Made by a program: the position numbers and the translations under genes
Shown here: positions 1 through 64,000 of the stretch, in pieces
Position numbering within the stretch: the first letter of the stretch is position 1
How the letters are laid out: each line of letters opens with the position of its first letter
Assembly (NCBI GenBank): GCA_017436345.1
Contig: JAFSDH010000009.1
Coordinates: 46,615 to 110,614 of the forward strand
Direction of reading: 5' to 3'
From: Bacilli bacterium
Lineage (GTDB): Bacteria; Bacillota_I; Bacilli_A; RF39; UBA660
DNA length: 64,000 bases
Notes under the pieces: generated by a model
The model's input: only the letters and a program-made list of their open reading frames with translations
Told to the model about the DNA's origin: nothing
Database searches by the model: none

Positions 1-1
1 T

Positions 2-85
2 GACAGTGTTGAAAGTAAAGAAGATATTTTATCTGTAAATTCCGCTATTTTATCTAGCTATGAAGAATTAATTTTAGGAATATAA
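2..85 (+). CDS. C-terminal fragment of a gene running in from the left
   Basis: An open frame enters at base 2 and stops at TAA 83-85, encoding 27 residues that end in SSYEELILGI. A good intrinsic terminator follows at once, as expected at the end of a real gene. The fragment is too short to name. Its position upstream of the radC-mre region might suggest one of the usual neighbours (maf, folC, comC), but nothing in these residues supports any of them. Confidence 0.45.
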   Translation, partial: DSVESKEDILSVNSAILSSYEELILGI

Positions 86-116
86 AAAACAACGTTAAAT
101 AATGTTGTTTTTTTGT
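84..116 (+). terminator. Intrinsic terminator after the partial gene
   Basis: Stem AAAACAACGTT / AATGTTGTTTT (one G-T pair) with an AAAT loop, followed by a run of T. It isolates the pseudopilin gene at 159 from the upstream gene. Confidence 0.75.
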
Positions 117-158
117 TTTTTTATATGATAATATTAAATTGTAGAATAGGAGGCTTTT

Positions 159-806
159 ATGAAGAATAAGAAAGGTTTTACATTGATAGAGTTACTTGCG
201 GTAATTGTAATACTAGGACTTTTAATGGCAATAGCTATTCCTAGTGTAACAAAGTATATTACACAATCAAGAAAGAAGACATTAGTTAACAGTATTGATT
301 CATTTATCACAGCGGCTGCAACTGCTGTAAATAACAATGAGTTTGGTGCTTTATCTAATCAAGATGTTTCATACTATATTCCGGTTTCTAATAAGGCTGA
401 AGATTCATGTATTTCACTTGAAAAAGGTGGAACTGATCCGTTTGGAAATTGGAAAGAAGCATATGTAGTAGTTAACTATGATGCAGAAAGTTATAGTTAT
501 GATTATTATTTTACATTTATTGATGATGCTGGGTATGGAATGGAACTTACCAAAAGTGATGCTATTAAACCAAGTGGAGATGGACAAATTCTTAATCCAA
601 CAAGACTTGAGTTAACTAATGCTACTTCTAATAGAGTTACTGATGATAAAATTGAAATTGGAGATCAAGATACTGATCGAGGATATGTATCTGTCATTTT
701 ATTTTCACCAAGTATGGTATCAAAAACTGATGGAATGATGAATGTTACTCCAACCGTGGAAGCATGTAAAGCAAGTTCGTATTATACAGCTCAGTACGAA
801 ATATAA
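159..806 (+). CDS. Type IV pilin-like protein (pseudopilin 1)
   Basis: A 215-aa protein with a class III (prepilin) leader: six residues MKNKKG, then FTLIELLAVIVILGLL, the N-methylated hydrophobic helix of type IV pilins and competence/type II secretion pseudopilins, with the expected Glu at +5. Prepilin peptidase should cut after Gly6. The rest is a globular, Thr/Ser-rich extracellular domain with no recognised fold. The first ~148 residues are nearly identical to the pseudopilin at 7562-8677, and similarity stops abruptly after SGDGQ(I)xNPT; the C-terminus here is short and unrelated. RBS AGGAGG at 148-153. The gene is monocistronic between two terminators. No assembly ATPase or prepilin peptidase lies beside it. 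It could be a minor pilin of a system encoded elsewhere or a cargo of the Tad machinery at 18.7-23.4 kb. Confidence 0.8.
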   Translation: MKNKKGFTLIELLAVIVILGLLMAIAIPSVTKYITQSRKKTLVNSIDSFITAAATAVNNNEFGALSNQDVSYYIPVSNKAEDSCISLEKGGTDPFGNWKEAYVVVNYDAESYSYDYYFTFIDDAGYGMELTKSDAIKPSGDGQILNPTRLELTNATSNRVTDDKIEIGDQDTDRGYVSVILFSPSMVSKTDGMMNVTPTVEACKASSYYTAQYEI

Positions 807-832
807 GAAAGTCTAATGACTTTCTTTTTTTT
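807..832 (+). terminator. Intrinsic terminator of pseudopilin 1
   Basis: Perfect stem GAAAGTC / GACTTTC with a TAAT loop and a T tract, starting directly after the TAA stop. Confidence 0.85.
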
Positions 833-913
833 CGACATTTTTTTAACTTTTCTTTTTTTATACTTTATTTAGGAATATAAGAATTTAGTTTTAATAATAG
901 TATTGGTGAAGTT

Positions 914-1585
914 ATGATTAAAGATATTCCAATTAATGAAAGACCTCGTGAAAGAGCATTAAAATATGGTATTGAAAATTTATCTGATAGTGATCTTTTG
1001 TCAATTATATTAAGGACAGGTACTTTTTCTAAAGATGTTAAATTTTTATCATTAGAATTACTTAGTTTGGTTGGTGATATTTCATCTTTTAAAAATCTGA
1101 CTTTTAATAAATTATTAACTATTAAAGGAATTGGAAAAGTAAAAGCAATTGAAATATTATGTGTTGTTGAATTAAGTAAAAGGATTTATTTAAAAAAAGA
1201 TGATGTTTTAGTAAAAATTACTTGTTCTTTAGATGTAGTTAATTATTATAAAGATTTATTTTCAGATAAAAAACAAGAATTATTTTACTGCTTATATTTA
1301 AATAATAAAAATTATGTTATTGAAAGGAAATTATTATTTATGGGAACAATAAATAGAAGTATAGTACATCCAAGGGAAATCTTTAAGAATGCATATCTTT
1401 CAAGTGCATCTGGTATTATTTGTATTCATAATCATCCTAGTGGAGATATTAATCCTTCTTTAGAGGATAAAAAGCTTACTAAAGCTTTAGTAGATATTGG
1501 TAATATTCAAAATATACCTATACTTGATCATATTATTATTGGTAAAGATAATTATTTTAGTTTTATGGAGAATGATTTATTATGA
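914..1585 (+). CDS. radC: RadC / UPF0758 family JAB-domain protein
   Basis: 223 aa, typical family length. The N-terminal third has the helix-hairpin-helix region (IKGIGKVKAIEIL) found in UPF0758 proteins. The C-terminal two thirds is a JAB/MPN metalloprotease-fold domain with the zinc signature H172-N-H174-P-S-G and downstream D185 (HNHPSGDINPSLED). Despite the name, a role in DNA repair is not established for the family; a role tied to recombination or nucleic acids is often supposed. The ATG follows a weak GGTGA site at 905-909. The stop TGA overlaps the mreC start (ATGA), so the two are translationally coupled, and radC heads the radC-mreC-mreD-spoIVFA-spoIVFB run. radC next to mre genes is common in Bacillota. 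Confidence 0.92.
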   Translation: MIKDIPINERPRERALKYGIENLSDSDLLSIILRTGTFSKDVKFLSLELLSLVGDISSFKNLTFNKLLTIKGIGKVKAIEILCVVELSKRIYLKKDDVLVKITCSLDVVNYYKDLFSDKKQELFYCLYLNNKNYVIERKLLFMGTINRSIVHPREIFKNAYLSSASGIICIHNHPSGDINPSLEDKKLTKALVDIGNIQNIPILDHIIIGKDNYFSFMENDLL

Positions 1586-2316
1586 AGAAAAAAAGAAAAA
1601 AGAATCTTGATTCAAAATATAAGATTATTATAATTATGTTTATTTTAGTTATATTTTTAATAGTTATTACATTTTCTTTTAAAAATAATTTATTTATAAC
1701 TGATTCGATAAATAATATTTTTTATAATATGTTTCATGATTTAAATAATAAAAATGACATTATAGGTACTAATATAAATATGGAATTATTTAATGAAAAT
1801 ACGGAGTTAAAAAGACTTTTAAATATAGATAAATCTTTGTCTGATTTTGAAATTATTAATGGGGTTGTAATATCTAGAAATCCTTCATATTGGTTAGATG
1901 ATATTGTTGTCAATCGAGGAGTTAAAGATGGAATAGAAATAGGAATGAGTGTTGTTGTTAGTGAAGGAATTGTTGGATATGTTAGTGAAGTATATGAACA
2001 TTCTTCTAAAGTTACTTTGATAACTAGTTCTTCTTTTAATAATACTTCTGTAAAAATTAATAATATTAATTTAATTTTAGAGTATGACCACAATAATAAT
2101 TTAGTAGTTAATCAATTAGATAATTTCGATTCAATTAATGTAGGTGATATTGTTTTAACTAGTGGACTTACTGATAAGTATCCTGGTGGGATTACGATTG
2201 GTTATGTATCTAAAATAGAAGAAAATAATTATGGTACTGGAAAGATATTATACATATCTTTGTATTATGATATTAATTCAATTAGATATGTGTCATTTTT
2301 AAAGAGGTTAGTATGA
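1582..2316 (+). CDS. mreC: Rod shape-determining protein MreC
   Basis: 244 aa. A Lys-rich cytoplasmic N-terminus is followed by one membrane segment (about residues 12-32) and a short coiled region (NENTELKRLL), then the MreC beta-barrel domain with ISRNPSYWLDDIVVNRG and GMSVVVSEGIVGYV. MreC is a membrane-anchored extracellular scaffold of the elongasome that links MreB/RodA/PBP2 to lateral wall synthesis. It overlaps radC upstream and mreD downstream by four bases each. MreB is not in the window. Slightly shorter than the Bacillus protein but all domains are present. Confidence 0.93.
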   Translation: MKKKRKKNLDSKYKIIIIMFILVIFLIVITFSFKNNLFITDSINNIFYNMFHDLNNKNDIIGTNINMELFNENTELKRLLNIDKSLSDFEIINGVVISRNPSYWLDDIVVNRGVKDGIEIGMSVVVSEGIVGYVSEVYEHSSKVTLITSSSFNNTSVKINNINLILEYDHNNNLVVNQLDNFDSINVGDIVLTSGLTDKYPGGITIGYVSKIEENNYGTGKILYISLYYDINSIRYVSFLKRLV

Positions 2317-2768
2317 AGAAGATAGTTTTTATTTTATTATCTATTACTTTTATTTTAGATAGTTTAATTCTTTATTTTATCCCTTTTTCTTTTAATAATA
2401 TTTATATTTTCCCAATGTTTTTTTTAACTACTATGTTTATATTATTAAAGTATATTTCTAAAGATAATTATTATATATTTATATTATTTATTATCTTATA
2501 TAGTACTTTAGTTTTAAATAATTTATTATTAGGTATTATTTTGTTTATTATTACATATTTTATTAATAAAAATCTTTTTATTAATAATGTAGTAAAGATA
2601 TTAGTTCTTCTATTTATTTATGATTTATTATTGTATTTAATATTAGTACTTTTTAATAAAATAGAATTTAATTTTAGTTTTTATATTTATAAGATAATTA
2701 GATCTTTTTTTATAAATTTTATTTATATATTTTTATTTAATTTAGTTCTAAAAAATAAATACTCTTAA
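2313..2768 (+). CDS. mreD: Rod shape-determining protein MreD
   Basis: 151 aa, almost entirely hydrophobic, with about five predicted membrane segments and no soluble domain. MreD sequences are poorly conserved; the call rests on topology, length and position directly behind mreC (ATGA overlap) and before spoIVFA/spoIVFB, the same neighbourhood as in Bacillus subtilis apart from the missing minCD. It acts in the membrane with MreC in the elongation complex. RBS AGAGG lies inside the mreC end. Confidence 0.82.
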   Translation: MKKIVFILLSITFILDSLILYFIPFSFNNIYIFPMFFLTTMFILLKYISKDNYYIFILFIILYSTLVLNNLLLGIILFIITYFINKNLFINNVVKILVLLFIYDLLLYLILVLFNKIEFNFSFYIYKIIRSFFINFIYIFLFNLVLKNKYS

Positions 2769-2790
2769 TAATTTATATTGAGGTGAAAAT

Positions 2791-3369
2791 ATGGATTATA
2801 CTACTAGTAAGTTCTTAAAAAAGAAGAAAGAAAAAAGTATCTTTAAATCTTTTTTTAATAAACTATTTATATGCATTTTATTATTTTTAATATTAATGAT
2901 TGTGGTAAAAAAAGATCCTAATTTAAAAGAGAAGATACATTCTTTTATTTTTGAAAATAATATATCATTTTCTAGTTTTAAGTCTTTTTATGACGATACT
3001 TTAGGAGGAGTTCTTCCTTTTGATAATGTAGTTGTATCTGAACCTGTATCTGTTTTTAGTGAGAATATTAGTTATAAAGAAAAGAGTGACTATAATGATG
3101 GTGTTAAATTAGTAGTTGATGATAATTATTTAGTTCCTGTGATAGAAAGTGGTATTGTTGTATATATAGGGGAAAAAGATAAATATGGGTATACTATTAT
3201 TGTCCAACAAAATGATGGAGTAGATGCTTGGTATAGTAATATTAGTAGTAATGTAGAGTTGTATGACTATGTTGAAAAGGGAAGTTTACTTGGAGAATCT
3301 AGTTCTAATAATATATATTTATATTTTCAAAAGAATGGTGAATTTATTGATTATAAAACGTATATTTAA
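2791..3369 (+). CDS. spoIVFA: SpoIVFA-like membrane protein with degenerate LytM/M23 domain
   Basis: 192 aa. A basic N-terminus (KFLKKKKEKSIFK) precedes one membrane segment (about residues 28-46), then a linker and a C-terminal M23/LytM-like beta domain (VPVIESGIVVYIGEKDKYGY, IIVQQNDGVDAWYSN). Where active M23 peptidases have an H-x-H motif, this protein reads DAWYSN, so it should lack zinc peptidase activity. SpoIVFA of Bacillus has the same layout and holds and inhibits the pro-sigma-K protease SpoIVFB in the outer forespore membrane. The overlap with the downstream SpoIVFB gene strongly supports this identity. RBS GAGGTGA. What is seen is a degenerate LytM anchor protein; the sporulation role is inferred from context. 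Confidence 0.75.
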   Translation: MDYTTSKFLKKKKEKSIFKSFFNKLFICILLFLILMIVVKKDPNLKEKIHSFIFENNISFSSFKSFYDDTLGGVLPFDNVVVSEPVSVFSENISYKEKSDYNDGVKLVVDDNYLVPVIESGIVVYIGEKDKYGYTIIVQQNDGVDAWYSNISSNVELYDYVEKGSLLGESSSNNIYLYFQKNGEFIDYKTYI

Positions 3370-4093
3370 GAAGATTCATATTGATTCTTCTTTTTATTTT
3401 TTTATATTTTTATCTTGTTTAAGTGCTAATTTTAAGAATTTTATTTTATTTTTATCAATTATTATTATTCATGAACTAGGACATGTATTGATGGGATTAT
3501 TTCTTGGATGGAAATTAGATAAGATATCTATATATCCGTATGGTGGAGTAACAAAGTTTAATGAGGATATAAATAAAAGGTTAATAGAGGAATTACTTAT
3601 TTTATTAAGTGGTCCATTTTTACAATTATTATATTTTTTTATTTATTATTATATATTTAGAGATGATTATTTTAAGTATTATAATATATCTATTTTAATA
3701 TTTAATTTACTTCCTATATATCCTCTTGATGGTGGGAAAATTTTAAATATTATTTTATCTTATTTTTTATCTTTTAGACTGAGTTATTATTTATCTATTA
3801 TTATTTCTATTGTTATTTCTTTTTTATTTATATTTTTTTCTATTACAAGAAATTATACTTTTAATCTTATTCTTATGTTTTTAATAGTTATTTCTAAGGT
3901 ATTAATTGAAGTAAAAAAACGAAGATATTATTTTAATAAATTTTTATTAGAAAGATATATTAATAAATATAATTTTAAGAAAGTTAAAAATGTTTCTTCA
4001 ATAAAAAAAATGATGCGAGATAAAAGACACATCATTTATAGTAATAATAAGTATTATACTGAAAAAGATTTTTTAAAGAAATTATATCGATAA
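3335..4093 (+). CDS. spoIVFB: SpoIVFB-like intramembrane metalloprotease (site-2 protease family)
   Basis: About 252 aa from the chosen ATG; an in-frame start at 3263 would lie deep inside spoIVFA. It is a polytopic membrane protein with the zinc motif HELGH in a hydrophobic segment and the second conserved site NLLPIYPLDGGK, the M50B hallmark. In Bacillus SpoIVFB cleaves the pro-sequence of sigma-K within the membrane; sigK with an intact pro-sequence is present at 6805-7500. No clear RBS is seen, so translation is probably coupled to spoIVFA (about 35-bp overlap); the TTG at 3347 is an alternative start. The 3' end overlaps the convergent thymidine kinase gene by 12 bases. Confidence 0.85.
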   Translation: MVNLLIIKRIFKKIHIDSSFYFFIFLSCLSANFKNFILFLSIIIIHELGHVLMGLFLGWKLDKISIYPYGGVTKFNEDINKRLIEELLILLSGPFLQLLYFFIYYYIFRDDYFKYYNISILIFNLLPIYPLDGGKILNIILSYFLSFRLSYYLSIIISIVISFLFIFFSITRNYTFNLILMFLIVISKVLIEVKKRRYYFNKFLLERYINKYNFKKVKNVSSIKKMMRDKRHIIYSNNKYYTEKDFLKKLYR

Positions 4094-4726
4094 CGATATT
4101 TGTTCTTTATCATTTTCCATTAATTTTTGAATTTTATTTTTATCTATTTTTTTTATATATTTTATATAACATTTTCCACATAGAGGAACGTATTCAATAT
4201 TATCATGAGCTCCATCAATAACATTTTGTTCTCCTGTTGAAACATATTTTCCGTTTACTTTACGAGCGTTAAATCTAGCTTTTTTCCCACAATTACAAAT
4301 TGTTTCTAGTTCTTTCATAGAATCACATAGTTCAAGTAATCTTTTAGAACCTGGAAAACTATTAGTTTTAAAGTCACTTTTTAATCCAAAACAAATAACT
4401 GGGATATCAAGGATTTTGGTTATGTACCATAATTCTTCTATTTGTGATGGTGTAAGAAATTGTGCTTCATCAACTAAGATACATTCTGTATTTTTTATTT
4501 TTTTAGAATATTTTTTTTGAAGAATAGGTTCATCTATCTTTAAAACAATATCAACTTGTCTTTTAGGACCAATTCTAGATACTAGAAAATCATCACCTTT
4601 TGTATCTACTTCTGATTTTAGTAAAAGAATATTTCTATTATTTTCAGTATAATTATGTGCGACTTGAAGTAACATCATACTTTTACCTGAATTCATTGCT
4701 CCATATCTAAATTCTAATTTTGCCAT
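4082..4726 (-). CDS. tdk: Thymidine kinase (type II)
   Basis: 214 aa from the ATG that reads MAKLEFRYGAMNSGKS. P-loop GAMNSGKS phosphorylates thymidine to dTMP with ATP; the DEAQF Walker B motif, the lid/thymidine loop (VNGKYVSTGEQ) and a structural zinc site (CNCGKK ... CGKCY) are all visible, as in the tetrameric TK1-like family. A GTG nine bases upstream falls inside the RBS (GGGGAGTG on the minus strand), so the downstream ATG is preferred. It is the only convincing minus-strand gene in the window and overlaps spoIVFB tail to tail. It serves pyrimidine salvage in the cytoplasm. Confidence 0.94.
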   Translation of the reverse strand: MAKLEFRYGAMNSGKSMMLLQVAHNYTENNRNILLLKSEVDTKGDDFLVSRIGPKRQVDIVLKIDEPILQKKYSKKIKNTECILVDEAQFLTPSQIEELWYITKILDIPVICFGLKSDFKTNSFPGSKRLLELCDSMKELETICNCGKKARFNARKVNGKYVSTGEQNVIDGAHDNIEYVPLCGKCYIKYIKKIDKNKIQKLMENDKEQISLSI

Positions 4727-4749
4727 TTTCAACACTCCCCATATTCTTA

Positions 4750-4777
4750 ATTATAAATCTTTTTTGTTTTTTGTAAA
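4750..4777 (-). promoter_or_regulatory. Sigma-A promoter for tdk
   Basis: On the minus strand TTTACA (4772-4777) and TATAAT (4750-4755) are separated by 16 bp, with a start expected just upstream of the GGGGAGTG ribosome site. Confidence 0.6.
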
Positions 4778-4793
4778 TAATTTTAAAAAAATT

Positions 4794-4821
4794 TTGTTTT
4801 TTGCATAAATATTATTATAAT
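4794..4821 (+). promoter_or_regulatory. Sigma-A promoter for murE
   Basis: TTGTTT (4794-4799), 16-bp spacer and TATAAT (4816-4821); the expected start lies about 15 bases before murE, upstream of GGTGAT at 4835-4840. Confidence 0.55.
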
Positions 4822-4844
4822 GATATTAAGAAGATGGTGATAAC

Positions 4845-6266
4845 ATGAAAAATTTAAATGAATTATATGATTGTAATTATGATTGTATGGTTAAAGGCAT
4901 AAAGACTAATTCTAAAGAAATAGAAGAAGGAGATATGTTTGTTTGTATAAAAGGGGTTAAAGAAGATAGACATAATTATATTATGGAAGCTATTGAAAAA
5001 GGCTGTAGTTGTTTAATTGTTGAAAGAGGTAATAATTATAGTGTTCCATTTATTACTGTTAAAGATACTAATAAAGAACTTGGAAATGTTAGTAAGAAGT
5101 TTTATGGCTATGATGATAGTTTAAAGATAATTGGTATTACTGGTACAGATGGAAAAACGACAACTTCATTATCAATTAGAGATATGCTAGATGATTGTGG
5201 TTATATAGGCACTAATGGAATAAAGAGTAATAAGCTTAATTTGGATACGAATAATACTACTCCTGATTTAGATTTATTATATAAATATCTGGCATCTTTT
5301 AAAAAAGAAAATTTAAATTATGTTAGTATGGAAGTTTCAAGTGAAGGTCTATTACATAATCGAGTATATGGTATTAATTTTGATATTGGTGTTTTAACTA
5401 ATATTAGTGAAGATCATTTAAATGTGCATAAGACTCTTACTAATTATATAGATTCTAAAATAAAATTATTTAAAAATATTAAAGAATCAGGATATGCAGT
5501 TTTAAATAGAGATGATCGTTTTTATGATAAGTTTGAAGAAAATTGTAAGTGTAATATTTTTAGTTATGGTAAAGATAAAAATAGTGATTTAAGAATTGAA
5601 AGAATTAAAGAAAGAGATGATGGTACTTATATTCAGTTCGAATATAAAGATAAGATGTATTCTGTAACTTCTAGTTTAAAGGGAGAATATAATGTATATA
5701 ATTTGATGGCATCTATTAGTGTACTTGTATGTTTAGGTTTTGATATAAAGGATATTATTGAAAAAGTAAAAAATATAAAACAAGTAGATGGTAGATGTGA
5801 AATATTTGATATAAATAATTTTAAAGTAGTTTTAGATTATGCTCATACGGAAAATGGTTTACGAAGTATTCTTACTTATTTAAATAAAATAAAGAAAAAT
5901 AGAATTATAACTGTTACTGGTAGTGCTGGTGGTAGAGAAAAAGAAAAAAGACGTGGTATGGGAGAAGTAGTCCAAGAATTATCAGATTTAGTTATTTATA
6001 CAATGGATGATCCTAGATATGAAAGTGTTTCTGATATTATTAATGATATGATAGTTGACGATAAAGATAATTATATGATTGTTGAAGATAGGAAAGAAGC
6101 TATTGATAAAGCTATATCTTTAGCTAAGAAAAATGATATTATTCTAATTGCTGGTAAGGGAAGAGATAATTATATGGCAATTGAAGATAAGAAGATTAAA
6201 TATTCTGATTATGATGTTATAGAAAGGTATATAAAAAATGGAGTTAAGAAGCGCAATCGAAAGTAG
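4845..6266 (+). CDS. murE: UDP-MurNAc-tripeptide synthetase (MurE)
   Basis: 473 aa, three-domain Mur ligase. The N-terminal uridine-nucleotide domain has TNSKEIEEGDMFVCIKG. The central ATPase domain has the P-loop GTDGKTT (residues 100-106), the substrate stretch TNNTTPDLDLL and MEVSSEGL. The C-terminal domain has DYAHTENGL and GSAGGREKEKR. MurE adds the third stem-peptide residue to UDP-MurNAc-L-Ala-D-Glu in the cytoplasm. The amino-acid specificity loop reads DDPR (388-391) where meso-DAP enzymes usually have DNPR; the Arg favours diaminopimelate, but the first Asn is replaced, so specificity is not certain. It has its own promoter and overlaps the nitroreductase gene by 29 bases. Confidence 0.9.
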   Translation: MKNLNELYDCNYDCMVKGIKTNSKEIEEGDMFVCIKGVKEDRHNYIMEAIEKGCSCLIVERGNNYSVPFITVKDTNKELGNVSKKFYGYDDSLKIIGITGTDGKTTTSLSIRDMLDDCGYIGTNGIKSNKLNLDTNNTTPDLDLLYKYLASFKKENLNYVSMEVSSEGLLHNRVYGINFDIGVLTNISEDHLNVHKTLTNYIDSKIKLFKNIKESGYAVLNRDDRFYDKFEENCKCNIFSYGKDKNSDLRIERIKERDDGTYIQFEYKDKMYSVTSSLKGEYNVYNLMASISVLVCLGFDIKDIIEKVKNIKQVDGRCEIFDINNFKVVLDYAHTENGLRSILTYLNKIKKNRIITVTGSAGGREKEKRRGMGEVVQELSDLVIYTMDDPRYESVSDIINDMIVDDKDNYMIVEDRKEAIDKAISLAKKNDIILIAGKGRDNYMAIEDKKIKYSDYDVIERYIKNGVKKRNRK

Positions 6267-6768
6267 AAGAAGTATTAGAAAATATAAAAGTGATAAGATT
6301 GATAATGAAATAATTTTAGAAATTATAAAAGAAGCTACTCATGCTGCTAGCGGTCACAATCGTCAACCTTGGAAAGTTAAAATAGTTAATGATTTAGAAA
6401 AAGAGAAAATTGCAAATACTCTATATGAGAAGTTTAAAGATGTTAAAGGACATACTGCACCGCATACAGCTAGTGTTATTAGAGAAATACCTAATTTAGT
6501 AGTTGTTTATTTGGATAGCGATGATGAACGTTTTAGAGAGATAGATATTTTGTCAATTGGTGGTATGATTGATGAAATACTTCTTTTGGCTGAAGAAAAA
6601 GAAATAGGTACTTTATGGATTGCTAATACTAATTTGATTAAAGATGAAATAAAAAATATAACTAATGTTAATTTGGAGACTATTTCTTGTATTGGATTTG
6701 GTTTAAAAGATCAGTTTCCTAGTAAAAGACCAAGAAAAGATTTTAGTGATATTGTTATAAATAATTAA
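6238..6768 (+). CDS. Nitroreductase-family FMN oxidoreductase
   Basis: 176 aa. The N-terminal AIESRRSIRKYK motif binds the FMN phosphate; ASGHNRQPW and the late GTLWIAN stretch are typical of the nitroreductase/flavin-reductase fold, which works as a dimer using NAD(P)H. The true substrate cannot be read from sequence. The start overlaps the end of murE by 29 bp, which implies co-transcription; no other in-frame ATG preserves the SRRSIRKY motif. Confidence 0.85.
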   Translation: MELRSAIESRRSIRKYKSDKIDNEIILEIIKEATHAASGHNRQPWKVKIVNDLEKEKIANTLYEKFKDVKGHTAPHTASVIREIPNLVVVYLDSDDERFREIDILSIGGMIDEILLLAEEKEIGTLWIANTNLIKDEIKNITNVNLETISCIGFGLKDQFPSKRPRKDFSDIVINN

Positions 6769-6804
6769 AATAAAGAAAACATATAATTAACTGGAGTTGA
6801 TTAT

Positions 6805-7500
6805 ATGTTTTTTAAGTTACTAGAGTTATTTAGATCTTTTTTTATGTTTACAGGGAGTTATTCTAATAATGTTTTTTATGATCCTTTGAGTAGTGAAGAA
6901 GAGGAAAAATATATAAAGTTAATGTTGATGGGGGATAAAGATGCACGAAATAAATTAATTGAACACAATTTAAGATTAGTTGCACATATTGTTAAGAAAT
7001 TTGATTCTAAAAGTATTGATCAAGATGATTTAATTAGTATAGGTACCATTGGATTAATAAAAGGAGTTGATTCTTATTCTTTAAAACATGGTACGAAGAT
7101 AACTACTTATTGTGCTAGATGCATAGAAAATGAAATACTTATGTATTTTAGAAGTAATAATAAAAATGAAAAAAATATATCTTTGAATGAGCCGATTGGA
7201 TTTGATAAAGATGGTAATGAGATAACAGTGATGGATGTTTTAAAATTACCTAGTCCTGATTTTGCTCTTGATATTCAGACTAAAGATAATATTTTATTAT
7301 TAAAGAAATATATAGAAATATTAAATGATAGAGAAAGAGAAATAATTATAAAAAGATATGGTTTGGATAATAATCAAGAACTTACTCAAAAAGCGATTGC
7401 TAAAGAGTTAAATATTTCAAGAAGTTATGTATCAAGAATAGAAAAAAGAGCACTTACTAAAATATTTAGAGAATTTATGAAAGAAAATAATAAGAAATAA
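6805..7500 (+). CDS. sigK: Sporulation sigma factor sigma-K with pro-sequence
   Basis: 231 aa. NKLIEHNLRLVAHIVKKF, DLISIGTIGLIKG and YCARCIENEILMYFR (region 2), ISLNEPIGFDKDGNEITVMD and a region 4 helix-turn-helix (LNISRSYVSRIEKRAL) match sigma-K/sigma-E type factors. The hydrophobic N-terminus followed by TGSYSNNVFYDPLSSEEE aligns with the Bacillus pro-sigma-K pro-sequence (LVSYVKNNAFPQPLS), so cleavage is expected between Ser18 and Tyr19 by SpoIVFB (3335-4093). The gene is continuous, not split by a skin element. RBS CTGGAG. Sigma-K drives late mother-cell genes (coat, cortex). Function assigned by family; activation by SpoIVFB is inferred. Confidence 0.88.
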   Translation: MFFKLLELFRSFFMFTGSYSNNVFYDPLSSEEEEKYIKLMLMGDKDARNKLIEHNLRLVAHIVKKFDSKSIDQDDLISIGTIGLIKGVDSYSLKHGTKITTYCARCIENEILMYFRSNNKNEKNISLNEPIGFDKDGNEITVMDVLKLPSPDFALDIQTKDNILLLKKYIEILNDREREIIIKRYGLDNNQELTQKAIAKELNISRSYVSRIEKRALTKIFREFMKENNKK

Positions 7501-7506
7501 TATATG

Positions 7507-7535
7507 TTGACCAGCCTGCAGCTATATGTGATAAT
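7507..7535 (+). promoter_or_regulatory. Sigma-A promoter for pseudopilin 2
   Basis: TTGACC (7507-7512), 17-bp spacer and extended -10 TGTGATAAT (-10 at 7530-7535), 12 bases before the RBS AGAGGATG. Confidence 0.7.
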
Positions 7536-7561
7536 TTATATAGATAATAGAGGATGATTTT

Positions 7562-8677
7562 ATGAGAAATAAAAAAGGTTTTACATTAATAGAATTACTT
7601 GCAGTAATTGTAATACTAGGTTTACTTATGGCAATAGCAATACCAAGTGTAACAAAGTATATTACACAGTCAAGAAAGAAGACGTTAGTTAATAGTATTG
7701 ATTCATTTATTACAGCGACAACAACTGCCGTAAATAATAACGAGTTTGGCGCTTTATCTGATCAAGATGTAATTTATTATATTCCTGTATCCAATATATC
7801 AACAAATTCATGTATTTCACTTGAAAAAGGTGGAACCGATCCGTTTGGAAATTGGATGGAAGCATATGTTGCGGTAAACTACAATGCATCAAAATATAGT
7901 TATGATTATTTCTTTACTTTCTATGATGATGCTGGATATGGTATGGCGCTTACAAAGAGTGATGCTATTAAACCTAGTGGTGATGGTCAAATTATGAATC
8001 CAACACCAGTAGATAGTAGTAACATAACAACTCAACTTGGTGGACGTGCAAAAGAAGCTAAAGTTTTATCTGTTGGTACTTGTAATTCTTCAATGACAGA
8101 AGTTGCTTGTGAAGGAAATGGAACTTCAATTGGAAGTTTAATTACATGTGGAAGTGAAAGCTTTTATGTGATAAGTGATAATTCTGATAGTGTAGATGTA
8201 TTAGCTAAACACAAAATTAATTTATCGACAACTAATCCAGTTCAAAGTTCGTCAGCTGGTGAAAAAGCATTTTCAAGTACTGAATATTGGTATCAAAGTG
8301 GTAATTTAAAACCACAATATGGTTCATCTTATCCTGCTTTTGTTTATGATTCTAATTCTTATTTATATGAATACGTTGAAGCGTATGAGCAATATTTAAT
8401 AAGTAAGGGTGTTACTAGTGCTAGTGCAACTTTAATATCCTATGAAAAAATGTTAGAATTAGGATGTGTTGGAGGAAGTACGATGACATGTAATAATTCA
8501 TCATACAAAAGTTGGTTAGTTCCAGGATATTATTGGTGGACAGGTAGTGCTGGTAATATGCAAGTTATTTGGCATGTTACAACGAGTGGAAGTTTTACTA
8601 CTTATTATGGTTACAGTCAACCTCATGGAGTTAGACCAGTTATTAATATTTCAAAATCTAATATTAAATTTAATTAA
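7562..8677 (+). CDS. Type IV pilin-like protein with C-terminal DUF6273/lectin-like domain (pseudopilin 2)
   Basis: 371 aa. Prepilin leader MRNKKG and FTLIELLAVIVILGLL as in pseudopilin 1; residues 1-148 are near-identical between the two proteins, indicating duplication or gene conversion. The unique C-terminal ~220 residues carry paired cysteines, the phrase VPGYYWWTGSAG and the ending HGVRPVINIS, features of the DUF6273/FISUMP-like domains common on surface proteins of gut Firmicutes and resembling a C-type-lectin-like fold. This would be a pilus-tip or minor pilin exposing an adhesive domain. It has its own sigma-A promoter, RBS AGAGGATG and terminator. Domain name is from memory of sequence patterns; a profile search would settle it. 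Confidence 0.8.
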   Translation: MRNKKGFTLIELLAVIVILGLLMAIAIPSVTKYITQSRKKTLVNSIDSFITATTTAVNNNEFGALSDQDVIYYIPVSNISTNSCISLEKGGTDPFGNWMEAYVAVNYNASKYSYDYFFTFYDDAGYGMALTKSDAIKPSGDGQIMNPTPVDSSNITTQLGGRAKEAKVLSVGTCNSSMTEVACEGNGTSIGSLITCGSESFYVISDNSDSVDVLAKHKINLSTTNPVQSSSAGEKAFSSTEYWYQSGNLKPQYGSSYPAFVYDSNSYLYEYVEAYEQYLISKGVTSASATLISYEKMLELGCVGGSTMTCNNSSYKSWLVPGYYWWTGSAGNMQVIWHVTTSGSFTTYYGYSQPHGVRPVINISKSNIKFN

Positions 8678-8699
8678 GAAAGCATAGCTTTCTTTTTTA
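8678..8699 (+). terminator. Intrinsic terminator of pseudopilin 2
   Basis: GAAAGC / GCTTTC stem with an ATA loop and T tract directly after the TAA; the same style as the terminator of pseudopilin 1. Confidence 0.8.
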
Positions 8700-8708
8700 T
8701 TTGTTTTA

Positions 8709-8737
8709 TAGACAAAAATCCTTTTTATATTTATAAT
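8709..8737 (+). promoter_or_regulatory. Sigma-A promoter for the deacetylase operon
   Basis: TAGACA (8709-8714), 17 bp, TATAAT (8732-8737); RBS AGGTGGG follows 11 bases later. Confidence 0.7.
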
Positions 8738-8759
8738 TAAAGTGATAGTAGGTGGGAAA

Positions 8760-10151
8760 ATGGTAAAATTTAATAAGATTTTTTTAATTATTGTTTTTGT
8801 ACTATCTTTGATGTGTTTTGGTGTTGTTCATATCTTTAATCATGCGATAAATTTAAAAGGTGATAAATATGTAACTATTCTTTTGAATGAAGAGTATCAT
8901 GAAAAAGGTGCGGTTAATGTTTATAATGAAAGTGATAAAGATATTGAAATAATAGGTGAAGTTGATAATACAAAGATAGGAACTTATAAAATAGAATATA
9001 GGTCTAATTATTTAGGTTTTGAATTTAAGAATTATCGATATGTTGATGTTGTTGATAAAGAAGCTCCTGTTATTACTTTAAAGGGGAAAGATGAAGTTAG
9101 AATATGTCCAAATGGTGATTATGATGAAGAAGGATATACTGCTTATGATAATTATGATGGGGATATTACTTCGAAAGTAGAAATTATTAAAAATGAAGAA
9201 AATATTACATATAAAGTTTTGGATAGTAGTAATAATTCTCATATAGTTAGTAGATTAATTAAGAAAGTGGATAATGAGTCTCCTAGCATTAAGTTAAAAG
9301 GAAGTTCTACTTATTATGTGGTAATTGATTCTAAATTTGAAGATCCTGGATATACAGTTTCTGATAATTGTGATAGTAAAGTTAAAGTCGAAGTTTCAGG
9401 AAGTGTAGATACTTCAAAAATAGGTACATATGAAATTATTTATACAGCAACAGATTCTAGTGGTAACTCTGTTGATATAAAAAGATATGTTAGAGTAAGA
9501 GATAAAGATATGAGTGAAAATACAGGAGTTATTTATTTAACTTTTGATGATGGTCCTTCTAGTAGTTCAACTCCTAAGATTTTAGATATTCTTGATAAGA
9601 AAAATGTTAAAGCAACGTTCTTCGTTATTAATCAAAATGATAATTTAAACTATTTGATTAAACGTGAATATGATTCAGGACATACAGTAGCACTTCATAG
9701 TTATACACATAATTATAGTAAGATATATGCTTCAAAAGATGCTTTTTATGAAGATTTAAATTTAATAAGTGCTAAGGTAGAGAAAATTACAGGAGAAAAG
9801 TCAATGATAATGCGTTTTCCTGGAGGAGGAAGTAATACTGTTAGTAAAAAATATCAAAAAGGTATTATGACAGATCTTACAAAGGAAGTAGTAGATTTAG
9901 GTTATCATTATTTTGATTGGAATGTATCAAGTGGTGATGCTGGTGGGGCAAAAAATAGTGATGATGTATATAATAATGTAGTTAATGGTCTTAAGAAAAA
10001 TAGAAATAATATTGTTCTAATGCATGATTTTTCTAATAGCAAAACCGTTAATGCTCTAGAAGCAATTATTGATTATGGACTTGCAAATGGCTATAGATTT
10101 GATAAAATAGATATGACAACACCAATGATTAGACATGGGGTAAATAATTAA
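8760..10151 (+). CDS. Membrane-anchored polysaccharide deacetylase with Ig-like domains
   Basis: 463 aa from the ATG after AGGTGGG; a GTG at 8742 precedes the RBS. An N-terminal signal anchor (about residues 6-28) leads to an extracellular region: a strand-rich segment, two DUF5011-type Ig-like repeats (each begins DxE(A/S)P and contains GYTxxDN), then a NodB/CE4 domain. Catalytic features are visible: TFDDGP (261-266, metal and base Asp), HSYTH (313-317, zinc His), RFPGGG, DWNVSSGD and LMHD. CE4 enzymes remove acetyl groups from peptidoglycan GlcNAc/MurNAc or other wall glycans, often giving lysozyme resistance. The next gene starts 12 bp downstream, so both are co-expressed. Exact substrate unknown. 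Confidence 0.9.
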   Translation: MVKFNKIFLIIVFVLSLMCFGVVHIFNHAINLKGDKYVTILLNEEYHEKGAVNVYNESDKDIEIIGEVDNTKIGTYKIEYRSNYLGFEFKNYRYVDVVDKEAPVITLKGKDEVRICPNGDYDEEGYTAYDNYDGDITSKVEIIKNEENITYKVLDSSNNSHIVSRLIKKVDNESPSIKLKGSSTYYVVIDSKFEDPGYTVSDNCDSKVKVEVSGSVDTSKIGTYEIIYTATDSSGNSVDIKRYVRVRDKDMSENTGVIYLTFDDGPSSSSTPKILDILDKKNVKATFFVINQNDNLNYLIKREYDSGHTVALHSYTHNYSKIYASKDAFYEDLNLISAKVEKITGEKSMIMRFPGGGSNTVSKKYQKGIMTDLTKEVVDLGYHYFDWNVSSGDAGGAKNSDDVYNNVVNGLKKNRNNIVLMHDFSNSKTVNALEAIIDYGLANGYRFDKIDMTTPMIRHGVNN

Positions 10152-10163
10152 GGAGTTTTAAAT

Positions 10164-11786
10164 ATGAATAAAAATAAGAGAGTAAAAAGATGGGGTTTTT
10201 TAATAAGTTTATTTATGTTATTTTTAGTTTCTCCTTTACGAGTAAATGCAGTTGAAGTTTTAACGTTAGTGGGAGATAGTTCGGTTTCTCCGGGAGCAAC
10301 AGTAAAGTATAATGTTGTAGTTACGCCAACTGATGCAACTACTTTAATAACTGATTTTAGTACAACGGTTACTTATGATAGTTCAGTTTTAACTCTTAGT
10401 CAAATTGAGTTAGGGACTGGTTGGAGTGGTCCAACAACAGCAGTTACTTCTGGTAAAACAATTAACTTTAGTAATGAAGCTGGAGTTAGTACTACAACTA
10501 CAGTTGCAACTTTAGTTTTTAAAGTTAATAAAACAGCTAGTTCTAATACTGCAACAATTACTTTAAAATCTTCTTATTATAATTTTAAAGATGTTGATGG
10601 GGAAACAATGGTACAAATTAATGATGTTACTAAGAGTTTAAATATTAAATCTAGTGATAATTCCCTAAAATCTTTAAAAGTTAATGGCGTTATAGTTGAA
10701 GGTTTTTCTAGTGATATATTTGAATATGAAGTTTTAGTTGAATCATCTGTTGAAGAAGCAAAAATTCTTGCAACTACTAATTCGACAAAAGCAACTTTAA
10801 AAACTGGTAGTGGTAATCGTACTGTGCCTCTTAATTATGGAGGAAACGTTGTTATCGTTACTGTTGTTAGTGAAAGTGGGCTTGAACAAAACTACGTTAT
10901 CAATATTACAAGGGAAGACACAAGAAGTACAGATACTACTTTAAAATCTATTACAATTGATGGTGTAAAAATTGATAATTTTAAGAGTAGTACTTATAAA
11001 TATAATGTTAAAAAATATAAAACAAGTGGTGTTACGATTGTAGCCGTTCCAAATGATGAAAAAGCAACTGTGGCTGTTTTAGCACCTTTACAAATAGTTG
11101 TTGGTGAAAATGTTTATACAGTTAGAGTAACTAGTGAAAATGGTGATACATCTGATTACACAGTTGTTGTTAATAATATTGACACACCTATAAATAAGAA
11201 ATTAAAAAATTTATCGATTCCAGGTTATAAACTTGCTTTTGATAAGAATAATAATCGTTATGAAATAAGATATAATAAAGAAAAGTTTAAGGATTTAAAA
11301 ATTCATTTTACTACAGTATCAGGTAATGATGAAGTTAAAGCTGTTTTATCTCCTGATATAAATAATAATAGAGAGGCTTTAAAAAATTTAAAGCCAGGAG
11401 ATGAAATTACTATTACTATTACTGGTATTGATGATGAAAGTGTTCAATATACTATTGTTATTTTAGAAGATAATCGTATTAATTTTTTCTTAATTTTAGA
11501 AATATTTATGATGGTGGTTATTGCAGTTTGTGCAGTGGTAGTTGCTAAAAAGAGAAAGAATAATAAAAGTAAAAAAGCTAAGAAAAGTACTTCTGTAAAA
11601 AAAGAAGTTATTACTAAAAAAGAGGTAAATTCTAAAAAAGAAGTATCAACTAAAACTGAAAAGCCAAAGAAAAAGAGATTTTCTATATTTGAAGATGAAT
11701 ATGAAGAAGTTGAAGTAGAAGTTGATGATACTGATTTAGATATTGATACTAAAGAATTAAGTACAAAAGATTTAAAATTAAAATAG
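10164..11786 (+). CDS. Surface protein with cohesin-like and cadherin-like beta-sandwich domains
   Basis: 540 aa. A signal peptide (to about residue 30, ending VNAVE) is followed by a cohesin-type domain (VSPGATVKYNVVVTP ... TYDSSVL ... ATLVFKV), then about three cadherin-like beta-sandwich repeats, each beginning with LK(S/N)L or LKSI and containing the YTVxV/YVINI ending. Near residue 435-460 a single membrane helix is followed by a Lys-rich stretch, a run of KKE/KK repeats and an acidic tail in the cytoplasm. The layout suggests an anchored wall protein displaying interaction modules outside; no dockerin partner is seen in the window. RBS AAGGAG overlaps the end of the deacetylase. Function beyond adhesion or scaffolding is unknown. 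Confidence 0.75.
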   Translation: MNKNKRVKRWGFLISLFMLFLVSPLRVNAVEVLTLVGDSSVSPGATVKYNVVVTPTDATTLITDFSTTVTYDSSVLTLSQIELGTGWSGPTTAVTSGKTINFSNEAGVSTTTTVATLVFKVNKTASSNTATITLKSSYYNFKDVDGETMVQINDVTKSLNIKSSDNSLKSLKVNGVIVEGFSSDIFEYEVLVESSVEEAKILATTNSTKATLKTGSGNRTVPLNYGGNVVIVTVVSESGLEQNYVINITREDTRSTDTTLKSITIDGVKIDNFKSSTYKYNVKKYKTSGVTIVAVPNDEKATVAVLAPLQIVVGENVYTVRVTSENGDTSDYTVVVNNIDTPINKKLKNLSIPGYKLAFDKNNNRYEIRYNKEKFKDLKIHFTTVSGNDEVKAVLSPDINNNREALKNLKPGDEITITITGIDDESVQYTIVILEDNRINFFLILEIFMMVVIAVCAVVVAKKRKNNKSKKAKKSTSVKKEVITKKEVNSKKEVSTKTEKPKKKRFSIFEDEYEEVEVEVDDTDLDIDTKELSTKDLKLK

Positions 11787-11816
11787 AAATAAACTAAGGT
11801 TTATTTCTATATTTTT
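11783..11816 (+). terminator. Intrinsic terminator after the cohesin-like gene
   Basis: 12-bp perfect stem ATAGAAATAAAC / GTTTATTTCTAT, loop TAAG, then T-rich tail; it overlaps the stop codon. Confidence 0.8.
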
Positions 11817-11828
11817 CTGGAGGTGTAT

Positions 11829-12347
11829 ATGAAAATATTTGTTCCTGATAGTTATTATAAAAATGTTTATGATATTGATTATGATAATTTATATAAGAAG
11901 AAAATTAAATGTATAATGTTTGATCTGGATAATACTTTAGCTTTAATCGATGAAGGTATTCCTCCTGAAAAAGTTATTAAATTTATTAAAAATCTTAATA
12001 AAAAATTTGATACTTATATTGTTTCAAATAATAATAGAGCTAGAATAGAGAAGTTTTGTAGTCATTTTGATTCTGTTTTTGTTGCGATGGCAATGAAACC
12101 TTTGGGAAAAGGATTTAGAACAATTCAGAAGCTTGGTAATTATGATAAAAGAGAAATGTGTATTATTGGGGATCAGTTAATGACTGATATATTAGGTGGT
12201 AATAGATTTGGTTGTTATACTATATTAGTTGATCCTCTTGGTAAGAAGGATTTAAAGATAACTTCTTTGAACAGAACTCTTGAAAATATTGTTTTGAAGA
12301 ATTTATCTAAAAAGGGTATTTTAGAAAGAGGGAAATACTATGAATAA
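11829..12347 (+). CDS. yqeG: YqeG family HAD IIIA-type phosphatase
   Basis: 172 aa from the ATG six bases after RBS GGAGG; the in-frame GTG overlaps that RBS and is rejected. HAD motif I is MFDLDNTL; motif II lies in YIVSNNN; Lys in MKPLGKG; the late Asp is IIGDQLMTDILGG. HAD IIIA phosphatase of unknown physiological substrate; in many Firmicutes it sits before yqeH, as here (8-bp overlap), and is related to mitochondrial PGP phosphatase GEP4. A role in lipid or RNA/ribosome metabolism cannot be decided from sequence. Confidence 0.9.
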   Translation: MKIFVPDSYYKNVYDIDYDNLYKKKIKCIMFDLDNTLALIDEGIPPEKVIKFIKNLNKKFDTYIVSNNNRARIEKFCSHFDSVFVAMAMKPLGKGFRTIQKLGNYDKREMCIIGDQLMTDILGGNRFGCYTILVDPLGKKDLKITSLNRTLENIVLKNLSKKGILERGKYYE

Positions 12348-13347
12348 TGAGAAGATTTGTATTGGATGTGGTGCCAAACTACAAGATGAAAATATATCTT
12401 TAGAGGGATATACTAGTAATATTGAAAATGATATTTGTAGTCGTTGTTTTAGAATGAAGAACTATGGTGAATATCAAATTATTGCTAAATCTAATGAAGA
12501 ATATATTGAGATTTTAAAGGAAGTTGATAAGACTAAAGATTTAGTTTTATATATAGTTGATTCTTTAAATTTTGGCGAAGATATTACAAGTATCAGGGAG
12601 TATATATCTAATAATATTATTTTAGTTTTAAATAAAAGAGATGTTTTACCTAAAAGTGTTAAAGATAATAAATTGAAAGAATATCTAAAAAATTTCAATT
12701 TAGATTTTAAAGATATAATTGTTGTTAGTTGTCATAAAAATTATAATATTGATGAATTAATGGCTATGATTAAGAAATATAAGTCTAGTCGTAATGTTTA
12801 TGTTGTTGGTAATACTAATGTTGGTAAGAGTAGTTTAATAAATAAACTTATTAAAAATTATTCTGAATATGAAGGGGAACTTACTATTTCACCAATGCCT
12901 TCTACAACGCTTAATAAAATTAGTATAAAGTTAAGTGATGATTTAACTATTATAGATACACCAGGACTTGTAAATAGAGGAAATATTATTAATTATGTAG
13001 ATAATAGTTTGCTTAAGAAGATTAATCCGAGAAAGGAAATCAAGCCTAAGACATATCAAATTAAAGTTGGTCAATGTTTAGTAATTGGTGATTTATTTAG
13101 AATAGATTATGTTGAAGGAGAAAAAAATAGTTTTACTTTATATGTATCTAATGATTTAAAAGTAAAAAGATATAATATGAATAAATGTACTTTATTAAAG
13201 GATAAACCTAAAACTAGTTATGAAATAGGATATCATAAAGATTTAGTTATTGATGGTTTAGGTTTTATAAAGATTGTTTCTAAAGCTTTGGTAGATGTTT
13301 ATGTAGACATAAACGTTAATGTATTTGAAAGGGAAGCTTTAATTTAA
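12340..13347 (+). CDS. yqeH: YqeH ribosome-biogenesis GTPase (circularly permuted)
   Basis: 335 aa. An N-terminal zinc finger (C7-x2-C10 ... C33-x2-C36) precedes a circularly permuted GTPase: G4 NKRD (98-101) comes before G1 GNTNVGKSS (157-165) and G3 DTPG (206-209). A C-terminal domain of about 110 residues probably binds RNA. YqeH is needed for 30S subunit assembly in Bacillus. It overlaps yqeG by eight bases and is followed by a terminator; the usual next genes (aroE, yhbY, nadD) are absent here. Confidence 0.93.
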   Translation: MNNEKICIGCGAKLQDENISLEGYTSNIENDICSRCFRMKNYGEYQIIAKSNEEYIEILKEVDKTKDLVLYIVDSLNFGEDITSIREYISNNIILVLNKRDVLPKSVKDNKLKEYLKNFNLDFKDIIVVSCHKNYNIDELMAMIKKYKSSRNVYVVGNTNVGKSSLINKLIKNYSEYEGELTISPMPSTTLNKISIKLSDDLTIIDTPGLVNRGNIINYVDNSLLKKINPRKEIKPKTYQIKVGQCLVIGDLFRIDYVEGEKNSFTLYVSNDLKVKRYNMNKCTLLKDKPKTSYEIGYHKDLVIDGLGFIKIVSKALVDVYVDINVNVFEREALI

Positions 13348-13373
13348 AGAAAACTTTATGTTTTCTTTTTTTT
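13346..13373 (+). terminator. Intrinsic terminator of yqeG-yqeH
   Basis: AAAGAAAAC / GTTTTCTTT stem with a TTTAT loop and a T tract. Confidence 0.75.
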
Positions 13374-13395
13374 ATGTAAAAATTGGTCAAAAGAT

Positions 13396-13425
13396 TTGTC
13401 TTTATATATGGATTTGTATTATAAT
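13396..13425 (+). promoter_or_regulatory. Possible sigma-A promoter for the hydrolase-murF-ddl operon
   Basis: TTGTCT (13396-13401), 18 bp, TATAAT (13420-13425). The leader before the GGGTG ribosome site is very short. Confidence 0.45.
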
Positions 13426-13441
13426 TAATATGGGTGTAAAT

Positions 13442-14164
13442 ATGAAAATAAACGTTAAAGATATAGATGTTAATTACATACAATATGGTAAGGGTAAAGA
13501 TATTGTTTTACTTCATGGGTGGGGTCAAAATATTGAGATGATGCGACCACTTGGTGATAGACTTCAAGATAAGTATCGTATTACGATTATTGATTTACCT
13601 GGTTTTGGAGAAAGCGAAGAACCTAAAGAAGTATTTAGTGTATATGATTATTGTAGTGTAGTAGAAGAAATACTAAAGAAAATTAAAGTGAAAAAACCAA
13701 CAATGATAGGTCATTCTTTTGGTGGGAGAGTATCAATTGTTTATGCATCACGTAATGATGTAGATAAAGTAATATTATTTGGTAGTCCATGTATAAGACA
13801 TGAAGAAAAGTTAAGCTTAAAGGTTCGTTTTTTAAAGTTTATGAAAAAGGTACCTTTAGTTAATAAATTAGAAGGATTTGCGAAAAGACATATTGGAAGT
13901 CGTGATTATAAAAATGCGAGTGAAATGATGCGTAAGATATTAGTAGAAACTGTTAATGAAGATTTATCAGAATGTGCAAAGAAAATTGATGCTTCAACTT
14001 TATTAATTTGGGGTGATAATGATTTGGAAGAACCAGTTGAACGAGCTCAAGAGTTAGAAAAAATTATGAAAGATGCTGGTTTAATTGTATTTCCTAATTC
14101 CAGTCACTATGCTTATTTAGAAAATATTAATCAAGTTATAAAGATTATAAAAGAGTTTGTTTAG
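13442..14164 (+). CDS. Alpha/beta hydrolase
   Basis: 240 aa from MKINVKDIDVNYIQYG; an earlier in-frame ATG at 13358 lies in the yqeH terminator and is rejected. Oxyanion motif HGWGQ (25-29), nucleophile elbow GHSFGG (Ser92), acid in GDND (Asp194) and His222 in SSHYAYLE form a complete catalytic triad. It belongs to the small esterase/lipase-like group of the fold; substrate unknown. It is followed at 10 bp by murF and then ddl, so it may be used in envelope metabolism, but that is inference from position only. Confidence 0.88.
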   Translation: MKINVKDIDVNYIQYGKGKDIVLLHGWGQNIEMMRPLGDRLQDKYRITIIDLPGFGESEEPKEVFSVYDYCSVVEEILKKIKVKKPTMIGHSFGGRVSIVYASRNDVDKVILFGSPCIRHEEKLSLKVRFLKFMKKVPLVNKLEGFAKRHIGSRDYKNASEMMRKILVETVNEDLSECAKKIDASTLLIWGDNDLEEPVERAQELEKIMKDAGLIVFPNSSHYAYLENINQVIKIIKEFV

Positions 14165-14174
14165 GAGTGATTTT

Positions 14175-15788
14175 ATGGTAGGTTATGCTTATATTGTATT
14201 TGGAATTTTACTTATTTATTCTATGATTAAGACAAGAAGAAGTTTGCATATGTTACAACAAAATTTATATAATGAAAATAATCGTTATTTAAAATGGGTT
14301 AGTAAAAATAAAAAAGAAATATATAAAGGTTTAGATGTATTTGGAATCTTTTTTGTTTTCTGTTTTGCATGGTGTTTTAATACATATGTAATGTTTTATT
14401 TCTTAGGACTTATCTTTTTATTATATGTGATTTGTACTTATAATTTATTTAAAAATAAAAAGAAAGAACAAAATAAGAAACCGTTAGTTTATACAGCTAG
14501 AGTTAAAAGATTAGTTGTTACAACTTTTATTTTATATTTAATTCCTTGTGTTTTAGGAATTGTTCGTGAACAAAATTTAAATGATTTTACTTTTGTTATG
14601 TCAATCATGGCAACATTAAACTTTTATGTAGTTTATATTGCAAAAGTAATTAATACTCCGATTGAGAAATTAGTTTATAAATATTATGAAAGTAAGGCTA
14701 AAAAGAAACTTGCTAGTATGCCTAATTTAAAAGTTATAGGTATTACTGGTAGTTATGGGAAAACTAGTAGTAAAAATATTTTAGCAGATGTTTTAAATAT
14801 TAAGTTTAATACATTACCAACACCTAAAAGTTTAAATACTTTTAATGGGCTTATGATAACTGTTAATAATAAATTAACTAAATTTGAAGATTGTTTTATT
14901 GCTGAGATGGGTGCTTATGTAAAAGGAGAAATAAATGGGTTATGTAAGTTAGTTAATCCTAAATATGGAATCATCACTAGTATTGGTACTGCTCATTTAG
15001 AAACTTTTGGAAGTGAAAAAGCTATTCAAGAAGGGAAGATGGAATTAATTGAATTCTTACCTGAAGATGGTGTTGGTGTTTTAAATCGTGATGATGAAAA
15101 ACAAAGAGATTATAAAATTAAGAAAAAGGATCATTGTAAAATATTATGGGTAGGTATTGATACTAAAGATTTAGTTGATGTTAAAGCATCTAATATTAAG
15201 TGTAATGGCGAAGGTACTACTTTTGATTGTACTTTTAAAGGTGATAAGAAAAAGTATTCATTTCAAACTAAGCTACTAGGTAAACATAATGTTTATAATA
15301 TTATTTCTGCATTGGCTTTAGGATATGAATTTGGTATTAGTATTGATAAACTTCAACAAGCAGTAAAAAAGATAAAAACGATTGAACATCGTTTAGAAAT
15401 TAAGAAGTTTCCTAATTTTTATCAAATAGATGATGCTTATAATTCAAATCCAGTTGGAGCTAAGAGTGCTTTAGATGTTTTAGATATGATGAATGGAACT
15501 AAAGTAGTTGTTACACCGGGGATGGTAGAACTCGGTAAAAAAGAAGAATTCTATAATAAAGAATTTGGTAAACAAATTGCTGGTGTTGCTGATAAAGTTA
15601 TTTTAGTTGGTAAAGAAAAAACTAAACCAATTCTTGAAGGATTAAAAGAAGCTAAATTTAGTGATAAGAATATTGAAATAATTAATGATGTTAGGGAAGC
15701 ATATGTTATGCTTAATAAGATGAATTCTAAGAAAGATGTTTATGCTCTTTTTGAAAATGATTTACCTGATACGTACAATGAGAAATAG
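14175..15788 (+). CDS. murF: MurF-like D-Ala-D-Ala-adding ligase with N-terminal membrane domain
   Basis: 537 aa. ATG 14175 follows AGGAGTGA; an upstream in-frame TTG overlaps the preceding stop. Residues 1-165 hold about five hydrophobic segments, absent from classical cytosolic MurF. Then comes a Mur ligase ATPase: P-loop GSYGKTS (192-198), SLNTFNG, AEMGAYVKGEI, TSIGTAHLETFGS and NRDD; the C-terminal domain has DDAYNSNP and TPGMVELG, both MurF signatures. The enzyme should join D-Ala-D-Ala to the UDP-MurNAc tripeptide, and the gene for D-Ala-D-Ala synthesis (ddl) is next, 12 bp away. The membrane part suggests tethering of precursor synthesis to the membrane. The N-terminal uridine-binding domain of classical MurF appears replaced by the membrane region. 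Confidence 0.85.
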   Translation: MVGYAYIVFGILLIYSMIKTRRSLHMLQQNLYNENNRYLKWVSKNKKEIYKGLDVFGIFFVFCFAWCFNTYVMFYFLGLIFLLYVICTYNLFKNKKKEQNKKPLVYTARVKRLVVTTFILYLIPCVLGIVREQNLNDFTFVMSIMATLNFYVVYIAKVINTPIEKLVYKYYESKAKKKLASMPNLKVIGITGSYGKTSSKNILADVLNIKFNTLPTPKSLNTFNGLMITVNNKLTKFEDCFIAEMGAYVKGEINGLCKLVNPKYGIITSIGTAHLETFGSEKAIQEGKMELIEFLPEDGVGVLNRDDEKQRDYKIKKKDHCKILWVGIDTKDLVDVKASNIKCNGEGTTFDCTFKGDKKKYSFQTKLLGKHNVYNIISALALGYEFGISIDKLQQAVKKIKTIEHRLEIKKFPNFYQIDDAYNSNPVGAKSALDVLDMMNGTKVVVTPGMVELGKKEEFYNKEFGKQIAGVADKVILVGKEKTKPILEGLKEAKFSDKNIEIINDVREAYVMLNKMNSKKDVYALFENDLPDTYNEK

Positions 15789-15800
15789 GAGGATGATAAT

Positions 15801-17003
15801 ATGATTAAAGTAGGTGTAATTTTTGGTGGAGAAAGTGTTGAACATGAAGTAAGTATTATTTCTGCTGTTCAAGCTATGAATAAAATGGATAGTGAAAAAT
15901 ATGAAATTGTTCCTATCTATATTACTAAAGATGGTGAATGGTATACAGGAGATTTCTTAAAAGAAATTGAAACATATCAAGATATGCATTTATTAAAGAA
16001 ATATGCTAAGAATGTAGTTTTATATAGAAAGGGTGGAAGTTTTATTCTACAAAGTAAAGGATTCTTTAAAACTTTGGTTAAAGAAATTGATATTGCTTTT
16101 CCAATTGTACATGGTACAAATGTTGAAGATGGTGTATTACAAGGTTATTTAAAAACAATAGGTATTCCTTTTGTTGGAAGTGATGTGTGTGCTGCAGCAA
16201 TTGGACAAGATAAAGTATTCCAAAAACAAGTTTGGGGAAGTGAAGGATTACCAATTCCTGAATATACTTGGTTTTTTGACAGTGACTATGAAGAAAATCC
16301 TGATGAAGTAATCAAGAAAGTAGAAAAAATTAAATATCCTGTTATTGTTAAACCTGCAACTTTGGGTAGTAGTGTAGGTATTAATATAGCGCATAAGAAA
16401 GAAGAATTAGTTAAAGCTATTGAAGATGCTATTACTTATGATAATAAGATTTTAGTTGAAGAAGTTATTAATAATTTGACAGAAGTAAATGTAAGTGTTG
16501 TTGGAAATTATGATAGTCAAGATACTAGTGTAATTGAACAAGTTTTATCTAGTAGTGAGTTGTTAACTTATGAAGATAAATATATTGGTGGTTCTAAAAA
16601 AGCTGGACCTAGTAAAGGAATGGCTTCGGCTAGTCGTAAGATTCCTGCTGATATTGGTGATAAGTTAACTAATGAAGTTAAAGATGTTGCTGTTCGTGCA
16701 TTTAAAGCTTTAAATTTAAGTGGTGATGTTAGAATTGATTTCTTGATTGATTCTAAGAAAAAGAAAGTTTATATTAATGAAGTTAATACTATTCCTGGTT
16801 CTTTAGCTTTCTATTTATGGGAACCTATTGGAAAAGATTATACAGCGTTACTTGATGAACTTATTGGTATAGCTGTTAAAGATTATAAGAAGAGAATTAA
16901 TAAAACTCATTCTTTTGAGACAAATATTTTAAGTGGATTTACTGGTGGCTTAAAAGGATGTAAAGGTGTTAAAGGGATTAAAGGGGTTAAATCTTTAAAG
17001 TAA
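15801..17003 (+). CDS. ddl: D-alanine-D-alanine ligase
   Basis: 400 aa. FGGESVEHEVSIISA (N-terminal), FPIVHGTNVEDGVLQGYL, an ATP-grasp core (KYPVIVKPATLGSSVGI, DVRIDFLID, YINEVNTIPGSLAFYLWE) match Ddl of the VanA/DdlB type; it makes D-Ala-D-Ala for MurF. RBS AGGAGG directly behind murF. The last ~20 residues are an odd Gly-Lys-rich repeat (GGLKGCKGVKGIKGVKSLK) beyond the normal end of the family, encoded by short tandem AAAGG(T/G)(G/A)TT units; it is basic and might bind membrane or be a neutral extension. Confidence 0.93.
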   Translation: MIKVGVIFGGESVEHEVSIISAVQAMNKMDSEKYEIVPIYITKDGEWYTGDFLKEIETYQDMHLLKKYAKNVVLYRKGGSFILQSKGFFKTLVKEIDIAFPIVHGTNVEDGVLQGYLKTIGIPFVGSDVCAAAIGQDKVFQKQVWGSEGLPIPEYTWFFDSDYEENPDEVIKKVEKIKYPVIVKPATLGSSVGINIAHKKEELVKAIEDAITYDNKILVEEVINNLTEVNVSVVGNYDSQDTSVIEQVLSSSELLTYEDKYIGGSKKAGPSKGMASASRKIPADIGDKLTNEVKDVAVRAFKALNLSGDVRIDFLIDSKKKKVYINEVNTIPGSLAFYLWEPIGKDYTALLDELIGIAVKDYKKRINKTHSFETNILSGFTGGLKGCKGVKGIKGVKSLK

Positions 17004-17038
17004 GATAAAACAATATTATTCTACAGGGGGTGGAAATA

Positions 17039-18175
17039 TTGGATTTTAATTTTGAATCTAATTTAGACAATGTTAGTGATGAAGTTCTTAAGTATGTAGG
17101 GATTACTAATTTAGACTTTAGAACATCTTTATCTAGTGATGATTTGGAAGAAGTAAAAAGAATGTTGTTTTCAATTAATACTTTAATGCAAGTTACTTTT
17201 AGAGATGGAGCGACTGTTAAAGATATTGAAAATGTTAAATATATTCTTGAACTTTCACCAATGTGTAATGATAATAAAGTAGAAAAGATGATTCTAAGAG
17301 AAAATACCCCTGTTGATGTTAAGAAGATATTGTCTTTATCATTTTTAAACCCTGAGACATGGAATATTTCGTATCAAGTTAAAGATGGAACGTATATGAT
17401 TACTAGTTTACCTAATTATAGGGTGATGGAAGAATATATTAGTATTGTTTTATCTTGTGTTGATGATTCGATGTCAACTTTAGAAAAAGTTAAAGAGATT
17501 TATGATTTTGTTAAGTTATTGGAATTAGATGAAAAAGCTAGTTCTAGACTTCCTGATATTGTTATATCTAGAAAGACTAATAGTTTTGGCTTTAATATGT
17601 TGTTTTCAGAAATCTTGAAGAGAATTGGTATAAGTTCTTATATTGGTGAAATAAAAAGAAATTCTAGTAAAGAATATATTACAATTATTGATATTAATGA
17701 TGATAAGTATGATGCCCATGGTATATATGCTTTTGATCCAGCGTCTGATTCCATAGACAAAGATGTATATAAAAGTGATGCGATAAGAAAAGTAAATTAT
17801 AATTTCTTTTGTAGGACGCTTTTGGAAATAGAAAATACTAAGTTTGATGATAAATTGGATGGTTCTTTGATGTATCTTATTTCAGATTCTTTTGAATTTT
17901 CTTGTCGTAGGGTTAATGAACGTGATAAAAGAAAATTAGAAGATAGTTTAGGATATAGTTATTTTGAACTGTTTGATAAGATACATAAGACAAAATCTAT
18001 AAAGGATGATAATTTACTTGATTTAGTTATGAATACTATTCATAAAGATGATTTTTTAGGTCTTAATAGAGATATTAGTGAATTAGTTAGAAATAATTAT
18101 TTTTTAAGAAAAAAAGAATTATTTAATGAAATTAAAGAAAGTGAAGTAGAATATGTAAATATTCATGATGCATAA
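17039..18175 (+). CDS. Unknown protein with degenerate transglutaminase-like region
   Basis: 378 aa from TTG 17039, seven bases after the strong AGGGGGTGG site; the GTG at 17030 sits within that site. No signal peptide or membrane helix. Residues 185-250 resemble the core of a transglutaminase-like fold: an NSFGFNMLFSEILKRIGIS helix where active members have a Cys, and DAHGIYAFDPASD where they have His ... Asp-Pro. The Cys is a Ser or absent, so if the resemblance is real the enzyme is probably inactive. The rest is helical and unassigned. It follows ddl by 35 bp and ends in a terminator, so it may be read with murF-ddl. Not otherwise recognised. Confidence 0.6.
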   Translation: MDFNFESNLDNVSDEVLKYVGITNLDFRTSLSSDDLEEVKRMLFSINTLMQVTFRDGATVKDIENVKYILELSPMCNDNKVEKMILRENTPVDVKKILSLSFLNPETWNISYQVKDGTYMITSLPNYRVMEEYISIVLSCVDDSMSTLEKVKEIYDFVKLLELDEKASSRLPDIVISRKTNSFGFNMLFSEILKRIGISSYIGEIKRNSSKEYITIIDINDDKYDAHGIYAFDPASDSIDKDVYKSDAIRKVNYNFFCRTLLEIENTKFDDKLDGSLMYLISDSFEFSCRRVNERDKRKLEDSLGYSYFELFDKIHKTKSIKDDNLLDLVMNTIHKDDFLGLNRDISELVRNNYFLRKKELFNEIKESEVEYVNIHDA

Positions 18176-18199
18176 AGATTATTTTTATAATCTTTTTTA
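18174..18199 (+). terminator. Intrinsic terminator
   Basis: AAAGATTAT / ATAATCTTT stem, TTTT loop, T-rich tail; overlaps the stop of the preceding gene. Confidence 0.75.
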
Positions 18200-18240
18200 T
18201 TTGTTTAAATAATGCTATTATAGAATTAGGAGTGGTAGTT

Positions 18241-18675
18241 ATGAAGAAGAAGGTTATTATAATTGTTTTGGTTTTGTTATTAATACTAGGTTCTTATTTG
18301 ATCTATACTTTGTATGGGCATGAAAATAATAATTATAATAAAAAAAGAACAATGGTTAATGAAGTTTTAACAGTTGTTGATTTGTTTGAAAAGATGAATA
18401 TTGAAGAATATGTAGTAGATGATTTTATCTTTACAAATGTTAATCTTTCTTTAAACGATGGTAATGATAGTGTAGAAGTTATTTTTATTAGTAATGTATC
18501 TAGTGATCTAATATTACTTGAATTAAATTTATATGATAAGGATGGGGAAAAGCTTGAAAGTATAGATTTTTCAATAGACGGTTTATTTGAAGGAGAAGAG
18601 AGAAATTTGTTTTGTTATGTTGATATAGATTTATCTAAAGTAGATAGTTTTGATATAAAAATAAAGAATGATTAA
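18241..18675 (+). CDS. Small membrane-anchored extracellular protein of unknown function
   Basis: 144 aa from ATG 18241, eight bases after AGGAG; a GTG at 18232 overlaps the RBS. N-terminal KKK and a hydrophobic helix (about residues 5-24) anchor it; the remainder is an acidic beta-rich domain with alternating hydrophobics (VEVIFISNVSSDLILLELNL, LYDKDGEKLESIDFSIDG) that looks like a FxLYD-type immunoglobulin-like fold. It is a single-gene unit just upstream of the Tad operon, separated by a terminator. Function unknown. Confidence 0.7.
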   Translation: MKKKVIIIVLVLLLILGSYLIYTLYGHENNNYNKKRTMVNEVLTVVDLFEKMNIEEYVVDDFIFTNVNLSLNDGNDSVEVIFISNVSSDLILLELNLYDKDGEKLESIDFSIDGLFEGEERNLFCYVDIDLSKVDSFDIKIKND

Positions 18676-18690
18676 TTTCATTCTTTTTTA
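18663..18690 (+). terminator. Intrinsic terminator
   Basis: AAAGAATGA / TCATTCTTT stem around the stop codon, followed by T residues. Confidence 0.7.
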
Positions 18691-18702
18691 ATTTATCAAT
18701 AA

Positions 18703-18731
18703 TTTACAACTGATATTATAAATGATATAAT
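18703..18731 (+). promoter_or_regulatory. Sigma-A promoter of the Tad operon
   Basis: TTTACA (18703-18708), exactly 17 bp, TATAAT (18726-18731); RBS GGAAGG follows at 18745. Confidence 0.7.
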
Positions 18732-18758
18732 TACTATATAATAGGGAAGGTGGATATG

Positions 18759-19112
18759 ATGAAGAAAAATCAAAAAGGTCAAGCTTTGATTGAATTTGTT
18801 CTTGTTTTACCTGTTCTTATATTACTTATTTTTGCTTTTATAGATTTAGGAAGAATAATTCTTGAAAATAATCGTTTAGAAAATATTACTACAATTGCAA
18901 TAAGTAAGTACAAGGAAAATAATCAATATGATGAAGTTTTGTCATATCTTAAAGAAATGGGATATGAAGATATAGAATTATCGATTACTAGAGAAGATAA
19001 TTTATTGAAGATAAATGTTAATAAAGATATAAATATAATAACACCGGGACTAGATAAAATACTTGGTAGTAGTTTTGATGTTGAAGTAGAAAGAGTAGTT
19101 AATTATGAATAA
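18759..19112 (+). CDS. tadE: TadE-like pseudopilin
   Basis: About 117 aa; ATG 18756 is an equally possible start. KNQKGQALIEFVLVLPVLILL is the TadE signature: a short basic leader, Gly, a Glu at +5 of the hydrophobic helix, and a following short extracellular domain. TadE-family proteins are processed by prepilin peptidase and act as minor pilins of Tad (tight adherence) systems. First gene of a tight operon, overlapping the next by eight bases. Confidence 0.82.
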   Translation: MKKNQKGQALIEFVLVLPVLILLIFAFIDLGRIILENNRLENITTIAISKYKENNQYDEVLSYLKEMGYEDIELSITREDNLLKINVNKDINIITPGLDKILGSSFDVEVERVVNYE

Positions 19113-19476
19113 TAAAGGTCAAGTATTAGTTTTGTTTATTATTATTTTACCTATTCTTTTATTAGGTTGTGCATGTTTAATAGATTCTAGTTATATGCTT
19201 TATCAAAAAAATAGATTGGATAATATTAATTATGATGTATTAGATAGTATAAAAACGAAGATGATTTTAACTGAGGAAGATGTTGAAAGACTCATCTTAT
19301 TGAATGATTCTAAGATTGTAAATGAAGATATTGTTATTGATGAGGAAAATACTATGGATAGAAATATTAGTATTAGTAATTATATTTTAGTAAATAGTAT
19401 TTTTGGTAGATTAATTGGTATTGATGAATATAAAGTTAGTTCAGAAGTTAGTATTAAAATAAATAATATTTCTTAA
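19105..19476 (+). CDS. TadF/TadE-like pseudopilin
   Basis: 123 aa. MNNKGQVLVLFIIILPILLLG is a second Tad-type prepilin leader, lacking the +5 Glu of TadE (Leu/Val instead), followed by YQKNRLDNINYDVLDSI and a short domain. Such pairs of TadE/TadF or TadG-like minor pilins are usual in Tad loci. Overlaps tadE by eight bases. Confidence 0.72.
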   Translation: MNNKGQVLVLFIIILPILLLGCACLIDSSYMLYQKNRLDNINYDVLDSIKTKMILTEEDVERLILLNDSKIVNEDIVIDEENTMDRNISISNYILVNSIFGRLIGIDEYKVSSEVSIKINNIS

Positions 19477-19488
19477 GATGGTGATAAT

Positions 19489-20265
19489 ATGGAAAATAAA
19501 AAGGGAAAGATACTTACAGTTACATCAATGAAGGGTGGAGTTGGTAAAACAACTACAGTAATGATGCTTGCGGATATTTATGCTAAATATAGTAAAAAAG
19601 TTTTGGTTATAGATTTAGATTTATATAATGGTAATTTGGCTTTTGCTTATAATGTTAAAGTTAAAAATTCTATATATAATTTGTGTGATGATATGGCTAA
19701 TAATAGATTAGTTGATGGGATAAATAGTGATTACATTACTAAGGTAAATGATAATATTCATTTAATAGGTGCTCCTAAAGATCCAAGGCAAGCTAATAAG
19801 ATAGATAATCGTGTACTTAGTACTATACTTGATTCTTTAGTATTTTTATATGATGTTATTATTATTGATACAAATCATGTTTTAAATATATGTAATATGA
19901 TTGCTTTTGAACATAGTTATAAAATTATAGATATATTTACTAATGATAGTTTTGATTTACAAAGTACAAAGTCTTTTATAGCAATTTGTAAAAATATGGA
20001 AGTAGATAATTTAGTTCTTTTACTTAATAATGCGATTGATTCTAGAAAGAATTATTTTAGTAATTATGATATTAAACATATTACAAAGAAGAATATTGAT
20101 TATACTATTTCTTCTAATTTATATTTAAAGAATTTTGATCAATTAGTTATGGATGGTAAGTTAAGTAATTTTGATTTAGCTTATAAAGGTGATTCTAAGA
20201 AGTATTTAGAGAATTTTGCCGAATGTATGATTAATTTGATTGATGATAAAGGAGGAAAGAAATAA
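19489..20265 (+). CDS. tadZ: TadZ/CpaE-like ParA-type ATPase
   Basis: 258 aa. A deviant Walker A KGGVGKTT (15-22), Walker A-prime VLVIDLDLYNGNL and IIIDTNHV make this a MinD/ParA-family ATPase. The receiver-like N-terminal domain of longer CpaE proteins is missing, so this is the short form. In Tad systems it positions the secretion machine at the pole or membrane. RBS GGTGATA; the stop overlaps the start of tadA (TAATG). Confidence 0.85.
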   Translation: MENKKGKILTVTSMKGGVGKTTTVMMLADIYAKYSKKVLVIDLDLYNGNLAFAYNVKVKNSIYNLCDDMANNRLVDGINSDYITKVNDNIHLIGAPKDPRQANKIDNRVLSTILDSLVFLYDVIIIDTNHVLNICNMIAFEHSYKIIDIFTNDSFDLQSTKSFIAICKNMEVDNLVLLLNNAIDSRKNYFSNYDIKHITKKNIDYTISSNLYLKNFDQLVMDGKLSNFDLAYKGDSKKYLENFAECMINLIDDKGGKK

Positions 20266-21641
20266 TGGCAAAGAAATGGCTAGAAGAGTTTCAGATAGAA
20301 GATCTTTCTCCTAAATATGAAGAAAATAAATCTGATTATGAAGTTTTTGAAGATAAAGATTTATTAGATAAGTTTAGAAATAGTATTATTCAAGAATTGA
20401 TAGATAGTGAAATTAGAGATACTTCTAAGATGAATTATTATATTAATGAAGAAATAGATCGTATTACAGATGGATATGATTTAAGTAGTGAAGAGAGAAA
20501 TCATTTATTTAATTTAATTGAGAATGAAGTTAATGGTTATGGTCCGATTACTGAACTTTTAGATGATAAGAATGTTACAGAAATAATGATTAATAGTCCT
20601 AATGAGATTTATATTGAAGTTGATGGAGTTTTATCACGTGATTATAGTGTTTCGTTTATTAATGATGATCATATTATTAGAACTATTCAAAGAATAATCC
20701 AACCTCTTGGTAGAACAATCGATTCTGCTAATCCGATGGTTGATTCAAGACTTCCGGATGGTTCGCGTATTAATGCGATTATTCCACCTTTAAGTGTTAA
20801 AGGTCCAGTTGTTACAATTCGTAAGTTTAAAGAAGATATTGATAGTATTGATTCTTTAATAGGTAATGGTACGCTTACTCCATATATGGCTAGATTTTTA
20901 GATGCTTGTGTTAAAGCTAAATTAAATATTGTAGTATGTGGTGGTACTGGTAGTGGTAAGACAACTTTATTAAATGTTTTATCTAGTTTTGCCTCTAATG
21001 AAGAAAGAATTATTACAATTGAAGATGCTGTTGAACTTCGTCTTAATCAAGAACATGTTATTTCGCTTGAAACTAAGAATGTTAGTTATGATCAAAATGG
21101 TGAAGTAACAATTCGTGATTTAGTTAGAAATTCTCTTCGTATGAGACCAGATCGAATTATTGTTGGTGAAGTTCGTGGTAAAGAAGCCTTTGATATGCTT
21201 CAAGCTATGAATACTGGTCATGATGGTAGTTTGACAACTCTTCATGCTAATGGATGCCGTGATGCCTTAAATCGACTTGAAACAATGATTTTAATGGGAG
21301 AAATAGAGCTTCCTATTAAAGCTATTCGAGGATATATAGAAAGTGCGATTGACATTATTGTTAATATTGAAAGACTTAGTGATGGTAAAAGAAAAGTTAC
21401 ATCAATTTCTGAAGTTGTAGGGTTTGATGGTGAAAAGATTGAACTAAAAGAAATATTTAGTTTTATTAAACATGGGCTTACAGAAAATAGAGAAGTAAAT
21501 GGAGAGTTTATGCTTCATGAATATGTACCTTTAGTTTATGAAAAGATTAAAAGTAGAGGTATATTAGATATTGATGACATGTTTATATTTACTAAACCTA
21601 AGAAAGAAAAGAGTAGCAAAAGTAAAAAAGATAAAAAGTAA
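20265..21641 (+). CDS. tadA: TadA/CpaF secretion ATPase
   Basis: 458 aa. N-terminal helical domain, then type II/IV secretion ATPase core: [11 protein letters not shown] and NEIYIEVDG, Walker [10 protein letters not shown] (226-234), Asp-box [11 protein letters not shown], Walker [14 protein letters not shown] and His-box TTLHANG. It powers assembly of Tad pili. The C-terminus is Lys/Ser-rich. RBS AGGAGG inside tadZ. Confidence 0.94.
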
Positions 21642-21659
21642 AGATAAGGAAGTGATAAG

Positions 21660-22676
21660 ATGAATAGTGCGCTTGAAATAATTATATTTATAATTCAAGG
21701 TTTAATGTTTTTTGTACTATTATATTTAGCTTATCGTTTGTTTAGATTTGTTAAAACTGTTAGTCTTGATAAAAGATTTGGTCCTTATTCGGTAGAAGTA
21801 TTAGAAGATACTAATGAATCTTTATTTGATATGTTAATAGAATACTATAAGGGAGTAATTCATAAATTATCTAAGGTATTTGTTAAGAGTAAGGTTTTGA
21901 CTGATTATAGTAATAAATATATTAAATATAGTTCTTCTTCTAGAGTAACTGATATTGAAAAGATGAATTATATTTCAACTAAATTTATTATTGGAATATC
22001 TTGTGTATTATTATTAGTTTTATCTGTGGTATTTAAACCTATAGTTATAGATTTATATTTAATTATATTAGTATTCTTATTAGGTTTTTTCTTATTAGAT
22101 ATTTATTTAATTATTGATGATAAGATTAAGAGAAAACGAATTGAAAAAGATATGAATAAAGCTATTATTATTATGAATAATGCTTTTAAATCAGGTTATA
22201 GTATAATGCAAGCAATATATCTTGTTCATACAGAATTAGAGGGACCTATTAGTGTTGAGTTTAAAAAGATGTATATGGATATTACATTTGGATTAAATAT
22301 GGAAGTAGTATTTAAGAGATTTTCTGAGAGAGTTAACTCTGTAGAAGCTAATTATATGTCAGCATCTCTTGCCGTTTTGAATAAGACTGGTGGTAATATT
22401 ACTCAAGTATTTAGCTCGGTTGAGAGAAGTAGTTTTACAAGAAAGAAATTAAAAGATGAACTTGATAGTGTTTCTGCTTCATCACGTGCAGTATTTAAGA
22501 TTTTAGTATTTATTCCAATCTTTTTAGTTGGAATGTTACTTCTTCTTAGTCCAACGTATTTTAAACCTTTATTTACTAATCCACTTGGTATATTATGTTT
22601 GATACTTAGTATTTTGATTTATGTAGTATACATCATTATTATTAGAAAAATTGTTTATGTGGAGGTTAAGTTATGA
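21660..22676 (+). CDS. tadB: TadB inner membrane platform protein
   Basis: 338 aa with four membrane segments (one N-terminal, two near residues 105-155, two at the C-terminus) around a T2SSF domain (IIMNNAFKSGYSIMQA ... LNKTGGNITQVFSSV). It forms the platform on which TadA acts, with TadC. Overlaps tadC by four bases (ATGA). Confidence 0.88.
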   Translation: MNSALEIIIFIIQGLMFFVLLYLAYRLFRFVKTVSLDKRFGPYSVEVLEDTNESLFDMLIEYYKGVIHKLSKVFVKSKVLTDYSNKYIKYSSSSRVTDIEKMNYISTKFIIGISCVLLLVLSVVFKPIVIDLYLIILVFLLGFFLLDIYLIIDDKIKRKRIEKDMNKAIIIMNNAFKSGYSIMQAIYLVHTELEGPISVEFKKMYMDITFGLNMEVVFKRFSERVNSVEANYMSASLAVLNKTGGNITQVFSSVERSSFTRKKLKDELDSVSASSRAVFKILVFIPIFLVGMLLLLSPTYFKPLFTNPLGILCLILSILIYVVYIIIIRKIVYVEVKL

Positions 22677-23380
22677 AAAAGAACAAGAAAAAGAAATTTT
22701 CACATAGTATTTTTTCTAGAAAAGAAATAAATAAGATTCAAAAAAAGATAGATTTGTTAGGCGAAGAATGTGACTATGATGCAATTTTTTTCTTAAATCT
22801 TAGATTATATTCTTCCATAGTTTTGTTTTTAGTGGTATTATATGTATTTGAGTTGGGATACTTTTTAGCGCCAATATTTACATTTGTTTATTATCATTTA
22901 ATTTATTATATTATGATTGAATCTAATATAAAGAAAAGATGTGATAAATTAGATATTGAAGCTATGTATTTTTTTGAAATTATGGCGCTTGCTTTAGAGT
23001 CTGGTAATAATTTGAAAAATGCACTAGAAATATCTTGTAATAATGTAGATAATGATTTATCTAAAGAGTTTAAGAAAGTTTTATCAGAAGTAGAATTTGG
23101 TAAAGGATTAAATGAATCTTTGGTAAGTTTAAAAAAAAGAATTCCTTCAGATACAATTAATAATATTATTTTAATGATTACACAGTCTAATACATTTGGT
23201 AATAACATTACAAAAGATATGTATCATCAAATTGATTATATTAGAGATAAGGAAATTCAAAAAGCAAAAGCTCGAATTAGTAAGATTCCTTTGAGAGTAT
23301 CTGTAATATCGGTATTATTTTATATACCATTAATACTATTATTAATTTTATCACCAGTATTATTAGAATTTTTAGGTTAA
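22673..23380 (+). CDS. tadC: TadC inner membrane platform protein
   Basis: 235 aa; second T2SSF-type protein with membrane segments near residues 40-80 and at the end, and the motif FFEIMALALESGNNLKNALE. Partner of TadB. It is the last tad gene; yebC starts 12 bp later without a terminator. The operon has no Flp major pilin, no TadV prepilin peptidase and no outer-membrane parts, the last as expected for a Gram-positive cell. Confidence 0.85.
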   Translation: MKKNKKKKFSHSIFSRKEINKIQKKIDLLGEECDYDAIFFLNLRLYSSIVLFLVVLYVFELGYFLAPIFTFVYYHLIYYIMIESNIKKRCDKLDIEAMYFFEIMALALESGNNLKNALEISCNNVDNDLSKEFKKVLSEVEFGKGLNESLVSLKKRIPSDTINNIILMITQSNTFGNNITKDMYHQIDYIRDKEIQKAKARISKIPLRVSVISVLFYIPLILLLILSPVLLEFLG

Positions 23381-23392
23381 GGAGATGGAAAA

Positions 23393-24112
23393 ATGAGTGG
23401 ACATTCTAAATGGGCAACTATTCATAGAAAAAAAGGGTTGTTAGATGCTGAACGTGGAAAAATATTTCAAAAGTTAGCTAGAGAATTATATGTAGCTGCG
23501 AAAGGAACTAATGGAGATCCTGCAGATAATCCTAATCTTCGTTTAGTAGTTGAAAAAGCAAAGAGTAATAATATGCCTAAAGATAATATTCAAAAGGCAA
23601 TTGATAAAGCTGTTAAATCTGCTGGAGGAGAAGATTATGAATCTGTAAGATATGAAGGATATGGTCCTAATGGTGTTGCATTCATGGTTGATTGCTTAAC
23701 AGATAATAGAAATAGAACAGCTATGCTTGTTAGATCGACATTTACTAAACGTGGTGGAAATTTAGGAACAGATGGATCTGTTTCTTATATGTTTGAAAGA
23801 CGTGGTGTAATTGTTTGTGAAAAGAAATTAGATGAAGATGAAGCTATGATGTTATGTTTAGATAATGGAGCTGAAGATTTTATTGTAAATGAAGATAATT
23901 TTGAAATATATACTTCTACAGATGATTTCATAAAGGTAAAGACTGCTTTAGAAGAAGCTGGAGTTACTGAGTTTATTACAAGTGAAATTACATATGTAGC
24001 TAATAACTTAGTTGAACTTGATGAAGAAACAACAGAAAAAGTTTTAGCTTTATCTGATGCTTTAGATGAAATTGATGATGTTCAAAATGTATATCATAAT
24101 TTAGATGCTTAA
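23393..24112 (+). CDS. yebC: YebC/TACO1 family translation or transcription factor
   Basis: 239 aa, normal family length. MSGHSKWATIHRKKG at the N-terminus, NMPKDNIQKAIDKA and YEGYGPNGVAFMVDCLTDNRNR are diagnostic. YebC proteins are known both as transcription regulators and, more recently, as ribosome-associated factors that relieve stalling at proline-rich stretches. RBS AAGGAGATGG. Read from the tad operon or its own promoter; usual ruvABC neighbours are absent. Confidence 0.95.
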   Translation: MSGHSKWATIHRKKGLLDAERGKIFQKLARELYVAAKGTNGDPADNPNLRLVVEKAKSNNMPKDNIQKAIDKAVKSAGGEDYESVRYEGYGPNGVAFMVDCLTDNRNRTAMLVRSTFTKRGGNLGTDGSVSYMFERRGVIVCEKKLDEDEAMMLCLDNGAEDFIVNEDNFEIYTSTDDFIKVKTALEEAGVTEFITSEITYVANNLVELDEETTEKVLALSDALDEIDDVQNVYHNLDA

Positions 24113-24116
24113 TTTT

Positions 24117-24150
24117 AAGAGAAAAGTACTATATGTATTTTTCTCTTTTT
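24117..24150 (+). terminator. Intrinsic terminator of tad-yebC
   Basis: AAGAGAAAAGTAC / GTATTTTTCTCTT stem with an internal mismatch, then T tract; it separates the tad-yebC unit from the large-paralogue locus. Confidence 0.75.
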
Positions 24151-24186
24151 ATTTTTTTGATATACTTATAATAGTAGGTGATTAAT

Positions 24187-27100
24187 ATGAGTTTAATCAA
24201 GAAAATGAAACAAGAAGCTTTTAATTCTTTGAAGAAGTTATGTGGTGATATTAATCCAGAGAGAAATTTGAGTGATGTTATAAAAGAGTTACTTGATGGA
24301 GATATGTATAATGTTATTGAAAAGTTAGATAAAAAAGAAGATGTCTCTATTGATGATTTTTATAGTTTAGTTTCTAGTTATTTTAATACGTTAGATTTTT
24401 GTCATGATAATATAGATGATGAAAGATTACAAAAAGTTCGAGATGATATTAGTAATTTTATAACTTATATAGATAGTCTTAATTTAAGTAGTGAATATAA
24501 TGGAGTTTTGATTCATGATTTTTTTGAACGTTTATCAGCTTATTCTTTTGAAGGAAGTAAAGGAATATATGATTTGTTAATGATAGATGAAATTAGGAAT
24601 AGTAAGATAATGAGATCTTTTTTAGAAGATAATAATTTAACTGGTATTTCTAATTTTGCAAAAATATTTTATGATTTTTATGTTAATTTAACAGAAGAAC
24701 AACAAGATAAAGTGGATTATATATTTTATAGTAGTTCAGAATCTTTAGAATATTTTATGGAATGTCCCGATGAAATAGAGATTTATTTTAATGAAAATAT
24801 TCTTAATAATTTTAATAAAGAGAGTCTTAGTTTATTGTTTAGATCTTCTTCTTATGTAGCTTATAGTGATTTTTTTAAAGCAGATCCTAAATTTTTAAAA
24901 ATGATTGCGGCAATGAATGAATATGTTTTAGAAACAACTGATCATAATTCTTATTTTTTAGATCGAGTAGTAGAAGTCTTTGATAGTAGACAGTATTCTT
25001 TAAAAAGTGTTTATATAAAGTTATTTATGGAATATTATGATAAATATTTTGAACTTTCTAAAATAAATGGATTTGAAAATGATGAGTTATTTCAAAATCT
25101 ATTATCTTTTTCTTTAAGTGAAGATACTTTAGGTTTTATTAATGATAAATGTATTTTTGATTTAGAAGATTTTTTTAAAGCTAAAAGAGATTATTTAACT
25201 AATTTATATGGCAATGCTTATGGAAAAGAACATATTTTAAATATTAAATATGGTTTATTTGATTTAGATAAGGATTTAATTGAATATGAAAATAATTTTG
25301 CTTTACGTAGACTTAAAAAAGCCTTTTTTTACCGAGTATATGGAATTACTATGGAAGAAGCATCACATATAAAAAGTAGATATGGGGAATTTTTGAAAGT
25401 ATGTGAAGATAAGTTTTTAGATGAGGATAAAGATACTTTAGAAGTACTTAAGACAATATGTGATGTTTATGATTTAAGTGTTACTAGTGATAAGGATAAA
25501 TTTAAAATTAAAGAATTACAAAAGAGGTTTTATTTATATATAAAAGAAAATGGTTTATATAGTATAAATAAAAATGCTTCTTTTATGATGCTTAGGTCAT
25601 TAATAGATAAGATGTATATGAAAGCATATAATAAAGTTTTATATGAGCCTAAATTAGATAATGTTTTATATTATCAAAGAAATGTTCCTGTTGTAGATGC
25701 GGGATTAGATTTTAATATGATTGTTACTTCCATTAATGGAGTAGGAGATTTCTTTAGAAAAAATGAGAATGCTAAAAATAGATATAATGGTTCAGATAAT
25801 TCTTCAAATCAAGGGATTTGTGCATCTTTTATAAATAATGAAAATCTTGGAGTTATTGCATTAAATGGACCACTTCTTGCGTTTACTAATTTAAATGATA
25901 CTTCTTTAAACGCGATGGGGATAGGTGATATTTATTCTGAGACTAATGCGATTAATTTAAAGGCATCTAATACAACATTACATGAAGGGAATTATTTTTT
26001 AACGCCACATGAATATGCAGATAATACAAGATTTGGATATAATGAAATGGTTTTAGATAGATTCTTATTTAAAGATGATGATAATATTATTAAAGTTCAA
26101 CCTAGTTATGTTGTGTGTTATAAAATAGATGAAAACTATAAAAATACCAGAATGTATAAGAGAAGTTTAAGGTTTGCTCAAGAGTTTGGAATTCCGCTTG
26201 TATTAGTTGATGTAAAGAAAGTAAAAGAGCATGAACGAGATGAGATTTTATCAATGGAAAGAGAATTATTTAGTAGTGATAAAGTTAATAAAGAATTAAT
26301 GCAAGAGGTTTTAACTAGATATATGAATAATTATAGTGGTTCTTTAACAATAGTTAGAACAAGGGGAAGAAGATGGAACAATTGGAATTATAAAAGAGAT
26401 TTTTCTATTTTAGGAATGGATAAGTTTTTAAAAAAAGCTCATCGTAAGATAGAAGAATTTGAAAATGATATAGATAATGTATATGAATGGTATGATGCTT
26501 TAAAAGAGTGCTATTTAGTTGAAAAAAGAAGAAATGAATATGCTCATGAAGTATCTAGTTATGCTAGTTCGTTAGAACCTGGAGAGTTTGTTCTTGATGA
26601 TAAGATGGAATATATGGATAGAGTAAATTCTTTTACTAGAAGAACTATAGATAGGTATTATATGAGAAATAATTTAATTGATGGAGAAAGAATATCTTAT
26701 AATCCTAGACTTGAACCAATCCCAGAGATAGATGTAATAGTTGGACTTTCAAACTATTTATTTGAGCATGCTTATGTTAAGATGGAAGATAGTAGTGGAG
26801 AAAGAATTTATTTAACGAAAGCTGTTAGTGAGTTGAGTGATGAAGATAAGGCTGCATATGGTATTGTTATTTCGTATTTAATGGGGAATTTTAATGATAA
26901 TTATTTCTGTAATTTAGATAGCTGTGACTATGCGAAAATGGAATATAATCATTTTATGCCAGGAACATCTTTAATGGAAAGTTTGATGACTAGTGAGGTA
27001 TATAGTCCAGTTATAAATAGAACACCTTTGCTTGTAGAAGTTGCAAGTAAAGTTAATAATATGGATGAAGATGAATTTAGAAATATTTTTAAGCCTATAA

Positions 27101-27249
27101 TAAAAAGAATTGCTGATGAAAGAGATGTTACAGAGGATAGAGTCTTTAAAAAGATTTTGAAAAGGAAAAATACAATTGTTGAAGAAGTGTCTAAACTTCC
27201 GGTAGTTGACACTGTTAAGAAAACAGAAAACAATGTAAAGAAAAGGTAA
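24187..27249 (+). CDS. Large paralogue family member P1, unknown function
   Basis: 1020 aa; ATG 24187 after TAGGTGAT. No signal peptide or membrane helix; rich in Asp, Glu, Lys, Tyr and Phe. Residues ~1-490 are helical and align with the N-termini of P2-P6 (for example YGITMEEASHIKSRYGEF). A conserved core begins at VVDAGLDFNMIVTSINGVG (Asp504), contains QGICASFINNENLGVI, MGIGDIY, TRFGYNEMVLDRF (Glu620), VQPSYVV, FGIPLVLVD and ends with TRYMNNYSGSL (Met713); a helical tail of ~300 residues follows. P1 is the most divergent copy: where P2-P6 have (S/A)(S/V)KWNTA it has KNRYNGSDN. The GYNE/QPxY part resembles the last catalytic strand of PARP-like ADP-ribosyltransferases, an unproven similarity. 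An extended -10 TGATATACT lies at 24158-24166. Confidence 0.85.
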   Translation: MSLIKKMKQEAFNSLKKLCGDINPERNLSDVIKELLDGDMYNVIEKLDKKEDVSIDDFYSLVSSYFNTLDFCHDNIDDERLQKVRDDISNFITYIDSLNLSSEYNGVLIHDFFERLSAYSFEGSKGIYDLLMIDEIRNSKIMRSFLEDNNLTGISNFAKIFYDFYVNLTEEQQDKVDYIFYSSSESLEYFMECPDEIEIYFNENILNNFNKESLSLLFRSSSYVAYSDFFKADPKFLKMIAAMNEYVLETTDHNSYFLDRVVEVFDSRQYSLKSVYIKLFMEYYDKYFELSKINGFENDELFQNLLSFSLSEDTLGFINDKCIFDLEDFFKAKRDYLTNLYGNAYGKEHILNIKYGLFDLDKDLIEYENNFALRRLKKAFFYRVYGITMEEASHIKSRYGEFLKVCEDKFLDEDKDTLEVLKTICDVYDLSVTSDKDKFKIKELQKRFYLYIKENGLYSINKNASFMMLRSLIDKMYMKAYNKVLYEPKLDNVLYYQRNVPVVDAGLDFNMIVTSINGVGDFFRKNENAKNRYNGSDNSSNQGICASFINNENLGVIALNGPLLAFTNLNDTSLNAMGIGDIYSETNAINLKASNTTLHEGNYFLTPHEYADNTRFGYNEMVLDRFLFKDDDNIIKVQPSYVVCYKIDENYKNTRMYKRSLRFAQEFGIPLVLVDVKKVKEHERDEILSMERELFSSDKVNKELMQEVLTRYMNNYSGSLTIVRTRGRRWNNWNYKRDFSILGMDKFLKKAHRKIEEFENDIDNVYEWYDALKECYLVEKRRNEYAHEVSSYASSLEPGEFVLDDKMEYMDRVNSFTRRTIDRYYMRNNLIDGERISYNPRLEPIPEIDVIVGLSNYLFEHAYVKMEDSSGERIYLTKAVSELSDEDKAAYGIVISYLMGNFNDNYFCNLDSCDYAKMEYNHFMPGTSLMESLMTSEVYSPVINRTPLLVEVASKVNNMDEDEFRNIFKPIIKRIADERDVTEDRVFKKILKRKNTIVEEVSKLPVVDTVKKTENNVKKR

Positions 27250-27274
27250 AGTTTTTGTAAATTTTACTTTTTTT
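27246..27274 (+). terminator. Intrinsic terminator of P1
   Basis: Nine-pair A/T-rich stem starting GTAAAG and ending TTTTAC around the stop codon, followed by seven T. Confidence 0.65.
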
Positions 27275-27316
27275 ATTAGATATTTGATAAAATAAAATAT
27301 ATGGTAGGTGAAATTT

Positions 27317-28126
27317 ATGGATATAGAAAATAGCAAGTTAAAAAAAGTTAATATGGGTGGTACAGGTACGATGTACACCCTTCAAGGAAATGATGGTAAG
27401 GAATATATATATAAACCGGCAGTTTCCAAGTTTAGTGGAAATGTTGAACCTTTTAGAGGGATTGTTCAAGAGTGTGCATATGAAGTACAAAGAATAGTTG
27501 ATCCATCGTCAGCTGTTATTTGTAAATATGTAGATGCTGGAAGTTTACAAGGTTCTGTTCAAGAACTTGTTTCGACTATTGATAATGGAAGAGATTATCA
27601 TGCTATGCAATATGATGAAAGTATTCCTTTTACTCAGGAAGAAATTAATCAATTTATGAGAGAATTTGTTACTGATTATTTATTATGTAATTTTGATTCT
27701 CATGGAAGAAATTTTATAACTGATGAAAATGGTATTATTAGAGGTGTTGATAAGGAACAATCCTTTAGATATTTAAGAGATCCAGCTAGTGAAAAACCAG
27801 ATATTACTTATCATCCAAATAGAAAATATGGAGAAACAGAACCGATTTATAATACTTTGTTTAGAAGATATTCTGAAGGTAAGATTGATATTGATTGGGA
27901 TGTTATTAGTGGATATATGGATAGGGTTGATGCTGTTGATAATGATAGATATCGTAGTATGTTTGTTCCTTATTGTGAAAGTTGTGGTCAAGCTTTTGGG
28001 ACAGATCCAAATATGATGCTTGATAAGATTACTGCTAGAAAAGTAAATATTCGTACTAATATTGAAACATTTTTTCAAAATCTATCGGAAGTAAGAGAAG
28101 AAAATCTTGCTAGAGGAAAAAAATAG
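27317..28126 (+). CDS. HipA/PI3-4-kinase-fold protein kinase-like protein
   Basis: 269 aa; ATG 27317 after TAGGTGAA. A Gly-rich loop (MGGTGTMYTLQG) and Lys33 (EYIYKP) form an ATP site. The catalytic segment is NFDSHGRNF (Asp127, His129, Asn132) followed by GVDKEQSF (Asp145), the D-x-H-x2-N ... D arrangement of HipA and phosphatidylinositol-kinase-like enzymes, not of eukaryotic-type Ser/Thr kinases. All key residues are present, so it is probably active. There is no HipB-like antitoxin beside it and the N-terminal subdomain of HipA is missing, so I do not call it a HipA toxin. It sits inside the paralogue locus, two bases from the PHP gene, and may modify members of that system; this is inference. 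Confidence 0.75.
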   Translation: MDIENSKLKKVNMGGTGTMYTLQGNDGKEYIYKPAVSKFSGNVEPFRGIVQECAYEVQRIVDPSSAVICKYVDAGSLQGSVQELVSTIDNGRDYHAMQYDESIPFTQEEINQFMREFVTDYLLCNFDSHGRNFITDENGIIRGVDKEQSFRYLRDPASEKPDITYHPNRKYGETEPIYNTLFRRYSEGKIDIDWDVISGYMDRVDAVDNDRYRSMFVPYCESCGQAFGTDPNMMLDKITARKVNIRTNIETFFQNLSEVREENLARGKK

Positions 28127-28128
28127 AA

Positions 28129-29382
28129 ATGGATTATAGTAAAGAATATAATTATCATTCTCATACATTTAGATGTGGTCATGCAGCAAATGTTCCTGAT
28201 GGAGCATATATTTTAAAAGCTGTAGAATGTGGTTATAAAAAATATGGAGTTACTGATCATGTACCTGTTCATCCTATCTTTTTTGGTGATAGTTATGTAA
28301 GAATGCATGATAGTGATAGATACGATTATTATGATTCAATAGAGAAATTAAAAGAATTATATAAAGGTACGATTGATGTATATTTAGGATTTGAAGCTGA
28401 ATACGATGAGATAATTGATGCGTATTTGTGTGAATTAAGAGAAAATTGTGATTATATGATTATGGGACAACACTATGTTTTAAATAAGGATATTAGATAT
28501 AGTGTTGATTATCCAATTGAATATGCTAAGAAAGTATGTGCTGGTATTGAAAGTGGTATTTTTGATATTGTGGCACATCCTGATATTTTTATGCAATATA
28601 GAGATGGAATTCCAGAATCACAGCAAGAAGAATATTTTTATAAGGCTTTGGAAGCTTCGCGTATGATTTGTATGAAAGCTAAAGAATATAATATTCCTTT
28701 AGAAATTAATTTAGGTGCAACTCATGTATATGATAAGAAAGTTGCAGAATCGGGATTAAATGAGGAACAAATGGCAATTTTTAATGGTAAACATGCTAGG
28801 TATCCAACTAATTTATTTTGGGCTGTTGCTTGTCAAATTGGTAATTCAGCAGTTGTTGGAATAGATGCACATTATCCAGAAGAAATTAAGCAAAAACAAG
28901 CTAAATTAGCTAAGATAAATACATATATTGATTTATCAAAGTTAAATATTCTTGAAAATTATGATCCTGTTGTTGCAAGGGAAAATAATCCTAAATTACA
29001 AGAAGCTTTTGAAAGAACAAAAAGAAATGCTACTAGTGTAGAAGGTAGATTAGTTGAAAGCTATTTAAGTTATCTATTAGATGCTGAAAAAGTTAATAAG
29101 AATAAAGTTAAAACAGATTTGATTAGAACTTTAAGAGAATTACCTAATAATAGAAAATTTGCTAAGATAGATGATTTTGATGGTTATACAATGAAAAAAA
29201 GAGAAGCTCTTATAAAGGTAATAAAAGAAGGAACTCGTAAGATTTCTCCTGGTCCAATTGATGGGTTAAGTTATATTAAGGAATTGAAAGCTGCTATTGA
29301 TAAGCATTATTCAAGGTCAAGTATTATTGAACTTGATTATGAAGGTAATATAATTGGAGTAAAGAATAAGTTCAAGAAATAA
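28129..29382 (+). CDS. PHP-domain phosphoesterase (histidinol-phosphatase-like) with C-terminal extension
   Basis: 417 aa. Metal ligands of the PHP fold are visible in order: YHSHT (His10, His12) with CGH, TDHVP, GFEAEYDE, GQHYV, VAHPDIF and GIDAHYP, so a trinuclear metal centre is probably intact. Residues ~1-280 resemble HisK-type histidinol phosphatases, but no histidine pathway genes are near. A further ~130 residues (SVEGRLVESYLSYLLDAEK onward) are Lys-rich, partly helical and not part of that family. It is translationally linked to the kinase-like gene two bases upstream and is followed by a terminator. Substrate unknown; a phosphoesterase paired with a kinase suggests opposing or sequential chemistry. 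Confidence 0.82.
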   Translation: MDYSKEYNYHSHTFRCGHAANVPDGAYILKAVECGYKKYGVTDHVPVHPIFFGDSYVRMHDSDRYDYYDSIEKLKELYKGTIDVYLGFEAEYDEIIDAYLCELRENCDYMIMGQHYVLNKDIRYSVDYPIEYAKKVCAGIESGIFDIVAHPDIFMQYRDGIPESQQEEYFYKALEASRMICMKAKEYNIPLEINLGATHVYDKKVAESGLNEEQMAIFNGKHARYPTNLFWAVACQIGNSAVVGIDAHYPEEIKQKQAKLAKINTYIDLSKLNILENYDPVVARENNPKLQEAFERTKRNATSVEGRLVESYLSYLLDAEKVNKNKVKTDLIRTLRELPNNRKFAKIDDFDGYTMKKREALIKVIKEGTRKISPGPIDGLSYIKELKAAIDKHYSRSSIIELDYEGNIIGVKNKFKK

Positions 29383-29383
29383 T

Positions 29384-29410
29384 AAAAAAGATTATATATC
29401 TTTTTTATTT
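29384..29410 (+). terminator. Intrinsic terminator of the kinase-PHP pair
   Basis: AAAAAAGAT / ATCTTTTTT stem with a TATAT loop and T-rich tail. Confidence 0.75.
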
Positions 29411-29459
29411 TTTATATTTTTGTTAAAATAATATTAGAGTAAAATAGTGGGTGATTGAA

Positions 29460-30731
29460 ATGAGTAAGAAATTATTGTCGTTAACACTTAACGAACTTAT
29501 AAATGTTGAAATTGATGATGTTTTATTAATGATAGAAGATAATATTAAAGAAGTTCGTGGGTATGGAGATGATTATACTCGTTCTATTGCTATTGCTATT
29601 GTAAAAAGAGTTATGCTTATAAAGAATTTTTCTCATCAATATGAAAAGTTTTATCGTATTATTACTTCAGAAAAGTTTATGAATAATGAGGGAATAAAAT
29701 TAGTTTTAGATGAAGAAGAATTTATTTATTTAAAAGATTTATACGAAGTATATAGAGATTTAGATACAGCTAGTTTAATAGATTCTATCTTTTTAGAAAA
29801 TGAAAAATTATTTGATTTAATTGTTATTGATCAAAGTTTTTCAGTAAAAGATGTTTTCTCTAGTCGTATTTTAAATAGTTTTTATCAAGAGTCCTATAAG
29901 AAATTTTTATCTTATTTATTAAAAGATAATGATAAGAGTAGAGTTATAAATGCTTTATTTAAAAGTAAAAACAATAAGTTTTTATATATGGTATCTAAAA
30001 TGGATGATCTTGTTTTAAGTAAAGTTGAAGATGATAATGATTATTTTGATGCTGTTCTTACATTATTAAATTATAATAATTATCGTAAGTTATTATGGGA
30101 TTATTATAATAGATTTGTTGTTTCAGAAGAAAATGAAAAGATTCTTAATACGAAGTTTAAAGATGAAGTACCGGATGAGTTAAATGATTTACTTTGTTAT
30201 ACATTTAATTTAATGAGTGTTATTTATGCTAATGATACAATTCCAGATATTATTTCTAATATTGATGATTTAACTAAATCATTTAATTTAGGTAAAGAAA
30301 TGGTACATATTGCGGTATTTGGTGTTGAAGGTTATAAGAAGTTTAAAGATAATACTTTTGATGTTATGTTAGATTTTCCTAAGATGGATAATGAAAACCA
30401 ATTATTAAATTTAAAGATTGCTTTTTTTAGTACAATATATGGATTAACTTATAATCAAGCTGAAAAGTTAATTGAAAGTTTTGATGATTTTATGAAAAAT
30501 TTTAGGGGAACATTTAATAATAAGGAAAATTTGGTATATGAAACTATTATAGCGATGAAGTCTTTATATAATCTTAAATTAGAAGATAAAGAAGAAATTG
30601 ATTTATATAGAGAAGTTTATTATAAATATGTTAAGAAAAATGGTATTTATGCTTCAACAGAAGTAGAAGCATTAGTAATCATGGAAAGCTTAATGCGTAG
30701 AATGTATAATAATTCTATAGAGTTATTATAA
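29460..30731 (+). CDS. Stand-alone N-terminal half of the large paralogue family (half-P)
   Basis: 423 aa from ATG 29460 after GTGGGTGAT. It aligns over its whole length with the helical N-terminal ~475 residues of P1-P6: LSLTLNELINVEIDDVLLMI at the start, VFGVEGYKKFKDN, FFSTIYGLTYNQAEKLIESF, and EALVIMESLMRRMYNN at the end, matching the LEGLFNRMYMNTYN stretch of P6. It stops about 15-20 residues before the conserved core begins. The frame is clean, with its own RBS, and no remnant of the core is found downstream, so it looks like a natural truncated form rather than a recent pseudogene. It might compete with, or scaffold, the full-length members. It is followed by the small protein and the DraG-like gene. 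Confidence 0.75.
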   Translation: MSKKLLSLTLNELINVEIDDVLLMIEDNIKEVRGYGDDYTRSIAIAIVKRVMLIKNFSHQYEKFYRIITSEKFMNNEGIKLVLDEEEFIYLKDLYEVYRDLDTASLIDSIFLENEKLFDLIVIDQSFSVKDVFSSRILNSFYQESYKKFLSYLLKDNDKSRVINALFKSKNNKFLYMVSKMDDLVLSKVEDDNDYFDAVLTLLNYNNYRKLLWDYYNRFVVSEENEKILNTKFKDEVPDELNDLLCYTFNLMSVIYANDTIPDIISNIDDLTKSFNLGKEMVHIAVFGVEGYKKFKDNTFDVMLDFPKMDNENQLLNLKIAFFSTIYGLTYNQAEKLIESFDDFMKNFRGTFNNKENLVYETIIAMKSLYNLKLEDKEEIDLYREVYYKYVKKNGIYASTEVEALVIMESLMRRMYNNSIELL

Positions 30732-30766
30732 TAATTTGTGTTAAAATGTAATTGAGGTGATGTTAG

Positions 30767-30982
30767 ATGTTATCAGCTGATGATGTTAGAAAAGCAATTG
30801 AAGAGGCAAAGAAAAATCCAAATGGAGTTGAAACTGATAAAAGTTTTGAATCAAAACGTGAAGAAGCTATGAAAAGTTATTTAGATGATGTTAGTTCTGT
30901 TTCACAATTTATTAATGAGGAGTTTGCCAAGATTGATGCTAAGACTTTAACTAAGAAAGATGGTAGTATTAATGGACGTTAA
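30767..30982 (+). CDS. Small paralogue-associated protein A
   Basis: 71 aa, RBS GAGGTGAT five bases before ATG 30767. Highly charged, predicted helical, no cysteine or membrane segment. The central stretch FESKREEAMKSYLDDV and SQFINEEFAKI is shared with the 69-aa protein at 49157-49366 (FDLKREEAMKSYLADV, SQYINEGFAEI). Both copies lie directly behind a member of the large family, here behind half-P, there behind P6. This repeated arrangement suggests a binding partner, inhibitor or chaperone for the family. It overlaps the DraG-like gene by 11 bases, so those two are co-translated. Confidence 0.75.
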   Translation: MLSADDVRKAIEEAKKNPNGVETDKSFESKREEAMKSYLDDVSSVSQFINEEFAKIDAKTLTKKDGSINGR

Positions 30983-31937
30983 AGATGGAATTATAGGTCT
31001 TGCTGTTGCTGATGCTTTAGGTGTTCCTGTTGAATTTAAAAGTAGAGAAGTACTTAAGTTAAAACCAGTTACGGATATGATTGGTAATGGTACATATAAT
31101 CAACCGGAAGGAACTTGGAGTGATGATACATCAATGGTTTTAGCAACACTAGATGGAGTTATAGAGTCTGGGAGACTTGATTATGAACAAATAGCAACTA
31201 ATTTTTGTTTATGGGCTAGTGGTAAGAAATATAATGCTCATGATAAATTATTTGATATTGGAATTACGACTCATAAGTCTCTTCAAAATTATGTAACAAC
31301 AGGTGTTGAAGCTACTAAAGCAGGATGTAATGGTATATATGATAATGGTAATGGTTCTTTAATGCGTATTTTACCAATTGCTTATTATTTTAAAGAAAAT
31401 CCATGTAATGATTATGAGATGGCTGATATTATTGATGATTTATCATCAATTACGCATAGACATGAAATTAGTTGTATGGCTTGTTATTTATATACAAAAT
31501 ATGCTTTATCACTTCTTGATGGTAAGGATTTTAAAGAAGCATATGAAGATTTAAAAAGAGTTGATACAACAATGTATTCAAAGGCTACAACTAATAATTT
31601 TAAAAGAATTTTAAGTGGAGAAATTGCTACTATTGAAAATGAAAAGGATATTAGTTCTAGCGGTTTCGTTGTTTCGTCTTTAGAAGCTGCTTTATGGTGT
31701 TGTTTAAAAACAAATAATTATGAAGAAGCAACTTTAAAAGCTGTTAATTTAGGTGAAGATACTGATACAGTTGCTGCTATTGCAGGTGGATTGTGTGGTA
31801 TAAGATATGGTATTGATAATATTCCATCTAAATGGCAAGAAAAGTTAGTAAAAAGAGATTATATTATTTCTTTAGCTGATAGGTATCAAAATACTATTAA
31901 AACTATGTCTAAAGATGTTAAGGAATTATATAAATAA
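30972..31937 (+). CDS. ADP-ribosylglycohydrolase (DraG family)
   Basis: 321 aa; ATG 30972 gives the usual short family N-terminus (DGIIGLAVADALGVPVEF); ATG 30960 is an alternative. The dinuclear Mg/Mn site motifs are intact: TWSDDTSM (Asp51, Asp52) and GEDTDTVAAIAGGLCGI (Glu262, Asp263, Asp265), with NGNGSLMRILP between them. The family removes ADP-ribose from arginine, or handles related ADP-ribosyl compounds. It overlaps small protein A and follows half-P. Its presence inside the large-paralogue locus is the main contextual argument that the locus may deal with ADP-ribose. An independent housekeeping hydrolase is the alternative. Confidence 0.9.
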   Translation: MDVKDGIIGLAVADALGVPVEFKSREVLKLKPVTDMIGNGTYNQPEGTWSDDTSMVLATLDGVIESGRLDYEQIATNFCLWASGKKYNAHDKLFDIGITTHKSLQNYVTTGVEATKAGCNGIYDNGNGSLMRILPIAYYFKENPCNDYEMADIIDDLSSITHRHEISCMACYLYTKYALSLLDGKDFKEAYEDLKRVDTTMYSKATTNNFKRILSGEIATIENEKDISSSGFVVSSLEAALWCCLKTNNYEEATLKAVNLGEDTDTVAAIAGGLCGIRYGIDNIPSKWQEKLVKRDYIISLADRYQNTIKTMSKDVKELYK

Positions 31938-31964
31938 AAGAAAAACTTAGGTTTTTCTTTTTTT
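31936..31964 (+). terminator. Intrinsic terminator of the half-P/DraG unit
   Basis: AAAAGAAAAAC / GTTTTTCTTTT stem, TTAG loop, T tract; overlaps the stop codon. Confidence 0.8.
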
Positions 31965-31984
31965 GTTAATTTATGTAAAAATAG

Positions 31985-32013
31985 TTTTATTTAATTTTTA
32001 GTTTTGATAAACT
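31985..32013 (+). promoter_or_regulatory. Shared-type promoter upstream of P2
   Basis: TTTTAT (31985-31990), 17 bp, extended -10 TGATAAACT (-10 at 32008-32013). The same TTTTAT-17-TGnTAnA(A/C)T layout, preceded by GTAAAA, occurs upstream of P4 and P5. Confidence 0.5.
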
Positions 32014-32032
32014 TATAATAGAGAGTGATCGT

Positions 32033-35000
32033 ATGGGAATTAAAGAAAAAATAAAAATAAATTTTAATATGGGAAAATTAACTTTTGAATTTTTTAAGAG
32101 TGGGATAAAACTAGCTAAAAGTGCTAAAAAAATTAATTTGGTAGAAGAAAAAGAAAATACTATTAAAGAAAATATCGTTGAACTTTTTGAAAAGACAGAT
32201 GCTATTTTAGGAACTAATGCTAGTAGTAGTGAATTTGATTATCAGATAGAAGAAGAATCTATTTCTGATACATCTTATAGAAATACTGATGTTTATACTC
32301 CTAAATTAGATGAAGATTTACTTCCTACTTTTCAAACTCAAAAAAAAGATTTAAGTAAGTATGATACTCTTCCTTCAATTTTAGATAAAACTCTTGTTGA
32401 GCTTGAAGGGATGAATATTGTTTTATTACAAGAACTTTTATATGATGAATTATATGATTTAAAAGATATGAGTGAAGAAGTTAGAGAAGTTCAGTTACGT
32501 AAGATTTTCGATCGCTTATTTGAAATGCAGCCAAAGCAATTTTTACATCATTATGATTCGGAGTTTAGTTCGGTAGAATCACGTATGTATATAGATCTTA
32601 TTAGTGCGCCGGGTATTTCTAAATTAAGTTATGTTAGAAGTTTTTTAGAAAGAGAGTATGAATCAGAGGTTGAATACATAAATGAAAAAAGAAATATGCT
32701 TTTATCTATTTACAAATATTATGATACTCATACTGAAGATCAAATAGAAAAAATTAATTATATTTTTAGAAGTAGTAGTGAAGTGGGTAGACGTTTTTTA
32801 ACTAATTCAGGAACTAAGTATGATTTTGCTTCTGTTTTTCCAGATGATTTTATAGATTCTTTTAGTAAAGAAGATTTAAGTCAATTATATAGATTTTATT
32901 TTTGTAGTAGAACTAAGAGTGATCAATATAAACTTAAAGTATTAATGTCTTCTCAAAATAGAAAAGAAATGTTTGTTATTTCAGAAATGGTTAAAAAAGT
33001 TAATTCTGTGATTGGTAATAGTGCTGTTTTCTTAGAGCCGGCTTTATCTTTGTTGTATGAAAAAGAATCGTTTAAGAATTTATTAATTGATTTTTATAAT
33101 ACTAATATTGGTTCTAGAGAGAACGAAAAATATTTTTCAAGTTTAGTTAATGAACAAGATCCATTTATGTTTAAGCAATTAATTAATTATGTTATTCAAT
33201 ACGGAAATGATAGTAGTCTTTTAGATGGATTATTTAAGAAAAATAATATTCATGATTTTAAAGAAAAAATATATGAAATTAGGGATAATTTTAATGAAGT
33301 TATTTTAGGAGATGATGGTTTTCGTAAAGTAAAGAATAATGATTTTAATATTGAATTTAGAGCTATTTATACTGAACGTGATTTAAAGAAATTAAAGTCT
33401 GCGATATTATATAATTTATATGGTATTTCTTTAAGAACAGCCGAACAATTAAAAAAATATTATGGTGAGTATATTGATGAATTTATGAAAGGGATTCCTT
33501 CTCGTAATGAAGATATTAGTGATGAAGATTTTTTAAATAGTTTAGATGAAAGTAAAATGGTAATAGCTAAGGAGGATTATTCTACTTTAGAAGTATTTAA
33601 AGCTATTTTAAATATTGTTGATTTAGATATAAATGATCGAGGATTTGATAGTAAAGTTTATATTCTTCAATCAGCTTATTTAAAACAAATAAAAGAGAAG
33701 GGTCTTAATCATCAAGAATTTATGGCTGCTTCTAGTATTGTTGAAGGTCTGCTTAATAAGATGGTTATGAATACTTATAATAAGCGTTTATTAAATGCTA
33801 ATAATGGTATAGATTTTATTAAGGTAGATGATGGTGTTGCTGTTTTTGATGCAGGGGTTAATTTTGATATGATTATTACTTCTTTACAAGGAGATGGAGC
33901 TTTATACGATGATTTTGTCAATATGGCTAGTAAGTGGAATACAGCTTCTATGTCAACATCACAAGGATTATGTGCATCACATATAAGTTCACAAAATTTA
34001 GGGGTAATAGATTTAAATGCACCTATACTTGGTTTTTCAAATATTCCTAGCGGTAGTTTGTATTCAATGGGACCAAATGATATTTTTTCAAAGACCTCAA
34101 TGTTTAATTTGAAAAATAATTATTTAGGATATTCTAATAGAAAGTTTATTCCTGGTAGTATTATGTCTAATGAAACAAGATATGGTTATAATGAAATTCT
34201 TTTAGATAGATTTATGATAAATGATGCATATGGAACAATAAAGATGCAACCTGATTATGTTGTTTATTATAAGTTTGAAAATGATTTTGCAAGAACCAAT
34301 GATGAAATATATCGTCGTAGTTTAAAAGTTGCTAAAGATTTTAATATTCCTATTGTAGTTGTTGATGTTCCTAAAATAAAGAAACATGAAAAAGAATCAA
34401 TTAAAGTAATGGAAGAAAAATTATTTTCAAGTGATGAAGTTGATAAGGATTTGTTTAAAAAAATTATGGTTAGATATATGAATAATTATTCTGGTTCTTT
34501 ATCTATTTCTTATTTTTATCCTAATAGGACTGCGAATGAATTTTCAATTGATGGCATGGAACAGTTTTTTAATATGACTATAAATAAGATAAAACAACAA
34601 GATTCATCTAAAGGTGTAGAATGGTTAAAAGTTTTAGAAGAATGTTATTTAGAAGAAAGAAAAAAATATGATGTATTAGTAAATGAAGTTAGTACTTATA
34701 AAGCATCGGTTAAGACCTTTGTTTTAAATAATTATAATCTTCGCTCTAAAATTAGTGATATGAAAGATGATTTTACTTCTTTAGGATATAGTTTTGAAAA
34801 AGAACAAGATAATTATATAAATCCTAATAGTATGCCTGAGGTATCAATAGGAGAAGATAAAGAAGGAACTTTTTTATCTGAGAAAACTTATTTGCCAATT
34901 TATCAAGTGCTTATTAATCTTGCTAATGAGATTGAGATTGGTACTACTTTTGAAATAATAGATAATTATGAGTTAACAGGAAATACAGGTAAAGTTATTT

Positions 35001-35467
35001 GTGTTAATGAAGCAGAAAATGAAGAAGTATTGATTGTTGAAAATTTAGTTTCATCTTATTTTTTAGAATGTTGCGAAGAATCATGTATGTTTACTTTATT
35101 TACTGATGGATTTAATTCTAGTTTTAATGTTGATGGTAATAAAGAATTTGATTTCACAGAAGAAGTTTTAAAATCAAGTTTTTATTCAATGGCTTTAGAT
35201 ACTTCAGAAGATTCTTTTATAAGACTAGATAGTAATATTGTTGAAAATTTTGTTTCTGTTGTTGAGAAAATCGATGATAAGAAATTTTTAGATATATTTA
35301 AACCAATCATAGAAGAAAAGGCAAAGGAAGACAATAGTTCTTTTGAAGCTTTGGCAACTAGAATGTTGGATAAAAAGAATTCAATTAGAGAAAATTTTGA
35401 TAAGTTACAAGTTGGTATTAAAAAGATGAATAATGAAGATACTAACGTTTCTAGTCAAATTAAGTGA
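32033..35467 (+). CDS. Large paralogue family member P2, unknown function
   Basis: 1144 aa, ATG after GAGAGTGAT. N-terminal ~120 residues are member-specific and charged; residues ~120-590 are the shared helical part (KTLVELEGMNIVLLQELL, LYGISLRTAEQLKKYYGEY, LNSLDESKM). The conserved core starts at FDAGVNFDMIITSLQGDG (Asp606), with MASKWNTASMSTSQGLCASH, NLGVIDLNAPILGF, MGPNDIF, TRYGYNEILLDRF (Glu721), MQPDYVVYYK, IPIVVVD and RYMNNYSGSL (Met816). The tail ends in KKNSIRENFDKLQ, a motif kept in P4 and P5. No secretion signal. Stop codon is TGA. Own promoter and terminator, so a separate transcription unit. Function unknown; see the ART-like hypothesis. Confidence 0.85.
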   Translation: MGIKEKIKINFNMGKLTFEFFKSGIKLAKSAKKINLVEEKENTIKENIVELFEKTDAILGTNASSSEFDYQIEEESISDTSYRNTDVYTPKLDEDLLPTFQTQKKDLSKYDTLPSILDKTLVELEGMNIVLLQELLYDELYDLKDMSEEVREVQLRKIFDRLFEMQPKQFLHHYDSEFSSVESRMYIDLISAPGISKLSYVRSFLEREYESEVEYINEKRNMLLSIYKYYDTHTEDQIEKINYIFRSSSEVGRRFLTNSGTKYDFASVFPDDFIDSFSKEDLSQLYRFYFCSRTKSDQYKLKVLMSSQNRKEMFVISEMVKKVNSVIGNSAVFLEPALSLLYEKESFKNLLIDFYNTNIGSRENEKYFSSLVNEQDPFMFKQLINYVIQYGNDSSLLDGLFKKNNIHDFKEKIYEIRDNFNEVILGDDGFRKVKNNDFNIEFRAIYTERDLKKLKSAILYNLYGISLRTAEQLKKYYGEYIDEFMKGIPSRNEDISDEDFLNSLDESKMVIAKEDYSTLEVFKAILNIVDLDINDRGFDSKVYILQSAYLKQIKEKGLNHQEFMAASSIVEGLLNKMVMNTYNKRLLNANNGIDFIKVDDGVAVFDAGVNFDMIITSLQGDGALYDDFVNMASKWNTASMSTSQGLCASHISSQNLGVIDLNAPILGFSNIPSGSLYSMGPNDIFSKTSMFNLKNNYLGYSNRKFIPGSIMSNETRYGYNEILLDRFMINDAYGTIKMQPDYVVYYKFENDFARTNDEIYRRSLKVAKDFNIPIVVVDVPKIKKHEKESIKVMEEKLFSSDEVDKDLFKKIMVRYMNNYSGSLSISYFYPNRTANEFSIDGMEQFFNMTINKIKQQDSSKGVEWLKVLEECYLEERKKYDVLVNEVSTYKASVKTFVLNNYNLRSKISDMKDDFTSLGYSFEKEQDNYINPNSMPEVSIGEDKEGTFLSEKTYLPIYQVLINLANEIEIGTTFEIIDNYELTGNTGKVICVNEAENEEVLIVENLVSSYFLECCEESCMFTLFTDGFNSSFNVDGNKEFDFTEEVLKSSFYSMALDTSEDSFIRLDSNIVENFVSVVEKIDDKKFLDIFKPIIEEKAKEDNSSFEALATRMLDKKNSIRENFDKLQVGIKKMNNEDTNVSSQIK

Positions 35468-35495
35468 AAAAGAAAAACATTGTTTTTCTTTTTTT
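35465..35495 (+). terminator. Intrinsic terminator of P2
   Basis: AAAAAGAAAAACA / TGTTTTTCTTTTT stem with a long T tract just after the TGA stop. Confidence 0.8.
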
Positions 35496-35539
35496 GTTTC
35501 TTTGATATACTATTTATAGTAGAGAGTAAGGTGTTTTCG

Positions 35540-38500
35540 ATGGAACAAGATAGTTTTGTAGATAGTTTAAAAGTATTAAATGATAATATAAATATTTATA
35601 ATAATTATAGTATTGATAAAGAAAATATTCCCAAGTATTTAAAGATGATTGAAAATGAAAAAAGTGAAGAATATATTGAATATTTAAAATTTATAGATCC
35701 TATATTAGCTGATGAATATTTTTCATCTTTAAACTATAACAGTGAACAAATTGAAGAAGGTCCTTTTTTAGATGATAATGGTAAAGATTTTTTAGATTGT
35801 TCTTTTAATGAATTAGTTGGAATGCCTCTTGTTATGGTTAAGAAAAAGTTACGATATGCTGTTGAAGCGTTAGAAGATGTTTCGGTTAATGAAAGAAATC
35901 AAACTTTACAAAAATTAATTTCTAAGGTATTGTCTTTTCAATCTATTGATACATCATTTTCATATCGTTCTTATGACAAAGATGAACAAAGATTTTATGC
36001 TGATTTAATTTCTGCTCCTGGTTTTCTTAATAATCCAATGGTTAAAGAATTTTTAAAAAATGATTTTAGGGCTGTGAATATTACTGAAACGAAAAAGTAT
36101 AAGTTATTATTAAGAATTATGGATTATTATGAAAAACATGATGATGAAACGATTGATAAGTTTAATTATATATTTAAAAGTAGTGATTTAGTATCTGTAT
36201 ATTTAACAGCAAATGAGAATGTTGATTTAGATGAAATGTTTCCAAAAGATTTTCTATCTTTATTTAGTAAAGATGATTTAGCTTTTTTATATAGATTTAA
36301 TTTTAATTATAGTGGAAGTTTTGAAATTAAAAATTTTACTAATCCTGATAATAGAAAAGCTGTTTTTGTTTTAGCTCAATTTTCTAAGAAATTAAATCAA
36401 TGCATTGGTGCTAATCACGAGTATTTAGATGCTATGAAAAATGTTTTAAGAGAAAGTTCAGGAATAGTTCCTTTACTTAATAGTTATTATGATTATGTTG
36501 GAGTAAGTGAAGATAGTTTTTTTGATACTATTGATTTTAATGATAATTTAGGTACAGCTGAACTTATTAGTTTTATATTAGAAAGTGGTTCTCTTTATGG
36601 TTTTAAATATAAAGGATCTAGTAGTATTGTTGATTTTTTCGATAGAATTGATAATGATAGAAAATATAATCATGAAGTAGTATTAGGTAAAGGTTGTGTG
36701 GAAAAAATTTGTTATGGTGTTTATGAACAAAGTGATATTCCAACTAAAGAAGAATATACTAATGATGAACTAAAAAAATTTAAGAAAGCCTTTTTAAAGA
36801 ATATTTATGGTATAAGTTTAAAACAAGCTGAATATATTAAAGAATTTTATGGTAAATATTTAGATGAATTTTATAAGGGACTTCCAGTTAAAGATGAGTC
36901 TGTTAGTGTTGAAGAATATTTAAATAGTCTTGATGAAAGTAAACTTCCTTTTAAAAAAGAAGATTATGGTAGTTTACAAGTTTTAACTTCAATTTGTAAT
37001 ATTTGTGAATTATCTAATAGCGATGTTAATTTAATTGATAAAATTAATGTTTTACAAATAGCTTATTTAAGACAAATGCAAGAAAAGGGAGTATTATCTA
37101 AATCTAAATATGTATCATTCCCTGTCTTAGAAAGTGCTTTAAATAATTTATATATGAATAGTTTTAGTAAAAGATTAATGTCTGTTACTGATAGTAAGAA
37201 GATTATTGGTTTTCATGATAATGTAATATTATTAGATGCTGGTGTTGAATTTGACATGCTAGTTAGTTCTATAGGAGCTGTTGGTAAAGTTTTTGATAGT
37301 AATGTAAATATGTCTGTTAAATGGAATACAGCAACTGGATCTGGTTGTCAAGGACTTTGTACATCACATATTAGTTCGCAAAATTTAGGGGTATTTACAA
37401 TTGCATCACCGATATTAGGGTTTCAAGAATTAGATGGTGTTTCTTTAAATATGATGGGAACAAGTGATATTTATTCTTATACAGATGAGGCAACATTAAG
37501 GTCTGAAAATCCAGCTACTCTTAAGAAAAACAGAACTTTTGTTCCTGGTAATATTATGGCTGATGAAACAAGATATGGATATAATGAACTTTTAATTGAT
37601 AGATTTCTTAACAATGATGATGATGATAATAAACTTCAACCTTCATATATTGTATATTATAAATTTGATGATAATTATAAAGATGATTTTAGATTTAAAA
37701 ATTCTGTAAAAATGGCTCAAGACTTTAATATTCCAGTGATGTTAGTTGATGTTTATAAGATAAAAGATTATGAACGCCAACAAATCAATCAGATGAAAGA
37801 AGAATTATTTAGTAGTGATAGAGTAGACAAACAATTAATGACAAAAATTATTACGAGATATATGAATAATTATGTTGGTGCAGCTAATTTTGTTGGATAT
37901 TTTAAAAGCTATAAGGCAAAAAATCAATTTTATGAGGTTAATTCTGGTGGCAAATTTGAGAATAAATATCCTGTAGATTTTTCTTTAGATGATATGGATA
38001 TTTTCTTTAATGATGTATTAGGTAGAATAAATACAATAGGTGATAAAGATAATGCAAATGAATGGATAGTTGCTTTAGAAGAAGCTTATTTTGATGAACA
38101 AAGAAAGTATCATGAATCGCAAAGAGTTTCTCCTGAGTCTTATTCTATTAGAAATTTTGTTCTTGATGATTTGAAATTAGATGAAAAAATTCTTAAGACA
38201 AAAAAAGATGTTGAAAGAAAGTTTGTTGATGATACATTAGAACAAAGTAATGAAAGTATGGATGATTCTACTAAAAGTGATGAAGTTGTTACTTTAGGTC
38301 CTGAAATGACTATTAGTTCTAAAGCAGCTTATCTATTAATTGAAGCAATCAATCAAAATTCAATTATTGATATGAAAAAAGATAGTCAAAATAATTATTT
38401 ATTATCTCTTAAAGATGTAACAAATGATGAGATTATCGCTAATAGTTTAGTACTGTCTTATTTCTTTGAAAATACTGATAATCTTTTACTTATGGATCTT

Positions 38501-38854
38501 GTAAATTATAATGGTCAAAAAGATATAAAACTTAATTCTAAGTCAAGCTTTAATTTTAGTACGCAGGTATTAAATTCTCCTTTAAAAGAATATTTGTTAA
38601 GTAAAGAGTTTAATTGGGATAAGGTAGATAAGCTTATTTCAAATATTGAGAATATGAAAGATTCTGCATTAATAACACCATTTATTTCTTTAGCGAATAA
38701 AAAAGCTAATGGAGATTTTGGGAAGATGTTTGATATTATAGATAATATAACTTATAAGCAAAAGAAGATTGCTAAAGATTTTGGAAAGTTAAGGTCTAGT
38801 ATTAAAGCTTCAACTGATGAAATAAATAATAGTGATAGTGGAAAGAAACTTTAA
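35540..38854 (+). CDS. Large paralogue family member P3, unknown function
   Basis: 1104 aa from ATG 35540 after AAGGTG; an earlier in-frame start at 35480 lies in the terminator. Same layout as P2: helical N-terminal half (NELVGMPLVMVKKKLRYAVE, IYGISLKQAEYIKEFYGKY, LNSLDESKLP), core from LDAGVEFDMLVSSIGAVG (Asp566) with VKWNTATGSGCQGLCTSH, MGTSDIY, TRYGYNELLIDRF (Glu683), LQPSYIVYYK, IPVMLVD and RYMNNYVGA (Met775). This copy reads SVKWNTATG, so the KWNTA element is kept. The tail is distinct and lacks the IRENF ending. An extended -10 (TGATATACT) is at 35503-35511, without the TTTTAT -35 seen for P2, P4 and P5. Confidence 0.85.
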   Translation: MEQDSFVDSLKVLNDNINIYNNYSIDKENIPKYLKMIENEKSEEYIEYLKFIDPILADEYFSSLNYNSEQIEEGPFLDDNGKDFLDCSFNELVGMPLVMVKKKLRYAVEALEDVSVNERNQTLQKLISKVLSFQSIDTSFSYRSYDKDEQRFYADLISAPGFLNNPMVKEFLKNDFRAVNITETKKYKLLLRIMDYYEKHDDETIDKFNYIFKSSDLVSVYLTANENVDLDEMFPKDFLSLFSKDDLAFLYRFNFNYSGSFEIKNFTNPDNRKAVFVLAQFSKKLNQCIGANHEYLDAMKNVLRESSGIVPLLNSYYDYVGVSEDSFFDTIDFNDNLGTAELISFILESGSLYGFKYKGSSSIVDFFDRIDNDRKYNHEVVLGKGCVEKICYGVYEQSDIPTKEEYTNDELKKFKKAFLKNIYGISLKQAEYIKEFYGKYLDEFYKGLPVKDESVSVEEYLNSLDESKLPFKKEDYGSLQVLTSICNICELSNSDVNLIDKINVLQIAYLRQMQEKGVLSKSKYVSFPVLESALNNLYMNSFSKRLMSVTDSKKIIGFHDNVILLDAGVEFDMLVSSIGAVGKVFDSNVNMSVKWNTATGSGCQGLCTSHISSQNLGVFTIASPILGFQELDGVSLNMMGTSDIYSYTDEATLRSENPATLKKNRTFVPGNIMADETRYGYNELLIDRFLNNDDDDNKLQPSYIVYYKFDDNYKDDFRFKNSVKMAQDFNIPVMLVDVYKIKDYERQQINQMKEELFSSDRVDKQLMTKIITRYMNNYVGAANFVGYFKSYKAKNQFYEVNSGGKFENKYPVDFSLDDMDIFFNDVLGRINTIGDKDNANEWIVALEEAYFDEQRKYHESQRVSPESYSIRNFVLDDLKLDEKILKTKKDVERKFVDDTLEQSNESMDDSTKSDEVVTLGPEMTISSKAAYLLIEAINQNSIIDMKKDSQNNYLLSLKDVTNDEIIANSLVLSYFFENTDNLLLMDLVNYNGQKDIKLNSKSSFNFSTQVLNSPLKEYLLSKEFNWDKVDKLISNIENMKDSALITPFISLANKKANGDFGKMFDIIDNITYKQKKIAKDFGKLRSSIKASTDEINNSDSGKKL

Positions 38855-38870
38855 ACAAGTTTCTTTTTTT
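38842..38870 (+). terminator. Intrinsic terminator of P3
   Basis: AAAGAAACTT / AAGTTTCTTT stem overlapping the stop, then T tract. Confidence 0.8.
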
Positions 38871-38890
38871 GTTAAGTTTGTGTAAAAAGA

Positions 38891-38919
38891 TTTTATTTAA
38901 TATTAATATTTGATACAAT
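38891..38919 (+). promoter_or_regulatory. Shared-type promoter upstream of P4
   Basis: TTTTAT (38891-38896), 17 bp, extended -10 TGATACAAT (-10 at 38914-38919), with TGTAAAAA just upstream as in P2 and P5. Confidence 0.55.
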
Positions 38920-38948
38920 TATATAGTAGTAGAATAGGCTGTGATAAT

Positions 38949-41900
38949 ATGAATTTTATTGATAGTATAAAAAAGAAATTAATTGTTAGTAAACTTTCTT
39001 TTGATATTTTAAAAAATGGATTTGGACTTACTAAAAAAGGTAAAAGTGGTACAGTTGATTTAGAAGAAATTAATGCTTTTAATGAAGAAGGAGAAGAAGT
39101 TACTGAAGTATTAGATGAATCTATTGATAAAGAAACTGAAGAAGTTAAAACTCTTCCTAATTATGAGCCAACTTTATCAAAAGGAATATTTGCTGGGTTA
39201 CAAGGTGTTTTTTATACACCGGTTCCACTTTTATCTAAGAAGACAATTCTTGATAAGTCGATGAGTGATTTATTAGATATGGGTGTAGATGAAGTTAGAA
39301 ATATTCTTATGAATGAAATTAATGCTTTAGAACGAGTTAAATCTAAAGTTAGAAATGAGCAATTACAAAAGATCTTTACTGCTTTATTTCGTTTTCAGAC
39401 ATTAAAAGAAAATTCAAGAAAGTTTGGAGAAGATGAACAAAGATTTTATGCTGAACTTATATCAACTCCTGGATTTTTAACTAATCCTTATGTTCGTAAA
39501 TTTCTAAAAGAAGAGTATTTCAGTAGTAATTATAGTGAGGAAAAGAAAGCTAGGCTTTTAGAAAAAATATCAGATTTTTATGAATCACATTCTAAAGAAG
39601 AAATAGAAAAATTTAATTATGTATTTATGGTTAGTGATGATGTTGCTAGTTATTTATTAGATAATGATGTTAATTTAGATGAGGTTTTTTCAAGGGATTT
39701 TTTATCTAAGTTTGATAAAGAAGATTTATCTTTGATATATAGATTTCATCTAGGTAATATGGCTTTTAAAGAGTTAATTAAACCTGAAAATGAAAAAGTA
39801 TTATTTTTGGTATCAGCAATGACTAAACAAGTTAAATCTATTACTGGTCATAGTGCTGAGTTTATTGATTCTGTTTTTCGTTTTATAGAAGATTCGAATT
39901 TTACTAAATTACTTAATAGTTATTATGATGAGGCAATCAAAGATAAGTCTAATCATGATTCGTTTTTACAAGTAATTAGTAATACAAATTGTTTACATGA
40001 TTTTGTTAATTATATGATACGTAGTCATTATGAACTTGAAAGTTCTTATTATTATGTTAGTCCTTTTTCGGGAATGTCTTCTTGGAAAGATTTTGTTGAT
40101 GTTATTTCTAATGAGAGAAAAGCTAATCATCAAATGATTTTAGGAGATGATTTTTTAAAGTTATTTAGTCAACAACATGAAGGAGAACTTCCTAAATTAA
40201 AATTAGATGAGAAGGGTTTAATTCGATTTAAAGAAGCTATATTAAGTAATTTGTATGGTATTACCTTGGCTGATGGAGAATATTTTTCGATGGCTTATGC
40301 TCAACATTTAAGTGAACTTTTAAAAGGAATTCCACCGAGAAATGGAATGAGTGATAGTGAATATTTAGCTAGTTTAGATGAAAGTAAAATGACAATTAAA
40401 AAAGAAGATTTTGTAGCATTACAATTATTACAAGCAATTGATAGTGTTGTAAAAATTAATATTGATGATCCGAAGTTAGAAGAAAAAGTTGAAGTATTAC
40501 AACGTGCTTATTTGAAACAGTTAAAAGCAAAAGGAATTGATTATAAGAGTCCATATGCTTCATTTGCAATTGTGGAAGGTATTTTAAATAATATGTATAT
40601 TAATACTTATAATAAGAAGTTAACACCTGCTTCTAAAGGTGAGTTAATTGAAATATCTGATGGTATTAGAATACTTGATGCAGGAGTAGAATTTGATATG
40701 ATTGTAACATCTCTTAATGGAGTTGGTTCATTTTTTGATGGTAAGGTAAATATGGCTAGTAAATGGAATACAGCATCTCTTTCTAGTAAACATGGAATAT
40801 GTACTTCTTATATTAATGCTCAAAACATAGGGGTAATTAATTTAACAGCACCATTTTTAGTTTTTTCTGATATTCCAAGTAGTAGTTTAGATGCGATGGG
40901 AACTAGTGATATTTGGACAGGAATTAGTAGTTTTAATTTAAGAATGGCTCATAGAGCCGGAGATAATAATCGTCGTTTTGTACCAGGAACAATTATGGCT
41001 GATGAAACAAGATATGGATATAATGAAATTCTTGTTGATAGGTTTTTAAGTAAGAGTGAAGATGGTAATTTTAAATTACAACCTGATTATATTATGTATT
41101 TTAAATGTGGTTCTGATTATAGGAAAGATCCGTTATATAAGGGGTCTTTACAGATGGCTAAAGATTTTGGTATTCCATTGAAAATTGTTGATGTTTTAAA
41201 GGTTAAAGAACATGAAAAAAGTGTTATTGATGAAATGCGTGAAGAATTATTTAGAAGTGATGTTGTTAATAGTGAATTAATGCAAGATATTGTTACCAGA
41301 TATATGAATAACTATACTGGTTCTCTTGTTTTTGTTGGAAGTGGCAAATATGATGAGGACTTCTCGGTTGAAGGAATGCGTACATTTTTTAATGAAGTAT
41401 ATTCCAAGATTTCTTCCTTGGAAGATAAAAAACAAGCTAGAGAATGGATTGATGCTTTAGAAAAGTCTTATTTAGAAGAAGAAAGAAGATTTAGAGAAGC
41501 TAGAAGTACAGGTGGATATAGTTATTCAGTTGGTAGTACTTTTATTTTAGATACATATGATGTAAGTGGAAAAATAGGTGATTTAAAATCTAATTTACCT
41601 AAGGAAATAATATTAGATGAAATAGAATTTAGTGATGATATTAGACTGGCATATTTGACTGATGGTTCGAAAGCAACTATAGTACCGGATTCGAAGTTAT
41701 CGCCTGGAATGAAGACTCTTCTTGATTTTAAAAAAACTTTTGAGATTGTAGATAATTTGTTTTATGAACCAGTTTATGATAGTAATTCTGATAAAATAAG
41801 TCATGTTATTCAAATTAATGAACCAAAGAGTGAAAATGTTGAAGAATTTATTTTAGAAAGTTTAGTTTTTTCATATTTTACTGGTAGTATGGCTGAGTAT

Positions 41901-42278
41901 CCGATTAGTTTTGTATATCGAGGAGTAGCTAAGTCAGCGGGAATGGATATTAAGTTAAATGATGATGAAAATTTTGATTTAATAAGTGGTTATAGTGGTT
42001 CTTTTTATGAAAAAGTTAAAATTAAACCTAAACCTGAAAAGATTGATAAAGTTGTTTCTAAAATAGAAGCATTAGATGATAAATCTTTTTTACAAATTTT
42101 TAGACCACTTATTGAAAAGAAAGCTATGATGAGTGGTAATTCATTTGAAGAAATATCATCGACTTTGTTAGATAGAAAAAAATCTATTAGAGAAAATTTT
42201 GAAAAATTTGAAAAGCTTATTAATTCTCCTAAAGGAGATAGTAATGAAAAAAAAGATGAAACAGGAAAAAATATATAA
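38949..42278 (+). CDS. Large paralogue family member P4, unknown function
   Basis: 1109 aa from ATG 38949 (the in-frame ATA-preceded region from 38910 overlaps the promoter). N-terminus MNFIDSIKKKL is like that of P5 (MNFLDNLKSKL). Shared helical half includes GDEQRFYAEL-like segment EDEQRFYAELISTPGFL, LYGITLADGEYFSMAYAQH and LASLDESKM. Core: LDAGVEFDMIVTSLNGVG (Asp577), MASKWNTASLSSKHGICTSY, MGTSDIW, TRYGYNEILVDRF (Glu693), LQPDYIMYFK, FGIPLKIVD, RYMNNYTGSL (Met786). Tail ends RKKSIRENFEKFEKL. P4 and P5 look like the closest pair in the set. No signal peptide. Unknown function. Confidence 0.85.
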   Translation: MNFIDSIKKKLIVSKLSFDILKNGFGLTKKGKSGTVDLEEINAFNEEGEEVTEVLDESIDKETEEVKTLPNYEPTLSKGIFAGLQGVFYTPVPLLSKKTILDKSMSDLLDMGVDEVRNILMNEINALERVKSKVRNEQLQKIFTALFRFQTLKENSRKFGEDEQRFYAELISTPGFLTNPYVRKFLKEEYFSSNYSEEKKARLLEKISDFYESHSKEEIEKFNYVFMVSDDVASYLLDNDVNLDEVFSRDFLSKFDKEDLSLIYRFHLGNMAFKELIKPENEKVLFLVSAMTKQVKSITGHSAEFIDSVFRFIEDSNFTKLLNSYYDEAIKDKSNHDSFLQVISNTNCLHDFVNYMIRSHYELESSYYYVSPFSGMSSWKDFVDVISNERKANHQMILGDDFLKLFSQQHEGELPKLKLDEKGLIRFKEAILSNLYGITLADGEYFSMAYAQHLSELLKGIPPRNGMSDSEYLASLDESKMTIKKEDFVALQLLQAIDSVVKINIDDPKLEEKVEVLQRAYLKQLKAKGIDYKSPYASFAIVEGILNNMYINTYNKKLTPASKGELIEISDGIRILDAGVEFDMIVTSLNGVGSFFDGKVNMASKWNTASLSSKHGICTSYINAQNIGVINLTAPFLVFSDIPSSSLDAMGTSDIWTGISSFNLRMAHRAGDNNRRFVPGTIMADETRYGYNEILVDRFLSKSEDGNFKLQPDYIMYFKCGSDYRKDPLYKGSLQMAKDFGIPLKIVDVLKVKEHEKSVIDEMREELFRSDVVNSELMQDIVTRYMNNYTGSLVFVGSGKYDEDFSVEGMRTFFNEVYSKISSLEDKKQAREWIDALEKSYLEEERRFREARSTGGYSYSVGSTFILDTYDVSGKIGDLKSNLPKEIILDEIEFSDDIRLAYLTDGSKATIVPDSKLSPGMKTLLDFKKTFEIVDNLFYEPVYDSNSDKISHVIQINEPKSENVEEFILESLVFSYFTGSMAEYPISFVYRGVAKSAGMDIKLNDDENFDLISGYSGSFYEKVKIKPKPEKIDKVVSKIEALDDKSFLQIFRPLIEKKAMMSGNSFEEISSTLLDRKKSIRENFEKFEKLINSPKGDSNEKKDETGKNI

Positions 42279-42298
42279 TATATTTTTTCTTTTTTTGT
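42265..42298 (+). terminator. Intrinsic terminator of P4
   Basis: Near-palindromic GAAAAAATATAT / ATATATTTTTTC stem across the stop codon followed by T residues; all-A/T stem, so probably weak. Confidence 0.55.
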
Positions 42299-42317
42299 TA
42301 AATCTTTGTAAAAGTAA

Positions 42318-42346
42318 TTTTATTTATTCTTTATATTTGGTACAAT
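42318..42346 (+). promoter_or_regulatory. Shared-type promoter upstream of P5-P6
   Basis: TTTTAT (42318-42323), 17 bp, extended -10 TGGTACAAT (-10 at 42341-42346), preceded by TTTGTAAAA. Confidence 0.55.
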
Positions 42347-42374
42347 CATATTATAGAGAATAGGCAGTGATAGA

Positions 42375-45300
42375 ATGAATTTTTTGGATAATTTAAAAAG
42401 TAAATTGAAGATGAGTTCTGGTTTTCTTTCAAGTTTAACTGGAAAAGGGAATTTTAGTTTAGTTAAGGATTCCAAGATGGCTTCCATTGTTGAACCAGAT
42501 GAGCTTAGTTCAAGTTTAGCTAGTTTAGAATCAGAGTTAAGTCTTGATGAATTAGATAGAGTAATTGCGGGAGTTTCTGATATTGATGTAGCAGTTGAAA
42601 GTAGCCAAGTAGTAGCTTCTGCACCTGATTTAGAAGATACTTTAGAACTATTTCCTAAGGATTGGATTTTTCCTGATAAAAAAGAAGCTGAAGAAATACC
42701 ACCGGTAGTTGAATCACATTCTTCAGATGATGATTTTTGGAAAGAGTTAGAAGATTTAGTAGGAAGATGGGAAAAGGCTGAACAAAAGAGTGAATTAAGT
42801 GAACCTGATTTTGGAACTGATTTTTCTTCTAAAGCTGAAGATGATATTATTCCTATTGATTCAGAAATAACTGAACTAGGTAAAAATACTAATGATGATA
42901 AGCATAAAGAAAGTTCTCATTTTTTTAAAAAGGCTGGTGATTTACCTGATTTTGAACCTAAATTATCTCCAAATTTGAGTAATAGTGCACAAGCTTCTTT
43001 TATAACTCCAGAACCAGTTAAAGCTGGACCATCATTCTTAGATCAAAAATTTGTTGAATTAGTTGGTATGGATATTGAAGTAGTTAGAAGTGCTGTTTTA
43101 GCAGAAATAAAAGAATTAGAAACTGCTGATAGTGAATATCGAAAAGTTCAATTGCAAAAAATCTTTTCTAAATTATTAAGTTATCAACCAATGTCAGAAT
43201 ATGGTCGTAATTATAGTGAAGATGAACAAAGATTTTATGCTGATATCATTTCTACACCTGGTTTGATTACTGAGCCTTATGTTGTATCTTTTTTAAAAAA
43301 TGATTTTTATTCAATGCATAATCAGGATGAGGTTAAGAAAAATCTTTTAATAAAGGTCTCTGATTATTATGCGACTCATTCGCAAGAGGCAATTGACAAG
43401 TTTAATTATGTCTTTAGAAGTACAGATTATGTTTCTACTTTCTTTCTAGATAATCCAGATGTACCACTTGATAGGTTCTTTTCTGAAAGAACAATGTCGA
43501 TGTTTGATAAAGAAGATTTAAGTTTATTATATAGATTTTATTTAAATAGTAATTATTATGATAATTTAGATCAATTATTTTTACCAGAAAAAGATAAAGC
43601 TTTATTTATGATGTCTATTCTAAATAAAAAAGTAAAACAGTTAACTGGACATAGTGTTGAATTCTTAGAGTGTGCGATGATGCTTATGAATTCTGAAAAC
43701 AGAAGTATTGTTCCTATTTTAGAAAGTTTTTATGATAAATTGATTTTTGATAAATCAGAAGAAAAAGTAGCTGGAGATGTTATTCTTAGTCTTGATAATA
43801 TTGCTGGTGTAAAAGAATTAATTAATTTTATAGTTGAAAGTAAATATAATAGAGGTAGACATCCTCTTAGAGGATTTGATACTTATGATGAATTTGTTTT
43901 AGAAGCTGAAAATATACGTAATAGACAACATGCGATTATACTAGGTGATAGTGGTGTTGAAAAAGCTAGAATGAATTTATTTAAACCAGAAGATTTTCCA
44001 AAATCATCAAGTTTTGATTATGATATGCGTGATGACTTTGTTGCAGCTTTTTTAGAAAATGTATATGGTATTTCTCTAAAATCTGCTCAGTATTTTGCAA
44101 CTCATTATGGTAAACATTTAAAAGGGCTTGAAGCGGGTATTCCACCAAGACCTGAGGGAATGAGTGATGAGGAGTACTTAGCTAGTTTAGATGAGAGTAA
44201 AATGGCTATAATGAAAAAGGATTTACCAGCTTTACAAATGCTTAAAGCAATATGTAGTTTGGTTGAACTTGATTTTTCTAGTCCTGATTTTGCTGATAAA
44301 TTAAGAGTATTACAAACAGCTTATTTAACTGAAATGCAAAGAAAGGGATTTGATTATCAAAATCCATATGCATCGTTTGCGATTGTTGAAGGTGCACTTA
44401 ATAATATGTATATGAATTCATATAATAAATTACTTACTAGTAGTAAGGATGCAAAAGGGGTAATTAGAGTAGATGATGGTGTTGAATTGTTAGATGCTGG
44501 TGTTGAATTTAATATGTTAGTTACTTCGTTAGGGGGAGTAAGTAACATATTTGATGATAGTGTTGATATGGCAAGTAAATGGAATACGGCATCAATGAGT
44601 CGAGGGCAAGGAATCTGTTCAACACATATTAGCGCTCAAAATATGGGTGTTATTGATTTGAGTGCTCCAATACTTGGATTTGCAAATGTTCCAGAATATT
44701 CTTTGGATATGATGGGAACTAGTGATATTTGGACAGATATTACGGCTATGAATTTACGTAGAGAAAATAAAGCTTCGCCTAATAAAAATAGATTTTTTGT
44801 TCCAGGTAATATGATGTCTGACGAATGTCGTTATGGATATAATGAAATTTTAATAGATAGATTTGCAGCTTCTGGTCCTAATGGTGAACTTAAGTTGCAA
44901 CCAGAATATTTAATTTATTTTAAATTTGATGAACAACATGAAAATGATCCATACTATCGTATGGCACATAAAACCGCTAAAGATTTTGGAGTACCAATTA
45001 TGGTTGTTGACGTTCCTAAGATTAAAGAACATGAACGAAGTGTTATTGATGGTATGAGAGATGAGTTGTTTAGTAATGATACTGTTAATCCGGATTTAGT
45101 ACATGATATTTTGACAAGATATATGAATAATTATACTGGATCACTTACTTTTGTTGGTAAAGGATTAGTATATGAAGATTTTTCTGTTGATGCGATGAGA
45201 ACTTTTGTTAATGATATTTTTAATAAAGCTGTGGAACTTGGTGAAACAGAAGAAGCTAAGGCTTGGATTGATGCTTTAGATAGTGTTTATCAAGAAGAAA

Positions 45301-46118
45301 AACGTAAGTATGATGAAGCTATTGGTGCTGGTGGTTATAAATACTCTGTTGTTAGTTTCGTATTAGAAAAATACGATATTGAAGGTAAAATTAGTCGTTA
45401 TCGTAGTGGCGATATCTATGATCCTGATAAGACAGAAGAAATAACACAACCTCTACCAAAAGTTAATTCTGGATTTGAAGAGAAAGTTCTTGATGATTCA
45501 ACAAAAGTAGTAATTATTCCTGATGAAAAGTATGATCCGGCGTTGAAGAGTTGTATTGATTTTATTACTGCTATGGAAATTGGATCTAAAGTAACGTATT
45601 TGAGTGAATTTAATGGTGCAACAGGTGAAATTACTCATTTGATAGATGTTGAAGAACCTGAAGATAAACAATTATTTGTTATTGAAAATTTAGTTATGTC
45701 ATATTTTTATGAAAATTTAGAAAGTCCAATTACTAATGATATTATTTGGAATGATTGTGATGTAGATCTTCCATTTGCTGCATCAAATGATTTTGATTTT
45801 AATGCAAGTATTTTTGAATCTCCTTTTAAAGAAGTTGTCCTTGAAGGTGAAGGGGACTATGCATTTAATTTTGAAAAAGTGGATCAATATGTTAGTAAGA
45901 TTGAGTCAATGAGTAGTCAAGAGTTCTTACACATATTTACACCAGTAATTATGAAAAAATCAAAAGAAACTGGTATTCCTTTTGAAGATATTTCAAGTAG
46001 AATGTTGGATAAAAAGGATACTATAAGAGAAAAGTTTGAACTTTTACAAAAACAAATAGATGTAGCTAAAACTGGGGGAGACCCAATGGATGTTATTGAT
46101 GATAGTAAAAAAGTATAG
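42375..46118 (+). CDS. Large paralogue family member P5, unknown function
   Basis: 1247 aa, the longest member. After MNFLDNLKSKL comes a member-specific acidic, Ser/Pro-containing, probably disordered stretch (about residues 30-215) that explains the extra length. The shared helical half contains EDEQRFYADIISTPG, VYGISLKSAQYFATHYGKH and LASLDESKM. Core: LDAGVEFNMLVTSLGGVS (Asp707), MASKWNTASMSRGQGICSTH, MGTSDIW, CRYGYNEILIDRF (Glu824), LQPEYLIYFK, FGVPIMVVD and RYMNNYTGSL (Met917). Tail ends KKDTIREKFELLQ. P6 starts eight bases after the stop with no terminator, so P5-P6-small protein B form one operon. Function unknown. Confidence 0.85.
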   Translation: MNFLDNLKSKLKMSSGFLSSLTGKGNFSLVKDSKMASIVEPDELSSSLASLESELSLDELDRVIAGVSDIDVAVESSQVVASAPDLEDTLELFPKDWIFPDKKEAEEIPPVVESHSSDDDFWKELEDLVGRWEKAEQKSELSEPDFGTDFSSKAEDDIIPIDSEITELGKNTNDDKHKESSHFFKKAGDLPDFEPKLSPNLSNSAQASFITPEPVKAGPSFLDQKFVELVGMDIEVVRSAVLAEIKELETADSEYRKVQLQKIFSKLLSYQPMSEYGRNYSEDEQRFYADIISTPGLITEPYVVSFLKNDFYSMHNQDEVKKNLLIKVSDYYATHSQEAIDKFNYVFRSTDYVSTFFLDNPDVPLDRFFSERTMSMFDKEDLSLLYRFYLNSNYYDNLDQLFLPEKDKALFMMSILNKKVKQLTGHSVEFLECAMMLMNSENRSIVPILESFYDKLIFDKSEEKVAGDVILSLDNIAGVKELINFIVESKYNRGRHPLRGFDTYDEFVLEAENIRNRQHAIILGDSGVEKARMNLFKPEDFPKSSSFDYDMRDDFVAAFLENVYGISLKSAQYFATHYGKHLKGLEAGIPPRPEGMSDEEYLASLDESKMAIMKKDLPALQMLKAICSLVELDFSSPDFADKLRVLQTAYLTEMQRKGFDYQNPYASFAIVEGALNNMYMNSYNKLLTSSKDAKGVIRVDDGVELLDAGVEFNMLVTSLGGVSNIFDDSVDMASKWNTASMSRGQGICSTHISAQNMGVIDLSAPILGFANVPEYSLDMMGTSDIWTDITAMNLRRENKASPNKNRFFVPGNMMSDECRYGYNEILIDRFAASGPNGELKLQPEYLIYFKFDEQHENDPYYRMAHKTAKDFGVPIMVVDVPKIKEHERSVIDGMRDELFSNDTVNPDLVHDILTRYMNNYTGSLTFVGKGLVYEDFSVDAMRTFVNDIFNKAVELGETEEAKAWIDALDSVYQEEKRKYDEAIGAGGYKYSVVSFVLEKYDIEGKISRYRSGDIYDPDKTEEITQPLPKVNSGFEEKVLDDSTKVVIIPDEKYDPALKSCIDFITAMEIGSKVTYLSEFNGATGEITHLIDVEEPEDKQLFVIENLVMSYFYENLESPITNDIIWNDCDVDLPFAASNDFDFNASIFESPFKEVVLEGEGDYAFNFEKVDQYVSKIESMSSQEFLHIFTPVIMKKSKETGIPFEDISSRMLDKKDTIREKFELLQKQIDVAKTGGDPMDVIDDSKKV

Positions 46119-46126
46119 GTGATAAT

Positions 46127-49100
46127 ATGAAAGAAGAGAAAGAAGAAGTTTTAAGTAAGGGATTTATTCCATATATGGCCAAAGTATTTCCTTTTTTGAA
46201 TGATAATTTTTTATCTAAAAATATTAATAAATTAGAAAGTTTATCATTAGATGAAGTTAGAAATTTATTATTAAGTGAAATAACTAGTGCTAAGGAATTA
46301 ACTCCTAGTAATTGTAACAATCAACTACAAAAGATTTTTGATAAGCTTTTTTCTCTTCAACCTGCTTTTAATACCAATAAAAGAGAAAGAGAAATGCGTG
46401 ATACTGAACAAAGGTTATACGCTGATTTAGTATCTACTCCTGGTTTTTTAGATGATCCAGTAGTACGTGATTTTTTACTTAATAATTATCATCCTAATTC
46501 TAAAAATGATTTTAAGTATATATGTTTAACACAAATTTTAGAAATGTATTCTAAATTAGATGAAGAATCTATTGAAAAATTTAATTATTGTTTTAGAAGT
46601 AGTAGTGTTTTTGCGAAGTCTTTAATGTATGATGATAGGATGTTTAATAAAGTTTTAAATGATCGAACTTTGTCGATGTTTAATAAAGAAACTTTTTCAC
46701 AATTATTTAGGTTTTTTGATGAAAATTACAGTACTAAATTTGTTGAAAGATATATAGTTAATGGGGATGAAAAGTCTTTATTTGTAATATCACAAATGTG
46801 TGAACACATATATAATCAAGTAGGGCATACTTCAGAATTTATGTATGCGATATTTTCGCTTGATAGATGGGATGAAAATGCCAATTCAAATTTTCGAAAT
46901 GTTTTAATTGATTTTTATGATAAAGTTATTGTTGATAAAGAGAATGAACAATCTTTTAGAGAAGCTATAAAAGATGGAATGTCTTTTGAAATGCGTGAGA
47001 TTGTTAATGCTATTTTGGATTATTCATATAGCTATGATTATCGAAATCCTTTTAATGGTATAAATACATTGGATGAATTTATGGATAAGGTGCTTGCTAA
47101 AAGAAAAGAAAATCATATTAATATTTTTGGTAGTGAAGGTTTTCGTAAATTTGAAGATGGTATTTTTGAAGCTAAGGATTTTAAAAAGATTGAAACACAA
47201 GAAGATTTTATTAAATTTAAAAATGCTTTTTTATCTAATATATATGGGATAAGTTCTAGGGAAGCTGAATTTATAACGTCAAGATATGGACATAATTTAG
47301 AGGCTTTAGCTAGTAGTGTTGAAGAAGATGATGTAGAGTCTTTATGTGTATTAAGATCAATTGTATCTATTAATAATTTAACAATTGAAGATAAAGAGAA
47401 ACTTAGTATTTTGCAAAATCTTTATTATAATTATATGGATAATCATGGTTTGAATTATCAAAAACAAGTTAATTCAATGTTAGTGTTGGAAGGCTTATTT
47501 AATCGTATGTATATGAATACATATAATAAGATTTTATTAAATGATTTATCAAAGAAAGATGTTTTATTTGTTGATGATGGTGTAGAGTTAATTGATGCAG
47601 GTGTTGATTTTAATATGATTGTAACTGCTCTTAATGGTACAACTAGTTTTTTTGATAAAGGTGTTAATATAGCTAGTAAGTGGAATACAGCTTTTAGAGA
47701 TATTAATCAAGGTTTATGTACTTCATTTATTAGTAATGATAATTTAGGGGTAATATCTTTAGATGGACCTGTTTTAGGATTTGCATCTTTACCTAGGGAT
47801 TGTTTAGATACAATGGGAACTACAGATATTTATACATATACTAATAATTTTAATTTACGTTTTAATAATCGAAAAAATACGCCTTTTTATGTAGGTAGTC
47901 AAATGTCTAATGAGACAAGATTTGGTTATAATGAAATGTTAATTGATAGATTTATTTCAGTTGATGAAGAAGATAAAGTTAAGCTTCAACCAGATTATAT
48001 AGTTTTTTATAAGACACAAGAAAATTATCGTATGTCTAAAAGATATGTAGAATCTTTGAAAACGGCAAAGGATTTTGGAATACCGATAGTAGTTGTTGAT
48101 TATCAAAAGATTCAAGCTCATGAAAAAGAAGTTTTAGTTTCGATGGAAGAAGAGTTGTTTAAAAGTGATGAGGTTGATGCTGAGCTTCTTGGTAATATAA
48201 TGATGCGTTATATGAATAATATTAGTGGTTCGAGAACGATTCATGGACATGTACGTTTAGGGGGACTAGGACTTGGTTATGATTATTTTCCAGAAGATGC
48301 TTTAGGTAATTTTATTTCACAAACACTTATGAAATGTGAAAATGTTGATGATAAGTATCGATTGGATTGGATCAATGCTTTACAAAGTGCCTATGATGAG
48401 GAACTTAGAAAACATATGGTAGCGATAGGTGTTAATTCTTATAATTGTTCATTAGGTAGTGATAATGATAGATTTAATTTAATTACTGATTATAATTTAG
48501 GAGAAAAATTACGTTTTCTTCAAGAAAGATATAATCCAACTAAGGTGGTTAAAGAAGATGAGTCTTTTAGAAAGGGAGATATATCTGCAGAAGAAGTTGT
48601 TTTAACGAATATTGCAAACACTTTAGGATTTAATACAACTTATTCGTTTGTTAAGATGTTAAATCATGATGAGGAAAAGGGATATGCAATTGTTCAACAT
48701 AATTCAAATTTAGATAAGACTAGTTTGGAAGAAAAAATAATTGTTGCTTATTTTACTGATAATTATCAAGAAGATTTATTGGAAAAGATGAATACAAGTA
48801 AACAAAAATTAGAATTTGGTACTTTAAGAGAAGTCTTATTTAAGAGAATGAATAAAGAAACATTATCTGATAGTTTAAAGGATTCATATTTAAAAGATGA
48901 GATAGGTTCTGGTAATTTTAATGTTGAAAAATTAAATTATTTTGTTTCGAAGATTGATGAGTTAGATGAGAAGAAGTTTTTAAGTGTATTTAGACCAATT
49001 ATATATAAGATTGCTGGAGACCAAGGTTATAGTTATGAATATATAGCAGATAAGTTTTTAGAAAAAAAAGCTAATATTGGTGGCCAAGTTAAAGAATTAA

Positions 49101-49147
49101 GTGATATACTAGTAAGTAGTAATGGTGATAGTACTAAGACTAGGTAG
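46127..49147 (+). CDS. Large paralogue family member P6, unknown function
   Basis: 1006 aa; RBS AGGTGAT at the end of P5. It lacks the long N-terminal extension and starts almost directly with the shared helical part (NINKLESLSLDEVRNLLLSE, IYGISSREAEFITSRYGHN). The loop with LDESKM seen in P2-P5 is missing. Core: IDAGVDFNMIVTALNGTT (Asp490), IASKWNTAFRDINQGLCTSF, MGTTDIYTYT, TRFGYNEMLIDRF (Glu603), LQPDYIVFYK, FGIPIVVVD, RYMNNISGS (Met696). C-terminal helical tail with KKFLSVFRPIIYKIA, a segment present in all members as (F/L)xx(I/V)F(R/K/T)P. It is followed nine bases later by small protein B. Function unknown. Confidence 0.85.
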   Translation: MKEEKEEVLSKGFIPYMAKVFPFLNDNFLSKNINKLESLSLDEVRNLLLSEITSAKELTPSNCNNQLQKIFDKLFSLQPAFNTNKREREMRDTEQRLYADLVSTPGFLDDPVVRDFLLNNYHPNSKNDFKYICLTQILEMYSKLDEESIEKFNYCFRSSSVFAKSLMYDDRMFNKVLNDRTLSMFNKETFSQLFRFFDENYSTKFVERYIVNGDEKSLFVISQMCEHIYNQVGHTSEFMYAIFSLDRWDENANSNFRNVLIDFYDKVIVDKENEQSFREAIKDGMSFEMREIVNAILDYSYSYDYRNPFNGINTLDEFMDKVLAKRKENHINIFGSEGFRKFEDGIFEAKDFKKIETQEDFIKFKNAFLSNIYGISSREAEFITSRYGHNLEALASSVEEDDVESLCVLRSIVSINNLTIEDKEKLSILQNLYYNYMDNHGLNYQKQVNSMLVLEGLFNRMYMNTYNKILLNDLSKKDVLFVDDGVELIDAGVDFNMIVTALNGTTSFFDKGVNIASKWNTAFRDINQGLCTSFISNDNLGVISLDGPVLGFASLPRDCLDTMGTTDIYTYTNNFNLRFNNRKNTPFYVGSQMSNETRFGYNEMLIDRFISVDEEDKVKLQPDYIVFYKTQENYRMSKRYVESLKTAKDFGIPIVVVDYQKIQAHEKEVLVSMEEELFKSDEVDAELLGNIMMRYMNNISGSRTIHGHVRLGGLGLGYDYFPEDALGNFISQTLMKCENVDDKYRLDWINALQSAYDEELRKHMVAIGVNSYNCSLGSDNDRFNLITDYNLGEKLRFLQERYNPTKVVKEDESFRKGDISAEEVVLTNIANTLGFNTTYSFVKMLNHDEEKGYAIVQHNSNLDKTSLEEKIIVAYFTDNYQEDLLEKMNTSKQKLEFGTLREVLFKRMNKETLSDSLKDSYLKDEIGSGNFNVEKLNYFVSKIDELDEKKFLSVFRPIIYKIAGDQGYSYEYIADKFLEKKANIGGQVKELSDILVSSNGDSTKTR

Positions 49148-49156
49148 GAGGTTTTT

Positions 49157-49366
49157 ATGAAAGCAGATGAATTAAGAGGGTTAATTGAGAAATATAAAAC
49201 AGAAAATAATGAAATTCCTATGGAAAAGATGAATTCAACAAATTTTGATTTGAAAAGAGAAGAAGCTATGAAAAGTTATTTAGCTGATGTTGGACCTATT
49301 TCTCAATATATAAATGAAGGTTTTGCTGAAATAGAAAAAGAAAAAACTGGTGGTATGGAAAAATAA
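49157..49366 (+). CDS. Small paralogue-associated protein B
   Basis: 69 aa with a strong RBS AGGAGG. Charged, predicted helical. Shares FDLKREEAMKSYLADV and SQYINEGFAEI with small protein A at 30767-30982, while the first ~30 residues differ. It closes the P5-P6 operon. The conserved block is nearly as well kept as in any pair of the large proteins, arguing that both copies are functional. Role unknown; a partner or regulator of the preceding family member is the simplest idea. Confidence 0.75.
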   Translation: MKADELRGLIEKYKTENNEIPMEKMNSTNFDLKREEAMKSYLADVGPISQYINEGFAEIEKEKTGGMEK

Positions 49367-49392
49367 GAGACTTTTATAAGTTTCTTTTTTTT
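49366..49392 (+). terminator. Intrinsic terminator of P5-P6-small B
   Basis: AGAGACTT / AAGTTTCT stem (one G-T pair), TTAT loop, long T tract. Confidence 0.75.
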
Positions 49393-49420
49393 GTTAAAAT
49401 ATCTATGTATAGGTGATATT

Positions 49421-51175
49421 ATGAGTAATAAAAATATAAAGAATTTTAAAGGGATTTTTAGAAATATTAAAAAGAGTTGGCGATTTGTTAAAAAAGAGAA
49501 AAAAAGATTATTTATATGTTTGTTTTTTTCACTTCTTTTATGTGGTATGAGTGTTTTAGCTCCAGTTTTTTCAGCTAAGATGTTACTTAATATTACTGAT
49601 GGTTTATTTGTTGAGCTTTTATATGTTGCATTAATAGTAATGATATTAGAAATATTAAGACATATATCTCATTATTCTTATAATATGATTTTTGGTAAAT
49701 ATTTATTAAATATAACGCTTAGTTTACAAAGTGAGATTGCAAAGGAAACTTTAAAGTTAGAAGTTAGTGAACTTGATAAAAAATCTAGTGGTGTTTTTAT
49801 TGATAGATTAAATGTTGATACTAGGGATATTGCTAATATATTTACAAGACTTGGTGATGCTATAATTGATGTTTTAACTAATATAGGTGTTTTACTTGCT
49901 ATTTTAGTTGTTAATAAAATTATGTTTTTATATTTTTTAATTACTTTGATTGTTTTATTTATTCTTCAAAATATGAAGATGAAAAAAGCTTTTGAGATAG
50001 AAAAGGAAAGAAGAAAAATTTCTGAAAAGAATACCGGATTGGTTGGAGAATTAGTTCGTGGTATTCGTGATATTAAAGCGCTTAATGCAACAGATAGTTT
50101 TTTAGAAGCAACAGAAGAAAAATTAGAATATGCTTTGAATAAAAATTATGAGATGCAAAAAGTAAATTTTAGTTATAGTTTAGGTATTAATTTTATTAGT
50201 AGTATCTTTAATTTTATATTTATTGTTTTAGGTATTATTCTAATAAATGATATGAGTTTAACCATTTCATCTTTTTTAGTAATTTATCTTTATAAAGATA
50301 GGGTACATGGTCTTCTTAGATATATTACATATGTTATAGAACTTATGAAACAGTTTAATTTATCTTGTGATAGAGTTTTTGATATTATTGATAATGATAA
50401 ATTTAAGAAAGAAGAGTTTGGTTCTTTTAAAAAGAAAAAGATTAATGGGGAATTAGAATTTAAAAATGTTTATTTTTCTTATGATGGAGAAAAAGATGTT
50501 TTAAAAGATATTTCATTTAAAGTTAATCATCATGAAACAGTTAGCTTTGTAGGTAGAAGTGGTAGTGGTAAAAGTACTATTTTAAGTTTATTAAGTGGAT
50601 TATATAAGTTAGAAGATGAACGTGGTGTTATACTAGTTGATGATAAAGATATAAGAGATTATGATAAAGATTCAATTCGAAATAATATTGCTGTTGTAAC
50701 TCAAAATCCTTATATATTTAATATGAGTATTAGAGATAATTTAAAATTAGTAGATCCTAATTTATCAGAAAAGAAAATGAAAGAAGTATGTGAAATTGCG
50801 TGTTTAAATGATTTTATTAATACTTTGCCTGATAAATACGATACTTTAGTAGGAGAAGGTGGTCTTACTTTATCTGGTGGTCAAAGGCAAAGACTTGCGA
50901 TAGCTAGAGCGCTTCTTAAAAATACAGATGTTATTTTACTTGATGAAGCAACTAGTGCTTTAGATAATGAAACGCAAGGAGAGATAAAAAAAGCTATTAA
51001 CAATATGAAGGGATCTTATACGATTATTATAGTTGCGCATCGTTTATCAACAGTTATTGATAGTGATAGAATTATTTTGGTAGATAAAGGTAAAATTGTT
51101 GGAGAAGGTAGTCATAAGGAGCTTATGAAAAATAATTCTTTATATCAAAATCTATATGAGAAAGAAGATATTTAA
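49421..51175 (+). CDS. ABC transporter, fused permease and ATPase
   Basis: 584 aa from ATG 49421 after AGGTGAT. Six membrane segments (residues ~25-300) form an ABC exporter type 1 permease; the ATPase follows: Walker A GRSGSGKST (378-386), Q-loop VVTQNPYIF, signature LSGGQRQR (484-491), Walker B VILLDEATSALD and H-loop VAHRLST. A half-transporter that should work as a homodimer exporting a lipid, peptide or drug. It lies alone between two terminators next to the large-paralogue locus, with no peptide-substrate gene beside it and no peptidase domain. Confidence 0.93.
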   Translation: MSNKNIKNFKGIFRNIKKSWRFVKKEKKRLFICLFFSLLLCGMSVLAPVFSAKMLLNITDGLFVELLYVALIVMILEILRHISHYSYNMIFGKYLLNITLSLQSEIAKETLKLEVSELDKKSSGVFIDRLNVDTRDIANIFTRLGDAIIDVLTNIGVLLAILVVNKIMFLYFLITLIVLFILQNMKMKKAFEIEKERRKISEKNTGLVGELVRGIRDIKALNATDSFLEATEEKLEYALNKNYEMQKVNFSYSLGINFISSIFNFIFIVLGIILINDMSLTISSFLVIYLYKDRVHGLLRYITYVIELMKQFNLSCDRVFDIIDNDKFKKEEFGSFKKKKINGELEFKNVYFSYDGEKDVLKDISFKVNHHETVSFVGRSGSGKSTILSLLSGLYKLEDERGVILVDDKDIRDYDKDSIRNNIAVVTQNPYIFNMSIRDNLKLVDPNLSEKKMKEVCEIACLNDFINTLPDKYDTLVGEGGLTLSGGQRQRLAIARALLKNTDVILLDEATSALDNETQGEIKKAINNMKGSYTIIIVAHRLSTVIDSDRIILVDKGKIVGEGSHKELMKNNSLYQNLYEKEDI

Positions 51176-51178
51176 TAT

Positions 51179-51213
51179 TAAAAGAAAACAAATAATTTGT
51201 TTTCTTTTTTTTT
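51179..51213 (+). terminator. Intrinsic terminator of the ABC transporter
   Basis: AAAGAAAACAAA / TTTGTTTTCTTT perfect stem with a three-base loop and nine T. Confidence 0.85.
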
Positions 51214-51255
51214 ATAATAATATGTTATATAATTAATATGATAGGAGTGATTTAT

Positions 51256-51966
51256 TTGGAACTAAAATATAAGAGAATTTTAATTAAGTTAAGTGGAGAA
51301 AGTTTAGCTGGTAAGATTGGTCATGGGATTGATTTTGATAGGGCACTTGAAATTTGTTCAGAAATAAAAGAAGTGTGTGACTTAGGAGTAGAAGTTGCGA
51401 TTGTTGTCGGTGGTGGAAATTTCTGGCGTGGTAGAAGTAATATGCATATGGATAGATGTACTTCTGATTATATTGGAATGCTTGGAACAACGATGAATGC
51501 TTTAGCCTTAGGAGATGCTTTTAAACAACTTGGTCAAGATGTTAGAGTACAAACAGGAGTTGAAATGCGACAAATAGCGGAATTTTATATTAAGAATAGA
51601 GCGGATCGTCATTTGAACAAGGGAAGAGTGGTAGTATTTGGTTGTGGTACAGGAAGTCCTTTTTTCTCAACAGATACAGCGGCTGCTTTAAGAAGTGCTG
51701 AAATAGGAGCTGATGCTGTTTTAAAAGCTACTAATGTTGATGGAGTTTATACAGCTGATCCTAGAAAAGATGAAAGTGCTACTTTAATTAAAGATATTTC
51801 TTATTTAGAAGTTTTAAATAAAAAACTTAATGTTATGGATTCAACAGCTACTACGTTATGTATGGATAATGATATTCCAATAATTGTATTTAATATAAAT
51901 AAAAAAGGTAATTTAATTGATTTAGTTAATGGTAAAGAAGTAGGTACAATTGTACATAATAATTAG
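51256..51966 (+). CDS. pyrH: UMP kinase
   Basis: 236 aa from TTG 51256, placed correctly behind AGGAGTGA; the ATG at 51238 precedes that RBS and is unlikely. Amino-acid-kinase fold: KRILIKLSGESLAG, VGGGNFWRGR, DYIGMLGTTMNALAL, VFGCGTGSPFFSTDTAAALRS and KATNVDGVYTADPRKD are diagnostic. It phosphorylates UMP to UDP with ATP and is essential in most bacteria. The usual neighbours tsf, frr and rpsB are not here. Confidence 0.95.
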   Translation: MELKYKRILIKLSGESLAGKIGHGIDFDRALEICSEIKEVCDLGVEVAIVVGGGNFWRGRSNMHMDRCTSDYIGMLGTTMNALALGDAFKQLGQDVRVQTGVEMRQIAEFYIKNRADRHLNKGRVVVFGCGTGSPFFSTDTAAALRSAEIGADAVLKATNVDGVYTADPRKDESATLIKDISYLEVLNKKLNVMDSTATTLCMDNDIPIIVFNINKKGNLIDLVNGKEVGTIVHNN

Positions 51967-51992
51967 TTTTATAAGATAAAAGAGATGAGTTT

Positions 51993-52709
51993 ATGGAGAA
52001 AGATATAGTAATTTATAAAATATATTTAATTACTTTATTTGTTGCTTATTTAGTAACAATTCTTTTTAATGTTGAAATGTTTACTTTAAAGAGAATAATT
52101 AGTTTAGTATTTGGTATAGGTTATTGTATCTTGGCTATGTTATGTTTATGGGGGTCTTTTTTGATAAGTTCTAATTCTAAAAAAGGTTTTTTATATGGAA
52201 TTATTCTTGGATTTATTATATTTATTTATAGTGTTTTAGAATGCTTTTTACCGGGTGGTTTTATCTTAAAACATTTAAGAGTTGTTAATTTAATTTATCC
52301 TATATTTGGAGTGTTATTAATACTAATGGGGATTAATGTTTTATATATAAAAAAAGAAATTATAGAAATAGAAGATAATAGTATTCATAAGTTTAGTCAT
52401 AATAAAAGCAGAATTAAAGAAATGAATAGTAATAATAAAGAAAATATAGAAGAGATATCTTTATATGATGGTTTAATAGTTGATGGTTATATAAAAGATG
52501 TTTTACTAGAAGATGATCATTATTCTTTAGAAATAGAATATTTATATGAAGGTGAAAAGTATATATTCTATTATGAAGGAATAGACTGTGATGTTAGTGA
52601 TGTTTTAGATAAAAAGAAACTTAGAAGAATTAATGTATATTTACCGAGTAATTCTCCAGAGTATGCCCAAATTGATGAAGAATTATTAATGTATATGATA
52701 AATAATTAG
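51993..52709 (+). CDS. Four-helix membrane protein with C-terminal domain shared with next gene
   Basis: 238 aa. The N-terminal half has four membrane segments (residues ~8-125). The cytoplasmic C-terminal ~85 residues (LIVDGYIKDVLLEDDHYSLE ... YYEGI ... LRRINVYLPSNSPEYAQIDE) form a domain also present in the 117-aa protein downstream (GIVVNGYINNVLYNPEIDKY ... LRKINVYLPNNSPEYAQIDE). Not recognised. RBS GAGATGAG. It follows pyrH by 27 bp and is probably in the same operon. Confidence 0.7.
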   Translation: MEKDIVIYKIYLITLFVAYLVTILFNVEMFTLKRIISLVFGIGYCILAMLCLWGSFLISSNSKKGFLYGIILGFIIFIYSVLECFLPGGFILKHLRVVNLIYPIFGVLLILMGINVLYIKKEIIEIEDNSIHKFSHNKSRIKEMNSNNKENIEEISLYDGLIVDGYIKDVLLEDDHYSLEIEYLYEGEKYIFYYEGIDCDVSDVLDKKKLRRINVYLPSNSPEYAQIDEELLMYMINN

Positions 52710-52720
52710 AGGTGAAAATA

Positions 52721-53074
52721 ATGTTTGATAATGAAAATGTAGATAATAATTATGAAAATGATTATTCACAAGTAGATGATGGTTATAATACTTTAGAAAA
52801 TAATTATAATACGATGTATGAAGATAATGGTATTGTAGTTAATGGATATATAAATAATGTTTTGTATAATCCAGAAATAGATAAATATTGTTTAGAAATT
52901 ATTTATACTTTTGAAGGAGAACAATATGTTTTCTATTATAGAAATATTACTAGAGATATTACTTATGAACTTGATGCTAAGAATTTGAGAAAGATAAATG
53001 TATATCTTCCAAATAATTCTCCTGAGTATGCACAGATAGATGAAGAACTTCTTTGGTATATGATTGAAAATTAG
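52721..53074 (+). CDS. Small soluble protein, paralogue of the preceding C-terminal domain
   Basis: 117 aa from ATG 52721 after GAGGTGA; GTG 52712 overlaps the RBS. An Asn/Tyr/Asp-rich, probably disordered first 40 residues lead to the same domain as in the gene upstream, with near-identical KINVYLPNNSPEYAQIDEEL near the end. No membrane segment. The pair looks like a duplication in which one copy lost, or never had, the membrane part. Function unknown. Confidence 0.7.
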   Translation: MFDNENVDNNYENDYSQVDDGYNTLENNYNTMYEDNGIVVNGYINNVLYNPEIDKYCLEIIYTFEGEQYVFYYRNITRDITYELDAKNLRKINVYLPNNSPEYAQIDEELLWYMIEN

Positions 53075-53095
53075 AACCTTGGGTTCTTTTTTTTT
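53073..53095 (+). terminator. Intrinsic terminator of the pyrH operon
   Basis: AGAACC / GGTTCT stem with TTG loop and nine T, overlapping the stop. Confidence 0.8.
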
Positions 53096-53232
53096 GTCAT
53101 TTTTTGTAGATTATTTTTTGTAAGAAATATTATTTTTCTTATCATAATAATAATGAATTATATTTATTCATTTAAAATAATTGTTTGAATTATAAAAATT
53201 TGAGAAAAATTAGGCTTGAAATCTATTTTTTA

Positions 53233-53261
53233 TTGACTTTTTGTTCGATGTCAATTATTAT
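53233..53261 (+). promoter_or_regulatory. Sigma-A promoter with overlapping inverted repeat, upstream of the CnaB gene
   Basis: TTGACT (53233-53238), 17 bp, TATTAT (53256-53261). TTGAC (53233-53237) and GTCAA (53250-53254) form an inverted repeat inside the promoter that could be an operator. The ~140 bases before it (53096-53232) are A/T-rich with nothing else recognised. Confidence 0.6.
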
Positions 53262-53272
53262 AGTGTGCTATC

Positions 53273-53293
53273 TCTAGGGGTTTTTTGCCTAGA
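53273..53293 (+). other. Leader hairpin before the CnaB gene
   Basis: TCTAGG / CCTAGA 6-bp stem with a nine-base loop in the short 5' untranslated region, 8 bases before the RBS AGGGAGG. No T tract follows, so it is not a terminator; it may stabilise the mRNA or regulate translation. Confidence 0.4.
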
Positions 53294-53313
53294 TAAAATA
53301 GGGAGGAAAGGTT

Positions 53314-56300
53314 ATGCGAAAAAGTATTAAGTTCAGAGTTATTGGATTTATTTTAGTTGCCCTTGGTATACTTGGTATTACGATGAATATTTTTGCTAAT
53401 GATGATGATGGTAAAATTATTTTGAGTAAAGAAACAACTAAAGTGGCTGATAATTTTGGCAAAGACAATCCAGAATATGGTCGACTTGCAAATGTTACTT
53501 TGAAAATTAATGCTAATGGTTATACAGAACAAGAATCTAGAATGAGTAAAATTGATATTATTTTAGTTCTTGATAGTTCTAATAGTATGCGTAGAACAGC
53601 TTCTGGTGATTTAACTGATGATAATTCTAAGCGTAGAATTACAGCATTAAAAAATACAGCAACAGAGTTTGTAAATGACATACTGGATAGTGATGGTAAT
53701 GTAAATATTGGGATTGTAGAATATGATGATAATATTGTTCAATCAATTGCATTAACATCAAATAAGACAACTTTACTTAACAGCATTAATAAGTTGAAAT
53801 ATGATGATTCAACAAATTTACAAGCTGGTATTAAAGAAGCTGATGAGTTATTGGATAACGGTAGAAGTGATGCTGCTAAAGTGGTTGTTATTTTAACTGA
53901 TGGTATTCCAACTAAGTTTAATCATGAAACAGCATGGAATACATATAGTTGTGGTAATGGTTCTACTGATACTGTGACTAATGAAGATAATAGTAATTGT
54001 CCAAATATTAAACCATCAGTAGCAGCTAAGGATGCATTAGATGATTTGAAGGAAAATCATCCGACAACTGATGTATGGACTATTACGTTTGGGGCAGAAG
54101 AAGCAGCGGCTACAACGTTAGCTGTAATAAATCCAGCTACAGCTGCAGGAGTATCTCCAGTTTATAAAAATCTTAAAGCTTTAACAGCAGATGAATTAGA
54201 AGAAGAATTTTCTAATCTTATTGATGTTGCAAGAAGTATTATAGGAAGAAATAGTACTGTTGTTGATATTATTCCAAAAGAGTTTAAGTTGACAGATGAT
54301 GCTAAGGGTTCTTTAGCAGCTCAAGGTGCAACTTATGTTGAAAATGGTGATGGTACAACTACAATTACTTGGAATGTTGGTACTATTGAAGCCGGAGTAG
54401 AAAAGAAATTATCTTATGATGTTGTTGCTAAGAATGAATATTATGGAAGTATATATACAAACTTAACTGACAGTTATGAAAGTGCTGTTTTAACAACAAC
54501 TGTTGATAATAATAATCCTTATTATAAAAGTGAAAGTAATAAAACACTTAATTTAAAATTTGAAGCTCCTGTTGCTGATATACCTGCTATTACTATAGAT
54601 GATCATTATAGTAAAAATGCGAGTTATGTTGGAGTTGCTGAATCTATGATTACAGGAACTACAATTTTAGAAAATGATTTAAATAATAATTTATTATTAG
54701 ATAAAGAAAATGCTTCTCAATCTATTCAAATTACAGATGAGATTGTTATTGATACAAATGATAATACTGTTAGAATTGGTGAAAGTAATCAATATCAAAT
54801 TAAAGATGGTAATAAATTATTAGGTATTCTTTCTATGAATGCTGATGGAACATTTACTTTTGTTTCTGAAGAAGAAGTTGAAGGAGAAGTATCATTTAAT
54901 TATCATATTAAAACAATTGTTGTAAGAGATGGAAAAACTACTTATTTATATAGTAATTCATCTGTTGTAACGTTAAATGTTGTTGCTAGAGAAAAGATAA
55001 ATTTATCTGGTGAAAAAGTATGGAAAGATAATAATAATCAAGATGGTATTAGACCAACTTCAATTATAGTTGAGTTATATGCTAATAATGTTAAAATAGC
55101 TGAAAAAATAGTAACTGATAATGATTGGAATTATGAATTTAAAGATTTATATAAATATGAAGTAAATCATGAAGGTGAAAATGATTATGTTATTAATTAC
55201 TCTATAAAAGAAAAAACAAATGTTCCTGGTTATACTACTTCTATAAATAATACAACAATTATTAATACACATGTACCAGAAGTATTAGATATTACTGGTA
55301 AAAAAGTATGGAAAGATAACAATAACCAAGATGGTATTAGACCAAATGAAATTATAGTTGAATTATATGCAAATGGCGAAAAAGTTGATACTATTACAGT
55401 TACTTCTGAAAATGAATGGAAATACGAATTTAAAGATGTTCCAAAATATAAAGAAGGAAAAGAAATAGTTTATACTGTTACAGAAAAAAATGTAGAAGGA
55501 TATACAACGACTATTTCAGGAACAACAATTACTAATACTCATATACCAGAAGTTATTGATATAACTGGCAAGAAAGTATGGAAAGATAATAATAATCAAG
55601 ATGGATTAAGACCTGTTTCAATTATAGTTGAGTTATATGCTGATGGTGAAAAAGTGTCAGAAATAACAACTGATGAAACATCCGGTTGGTTATATAAGTT
55701 TAAGGATGTTCCAAAGTATAAAGAAGGAAAAGAAATAGTTTATACTGTTACAGAAAAAAATGTAGAAGGATATACAACAACTATTTCAGGAACAACAATT
55801 ACTAATACTCATATACCAGAAGTATTGGATATTACTGGTAAAAAAGTATGGAATGATAATAATGATCAAGATGGTATAAGGCCAAATGAAATTATAGTAT
55901 ATTTACATGCTAATGGTTCTTTAGTTGAAACTATTACTGTTACTGAAGAAACAAATTGGGAATTTGTATTTGAAAATGTTCCAAAATATAAAGAAGGAAA
56001 AGAAATAGTTTATACTGTTACAGAAAAAGATGTAGAAGGATATACAACAACTATTTCAGGAACAACAATTACTAATACGCATACACCAGAAATTATCGAT
56101 ATTACTGTTAATAAAATTTGGGAAGATAATAATAATCAAGATGGTATAAGACCTAATTCTATTACAGTTAAATTACTTGCTAATGGAAAAGAAATTAAGT
56201 CTATGCAATTAACTTCAAATAGTAATTGGGAATCTGAATTTAAGAATTTACCTAAGAATGAAAATGGTAAAGAAATAGAATATACAATTGTTGAAGAAGA

Positions 56301-59300
56301 AGTTAGTGGATATGAAAGTAGTATTGATGGATATAATATTACAAATACTCATAAACCTGAACTTATTTCTATAAGTGGTATAAAAACTTGGGAAGATAAT
56401 AATGACCAAGATGGAATTAGACCAGAGTCAATTACAATTCGCTTATTAGCTGATGGTAAAGAAGTTAAAGTTAAAACTGTTACTGGAAGTAATTGGACAT
56501 ATGAATTTAAAGATTTACCAAAATATAATAATGGTCAATTAATTAAATATACAATTTCTGAAGATGAAGTAAATGGTTATAAGACTGTTATTAACGGATA
56601 TAATGTTACAAATATACATGTTCCAGAAATTACAAGTGTATATGTAACTAAAACTTGGGAAGATAATAATAATCAAGATGGTATAAGACCTAGTTATATT
56701 ACTATTAATTTGTTTGCAAATGGAGAAAAGGTTGCATCTCAAACAATTGCTGGTAATTGGACATATGAATTTAAAGAATTACCAAAATATAATAATGGTA
56801 AAGAAATAAAATATACAATTACTGAGGATGAAGTTAGAGGATATGAAAGTAGTATTGATGGATATACTATTACAAATACTCATACACCTGAAACAATTGA
56901 TATTAATGGATCTAAAACTTGGGATGATAATAACGACCAAGATGGAAAAAGACCAGAAAGTATTACAATTAATTTATTAAGAGATGGAAAGGTAATTAAA
57001 ACTATTTCTGTTACTGAAAAAAATAATTGGGAATATAGTTTTGATAATTTAGATAAATATCGTGATGGTGGAGAATTAATTGTTTATACAATTAGTGAAG
57101 AGTCTGTTGAATATTATGAAACAATAATAAATGGATATAATATTACAAATACACATACACCTGAACTTATTTCTGTAAGTGGTGTAAAAACTTGGGATGA
57201 TAATAATAACCAAGATGGTGTAAGACCTTCATCTATTACGGTTAAATTACTTGCTAATGGAAAAGAAGTTGCTTCTAAAGAAGTAACCAATAATAATGAA
57301 TGGAAATATACATTTACTAATGTTCCTAAATACGAAAATGGTGAAGTAATTGAATATACTGTATCTGAAGTTAAAGTAAATGATTATACAACTAAAGTTA
57401 ATGGTATGAATATTACTAATATACATACACCTGAAAAAATAGATATTAGTGGTACTAAAACTTGGGATGATAATAATGACCAAGATGGAGTAAGACCGGA
57501 AAGTATTACAGTTAATTTATTAAAAGATGGTGTAGTAATTAAAACTGTTAATGTTACAGCTGAAAATGAATGGAAATATGAATTTACTGATTTAGAAAGA
57601 TATAGTAATGGTATTGAAATTAAATATACAGTTAGTGAAGAAAAGGTAGATAATTATACTACAAAAGTTAATGGATATAATATTACAAATACGCATAATC
57701 CTGAAAAAATAGATATTAGTGGTACTAAAACTTGGGATGATAATAATGACCAAGATGGTGTAAGACCAGAAAGTATTATAGTTAATTTATTAAAAGATGG
57801 GAAAATAGTTAAGTCTAAGGTTGTTACTGATGAAACAGGATGGACATATACTTTTGATGATTTAGATAAATATCGTGATGGTGGAGAATTAATTGTTTAT
57901 ACAATTAGTGAAGAAGCTGTCGATGGTTATGAATCAACTATTGAAAAATATAATATTACAAATACACATAAACCTGGTACTATTGATGTTAGTGGTAAAA
58001 AGATATGGAATGATAATGATAACCAAGATGGTATTAGACCTGTATCTATTACAATCTATTTATTAGCTAATGGTGAAAGAATAGATTCTAAAGTTGTTTC
58101 TGAAGAATCTGGATGGGCATATACTTTTGCAAATTTAGATGAATATAAAGCAGGAGAAAAGATTAATTATACAGTTGAAGAAGTTAATGTTGCTGGTTAT
58201 GAAACAACTATTGATGGATACAACATTACAAATACACATACACCTGAACTTATCTCTGTAAGTGGTGTAAAAACTTGGGATGATAATGATGACCAAGATG
58301 GAATAAGACCAGAATCAATTACAGTTCGCTTATTAGCTAATGGTGAAGAAGTTAAATCTAAGGTTGTAACTGAAGATAATGAATGGAAATATACATTTAC
58401 TAATGTTCCTAAATACGCTGATGGAAAAGAAATAACATATACAGTAACTGAAGATGAAGTTAATGGGTATGTAGGTACAGTTGAAGGAATGAATATTACT
58501 AATAAACATACTCCAATAACTATTACAATTAATGGTGAAAAAGTATGGGTTGATGAAAATAATGTTGAAGGATTAAGACCAGAATCAATTACAGTTCGCT
58601 TATTAGCTGATGGTAAAGAAGTAGCTTATACGGAAGTAACTGCTTCTAATAATTGGAAATATTCTTTTGAAAATGTAGATCAATATAGTAATGGAAAAGA
58701 AATCAACTATACTGTTGTAGAAGATGAAGTAGAACATTATGAAATGTCTATAGATAAGGATAATAAATTTATAATTGTAAATACACATGATCCTAAAGAT
58801 ATTACTGTTAGTGGTACTAAGACTTGGATTGATAGTGAAAATCGTTATGGTAGACCAGAATCAATTGAAGTTACATTAACTGGTAAAATAGGGGATAAAA
58901 TTGTTGTAGAAGAAACTAAAAAAGTAACAGAAGCTGACGAATGGAAATATATATTTAATAATTTACCTGAGTATCGTGAAGGTATAATGGTTGTATATAC
59001 AATTGATGAGGCCGATGTTAAAGATTATACAAAAGAAGTTAATGGATTTGATATTACTAATACTTATACTCCAGAAACAATAGATATTGCTGGTGTTAAA
59101 ACTTGGGATGATAATGATAACCAAGATGGTATTAGACCAGATTCAATTATTATTAATTTACTTGCTAATGGAGAAAAAGTAGCTTCTACTGAAGTAACCG
59201 AAGCAACTAATTGGTCATTTGAATTTAAAGAACAAGTTGTTTATGCTAATGGAAAAGAAATTACTTATACAGTAGAAGAAATTTCTGTTGATGGATATGC

Positions 59301-60129
59301 AACTGCTATTGAAGGATTTGATGTTACAAATCATCATACTCCTGAAACAGTATCTTATACTGTTTCTAAGGTATGGAATGACCAAGAGAATAATGATCGT
59401 ATTAGACCAGAAAATATTACAGTTCGTTTATTAGCTGATGGTAGAGAAGTAGCTGTTCAAGTTATAGATGAAGCATCTAATTGGACATATTCATTTACTG
59501 ATTTAGCTAAATATCGTGATGGTGGTATAGCTATTAAATATGAAATTGTTGAAGATGAAGTTAAAGGTTATACTACAACAATTGAAGAATCTGTATCTGA
59601 AAATGATACTAATATTACGAATGTTGTTATTACAAATACTCATGAAAATGAGAAGAATGAAATCACTATTAATAAAACATGGAAAGATGGTAATGATGAA
59701 TATGGTAAAAGACCCGAATCTATTACTGTAACAATTACTGGAAAAGTGAATGATGAAATTATTGTTACTGAAGAAGTAGAAATAACTGAAGATATGGATT
59801 GGACATATGTTACTAATAACCATGATAAATATTTAAATGGTGAAGAAATAATTTATGAAATAGAAGAAAAAGAAGTTGAAGGATATGAAACATCCTATGA
59901 TGGGTATAATATTACTAATATTATAATTGTTATGGAAGAAATAGATCCACCACATACTGATTGTGATGATTCTATTAATTCGTTAGAATTAGTTAATATT
60001 ATGACTATTCCAGAAACTACTAAACCATTTGATATAATTGCATTTATAATTCTTGCAATGTCTGCAATTGGGATTTCATATAATTTCAAAAAAGTAGTTC
60101 AAAGTAAATCATTAAAAGCACTTATTTAA
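53314..60129 (+). CDS. Giant surface adhesin with vWA domain and 18 CnaB repeats
   Basis: 2271 aa. A signal peptide (to about residue 29, NIFAN) is followed by a von Willebrand A domain with the MIDAS motif D87-S-S89-N-S91 and LTDGIPT, then a linker domain (~300-560) and 18 tandem CnaB (B-type collagen-binding-protein repeat) domains of ~90 aa from residue 562. Each repeat has K-x-W near the start, (Q)DGxRP, Y(T/S)(V/I)xE and NTH, the Lys, Glu and Asn of the intramolecular isopeptide bond. The C-terminus has IPETT (2232-2236) directly before a membrane helix and a short basic tail: an LPxTG-like signal without the Gly; PPHTD occurs at 2212-2216. Expected to be a long, proteolysis-resistant stalk with a tip vWA adhesin. 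Own promoter; no sortase in the window. Confidence 0.92.
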   Translation: MRKSIKFRVIGFILVALGILGITMNIFANDDDGKIILSKETTKVADNFGKDNPEYGRLANVTLKINANGYTEQESRMSKIDIILVLDSSNSMRRTASGDLTDDNSKRRITALKNTATEFVNDILDSDGNVNIGIVEYDDNIVQSIALTSNKTTLLNSINKLKYDDSTNLQAGIKEADELLDNGRSDAAKVVVILTDGIPTKFNHETAWNTYSCGNGSTDTVTNEDNSNCPNIKPSVAAKDALDDLKENHPTTDVWTITFGAEEAAATTLAVINPATAAGVSPVYKNLKALTADELEEEFSNLIDVARSIIGRNSTVVDIIPKEFKLTDDAKGSLAAQGATYVENGDGTTTITWNVGTIEAGVEKKLSYDVVAKNEYYGSIYTNLTDSYESAVLTTTVDNNNPYYKSESNKTLNLKFEAPVADIPAITIDDHYSKNASYVGVAESMITGTTILENDLNNNLLLDKENASQSIQITDEIVIDTNDNTVRIGESNQYQIKDGNKLLGILSMNADGTFTFVSEEEVEGEVSFNYHIKTIVVRDGKTTYLYSNSSVVTLNVVAREKINLSGEKVWKDNNNQDGIRPTSIIVELYANNVKIAEKIVTDNDWNYEFKDLYKYEVNHEGENDYVINYSIKEKTNVPGYTTSINNTTIINTHVPEVLDITGKKVWKDNNNQDGIRPNEIIVELYANGEKVDTITVTSENEWKYEFKDVPKYKEGKEIVYTVTEKNVEGYTTTISGTTITNTHIPEVIDITGKKVWKDNNNQDGLRPVSIIVELYADGEKVSEITTDETSGWLYKFKDVPKYKEGKEIVYTVTEKNVEGYTTTISGTTITNTHIPEVLDITGKKVWNDNNDQDGIRPNEIIVYLHANGSLVETITVTEETNWEFVFENVPKYKEGKEIVYTVTEKDVEGYTTTISGTTITNTHTPEIIDITVNKIWEDNNNQDGIRPNSITVKLLANGKEIKSMQLTSNSNWESEFKNLPKNENGKEIEYTIVEEEVSGYESSIDGYNITNTHKPELISISGIKTWEDNNDQDGIRPESITIRLLADGKEVKVKTVTGSNWTYEFKDLPKYNNGQLIKYTISEDEVNGYKTVINGYNVTNIHVPEITSVYVTKTWEDNNNQDGIRPSYITINLFANGEKVASQTIAGNWTYEFKELPKYNNGKEIKYTITEDEVRGYESSIDGYTITNTHTPETIDINGSKTWDDNNDQDGKRPESITINLLRDGKVIKTISVTEKNNWEYSFDNLDKYRDGGELIVYTISEESVEYYETIINGYNITNTHTPELISVSGVKTWDDNNNQDGVRPSSITVKLLANGKEVASKEVTNNNEWKYTFTNVPKYENGEVIEYTVSEVKVNDYTTKVNGMNITNIHTPEKIDISGTKTWDDNNDQDGVRPESITVNLLKDGVVIKTVNVTAENEWKYEFTDLERYSNGIEIKYTVSEEKVDNYTTKVNGYNITNTHNPEKIDISGTKTWDDNNDQDGVRPESIIVNLLKDGKIVKSKVVTDETGWTYTFDDLDKYRDGGELIVYTISEEAVDGYESTIEKYNITNTHKPGTIDVSGKKIWNDNDNQDGIRPVSITIYLLANGERIDSKVVSEESGWAYTFANLDEYKAGEKINYTVEEVNVAGYETTIDGYNITNTHTPELISVSGVKTWDDNDDQDGIRPESITVRLLANGEEVKSKVVTEDNEWKYTFTNVPKYADGKEITYTVTEDEVNGYVGTVEGMNITNKHTPITITINGEKVWVDENNVEGLRPESITVRLLADGKEVAYTEVTASNNWKYSFENVDQYSNGKEINYTVVEDEVEHYEMSIDKDNKFIIVNTHDPKDITVSGTKTWIDSENRYGRPESIEVTLTGKIGDKIVVEETKKVTEADEWKYIFNNLPEYREGIMVVYTIDEADVKDYTKEVNGFDITNTYTPETIDIAGVKTWDDNDNQDGIRPDSIIINLLANGEKVASTEVTEATNWSFEFKEQVVYANGKEITYTVEEISVDGYATAIEGFDVTNHHTPETVSYTVSKVWNDQENNDRIRPENITVRLLADGREVAVQVIDEASNWTYSFTDLAKYRDGGIAIKYEIVEDEVKGYTTTIEESVSENDTNITNVVITNTHENEKNEITINKTWKDGNDEYGKRPESITVTITGKVNDEIIVTEEVEITEDMDWTYVTNNHDKYLNGEEIIYEIEEKEVEGYETSYDGYNITNIIIVMEEIDPPHTDCDDSINSLELVNIMTIPETTKPFDIIAFIILAMSAIGISYNFKKVVQSKSLKALI
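54997..59940 (+). repeat. 18 tandem CnaB-coding repeats of about 270 bp
   Basis: In-frame coding repeats, ~89-95 codons each. Repeats 2, 3 and 4 are nearly identical at the DNA level over the block starting at 55438, 55708 and 55978, exactly 270 bp apart, a sign of recent duplication. Repeats 14, 15, 17 and 18 are the most divergent; 15 and 18 use TGKxxD in place of the LLADG region. Confidence 0.9.
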
Positions 60130-60141
60130 GTGCTTTTTTTC
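60114..60141 (+). terminator. Intrinsic terminator of the CnaB gene
   Basis: AAAAGCACTTA / TAAGTGCTTTT stem across the stop codon with a T tract. Confidence 0.85.
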
Positions 60142-60152
60142 TTTTAATTATA

Positions 60153-60181
60153 TTTAAAGAAAAAGAGATTTATGTTATAAT
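60153..60181 (+). promoter_or_regulatory. Sigma-A promoter for DAHP synthase
   Basis: TTTAAA (60153-60158), 17 bp, extended -10 TGTTATAAT (-10 at 60176-60181); RBS GGGAGATGAG follows. Confidence 0.55.
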
Positions 60182-60214
60182 AAGTCACGTAAATGGCTTG
60201 GGAGATGAGTTAAT

Positions 60215-61006
60215 ATGGAAACAAATTATTTATATAATAATATCAATGTTAAAAATGATTTTGTTAATAATAAAGATAAGGTTATTATTGCTGGTCCATG
60301 TACTTTTTCTAGTTATGAAGAAGTTTATTCTATAGCAAAAGAATTAAAAGAAGTAGGAATTAAATATTTTAGAGCAGGTGCCTATAAAAGTAGAACTAAT
60401 CCTTATTCATTTCAAGGTTTAGGTGATGATGGTATAGAGATTCTTTTAAAAATTAAAAAAGAATTAGGTTTATGTATAGTGACAGAATTATTGACAATTG
60501 AACAAGTAAAAAAATATGGTACCCGTATAGATATCATTCAAATTGGTAGTAGGAATATGTATAATTATGAATTGTTAAAAGAGGTTGGAAAAATTAATAA
60601 ACCTGTTCTTTTAAAGAGAAGTTTTGCTGCTACATATAGTGAGTGGTTATTAGCAGCTGAATATATTTTAAAAGAAGGAAATCATAATGTTATTTTGTGT
60701 GAAAGAGGAGTTAGAGGTTTTGGTTCGGAAGAAACAAGAAATGTTTTAGATATACAAGCTATTCCTTATATAAAGAGACATAGTAATTTACCAATAATTG
60801 TAGATCCATCGCATGCTAGTGGAGAAGCTTATATTGTTGAGTCTATGAGTAAAGCTTCATTAGTAGCTGGGGCTGATGGTTTAATAATAGAGGTTCATAC
60901 TAATCCAAAAGAAAGTAAATGTGATAGTAAACAAACTATTAATATAGAAATATTAAAGAAAATAATAGAATTTAAAAATAAAATGAAAGATTGGGAAATT
61001 AATTAA
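60215..61006 (+). CDS. aroF: 3-deoxy-7-phosphoheptulonate synthase (DAHP synthase, AroAG/KDO8P-like type)
   Basis: 263 aa. IIAGPCTFSSYEE, FRAGAYKSRTNPYSFQGLG, QIGSRNMYNYELL, LLKRSFAATYSEWLLAAEYI, LCERGVRGF and IIVDPSHASGE are signatures of the type I-beta DAHP synthase. It condenses phosphoenolpyruvate and erythrose 4-phosphate, the first step of the shikimate pathway. No N-terminal chorismate mutase or ferredoxin-like regulatory domain is present, so feedback control by a fused domain is not expected. No other aro genes are adjacent. Monocistronic, with its own promoter and terminator. Confidence 0.92.
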   Translation: METNYLYNNINVKNDFVNNKDKVIIAGPCTFSSYEEVYSIAKELKEVGIKYFRAGAYKSRTNPYSFQGLGDDGIEILLKIKKELGLCIVTELLTIEQVKKYGTRIDIIQIGSRNMYNYELLKEVGKINKPVLLKRSFAATYSEWLLAAEYILKEGNHNVILCERGVRGFGSEETRNVLDIQAIPYIKRHSNLPIIVDPSHASGEAYIVESMSKASLVAGADGLIIEVHTNPKESKCDSKQTINIEILKKIIEFKNKMKDWEIN

Positions 61007-61029
61007 TGTTAAATGTAGATTAATTAAAT

Positions 61030-61060
61030 AAAAGACTATATAACTTTATAGTCTTTTTTT
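61030..61060 (+). terminator. Intrinsic terminator of the DAHP synthase gene
   Basis: AAAAGACTATA / TATAGTCTTTT perfect 11-bp stem, six-base loop, T tract. Confidence 0.85.
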
Positions 61061-61103
61061 GTATTATTTTTTCTTTATTTTCATATTCTTTATTGGTGAT
61101 ATT

Positions 61104-63008
61104 ATGTTTTTTAAAGAGATAGATTATCGTATTAGATTGGTATTAGTTATAGTTATAATACTTTTTTGTTTTATTGTATTTAGAGTTTTATATATACAAG
61201 TATTCGATTATTCAAAGTTATCATATTTAGCAAATGATTTATGGAGTCGTAATCTTCCTTTAAAAGCAGATAGGGGACTTATTTTAGATCGTAATGGTGT
61301 AGTTCTTGCGGATAATATTACAACGACTAGTTTGGTACTTATTCCGAATCAATTAGAGGATAAAGAACAAGTATCATTACTTCTTAGTGAGGCTTTAGGA
61401 GTAGCTAAGGAAGAGATGGATAAACATGTTTATAAGGAAAGTTCAATTGAAAGAGTTCATCCAGAAGGAAGACAACTTTCTTACGAAGTAGCAGATTATA
61501 TTAATAGTTTAAAGTTACCTGGTGTTTATTTAGTAAAAGAATCAAAAAGATATTATCCATATGAAGATTTGTTATCACATGCAATAGGGTATGTTGGAAT
61601 TGATAATCAAGGATTAAGTGGGATTGAGTTTGAATATGATGATGTTTTAACAGGTGAAGATGGTGCGATTAAGTATTATAGTGATGCAAAAGGAAATACT
61701 TTAGATATGAGTCAAGTTTATGTTGAACCAACTAGTGGTGCTAATGTTAGTTTAACGATTGATATTAATATTCAAAAGTCTATTGAGAGGGAACTTGATA
61801 ATATCGTAGATATGTTTAGTCCTGATATGGCTTTAGCGCTTGTTATGAATCCTAATACAGGAGAAGTTTTAGGAATGAGTTCTAGACCTAATTATGATTC
61901 TAATAATTATAGTAAATATTCTTTAGAGGAACTTAGTCGTAATCTTCCAATATGGGCATCATATGAACCGGGTTCAACTTTTAAAATTATAACAACAGCT
62001 GCTGCAATAGAAGAAGGGGTAGTTGATTTAGAAAAAGATACTTTTTATGATACGGGAAGTGTAATTGTTTCAGGGAGTAGAATTGGTTGTTGGAAATCAA
62101 AGGGGCATGGTTATCAAACTTTTTTACAAGTTTTAGAAAACTCTTGTAATCCGGGATTTGTTGAGCTTGGAAATCGTCTTGGTAAAGAAGTCTTGTTTTC
62201 TTATATTGATAAATTTGGATTTGGTTCTAAGACAGGAATCGACTTAAATGGCGAGAGTAAGGGTATAATATTTAATCTAGATAAGGTAGGTGATCTAGAA
62301 CTTGCGACTAGTGCATTTGGTCAAGGAGTTAGTGTTACTCCCATTCAACAAGTTACTGCGGTTAGTGCGGTTGTTAATGGTGGTAATTTATATCAACCAT
62401 ATATTGTGAAAGAAGTACGAGATATTTCTGGTAAAATTATTTCTAGTAGTAGTCCCAATTTAGTTAGAGAAGTTATTAGTAAAGAAACTTCTTTAAAAAT
62501 GCGTAGTGCGCTTGAAAGTGTTGTTGCGCGTGGTGGTGGAAGATATGCTTTTATTGATGGATATCGAGTAGGTGGGAAAACTGGAACAGCTCAGAAAGTA
62601 GAAAATGGTCGATATTTAGATAATAATTATATTATGAGTTTTATGGCCGTTGTTCCATCTAATAATCCGGAAGCTGTTTTATATCTTGCAATTGATAATC
62701 CTAAAAATACTGCTCTATTATCTAGTTATACAACTGCACCTGTTGCGAGACGTATTCTTTTAGATGTAATAGATGCTTTAAGTATTGAAAAGCAATCTAA
62801 TCAAATAGAAAAGGTTTATCAGTGGGATGATAAAGTTTATACAGAAATACCAGATGTTGTTGGTGTAAATGTTAAAACAGCTAAGACGATGTTATTTGAG
62901 TTTGAAATAGAATATACTGGTACCGGGGATAAGGTTTTAGAGCAGTCACCAGTTGGTGGAGAAAGGATTGCAAAGGGATCAACTGTTAGACTTTTATTGG
63001 GAGATTAG
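61104..63008 (+). CDS. Class B penicillin-binding protein with one PASTA domain (SpoVD/FtsI type)
   Basis: 634 aa from ATG 61104 after GGTGAT; the earlier in-frame ATG lies in the terminator. One N-terminal membrane helix, a PBP dimerisation domain (ADRGLILDRNGVVLADN), a transpeptidase domain with SxxK S291-T-F-K294, SxN S347-C-N349 and K492-T-G494, and a single C-terminal PASTA domain (PDVVGVNVKTAKTMLFE). Length and one PASTA domain fit SpoVD better than the two-PASTA division PBP2B, and other sporulation genes (sigK, spoIVFB) occur in the window, but a division FtsI role cannot be excluded. It cross-links peptidoglycan outside the membrane. Confidence 0.88.
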   Translation: MFFKEIDYRIRLVLVIVIILFCFIVFRVLYIQVFDYSKLSYLANDLWSRNLPLKADRGLILDRNGVVLADNITTTSLVLIPNQLEDKEQVSLLLSEALGVAKEEMDKHVYKESSIERVHPEGRQLSYEVADYINSLKLPGVYLVKESKRYYPYEDLLSHAIGYVGIDNQGLSGIEFEYDDVLTGEDGAIKYYSDAKGNTLDMSQVYVEPTSGANVSLTIDINIQKSIERELDNIVDMFSPDMALALVMNPNTGEVLGMSSRPNYDSNNYSKYSLEELSRNLPIWASYEPGSTFKIITTAAAIEEGVVDLEKDTFYDTGSVIVSGSRIGCWKSKGHGYQTFLQVLENSCNPGFVELGNRLGKEVLFSYIDKFGFGSKTGIDLNGESKGIIFNLDKVGDLELATSAFGQGVSVTPIQQVTAVSAVVNGGNLYQPYIVKEVRDISGKIISSSSPNLVREVISKETSLKMRSALESVVARGGGRYAFIDGYRVGGKTGTAQKVENGRYLDNNYIMSFMAVVPSNNPEAVLYLAIDNPKNTALLSSYTTAPVARRILLDVIDALSIEKQSNQIEKVYQWDDKVYTEIPDVVGVNVKTAKTMLFEFEIEYTGTGDKVLEQSPVGGERIAKGSTVRLLLGD

Positions 63009-63011
63009 TGT

Positions 63012-63045
63012 AAAGTATTGAGTTTTTTTTCAATACTTTTTTTAT
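63012..63045 (+). terminator. Intrinsic terminator of the PBP gene
   Basis: AAAGTATTG / CAATACTTT stem with a long A-G-T8 loop, then T tract. Confidence 0.7.
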
Positions 63046-63081
63046 TTTATGATAAAATTAAATAGAATAGGAAGTGTTTAC

Positions 63082-63954
63082 ATGAAGGTAGAATTTAAAG
63101 TTTTATTATATAGTATGATTAATAACTTAGTTATTGCAGTTGGTAAAATAGCAGGTGGATTTATTCTTAATTTAGGAAGTTTGTTTGCTGATGGATTACA
63201 TACGTTTAGTGATTTTATTACAGATATTATTTGTATGATTGGATCAAAAATTTCTAAACATAAACCAACAAAGGCTCATCCTTTTGGTTTTGGTAGAATA
63301 GAGTATTTAATAAATTTATTTATAGGAGTTATTTTATTTGCTTTAGGTTTATTTATTATTATTCATGGAATAACAAAAGATGAAGTTGTAATTCCACCAA
63401 TTAGTTTAATGTGGTTATTAGTCGGAGCAATTGTTTTAAAATTAATAGCAATTATTATTATGCATGTTGTTGGTGAAAAAATTAATAGCCAAGTTCTTAT
63501 TACTAGTGTTGAAGAGTCGAAAACAGATTTAATATCAAGTGTTGCTGTAGCAATTATTACAATTCTTTTACAATTTTCAGATAAATATCCATTTTTAAAA
63601 TATACAGATATGCTTGGTTCAATATTAATTGGTCTAATTGTTTTAAAAACAGCTTTTGTTGTAATTGTTGAAAATTCTTTGATGCTTCTTGGAGAGGTAG
63701 ATGATAATAAGGAACAGGTAGAAAAGATAAAGGAATACTTAAAAGAATTTGATTGTATTAAAAATTCTAAAATTACGTTAATAAAGAATGGGGCTTATTA
63801 TCAATTGTATCTTTATTTAGAACTTGATTCTAAACTTAGTTTAAGAAAGGTTACTAATAAGATAAGAAAAATAAAACATGGAATTCTTAGACATCGTTCT
63901 TTAAATGTTAAGTATGTTAGTTTATATGTTACAAATGATTTAGATAAAGATTAG
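63082..63954 (+). CDS. Cation diffusion facilitator family metal transporter
   Basis: 290 aa from ATG 63082 after AGGAAG; an ATG at 63049 lies in the promoter region (TATGATAAAAT, an extended -10). Six membrane segments, the CDF signature SLFADGLHTFSDF on helix 2 and a cytoplasmic C-terminal domain. In helix 5 the metal site reads ESKTD, with Glu where zinc exporters such as YiiP have His (HxxxD); this can alter metal preference, for example toward Mn or Fe, but specificity is not decided. It exports divalent metal in exchange for protons. Ends at a terminator. Confidence 0.9.
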   Translation: MKVEFKVLLYSMINNLVIAVGKIAGGFILNLGSLFADGLHTFSDFITDIICMIGSKISKHKPTKAHPFGFGRIEYLINLFIGVILFALGLFIIIHGITKDEVVIPPISLMWLLVGAIVLKLIAIIIMHVVGEKINSQVLITSVEESKTDLISSVAVAIITILLQFSDKYPFLKYTDMLGSILIGLIVLKTAFVVIVENSLMLLGEVDDNKEQVEKIKEYLKEFDCIKNSKITLIKNGAYYQLYLYLELDSKLSLRKVTNKIRKIKHGILRHRSLNVKYVSLYVTNDLDKD

Positions 63955-63969
63955 TATCTTTATCTTTTT
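63943..63969 (+). terminator. Intrinsic terminator of the CDF gene
   Basis: Perfect 9-bp stem GATAAAGAT / ATCTTTATC around the stop codon, followed by T residues. Confidence 0.8.
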
Positions 63970-64000
63970 ATTTTAAAAAAAATTAATTTTTTTTAAAAAA

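Follow-up and report, generated by a model that had tools for sequence, protein, structure and literature searches.

A compact run of genes in the window (the whole stretch of DNA analysed, 64,000 nucleotides) encodes six giant paralogous proteins with a common core, predicted to be an ADP-ribosyltransferase (ART) domain, and a hydrolase of the DraG family. As these two elements are found in one locus, the reading we favour, and consider rather likely, is that of a reversible ADP-ribosylation cassette with six giant writers and one DraG-family eraser. The evidence comprises the shared core with its two invariant acidic residues, the gene order, the assignment of the hydrolase to the DraG family and one protein in which the core is fused to a kinase-like domain. 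The ART-like core is the point that was absent from the initial annotation of this DNA.

The run lies on the + strand and extends from yebC (23393-24112) to an ABC exporter (49391-51175). Every listed ORF is present and the gaps from one ORF to the next range from -23 to 96 bases, so that a single transcript for the whole run is plausible. Full-length paralogues start at 24187, 32033, 35540, 38949, 42375 and 46127, and an N-terminal half (half-P) at 29451. Interspersed among them are a kinase-like gene, a PHP gene, the DraG-family gene and two related genes of 69-71 aa. The features are as follows.

24187..27249, +, giant paralogue 1, 1020 aa from ATG 24187; core at about residues 467-782
27308..28126, +, kinase-like protein, 272 aa
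28129..29382, +, PHP-domain protein, likely a phosphoesterase, 417 aa; PF02811 E 3.3e-11, above the cut-off
29451..30731, +, half-P, 426 aa; N-terminal part, without the core
30767..30982, +, small protein 1, 71 aa
30960..31937, +, DraG-family ADP-ribosylglycohydrolase, 325 aa; PF03747 E 2.4e-71
32033..35467, +, giant paralogue 3, 1144 aa; by alignment and core profile
35540..38854, +, giant paralogue 4; likely start ATG 35540 (listed ORF from TTG 35480)
38949..42278, +, giant paralogue 5, 1109 aa; likely start ATG 38949 (listed TTG 38910)
42375..46118, +, giant paralogue 6, 1247 aa
46127..49147, +, giant paralogue 7, 1006 aa; modelled core 47444-48436
47534..48109, +, predicted ADP-ribosyltransferase domain of paralogue 7; model residues 31-222, with S94, D128 and E164
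49157..49366, +, small protein 2, 69 aa

For two giants the true starts are probably ATG 35540 and ATG 38949 instead of TTG 35480 and TTG 38910; the protein read from 38949 begins like the neighbouring giant and has a database copy (P0002) of matching length, 1109 aa. The six full paralogues and half-P can be aligned across the N-terminal part, with identities to the 1247-aa copy of 45, 38, 37, 34 and 26%, and 18% for half-P. The conserved core motifs described in the initial annotation are seen in this alignment, and a core profile scores above 400 bits on each of the six full copies, at least three of which were used to build it. The seven copies that had been counted are six full-length proteins and one N-terminal half. 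Two further, distant paralogues are neighbours elsewhere in the genome (L010:13245-17324, 1359 aa, and L011:4525-8187, 1220 aa); by eye their C-terminal part is HD-like with the catalytic HD pair lost, and Pfam did not find an HD domain in it. Another match in G000 (contig C20, E 7.7e-4) is limited to 89 variable N-terminal residues.

The idea that the duplications look recent was dropped on the basis of a tree of 63 core sequences. In it the copy at 24187 clusters with the first giants of three other genomes of the genus (G002, G004 and G005) with a support of 100/100, and the copies at 46127, at 32033 and at 35540/38949/42375 fall on separate branches with metagenomic relatives. Some inner forks of this tree are open, and two proteins (P0052 and P0053) sit on very long branches where their placement is unsure. 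The copies are deep lineages, and the array looks old and differentiated rather than freshly amplified.

That the core has an ART fold is well supported by two structural models, in which it appears as a divergent ADP-ribosyltransferase domain. The nearest solved structure to the core model of paralogue 7 was CteC (PDB 8ux2), at 11-12% identity; the six best structural matches of model 2 were all ART folds, and the domain of paralogue 7 matched solved ARTs with scores above those of unrelated rows. Foldseek searches of the core models against the PDB and viral models gave nothing at E ≤0.001. CteC is the Chromobacterium violaceum mono-ADP-ribosyltransferase acting on Thr66 of ubiquitin, and the likeness to the giant core lies in an Asp-Glu pair in place of Glu/Gln-X-Glu. 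According to passages of the CteC paper, alanine mutants of D134 and E220, the residues that bind the nicotinamide ribose, are inactive, as is R65A; for S97 no contact is apparent (PMC10810742). Passages of a review call the Asp-Glu pair unique to CteC and describe its features as chimeric between ART classes (PMC11281641).

On the basis of their order, their spacing and their position in the strands, R65, S97, D134 and E220 of CteC were matched to positions 61, 94, 128 and 164 of the model, the spacings between the four sites being 32, 37 and 86 in CteC and 33, 34 and 36 in the giant core. D128 and E164, the latter being the first residue of the central strand 164-168 in the model, are invariant in all 34 rows of the alignment, many of them at ca. 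20% identity, and also in every one of 117 other proteins from the database (P0002-P0118) that were aligned to these rows and that include a few near-copies of proteins from the window. From the 35 core fragments located, duplicates and seven short, split or weak fragments (L054, L055, L057, L059, L065, L067 and L068) had been kept out of the 34 rows, and these seven keep D128 in all six that reach it and E164 in 7/7. Position -2 holds Y or H. S94, the ARTC-type serine of strand 2, is found in 31/34 rows and 104/117 proteins. The strand-1 arginine of the ARTC class occurs at its expected position in one of the 34 and two of the 117: position 61, the R65 site, is T 13, H 13, S 3, N 3, K 1 and R 1 in the rows, and T 61, H 40, S 11, N 3 and R 2 in the proteins. 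Thus the acidic pair has been kept and the arginine has not. It may be substituted by R159 (31/34 rows, 116/117 proteins) or R169 (32/34 and 115/117). The core is likely to be active as a transferase. The idea that QG[IL]C marks a cysteine protease was dropped, since the Cys is replaced in 6/34 rows and the fold is ART-like.

The initial annotation did not recognise the family, and it is indeed absent from the curated libraries that we tried (Pfam, NCBIfam, PHROGs and PADLOC), where the giants had no clear match to a known housekeeping family either. None of the six giants, nor half-P, had a Pfam match that reached the cut-off; ADPrib_exo_Tox and the other listed ART families of Pfam did not appear for five giants at E 1, nor for the sixth at 0.1. 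NCBIfam, PHROGs and PADLOC, searched with half-P and four of the six giants, returned chance-level rows or nothing, and PADLOC assigned no family to any of ten proteins that included those four giants. A profile search of the core against PDB sequences found no ART among seven distinct sequences at E up to 10; the best match, 36 residues of a ribose-binding protein at E 0.09, was judged a short chance match. Searches of open-licence papers by title and abstract listed none on such a locus.

Among ca. 5.8 billion clustered proteins a search started from the core of the 1247-aa copy yielded 53 clusters, counting that of the window, and one started from the core of a distant paralogue in this genome yielded 65, from which it follows that the close family is small and that a wider superfamily exists. 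In the latter the core can be followed by an HD domain (P0077, P0098) or by the kinase-like domain (P0052), and Pfam gave no above-cut-off match over the core in any of the six members scanned. In P0053 the core sits behind a long unrelated N-terminus that looks toxin-like; Pfam found no trafficking domain in it.

The assignments proposed for the partner genes fared unevenly. The DraG-like hydrolase was borne out by PF03747 (241.2 bits against a cut-off of 26.2), and the protein carries WSDDT and DTDT, which we take to be DraG-family motifs. The PHP domain also held, with the Pfam match given above. A second, different DraG-family gene (103 bits) lies away from the giants at L106 (G000:C7:256875-257627). 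The two proteins of ca. 70 aa are related, as had been proposed, and a relative sits after the last giant in two other genomes. For the HipA/PI-kinase fold suggested earlier, the order of residues is kinase-like, but the profile match stays below cut-off. A glycine-rich loop (GGxG), K36, D130, N135 and D148 are invariant in 5/5 aligned rows, an order (Gly loop, K, D...N, D) whose roles we assume to be those of a kinase-like pattern. Against HipA_C the gene scores 13.4 bits (E 0.06; cut-off 30.5), and two of four kinase-like members match HipA_C at E up to 1. The name kinase-like rests on this residue order and the weak HipA_C match. Calpain fragments found with the kinase profile among PDB sequences (E 0.4 and more) were considered chance matches.

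Several database proteins join the kinase-like domain to other domains; they come from metagenome-type sources, and any single fusion may be an artefact. P0052 carries it together with the giant core (E 1e-25, 31% identity across 216 aligned columns). P0153 combines the kinase-like domain with the Pfam ADP-ribosyltransferase exoenzyme domain (25.1 bits, cut-off 23.4), P0173 and P0184 with HD domains. In P0193, RGT, STS and EHE stretches, which we presume to be ART motifs, were seen by eye ahead of the kinase-like domain, and Pfam gave no match there. Alignment of the core with P0153 and P0193 by hhalign gave no match. P0178, with a kinase and a PlsX-like domain, was set aside as a possible chimaera. 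Taken together, these fusions point in the same direction. Four kinase clusters and several giant clusters have longest contigs of the same length (128167, 133645, 24342 and 13842 bases), which suggests that kinase-like genes and giants may lie together in other genomes too.

Within the genus, close giants were detected in four of nine genomes (G000, G002, G004 and G005) and the kinase-like gene in the same four. The remaining five have neither, one of them (G008) having one distant giant relative. The constant co-occurrence envisaged for these genes therefore holds for the kinase-like gene but not for PHP and close DraG genes, each in 3/4 giant-bearing genomes, or for half-P, found in 6/9 genomes and missing from G002. 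A further DraG gene (38% identity) is located at another site in G001. The neighbours of the giants are not random: the same genes recur in three other genomes, at 35-59% identity (33-39% for the small proteins), in the same order where present. After yebC, G004 has an unmatched ORF, giant, kinase, PHP, half-P, DraG, giant, small protein and ABC exporter; G005 has giant, kinase, half-P, giant, small protein (47 aa) and a penicillin-binding protein; and G002 has giant, kinase, PHP, DraG and an unmatched ORF that reaches the contig end.

The flanks had been thought to bound one system, a view that the other genomes do not support. Directly upstream of yebC is a Tad-type operon (18750-23380) with TadE, ParA-like, T2SSE and T2SSF families. 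Tad-type genes are present in the four readable giant-free genomes (G001, G006, G007 and G008), so yebC and this operon persist without giants. In both G006 and G007 half-P comes after yebC and ahead of other genes, with giants absent. In G001 half-P follows yebC to the contig end, and a second contig opens with the end of half-P and then the exporter. Other genes come after yebC in G008 and G003. The exporter, sought at E 1e-150, is found in 3/9 genomes. We have thus discarded the idea that the giants are part of the Tad operon or the exporter, since those genes occur without them. As half-P is found after yebC without giants, the giants and enzymes look as if they had been added on both sides of half-P, between ordinary flanks.

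At a larger scale, out of 386 genomes sampled from the family, 46 (among them the window's own) contain the core at E ≤1e-5. The scores in these 386 genomes form two groups, one at ≥474 bits, confined to this genus, and one at ≤143 bits. In a class sample 10 of 395 genomes matched, all ten from the window's own family; the number of the 395 that come from outside that family is not stated. The three named relatives are MAGs, two labelled uncultured Bacilli bacterium, both with "Lapin" in the isolate name, and one Bacillota bacterium isolate SIG201.

If the locus works as we propose, each core would bind NAD+, gripping its nicotinamide ribose with D128 and E164 in the manner of D134 and E220 of CteC, and would transfer ADP-ribose to a target picked by the variable N-terminal part, from which the DraG enzyme would take it off again. 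The kinase-like, PHP and small proteins may be directed at this target too or at the product that carries the tag, and half-P, having no core, may compete for or anchor the same partner. If active, the core would be a new ADP-ribosyltransferase branch missed by the sequence tools used, and would place the CteC-type acidic pair outside the effector where it was first described. It would also make the locus a natural array of six writers and one eraser in a genome of ca. 1.7 Mb, and suggest a function for a giant-protein superfamily found in 46/386 sampled family genomes. Tentatively, and with a good deal of doubt, one could go further and see an unnamed ADP-ribosylation network in one Bacilli family, with an entire ART branch of CteC-like Asp-Glu site built into giant proteins, arrays of writers each specific for its target, wiring to DraG, kinase, HD and PHP domains, and a small protein as shared substrate or antidote. 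In that same tentative picture the wiring would be by operon and gene fusion, and the HD/PHP phosphohydrolases and the kinase-like domain would process the mark further.

The known systems are comparable in part. In CteC, as passages of the same paper describe, a 38-residue four-helix insertion between strands 4 and 5 recruits ubiquitin (PMC10810742). The giant core has no room for it, with 36 residues from D128 to E164 against 86 in CteC, and in addition lacks the conserved arginine at the R65 site and any sequence similarity that we could find. Unlike CteC, it is embedded in proteins of ca. 1000 aa or longer, with a long N-terminal part and C-terminal helices. The DNA ADP-ribosyltransferase DarT had a lower structural score than CteC against the giant core. 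DarT is paired with the hydrolase DarG, a macrodomain, whereas the giants are in a multi-copy layout with an eraser of the DraG family. That gene (30960-31937) matches the NCBIfam models for Tri1 (193 bits) and dinitrogenase-reductase DRAG (132 bits) far under their cut-offs of 490 and 337 bits, and is thus neither named enzyme. The SidE system of Legionella, in which a transferase with a phosphodiesterase has hydrolase and kinase-fold partners, brings comparable activities together around a single ADP-ribosylating enzyme; the likeness is one of plan.

Several other explanations must be weighed against the reversible cassette. The fold could have been kept and the transferase lost, leaving a pseudo-enzyme or NAD+ sensor, with the giants as scaffolds. 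The variability of the R65-equivalent site among the 34 rows and the retention of a coreless copy, half-P, would agree with this, but the CteC-like acidic residues are invariant in every row and in all 117 further proteins, many rows at ca. 20% identity, and a DraG-family eraser belongs to the same gene run, and we regard such a loss as unlikely. Still less probable, to the point of being highly improbable, is that these are proteins without any tie to ADP-ribosylation that stand beside a DraG gene by chance. The lack of significant matches in Foldseek and sequence searches and the negative hhalign result would be expected in that case; the ART folds that make up the six best matches of model 2, and the fusion network linking ART and HD domains, speak against it.

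As for the role of such a cassette, our guess is that conflict (defence or toxin-like) fits better than housekeeping, since the giants occur patchily, at a single site, and comprise several deep paralogues. Anti-phage defence would be a special case of the reversible cassette and not its opposite: the N-terminal part would sense a phage product, the giant would then ADP-ribosylate an essential component and growth would stop. Close giants at one site in 4/9 genomes and deep paralogues with variable N-terminal parts are in keeping with it; on the other hand, PADLOC matched none of the ten proteins given and no mobile-element gene is among those named in the run, and we rate this role as rather unlikely. 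Alternatively, the giants could be exported and attach ADP-ribose to an animal host's protein, in the way that CteC modifies ubiquitin. CteC is the nearest solved structure, two of the three named relatives are MAGs with "Lapin" (French for rabbit) in the isolate name, and a large Cna_B-repeat protein is encoded downstream. But no signal peptide was seen by eye in the likely gene products, and the idea is weakened by the missing ubiquitin-recruiting insertion, for which the D128-E164 distance leaves no space, and by the eraser in the same run, which points to an intracellular target; we consider it very unlikely.

Elsewhere in the window, 53314-60129 encodes an adhesin-like protein of 2271 aa that contains 18 Cna_B stretches and a von Willebrand A domain. 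At 51993-53074 two adjoining proteins have a common C-terminal stretch of the type NVYLPxNSPEYAQIDEELLxYMI. Finally, a protein with cohesin-like and cadherin-like domains is found at 10164-11786; in G008 and G003, proteins with weak similarity to it are encoded close to yebC.
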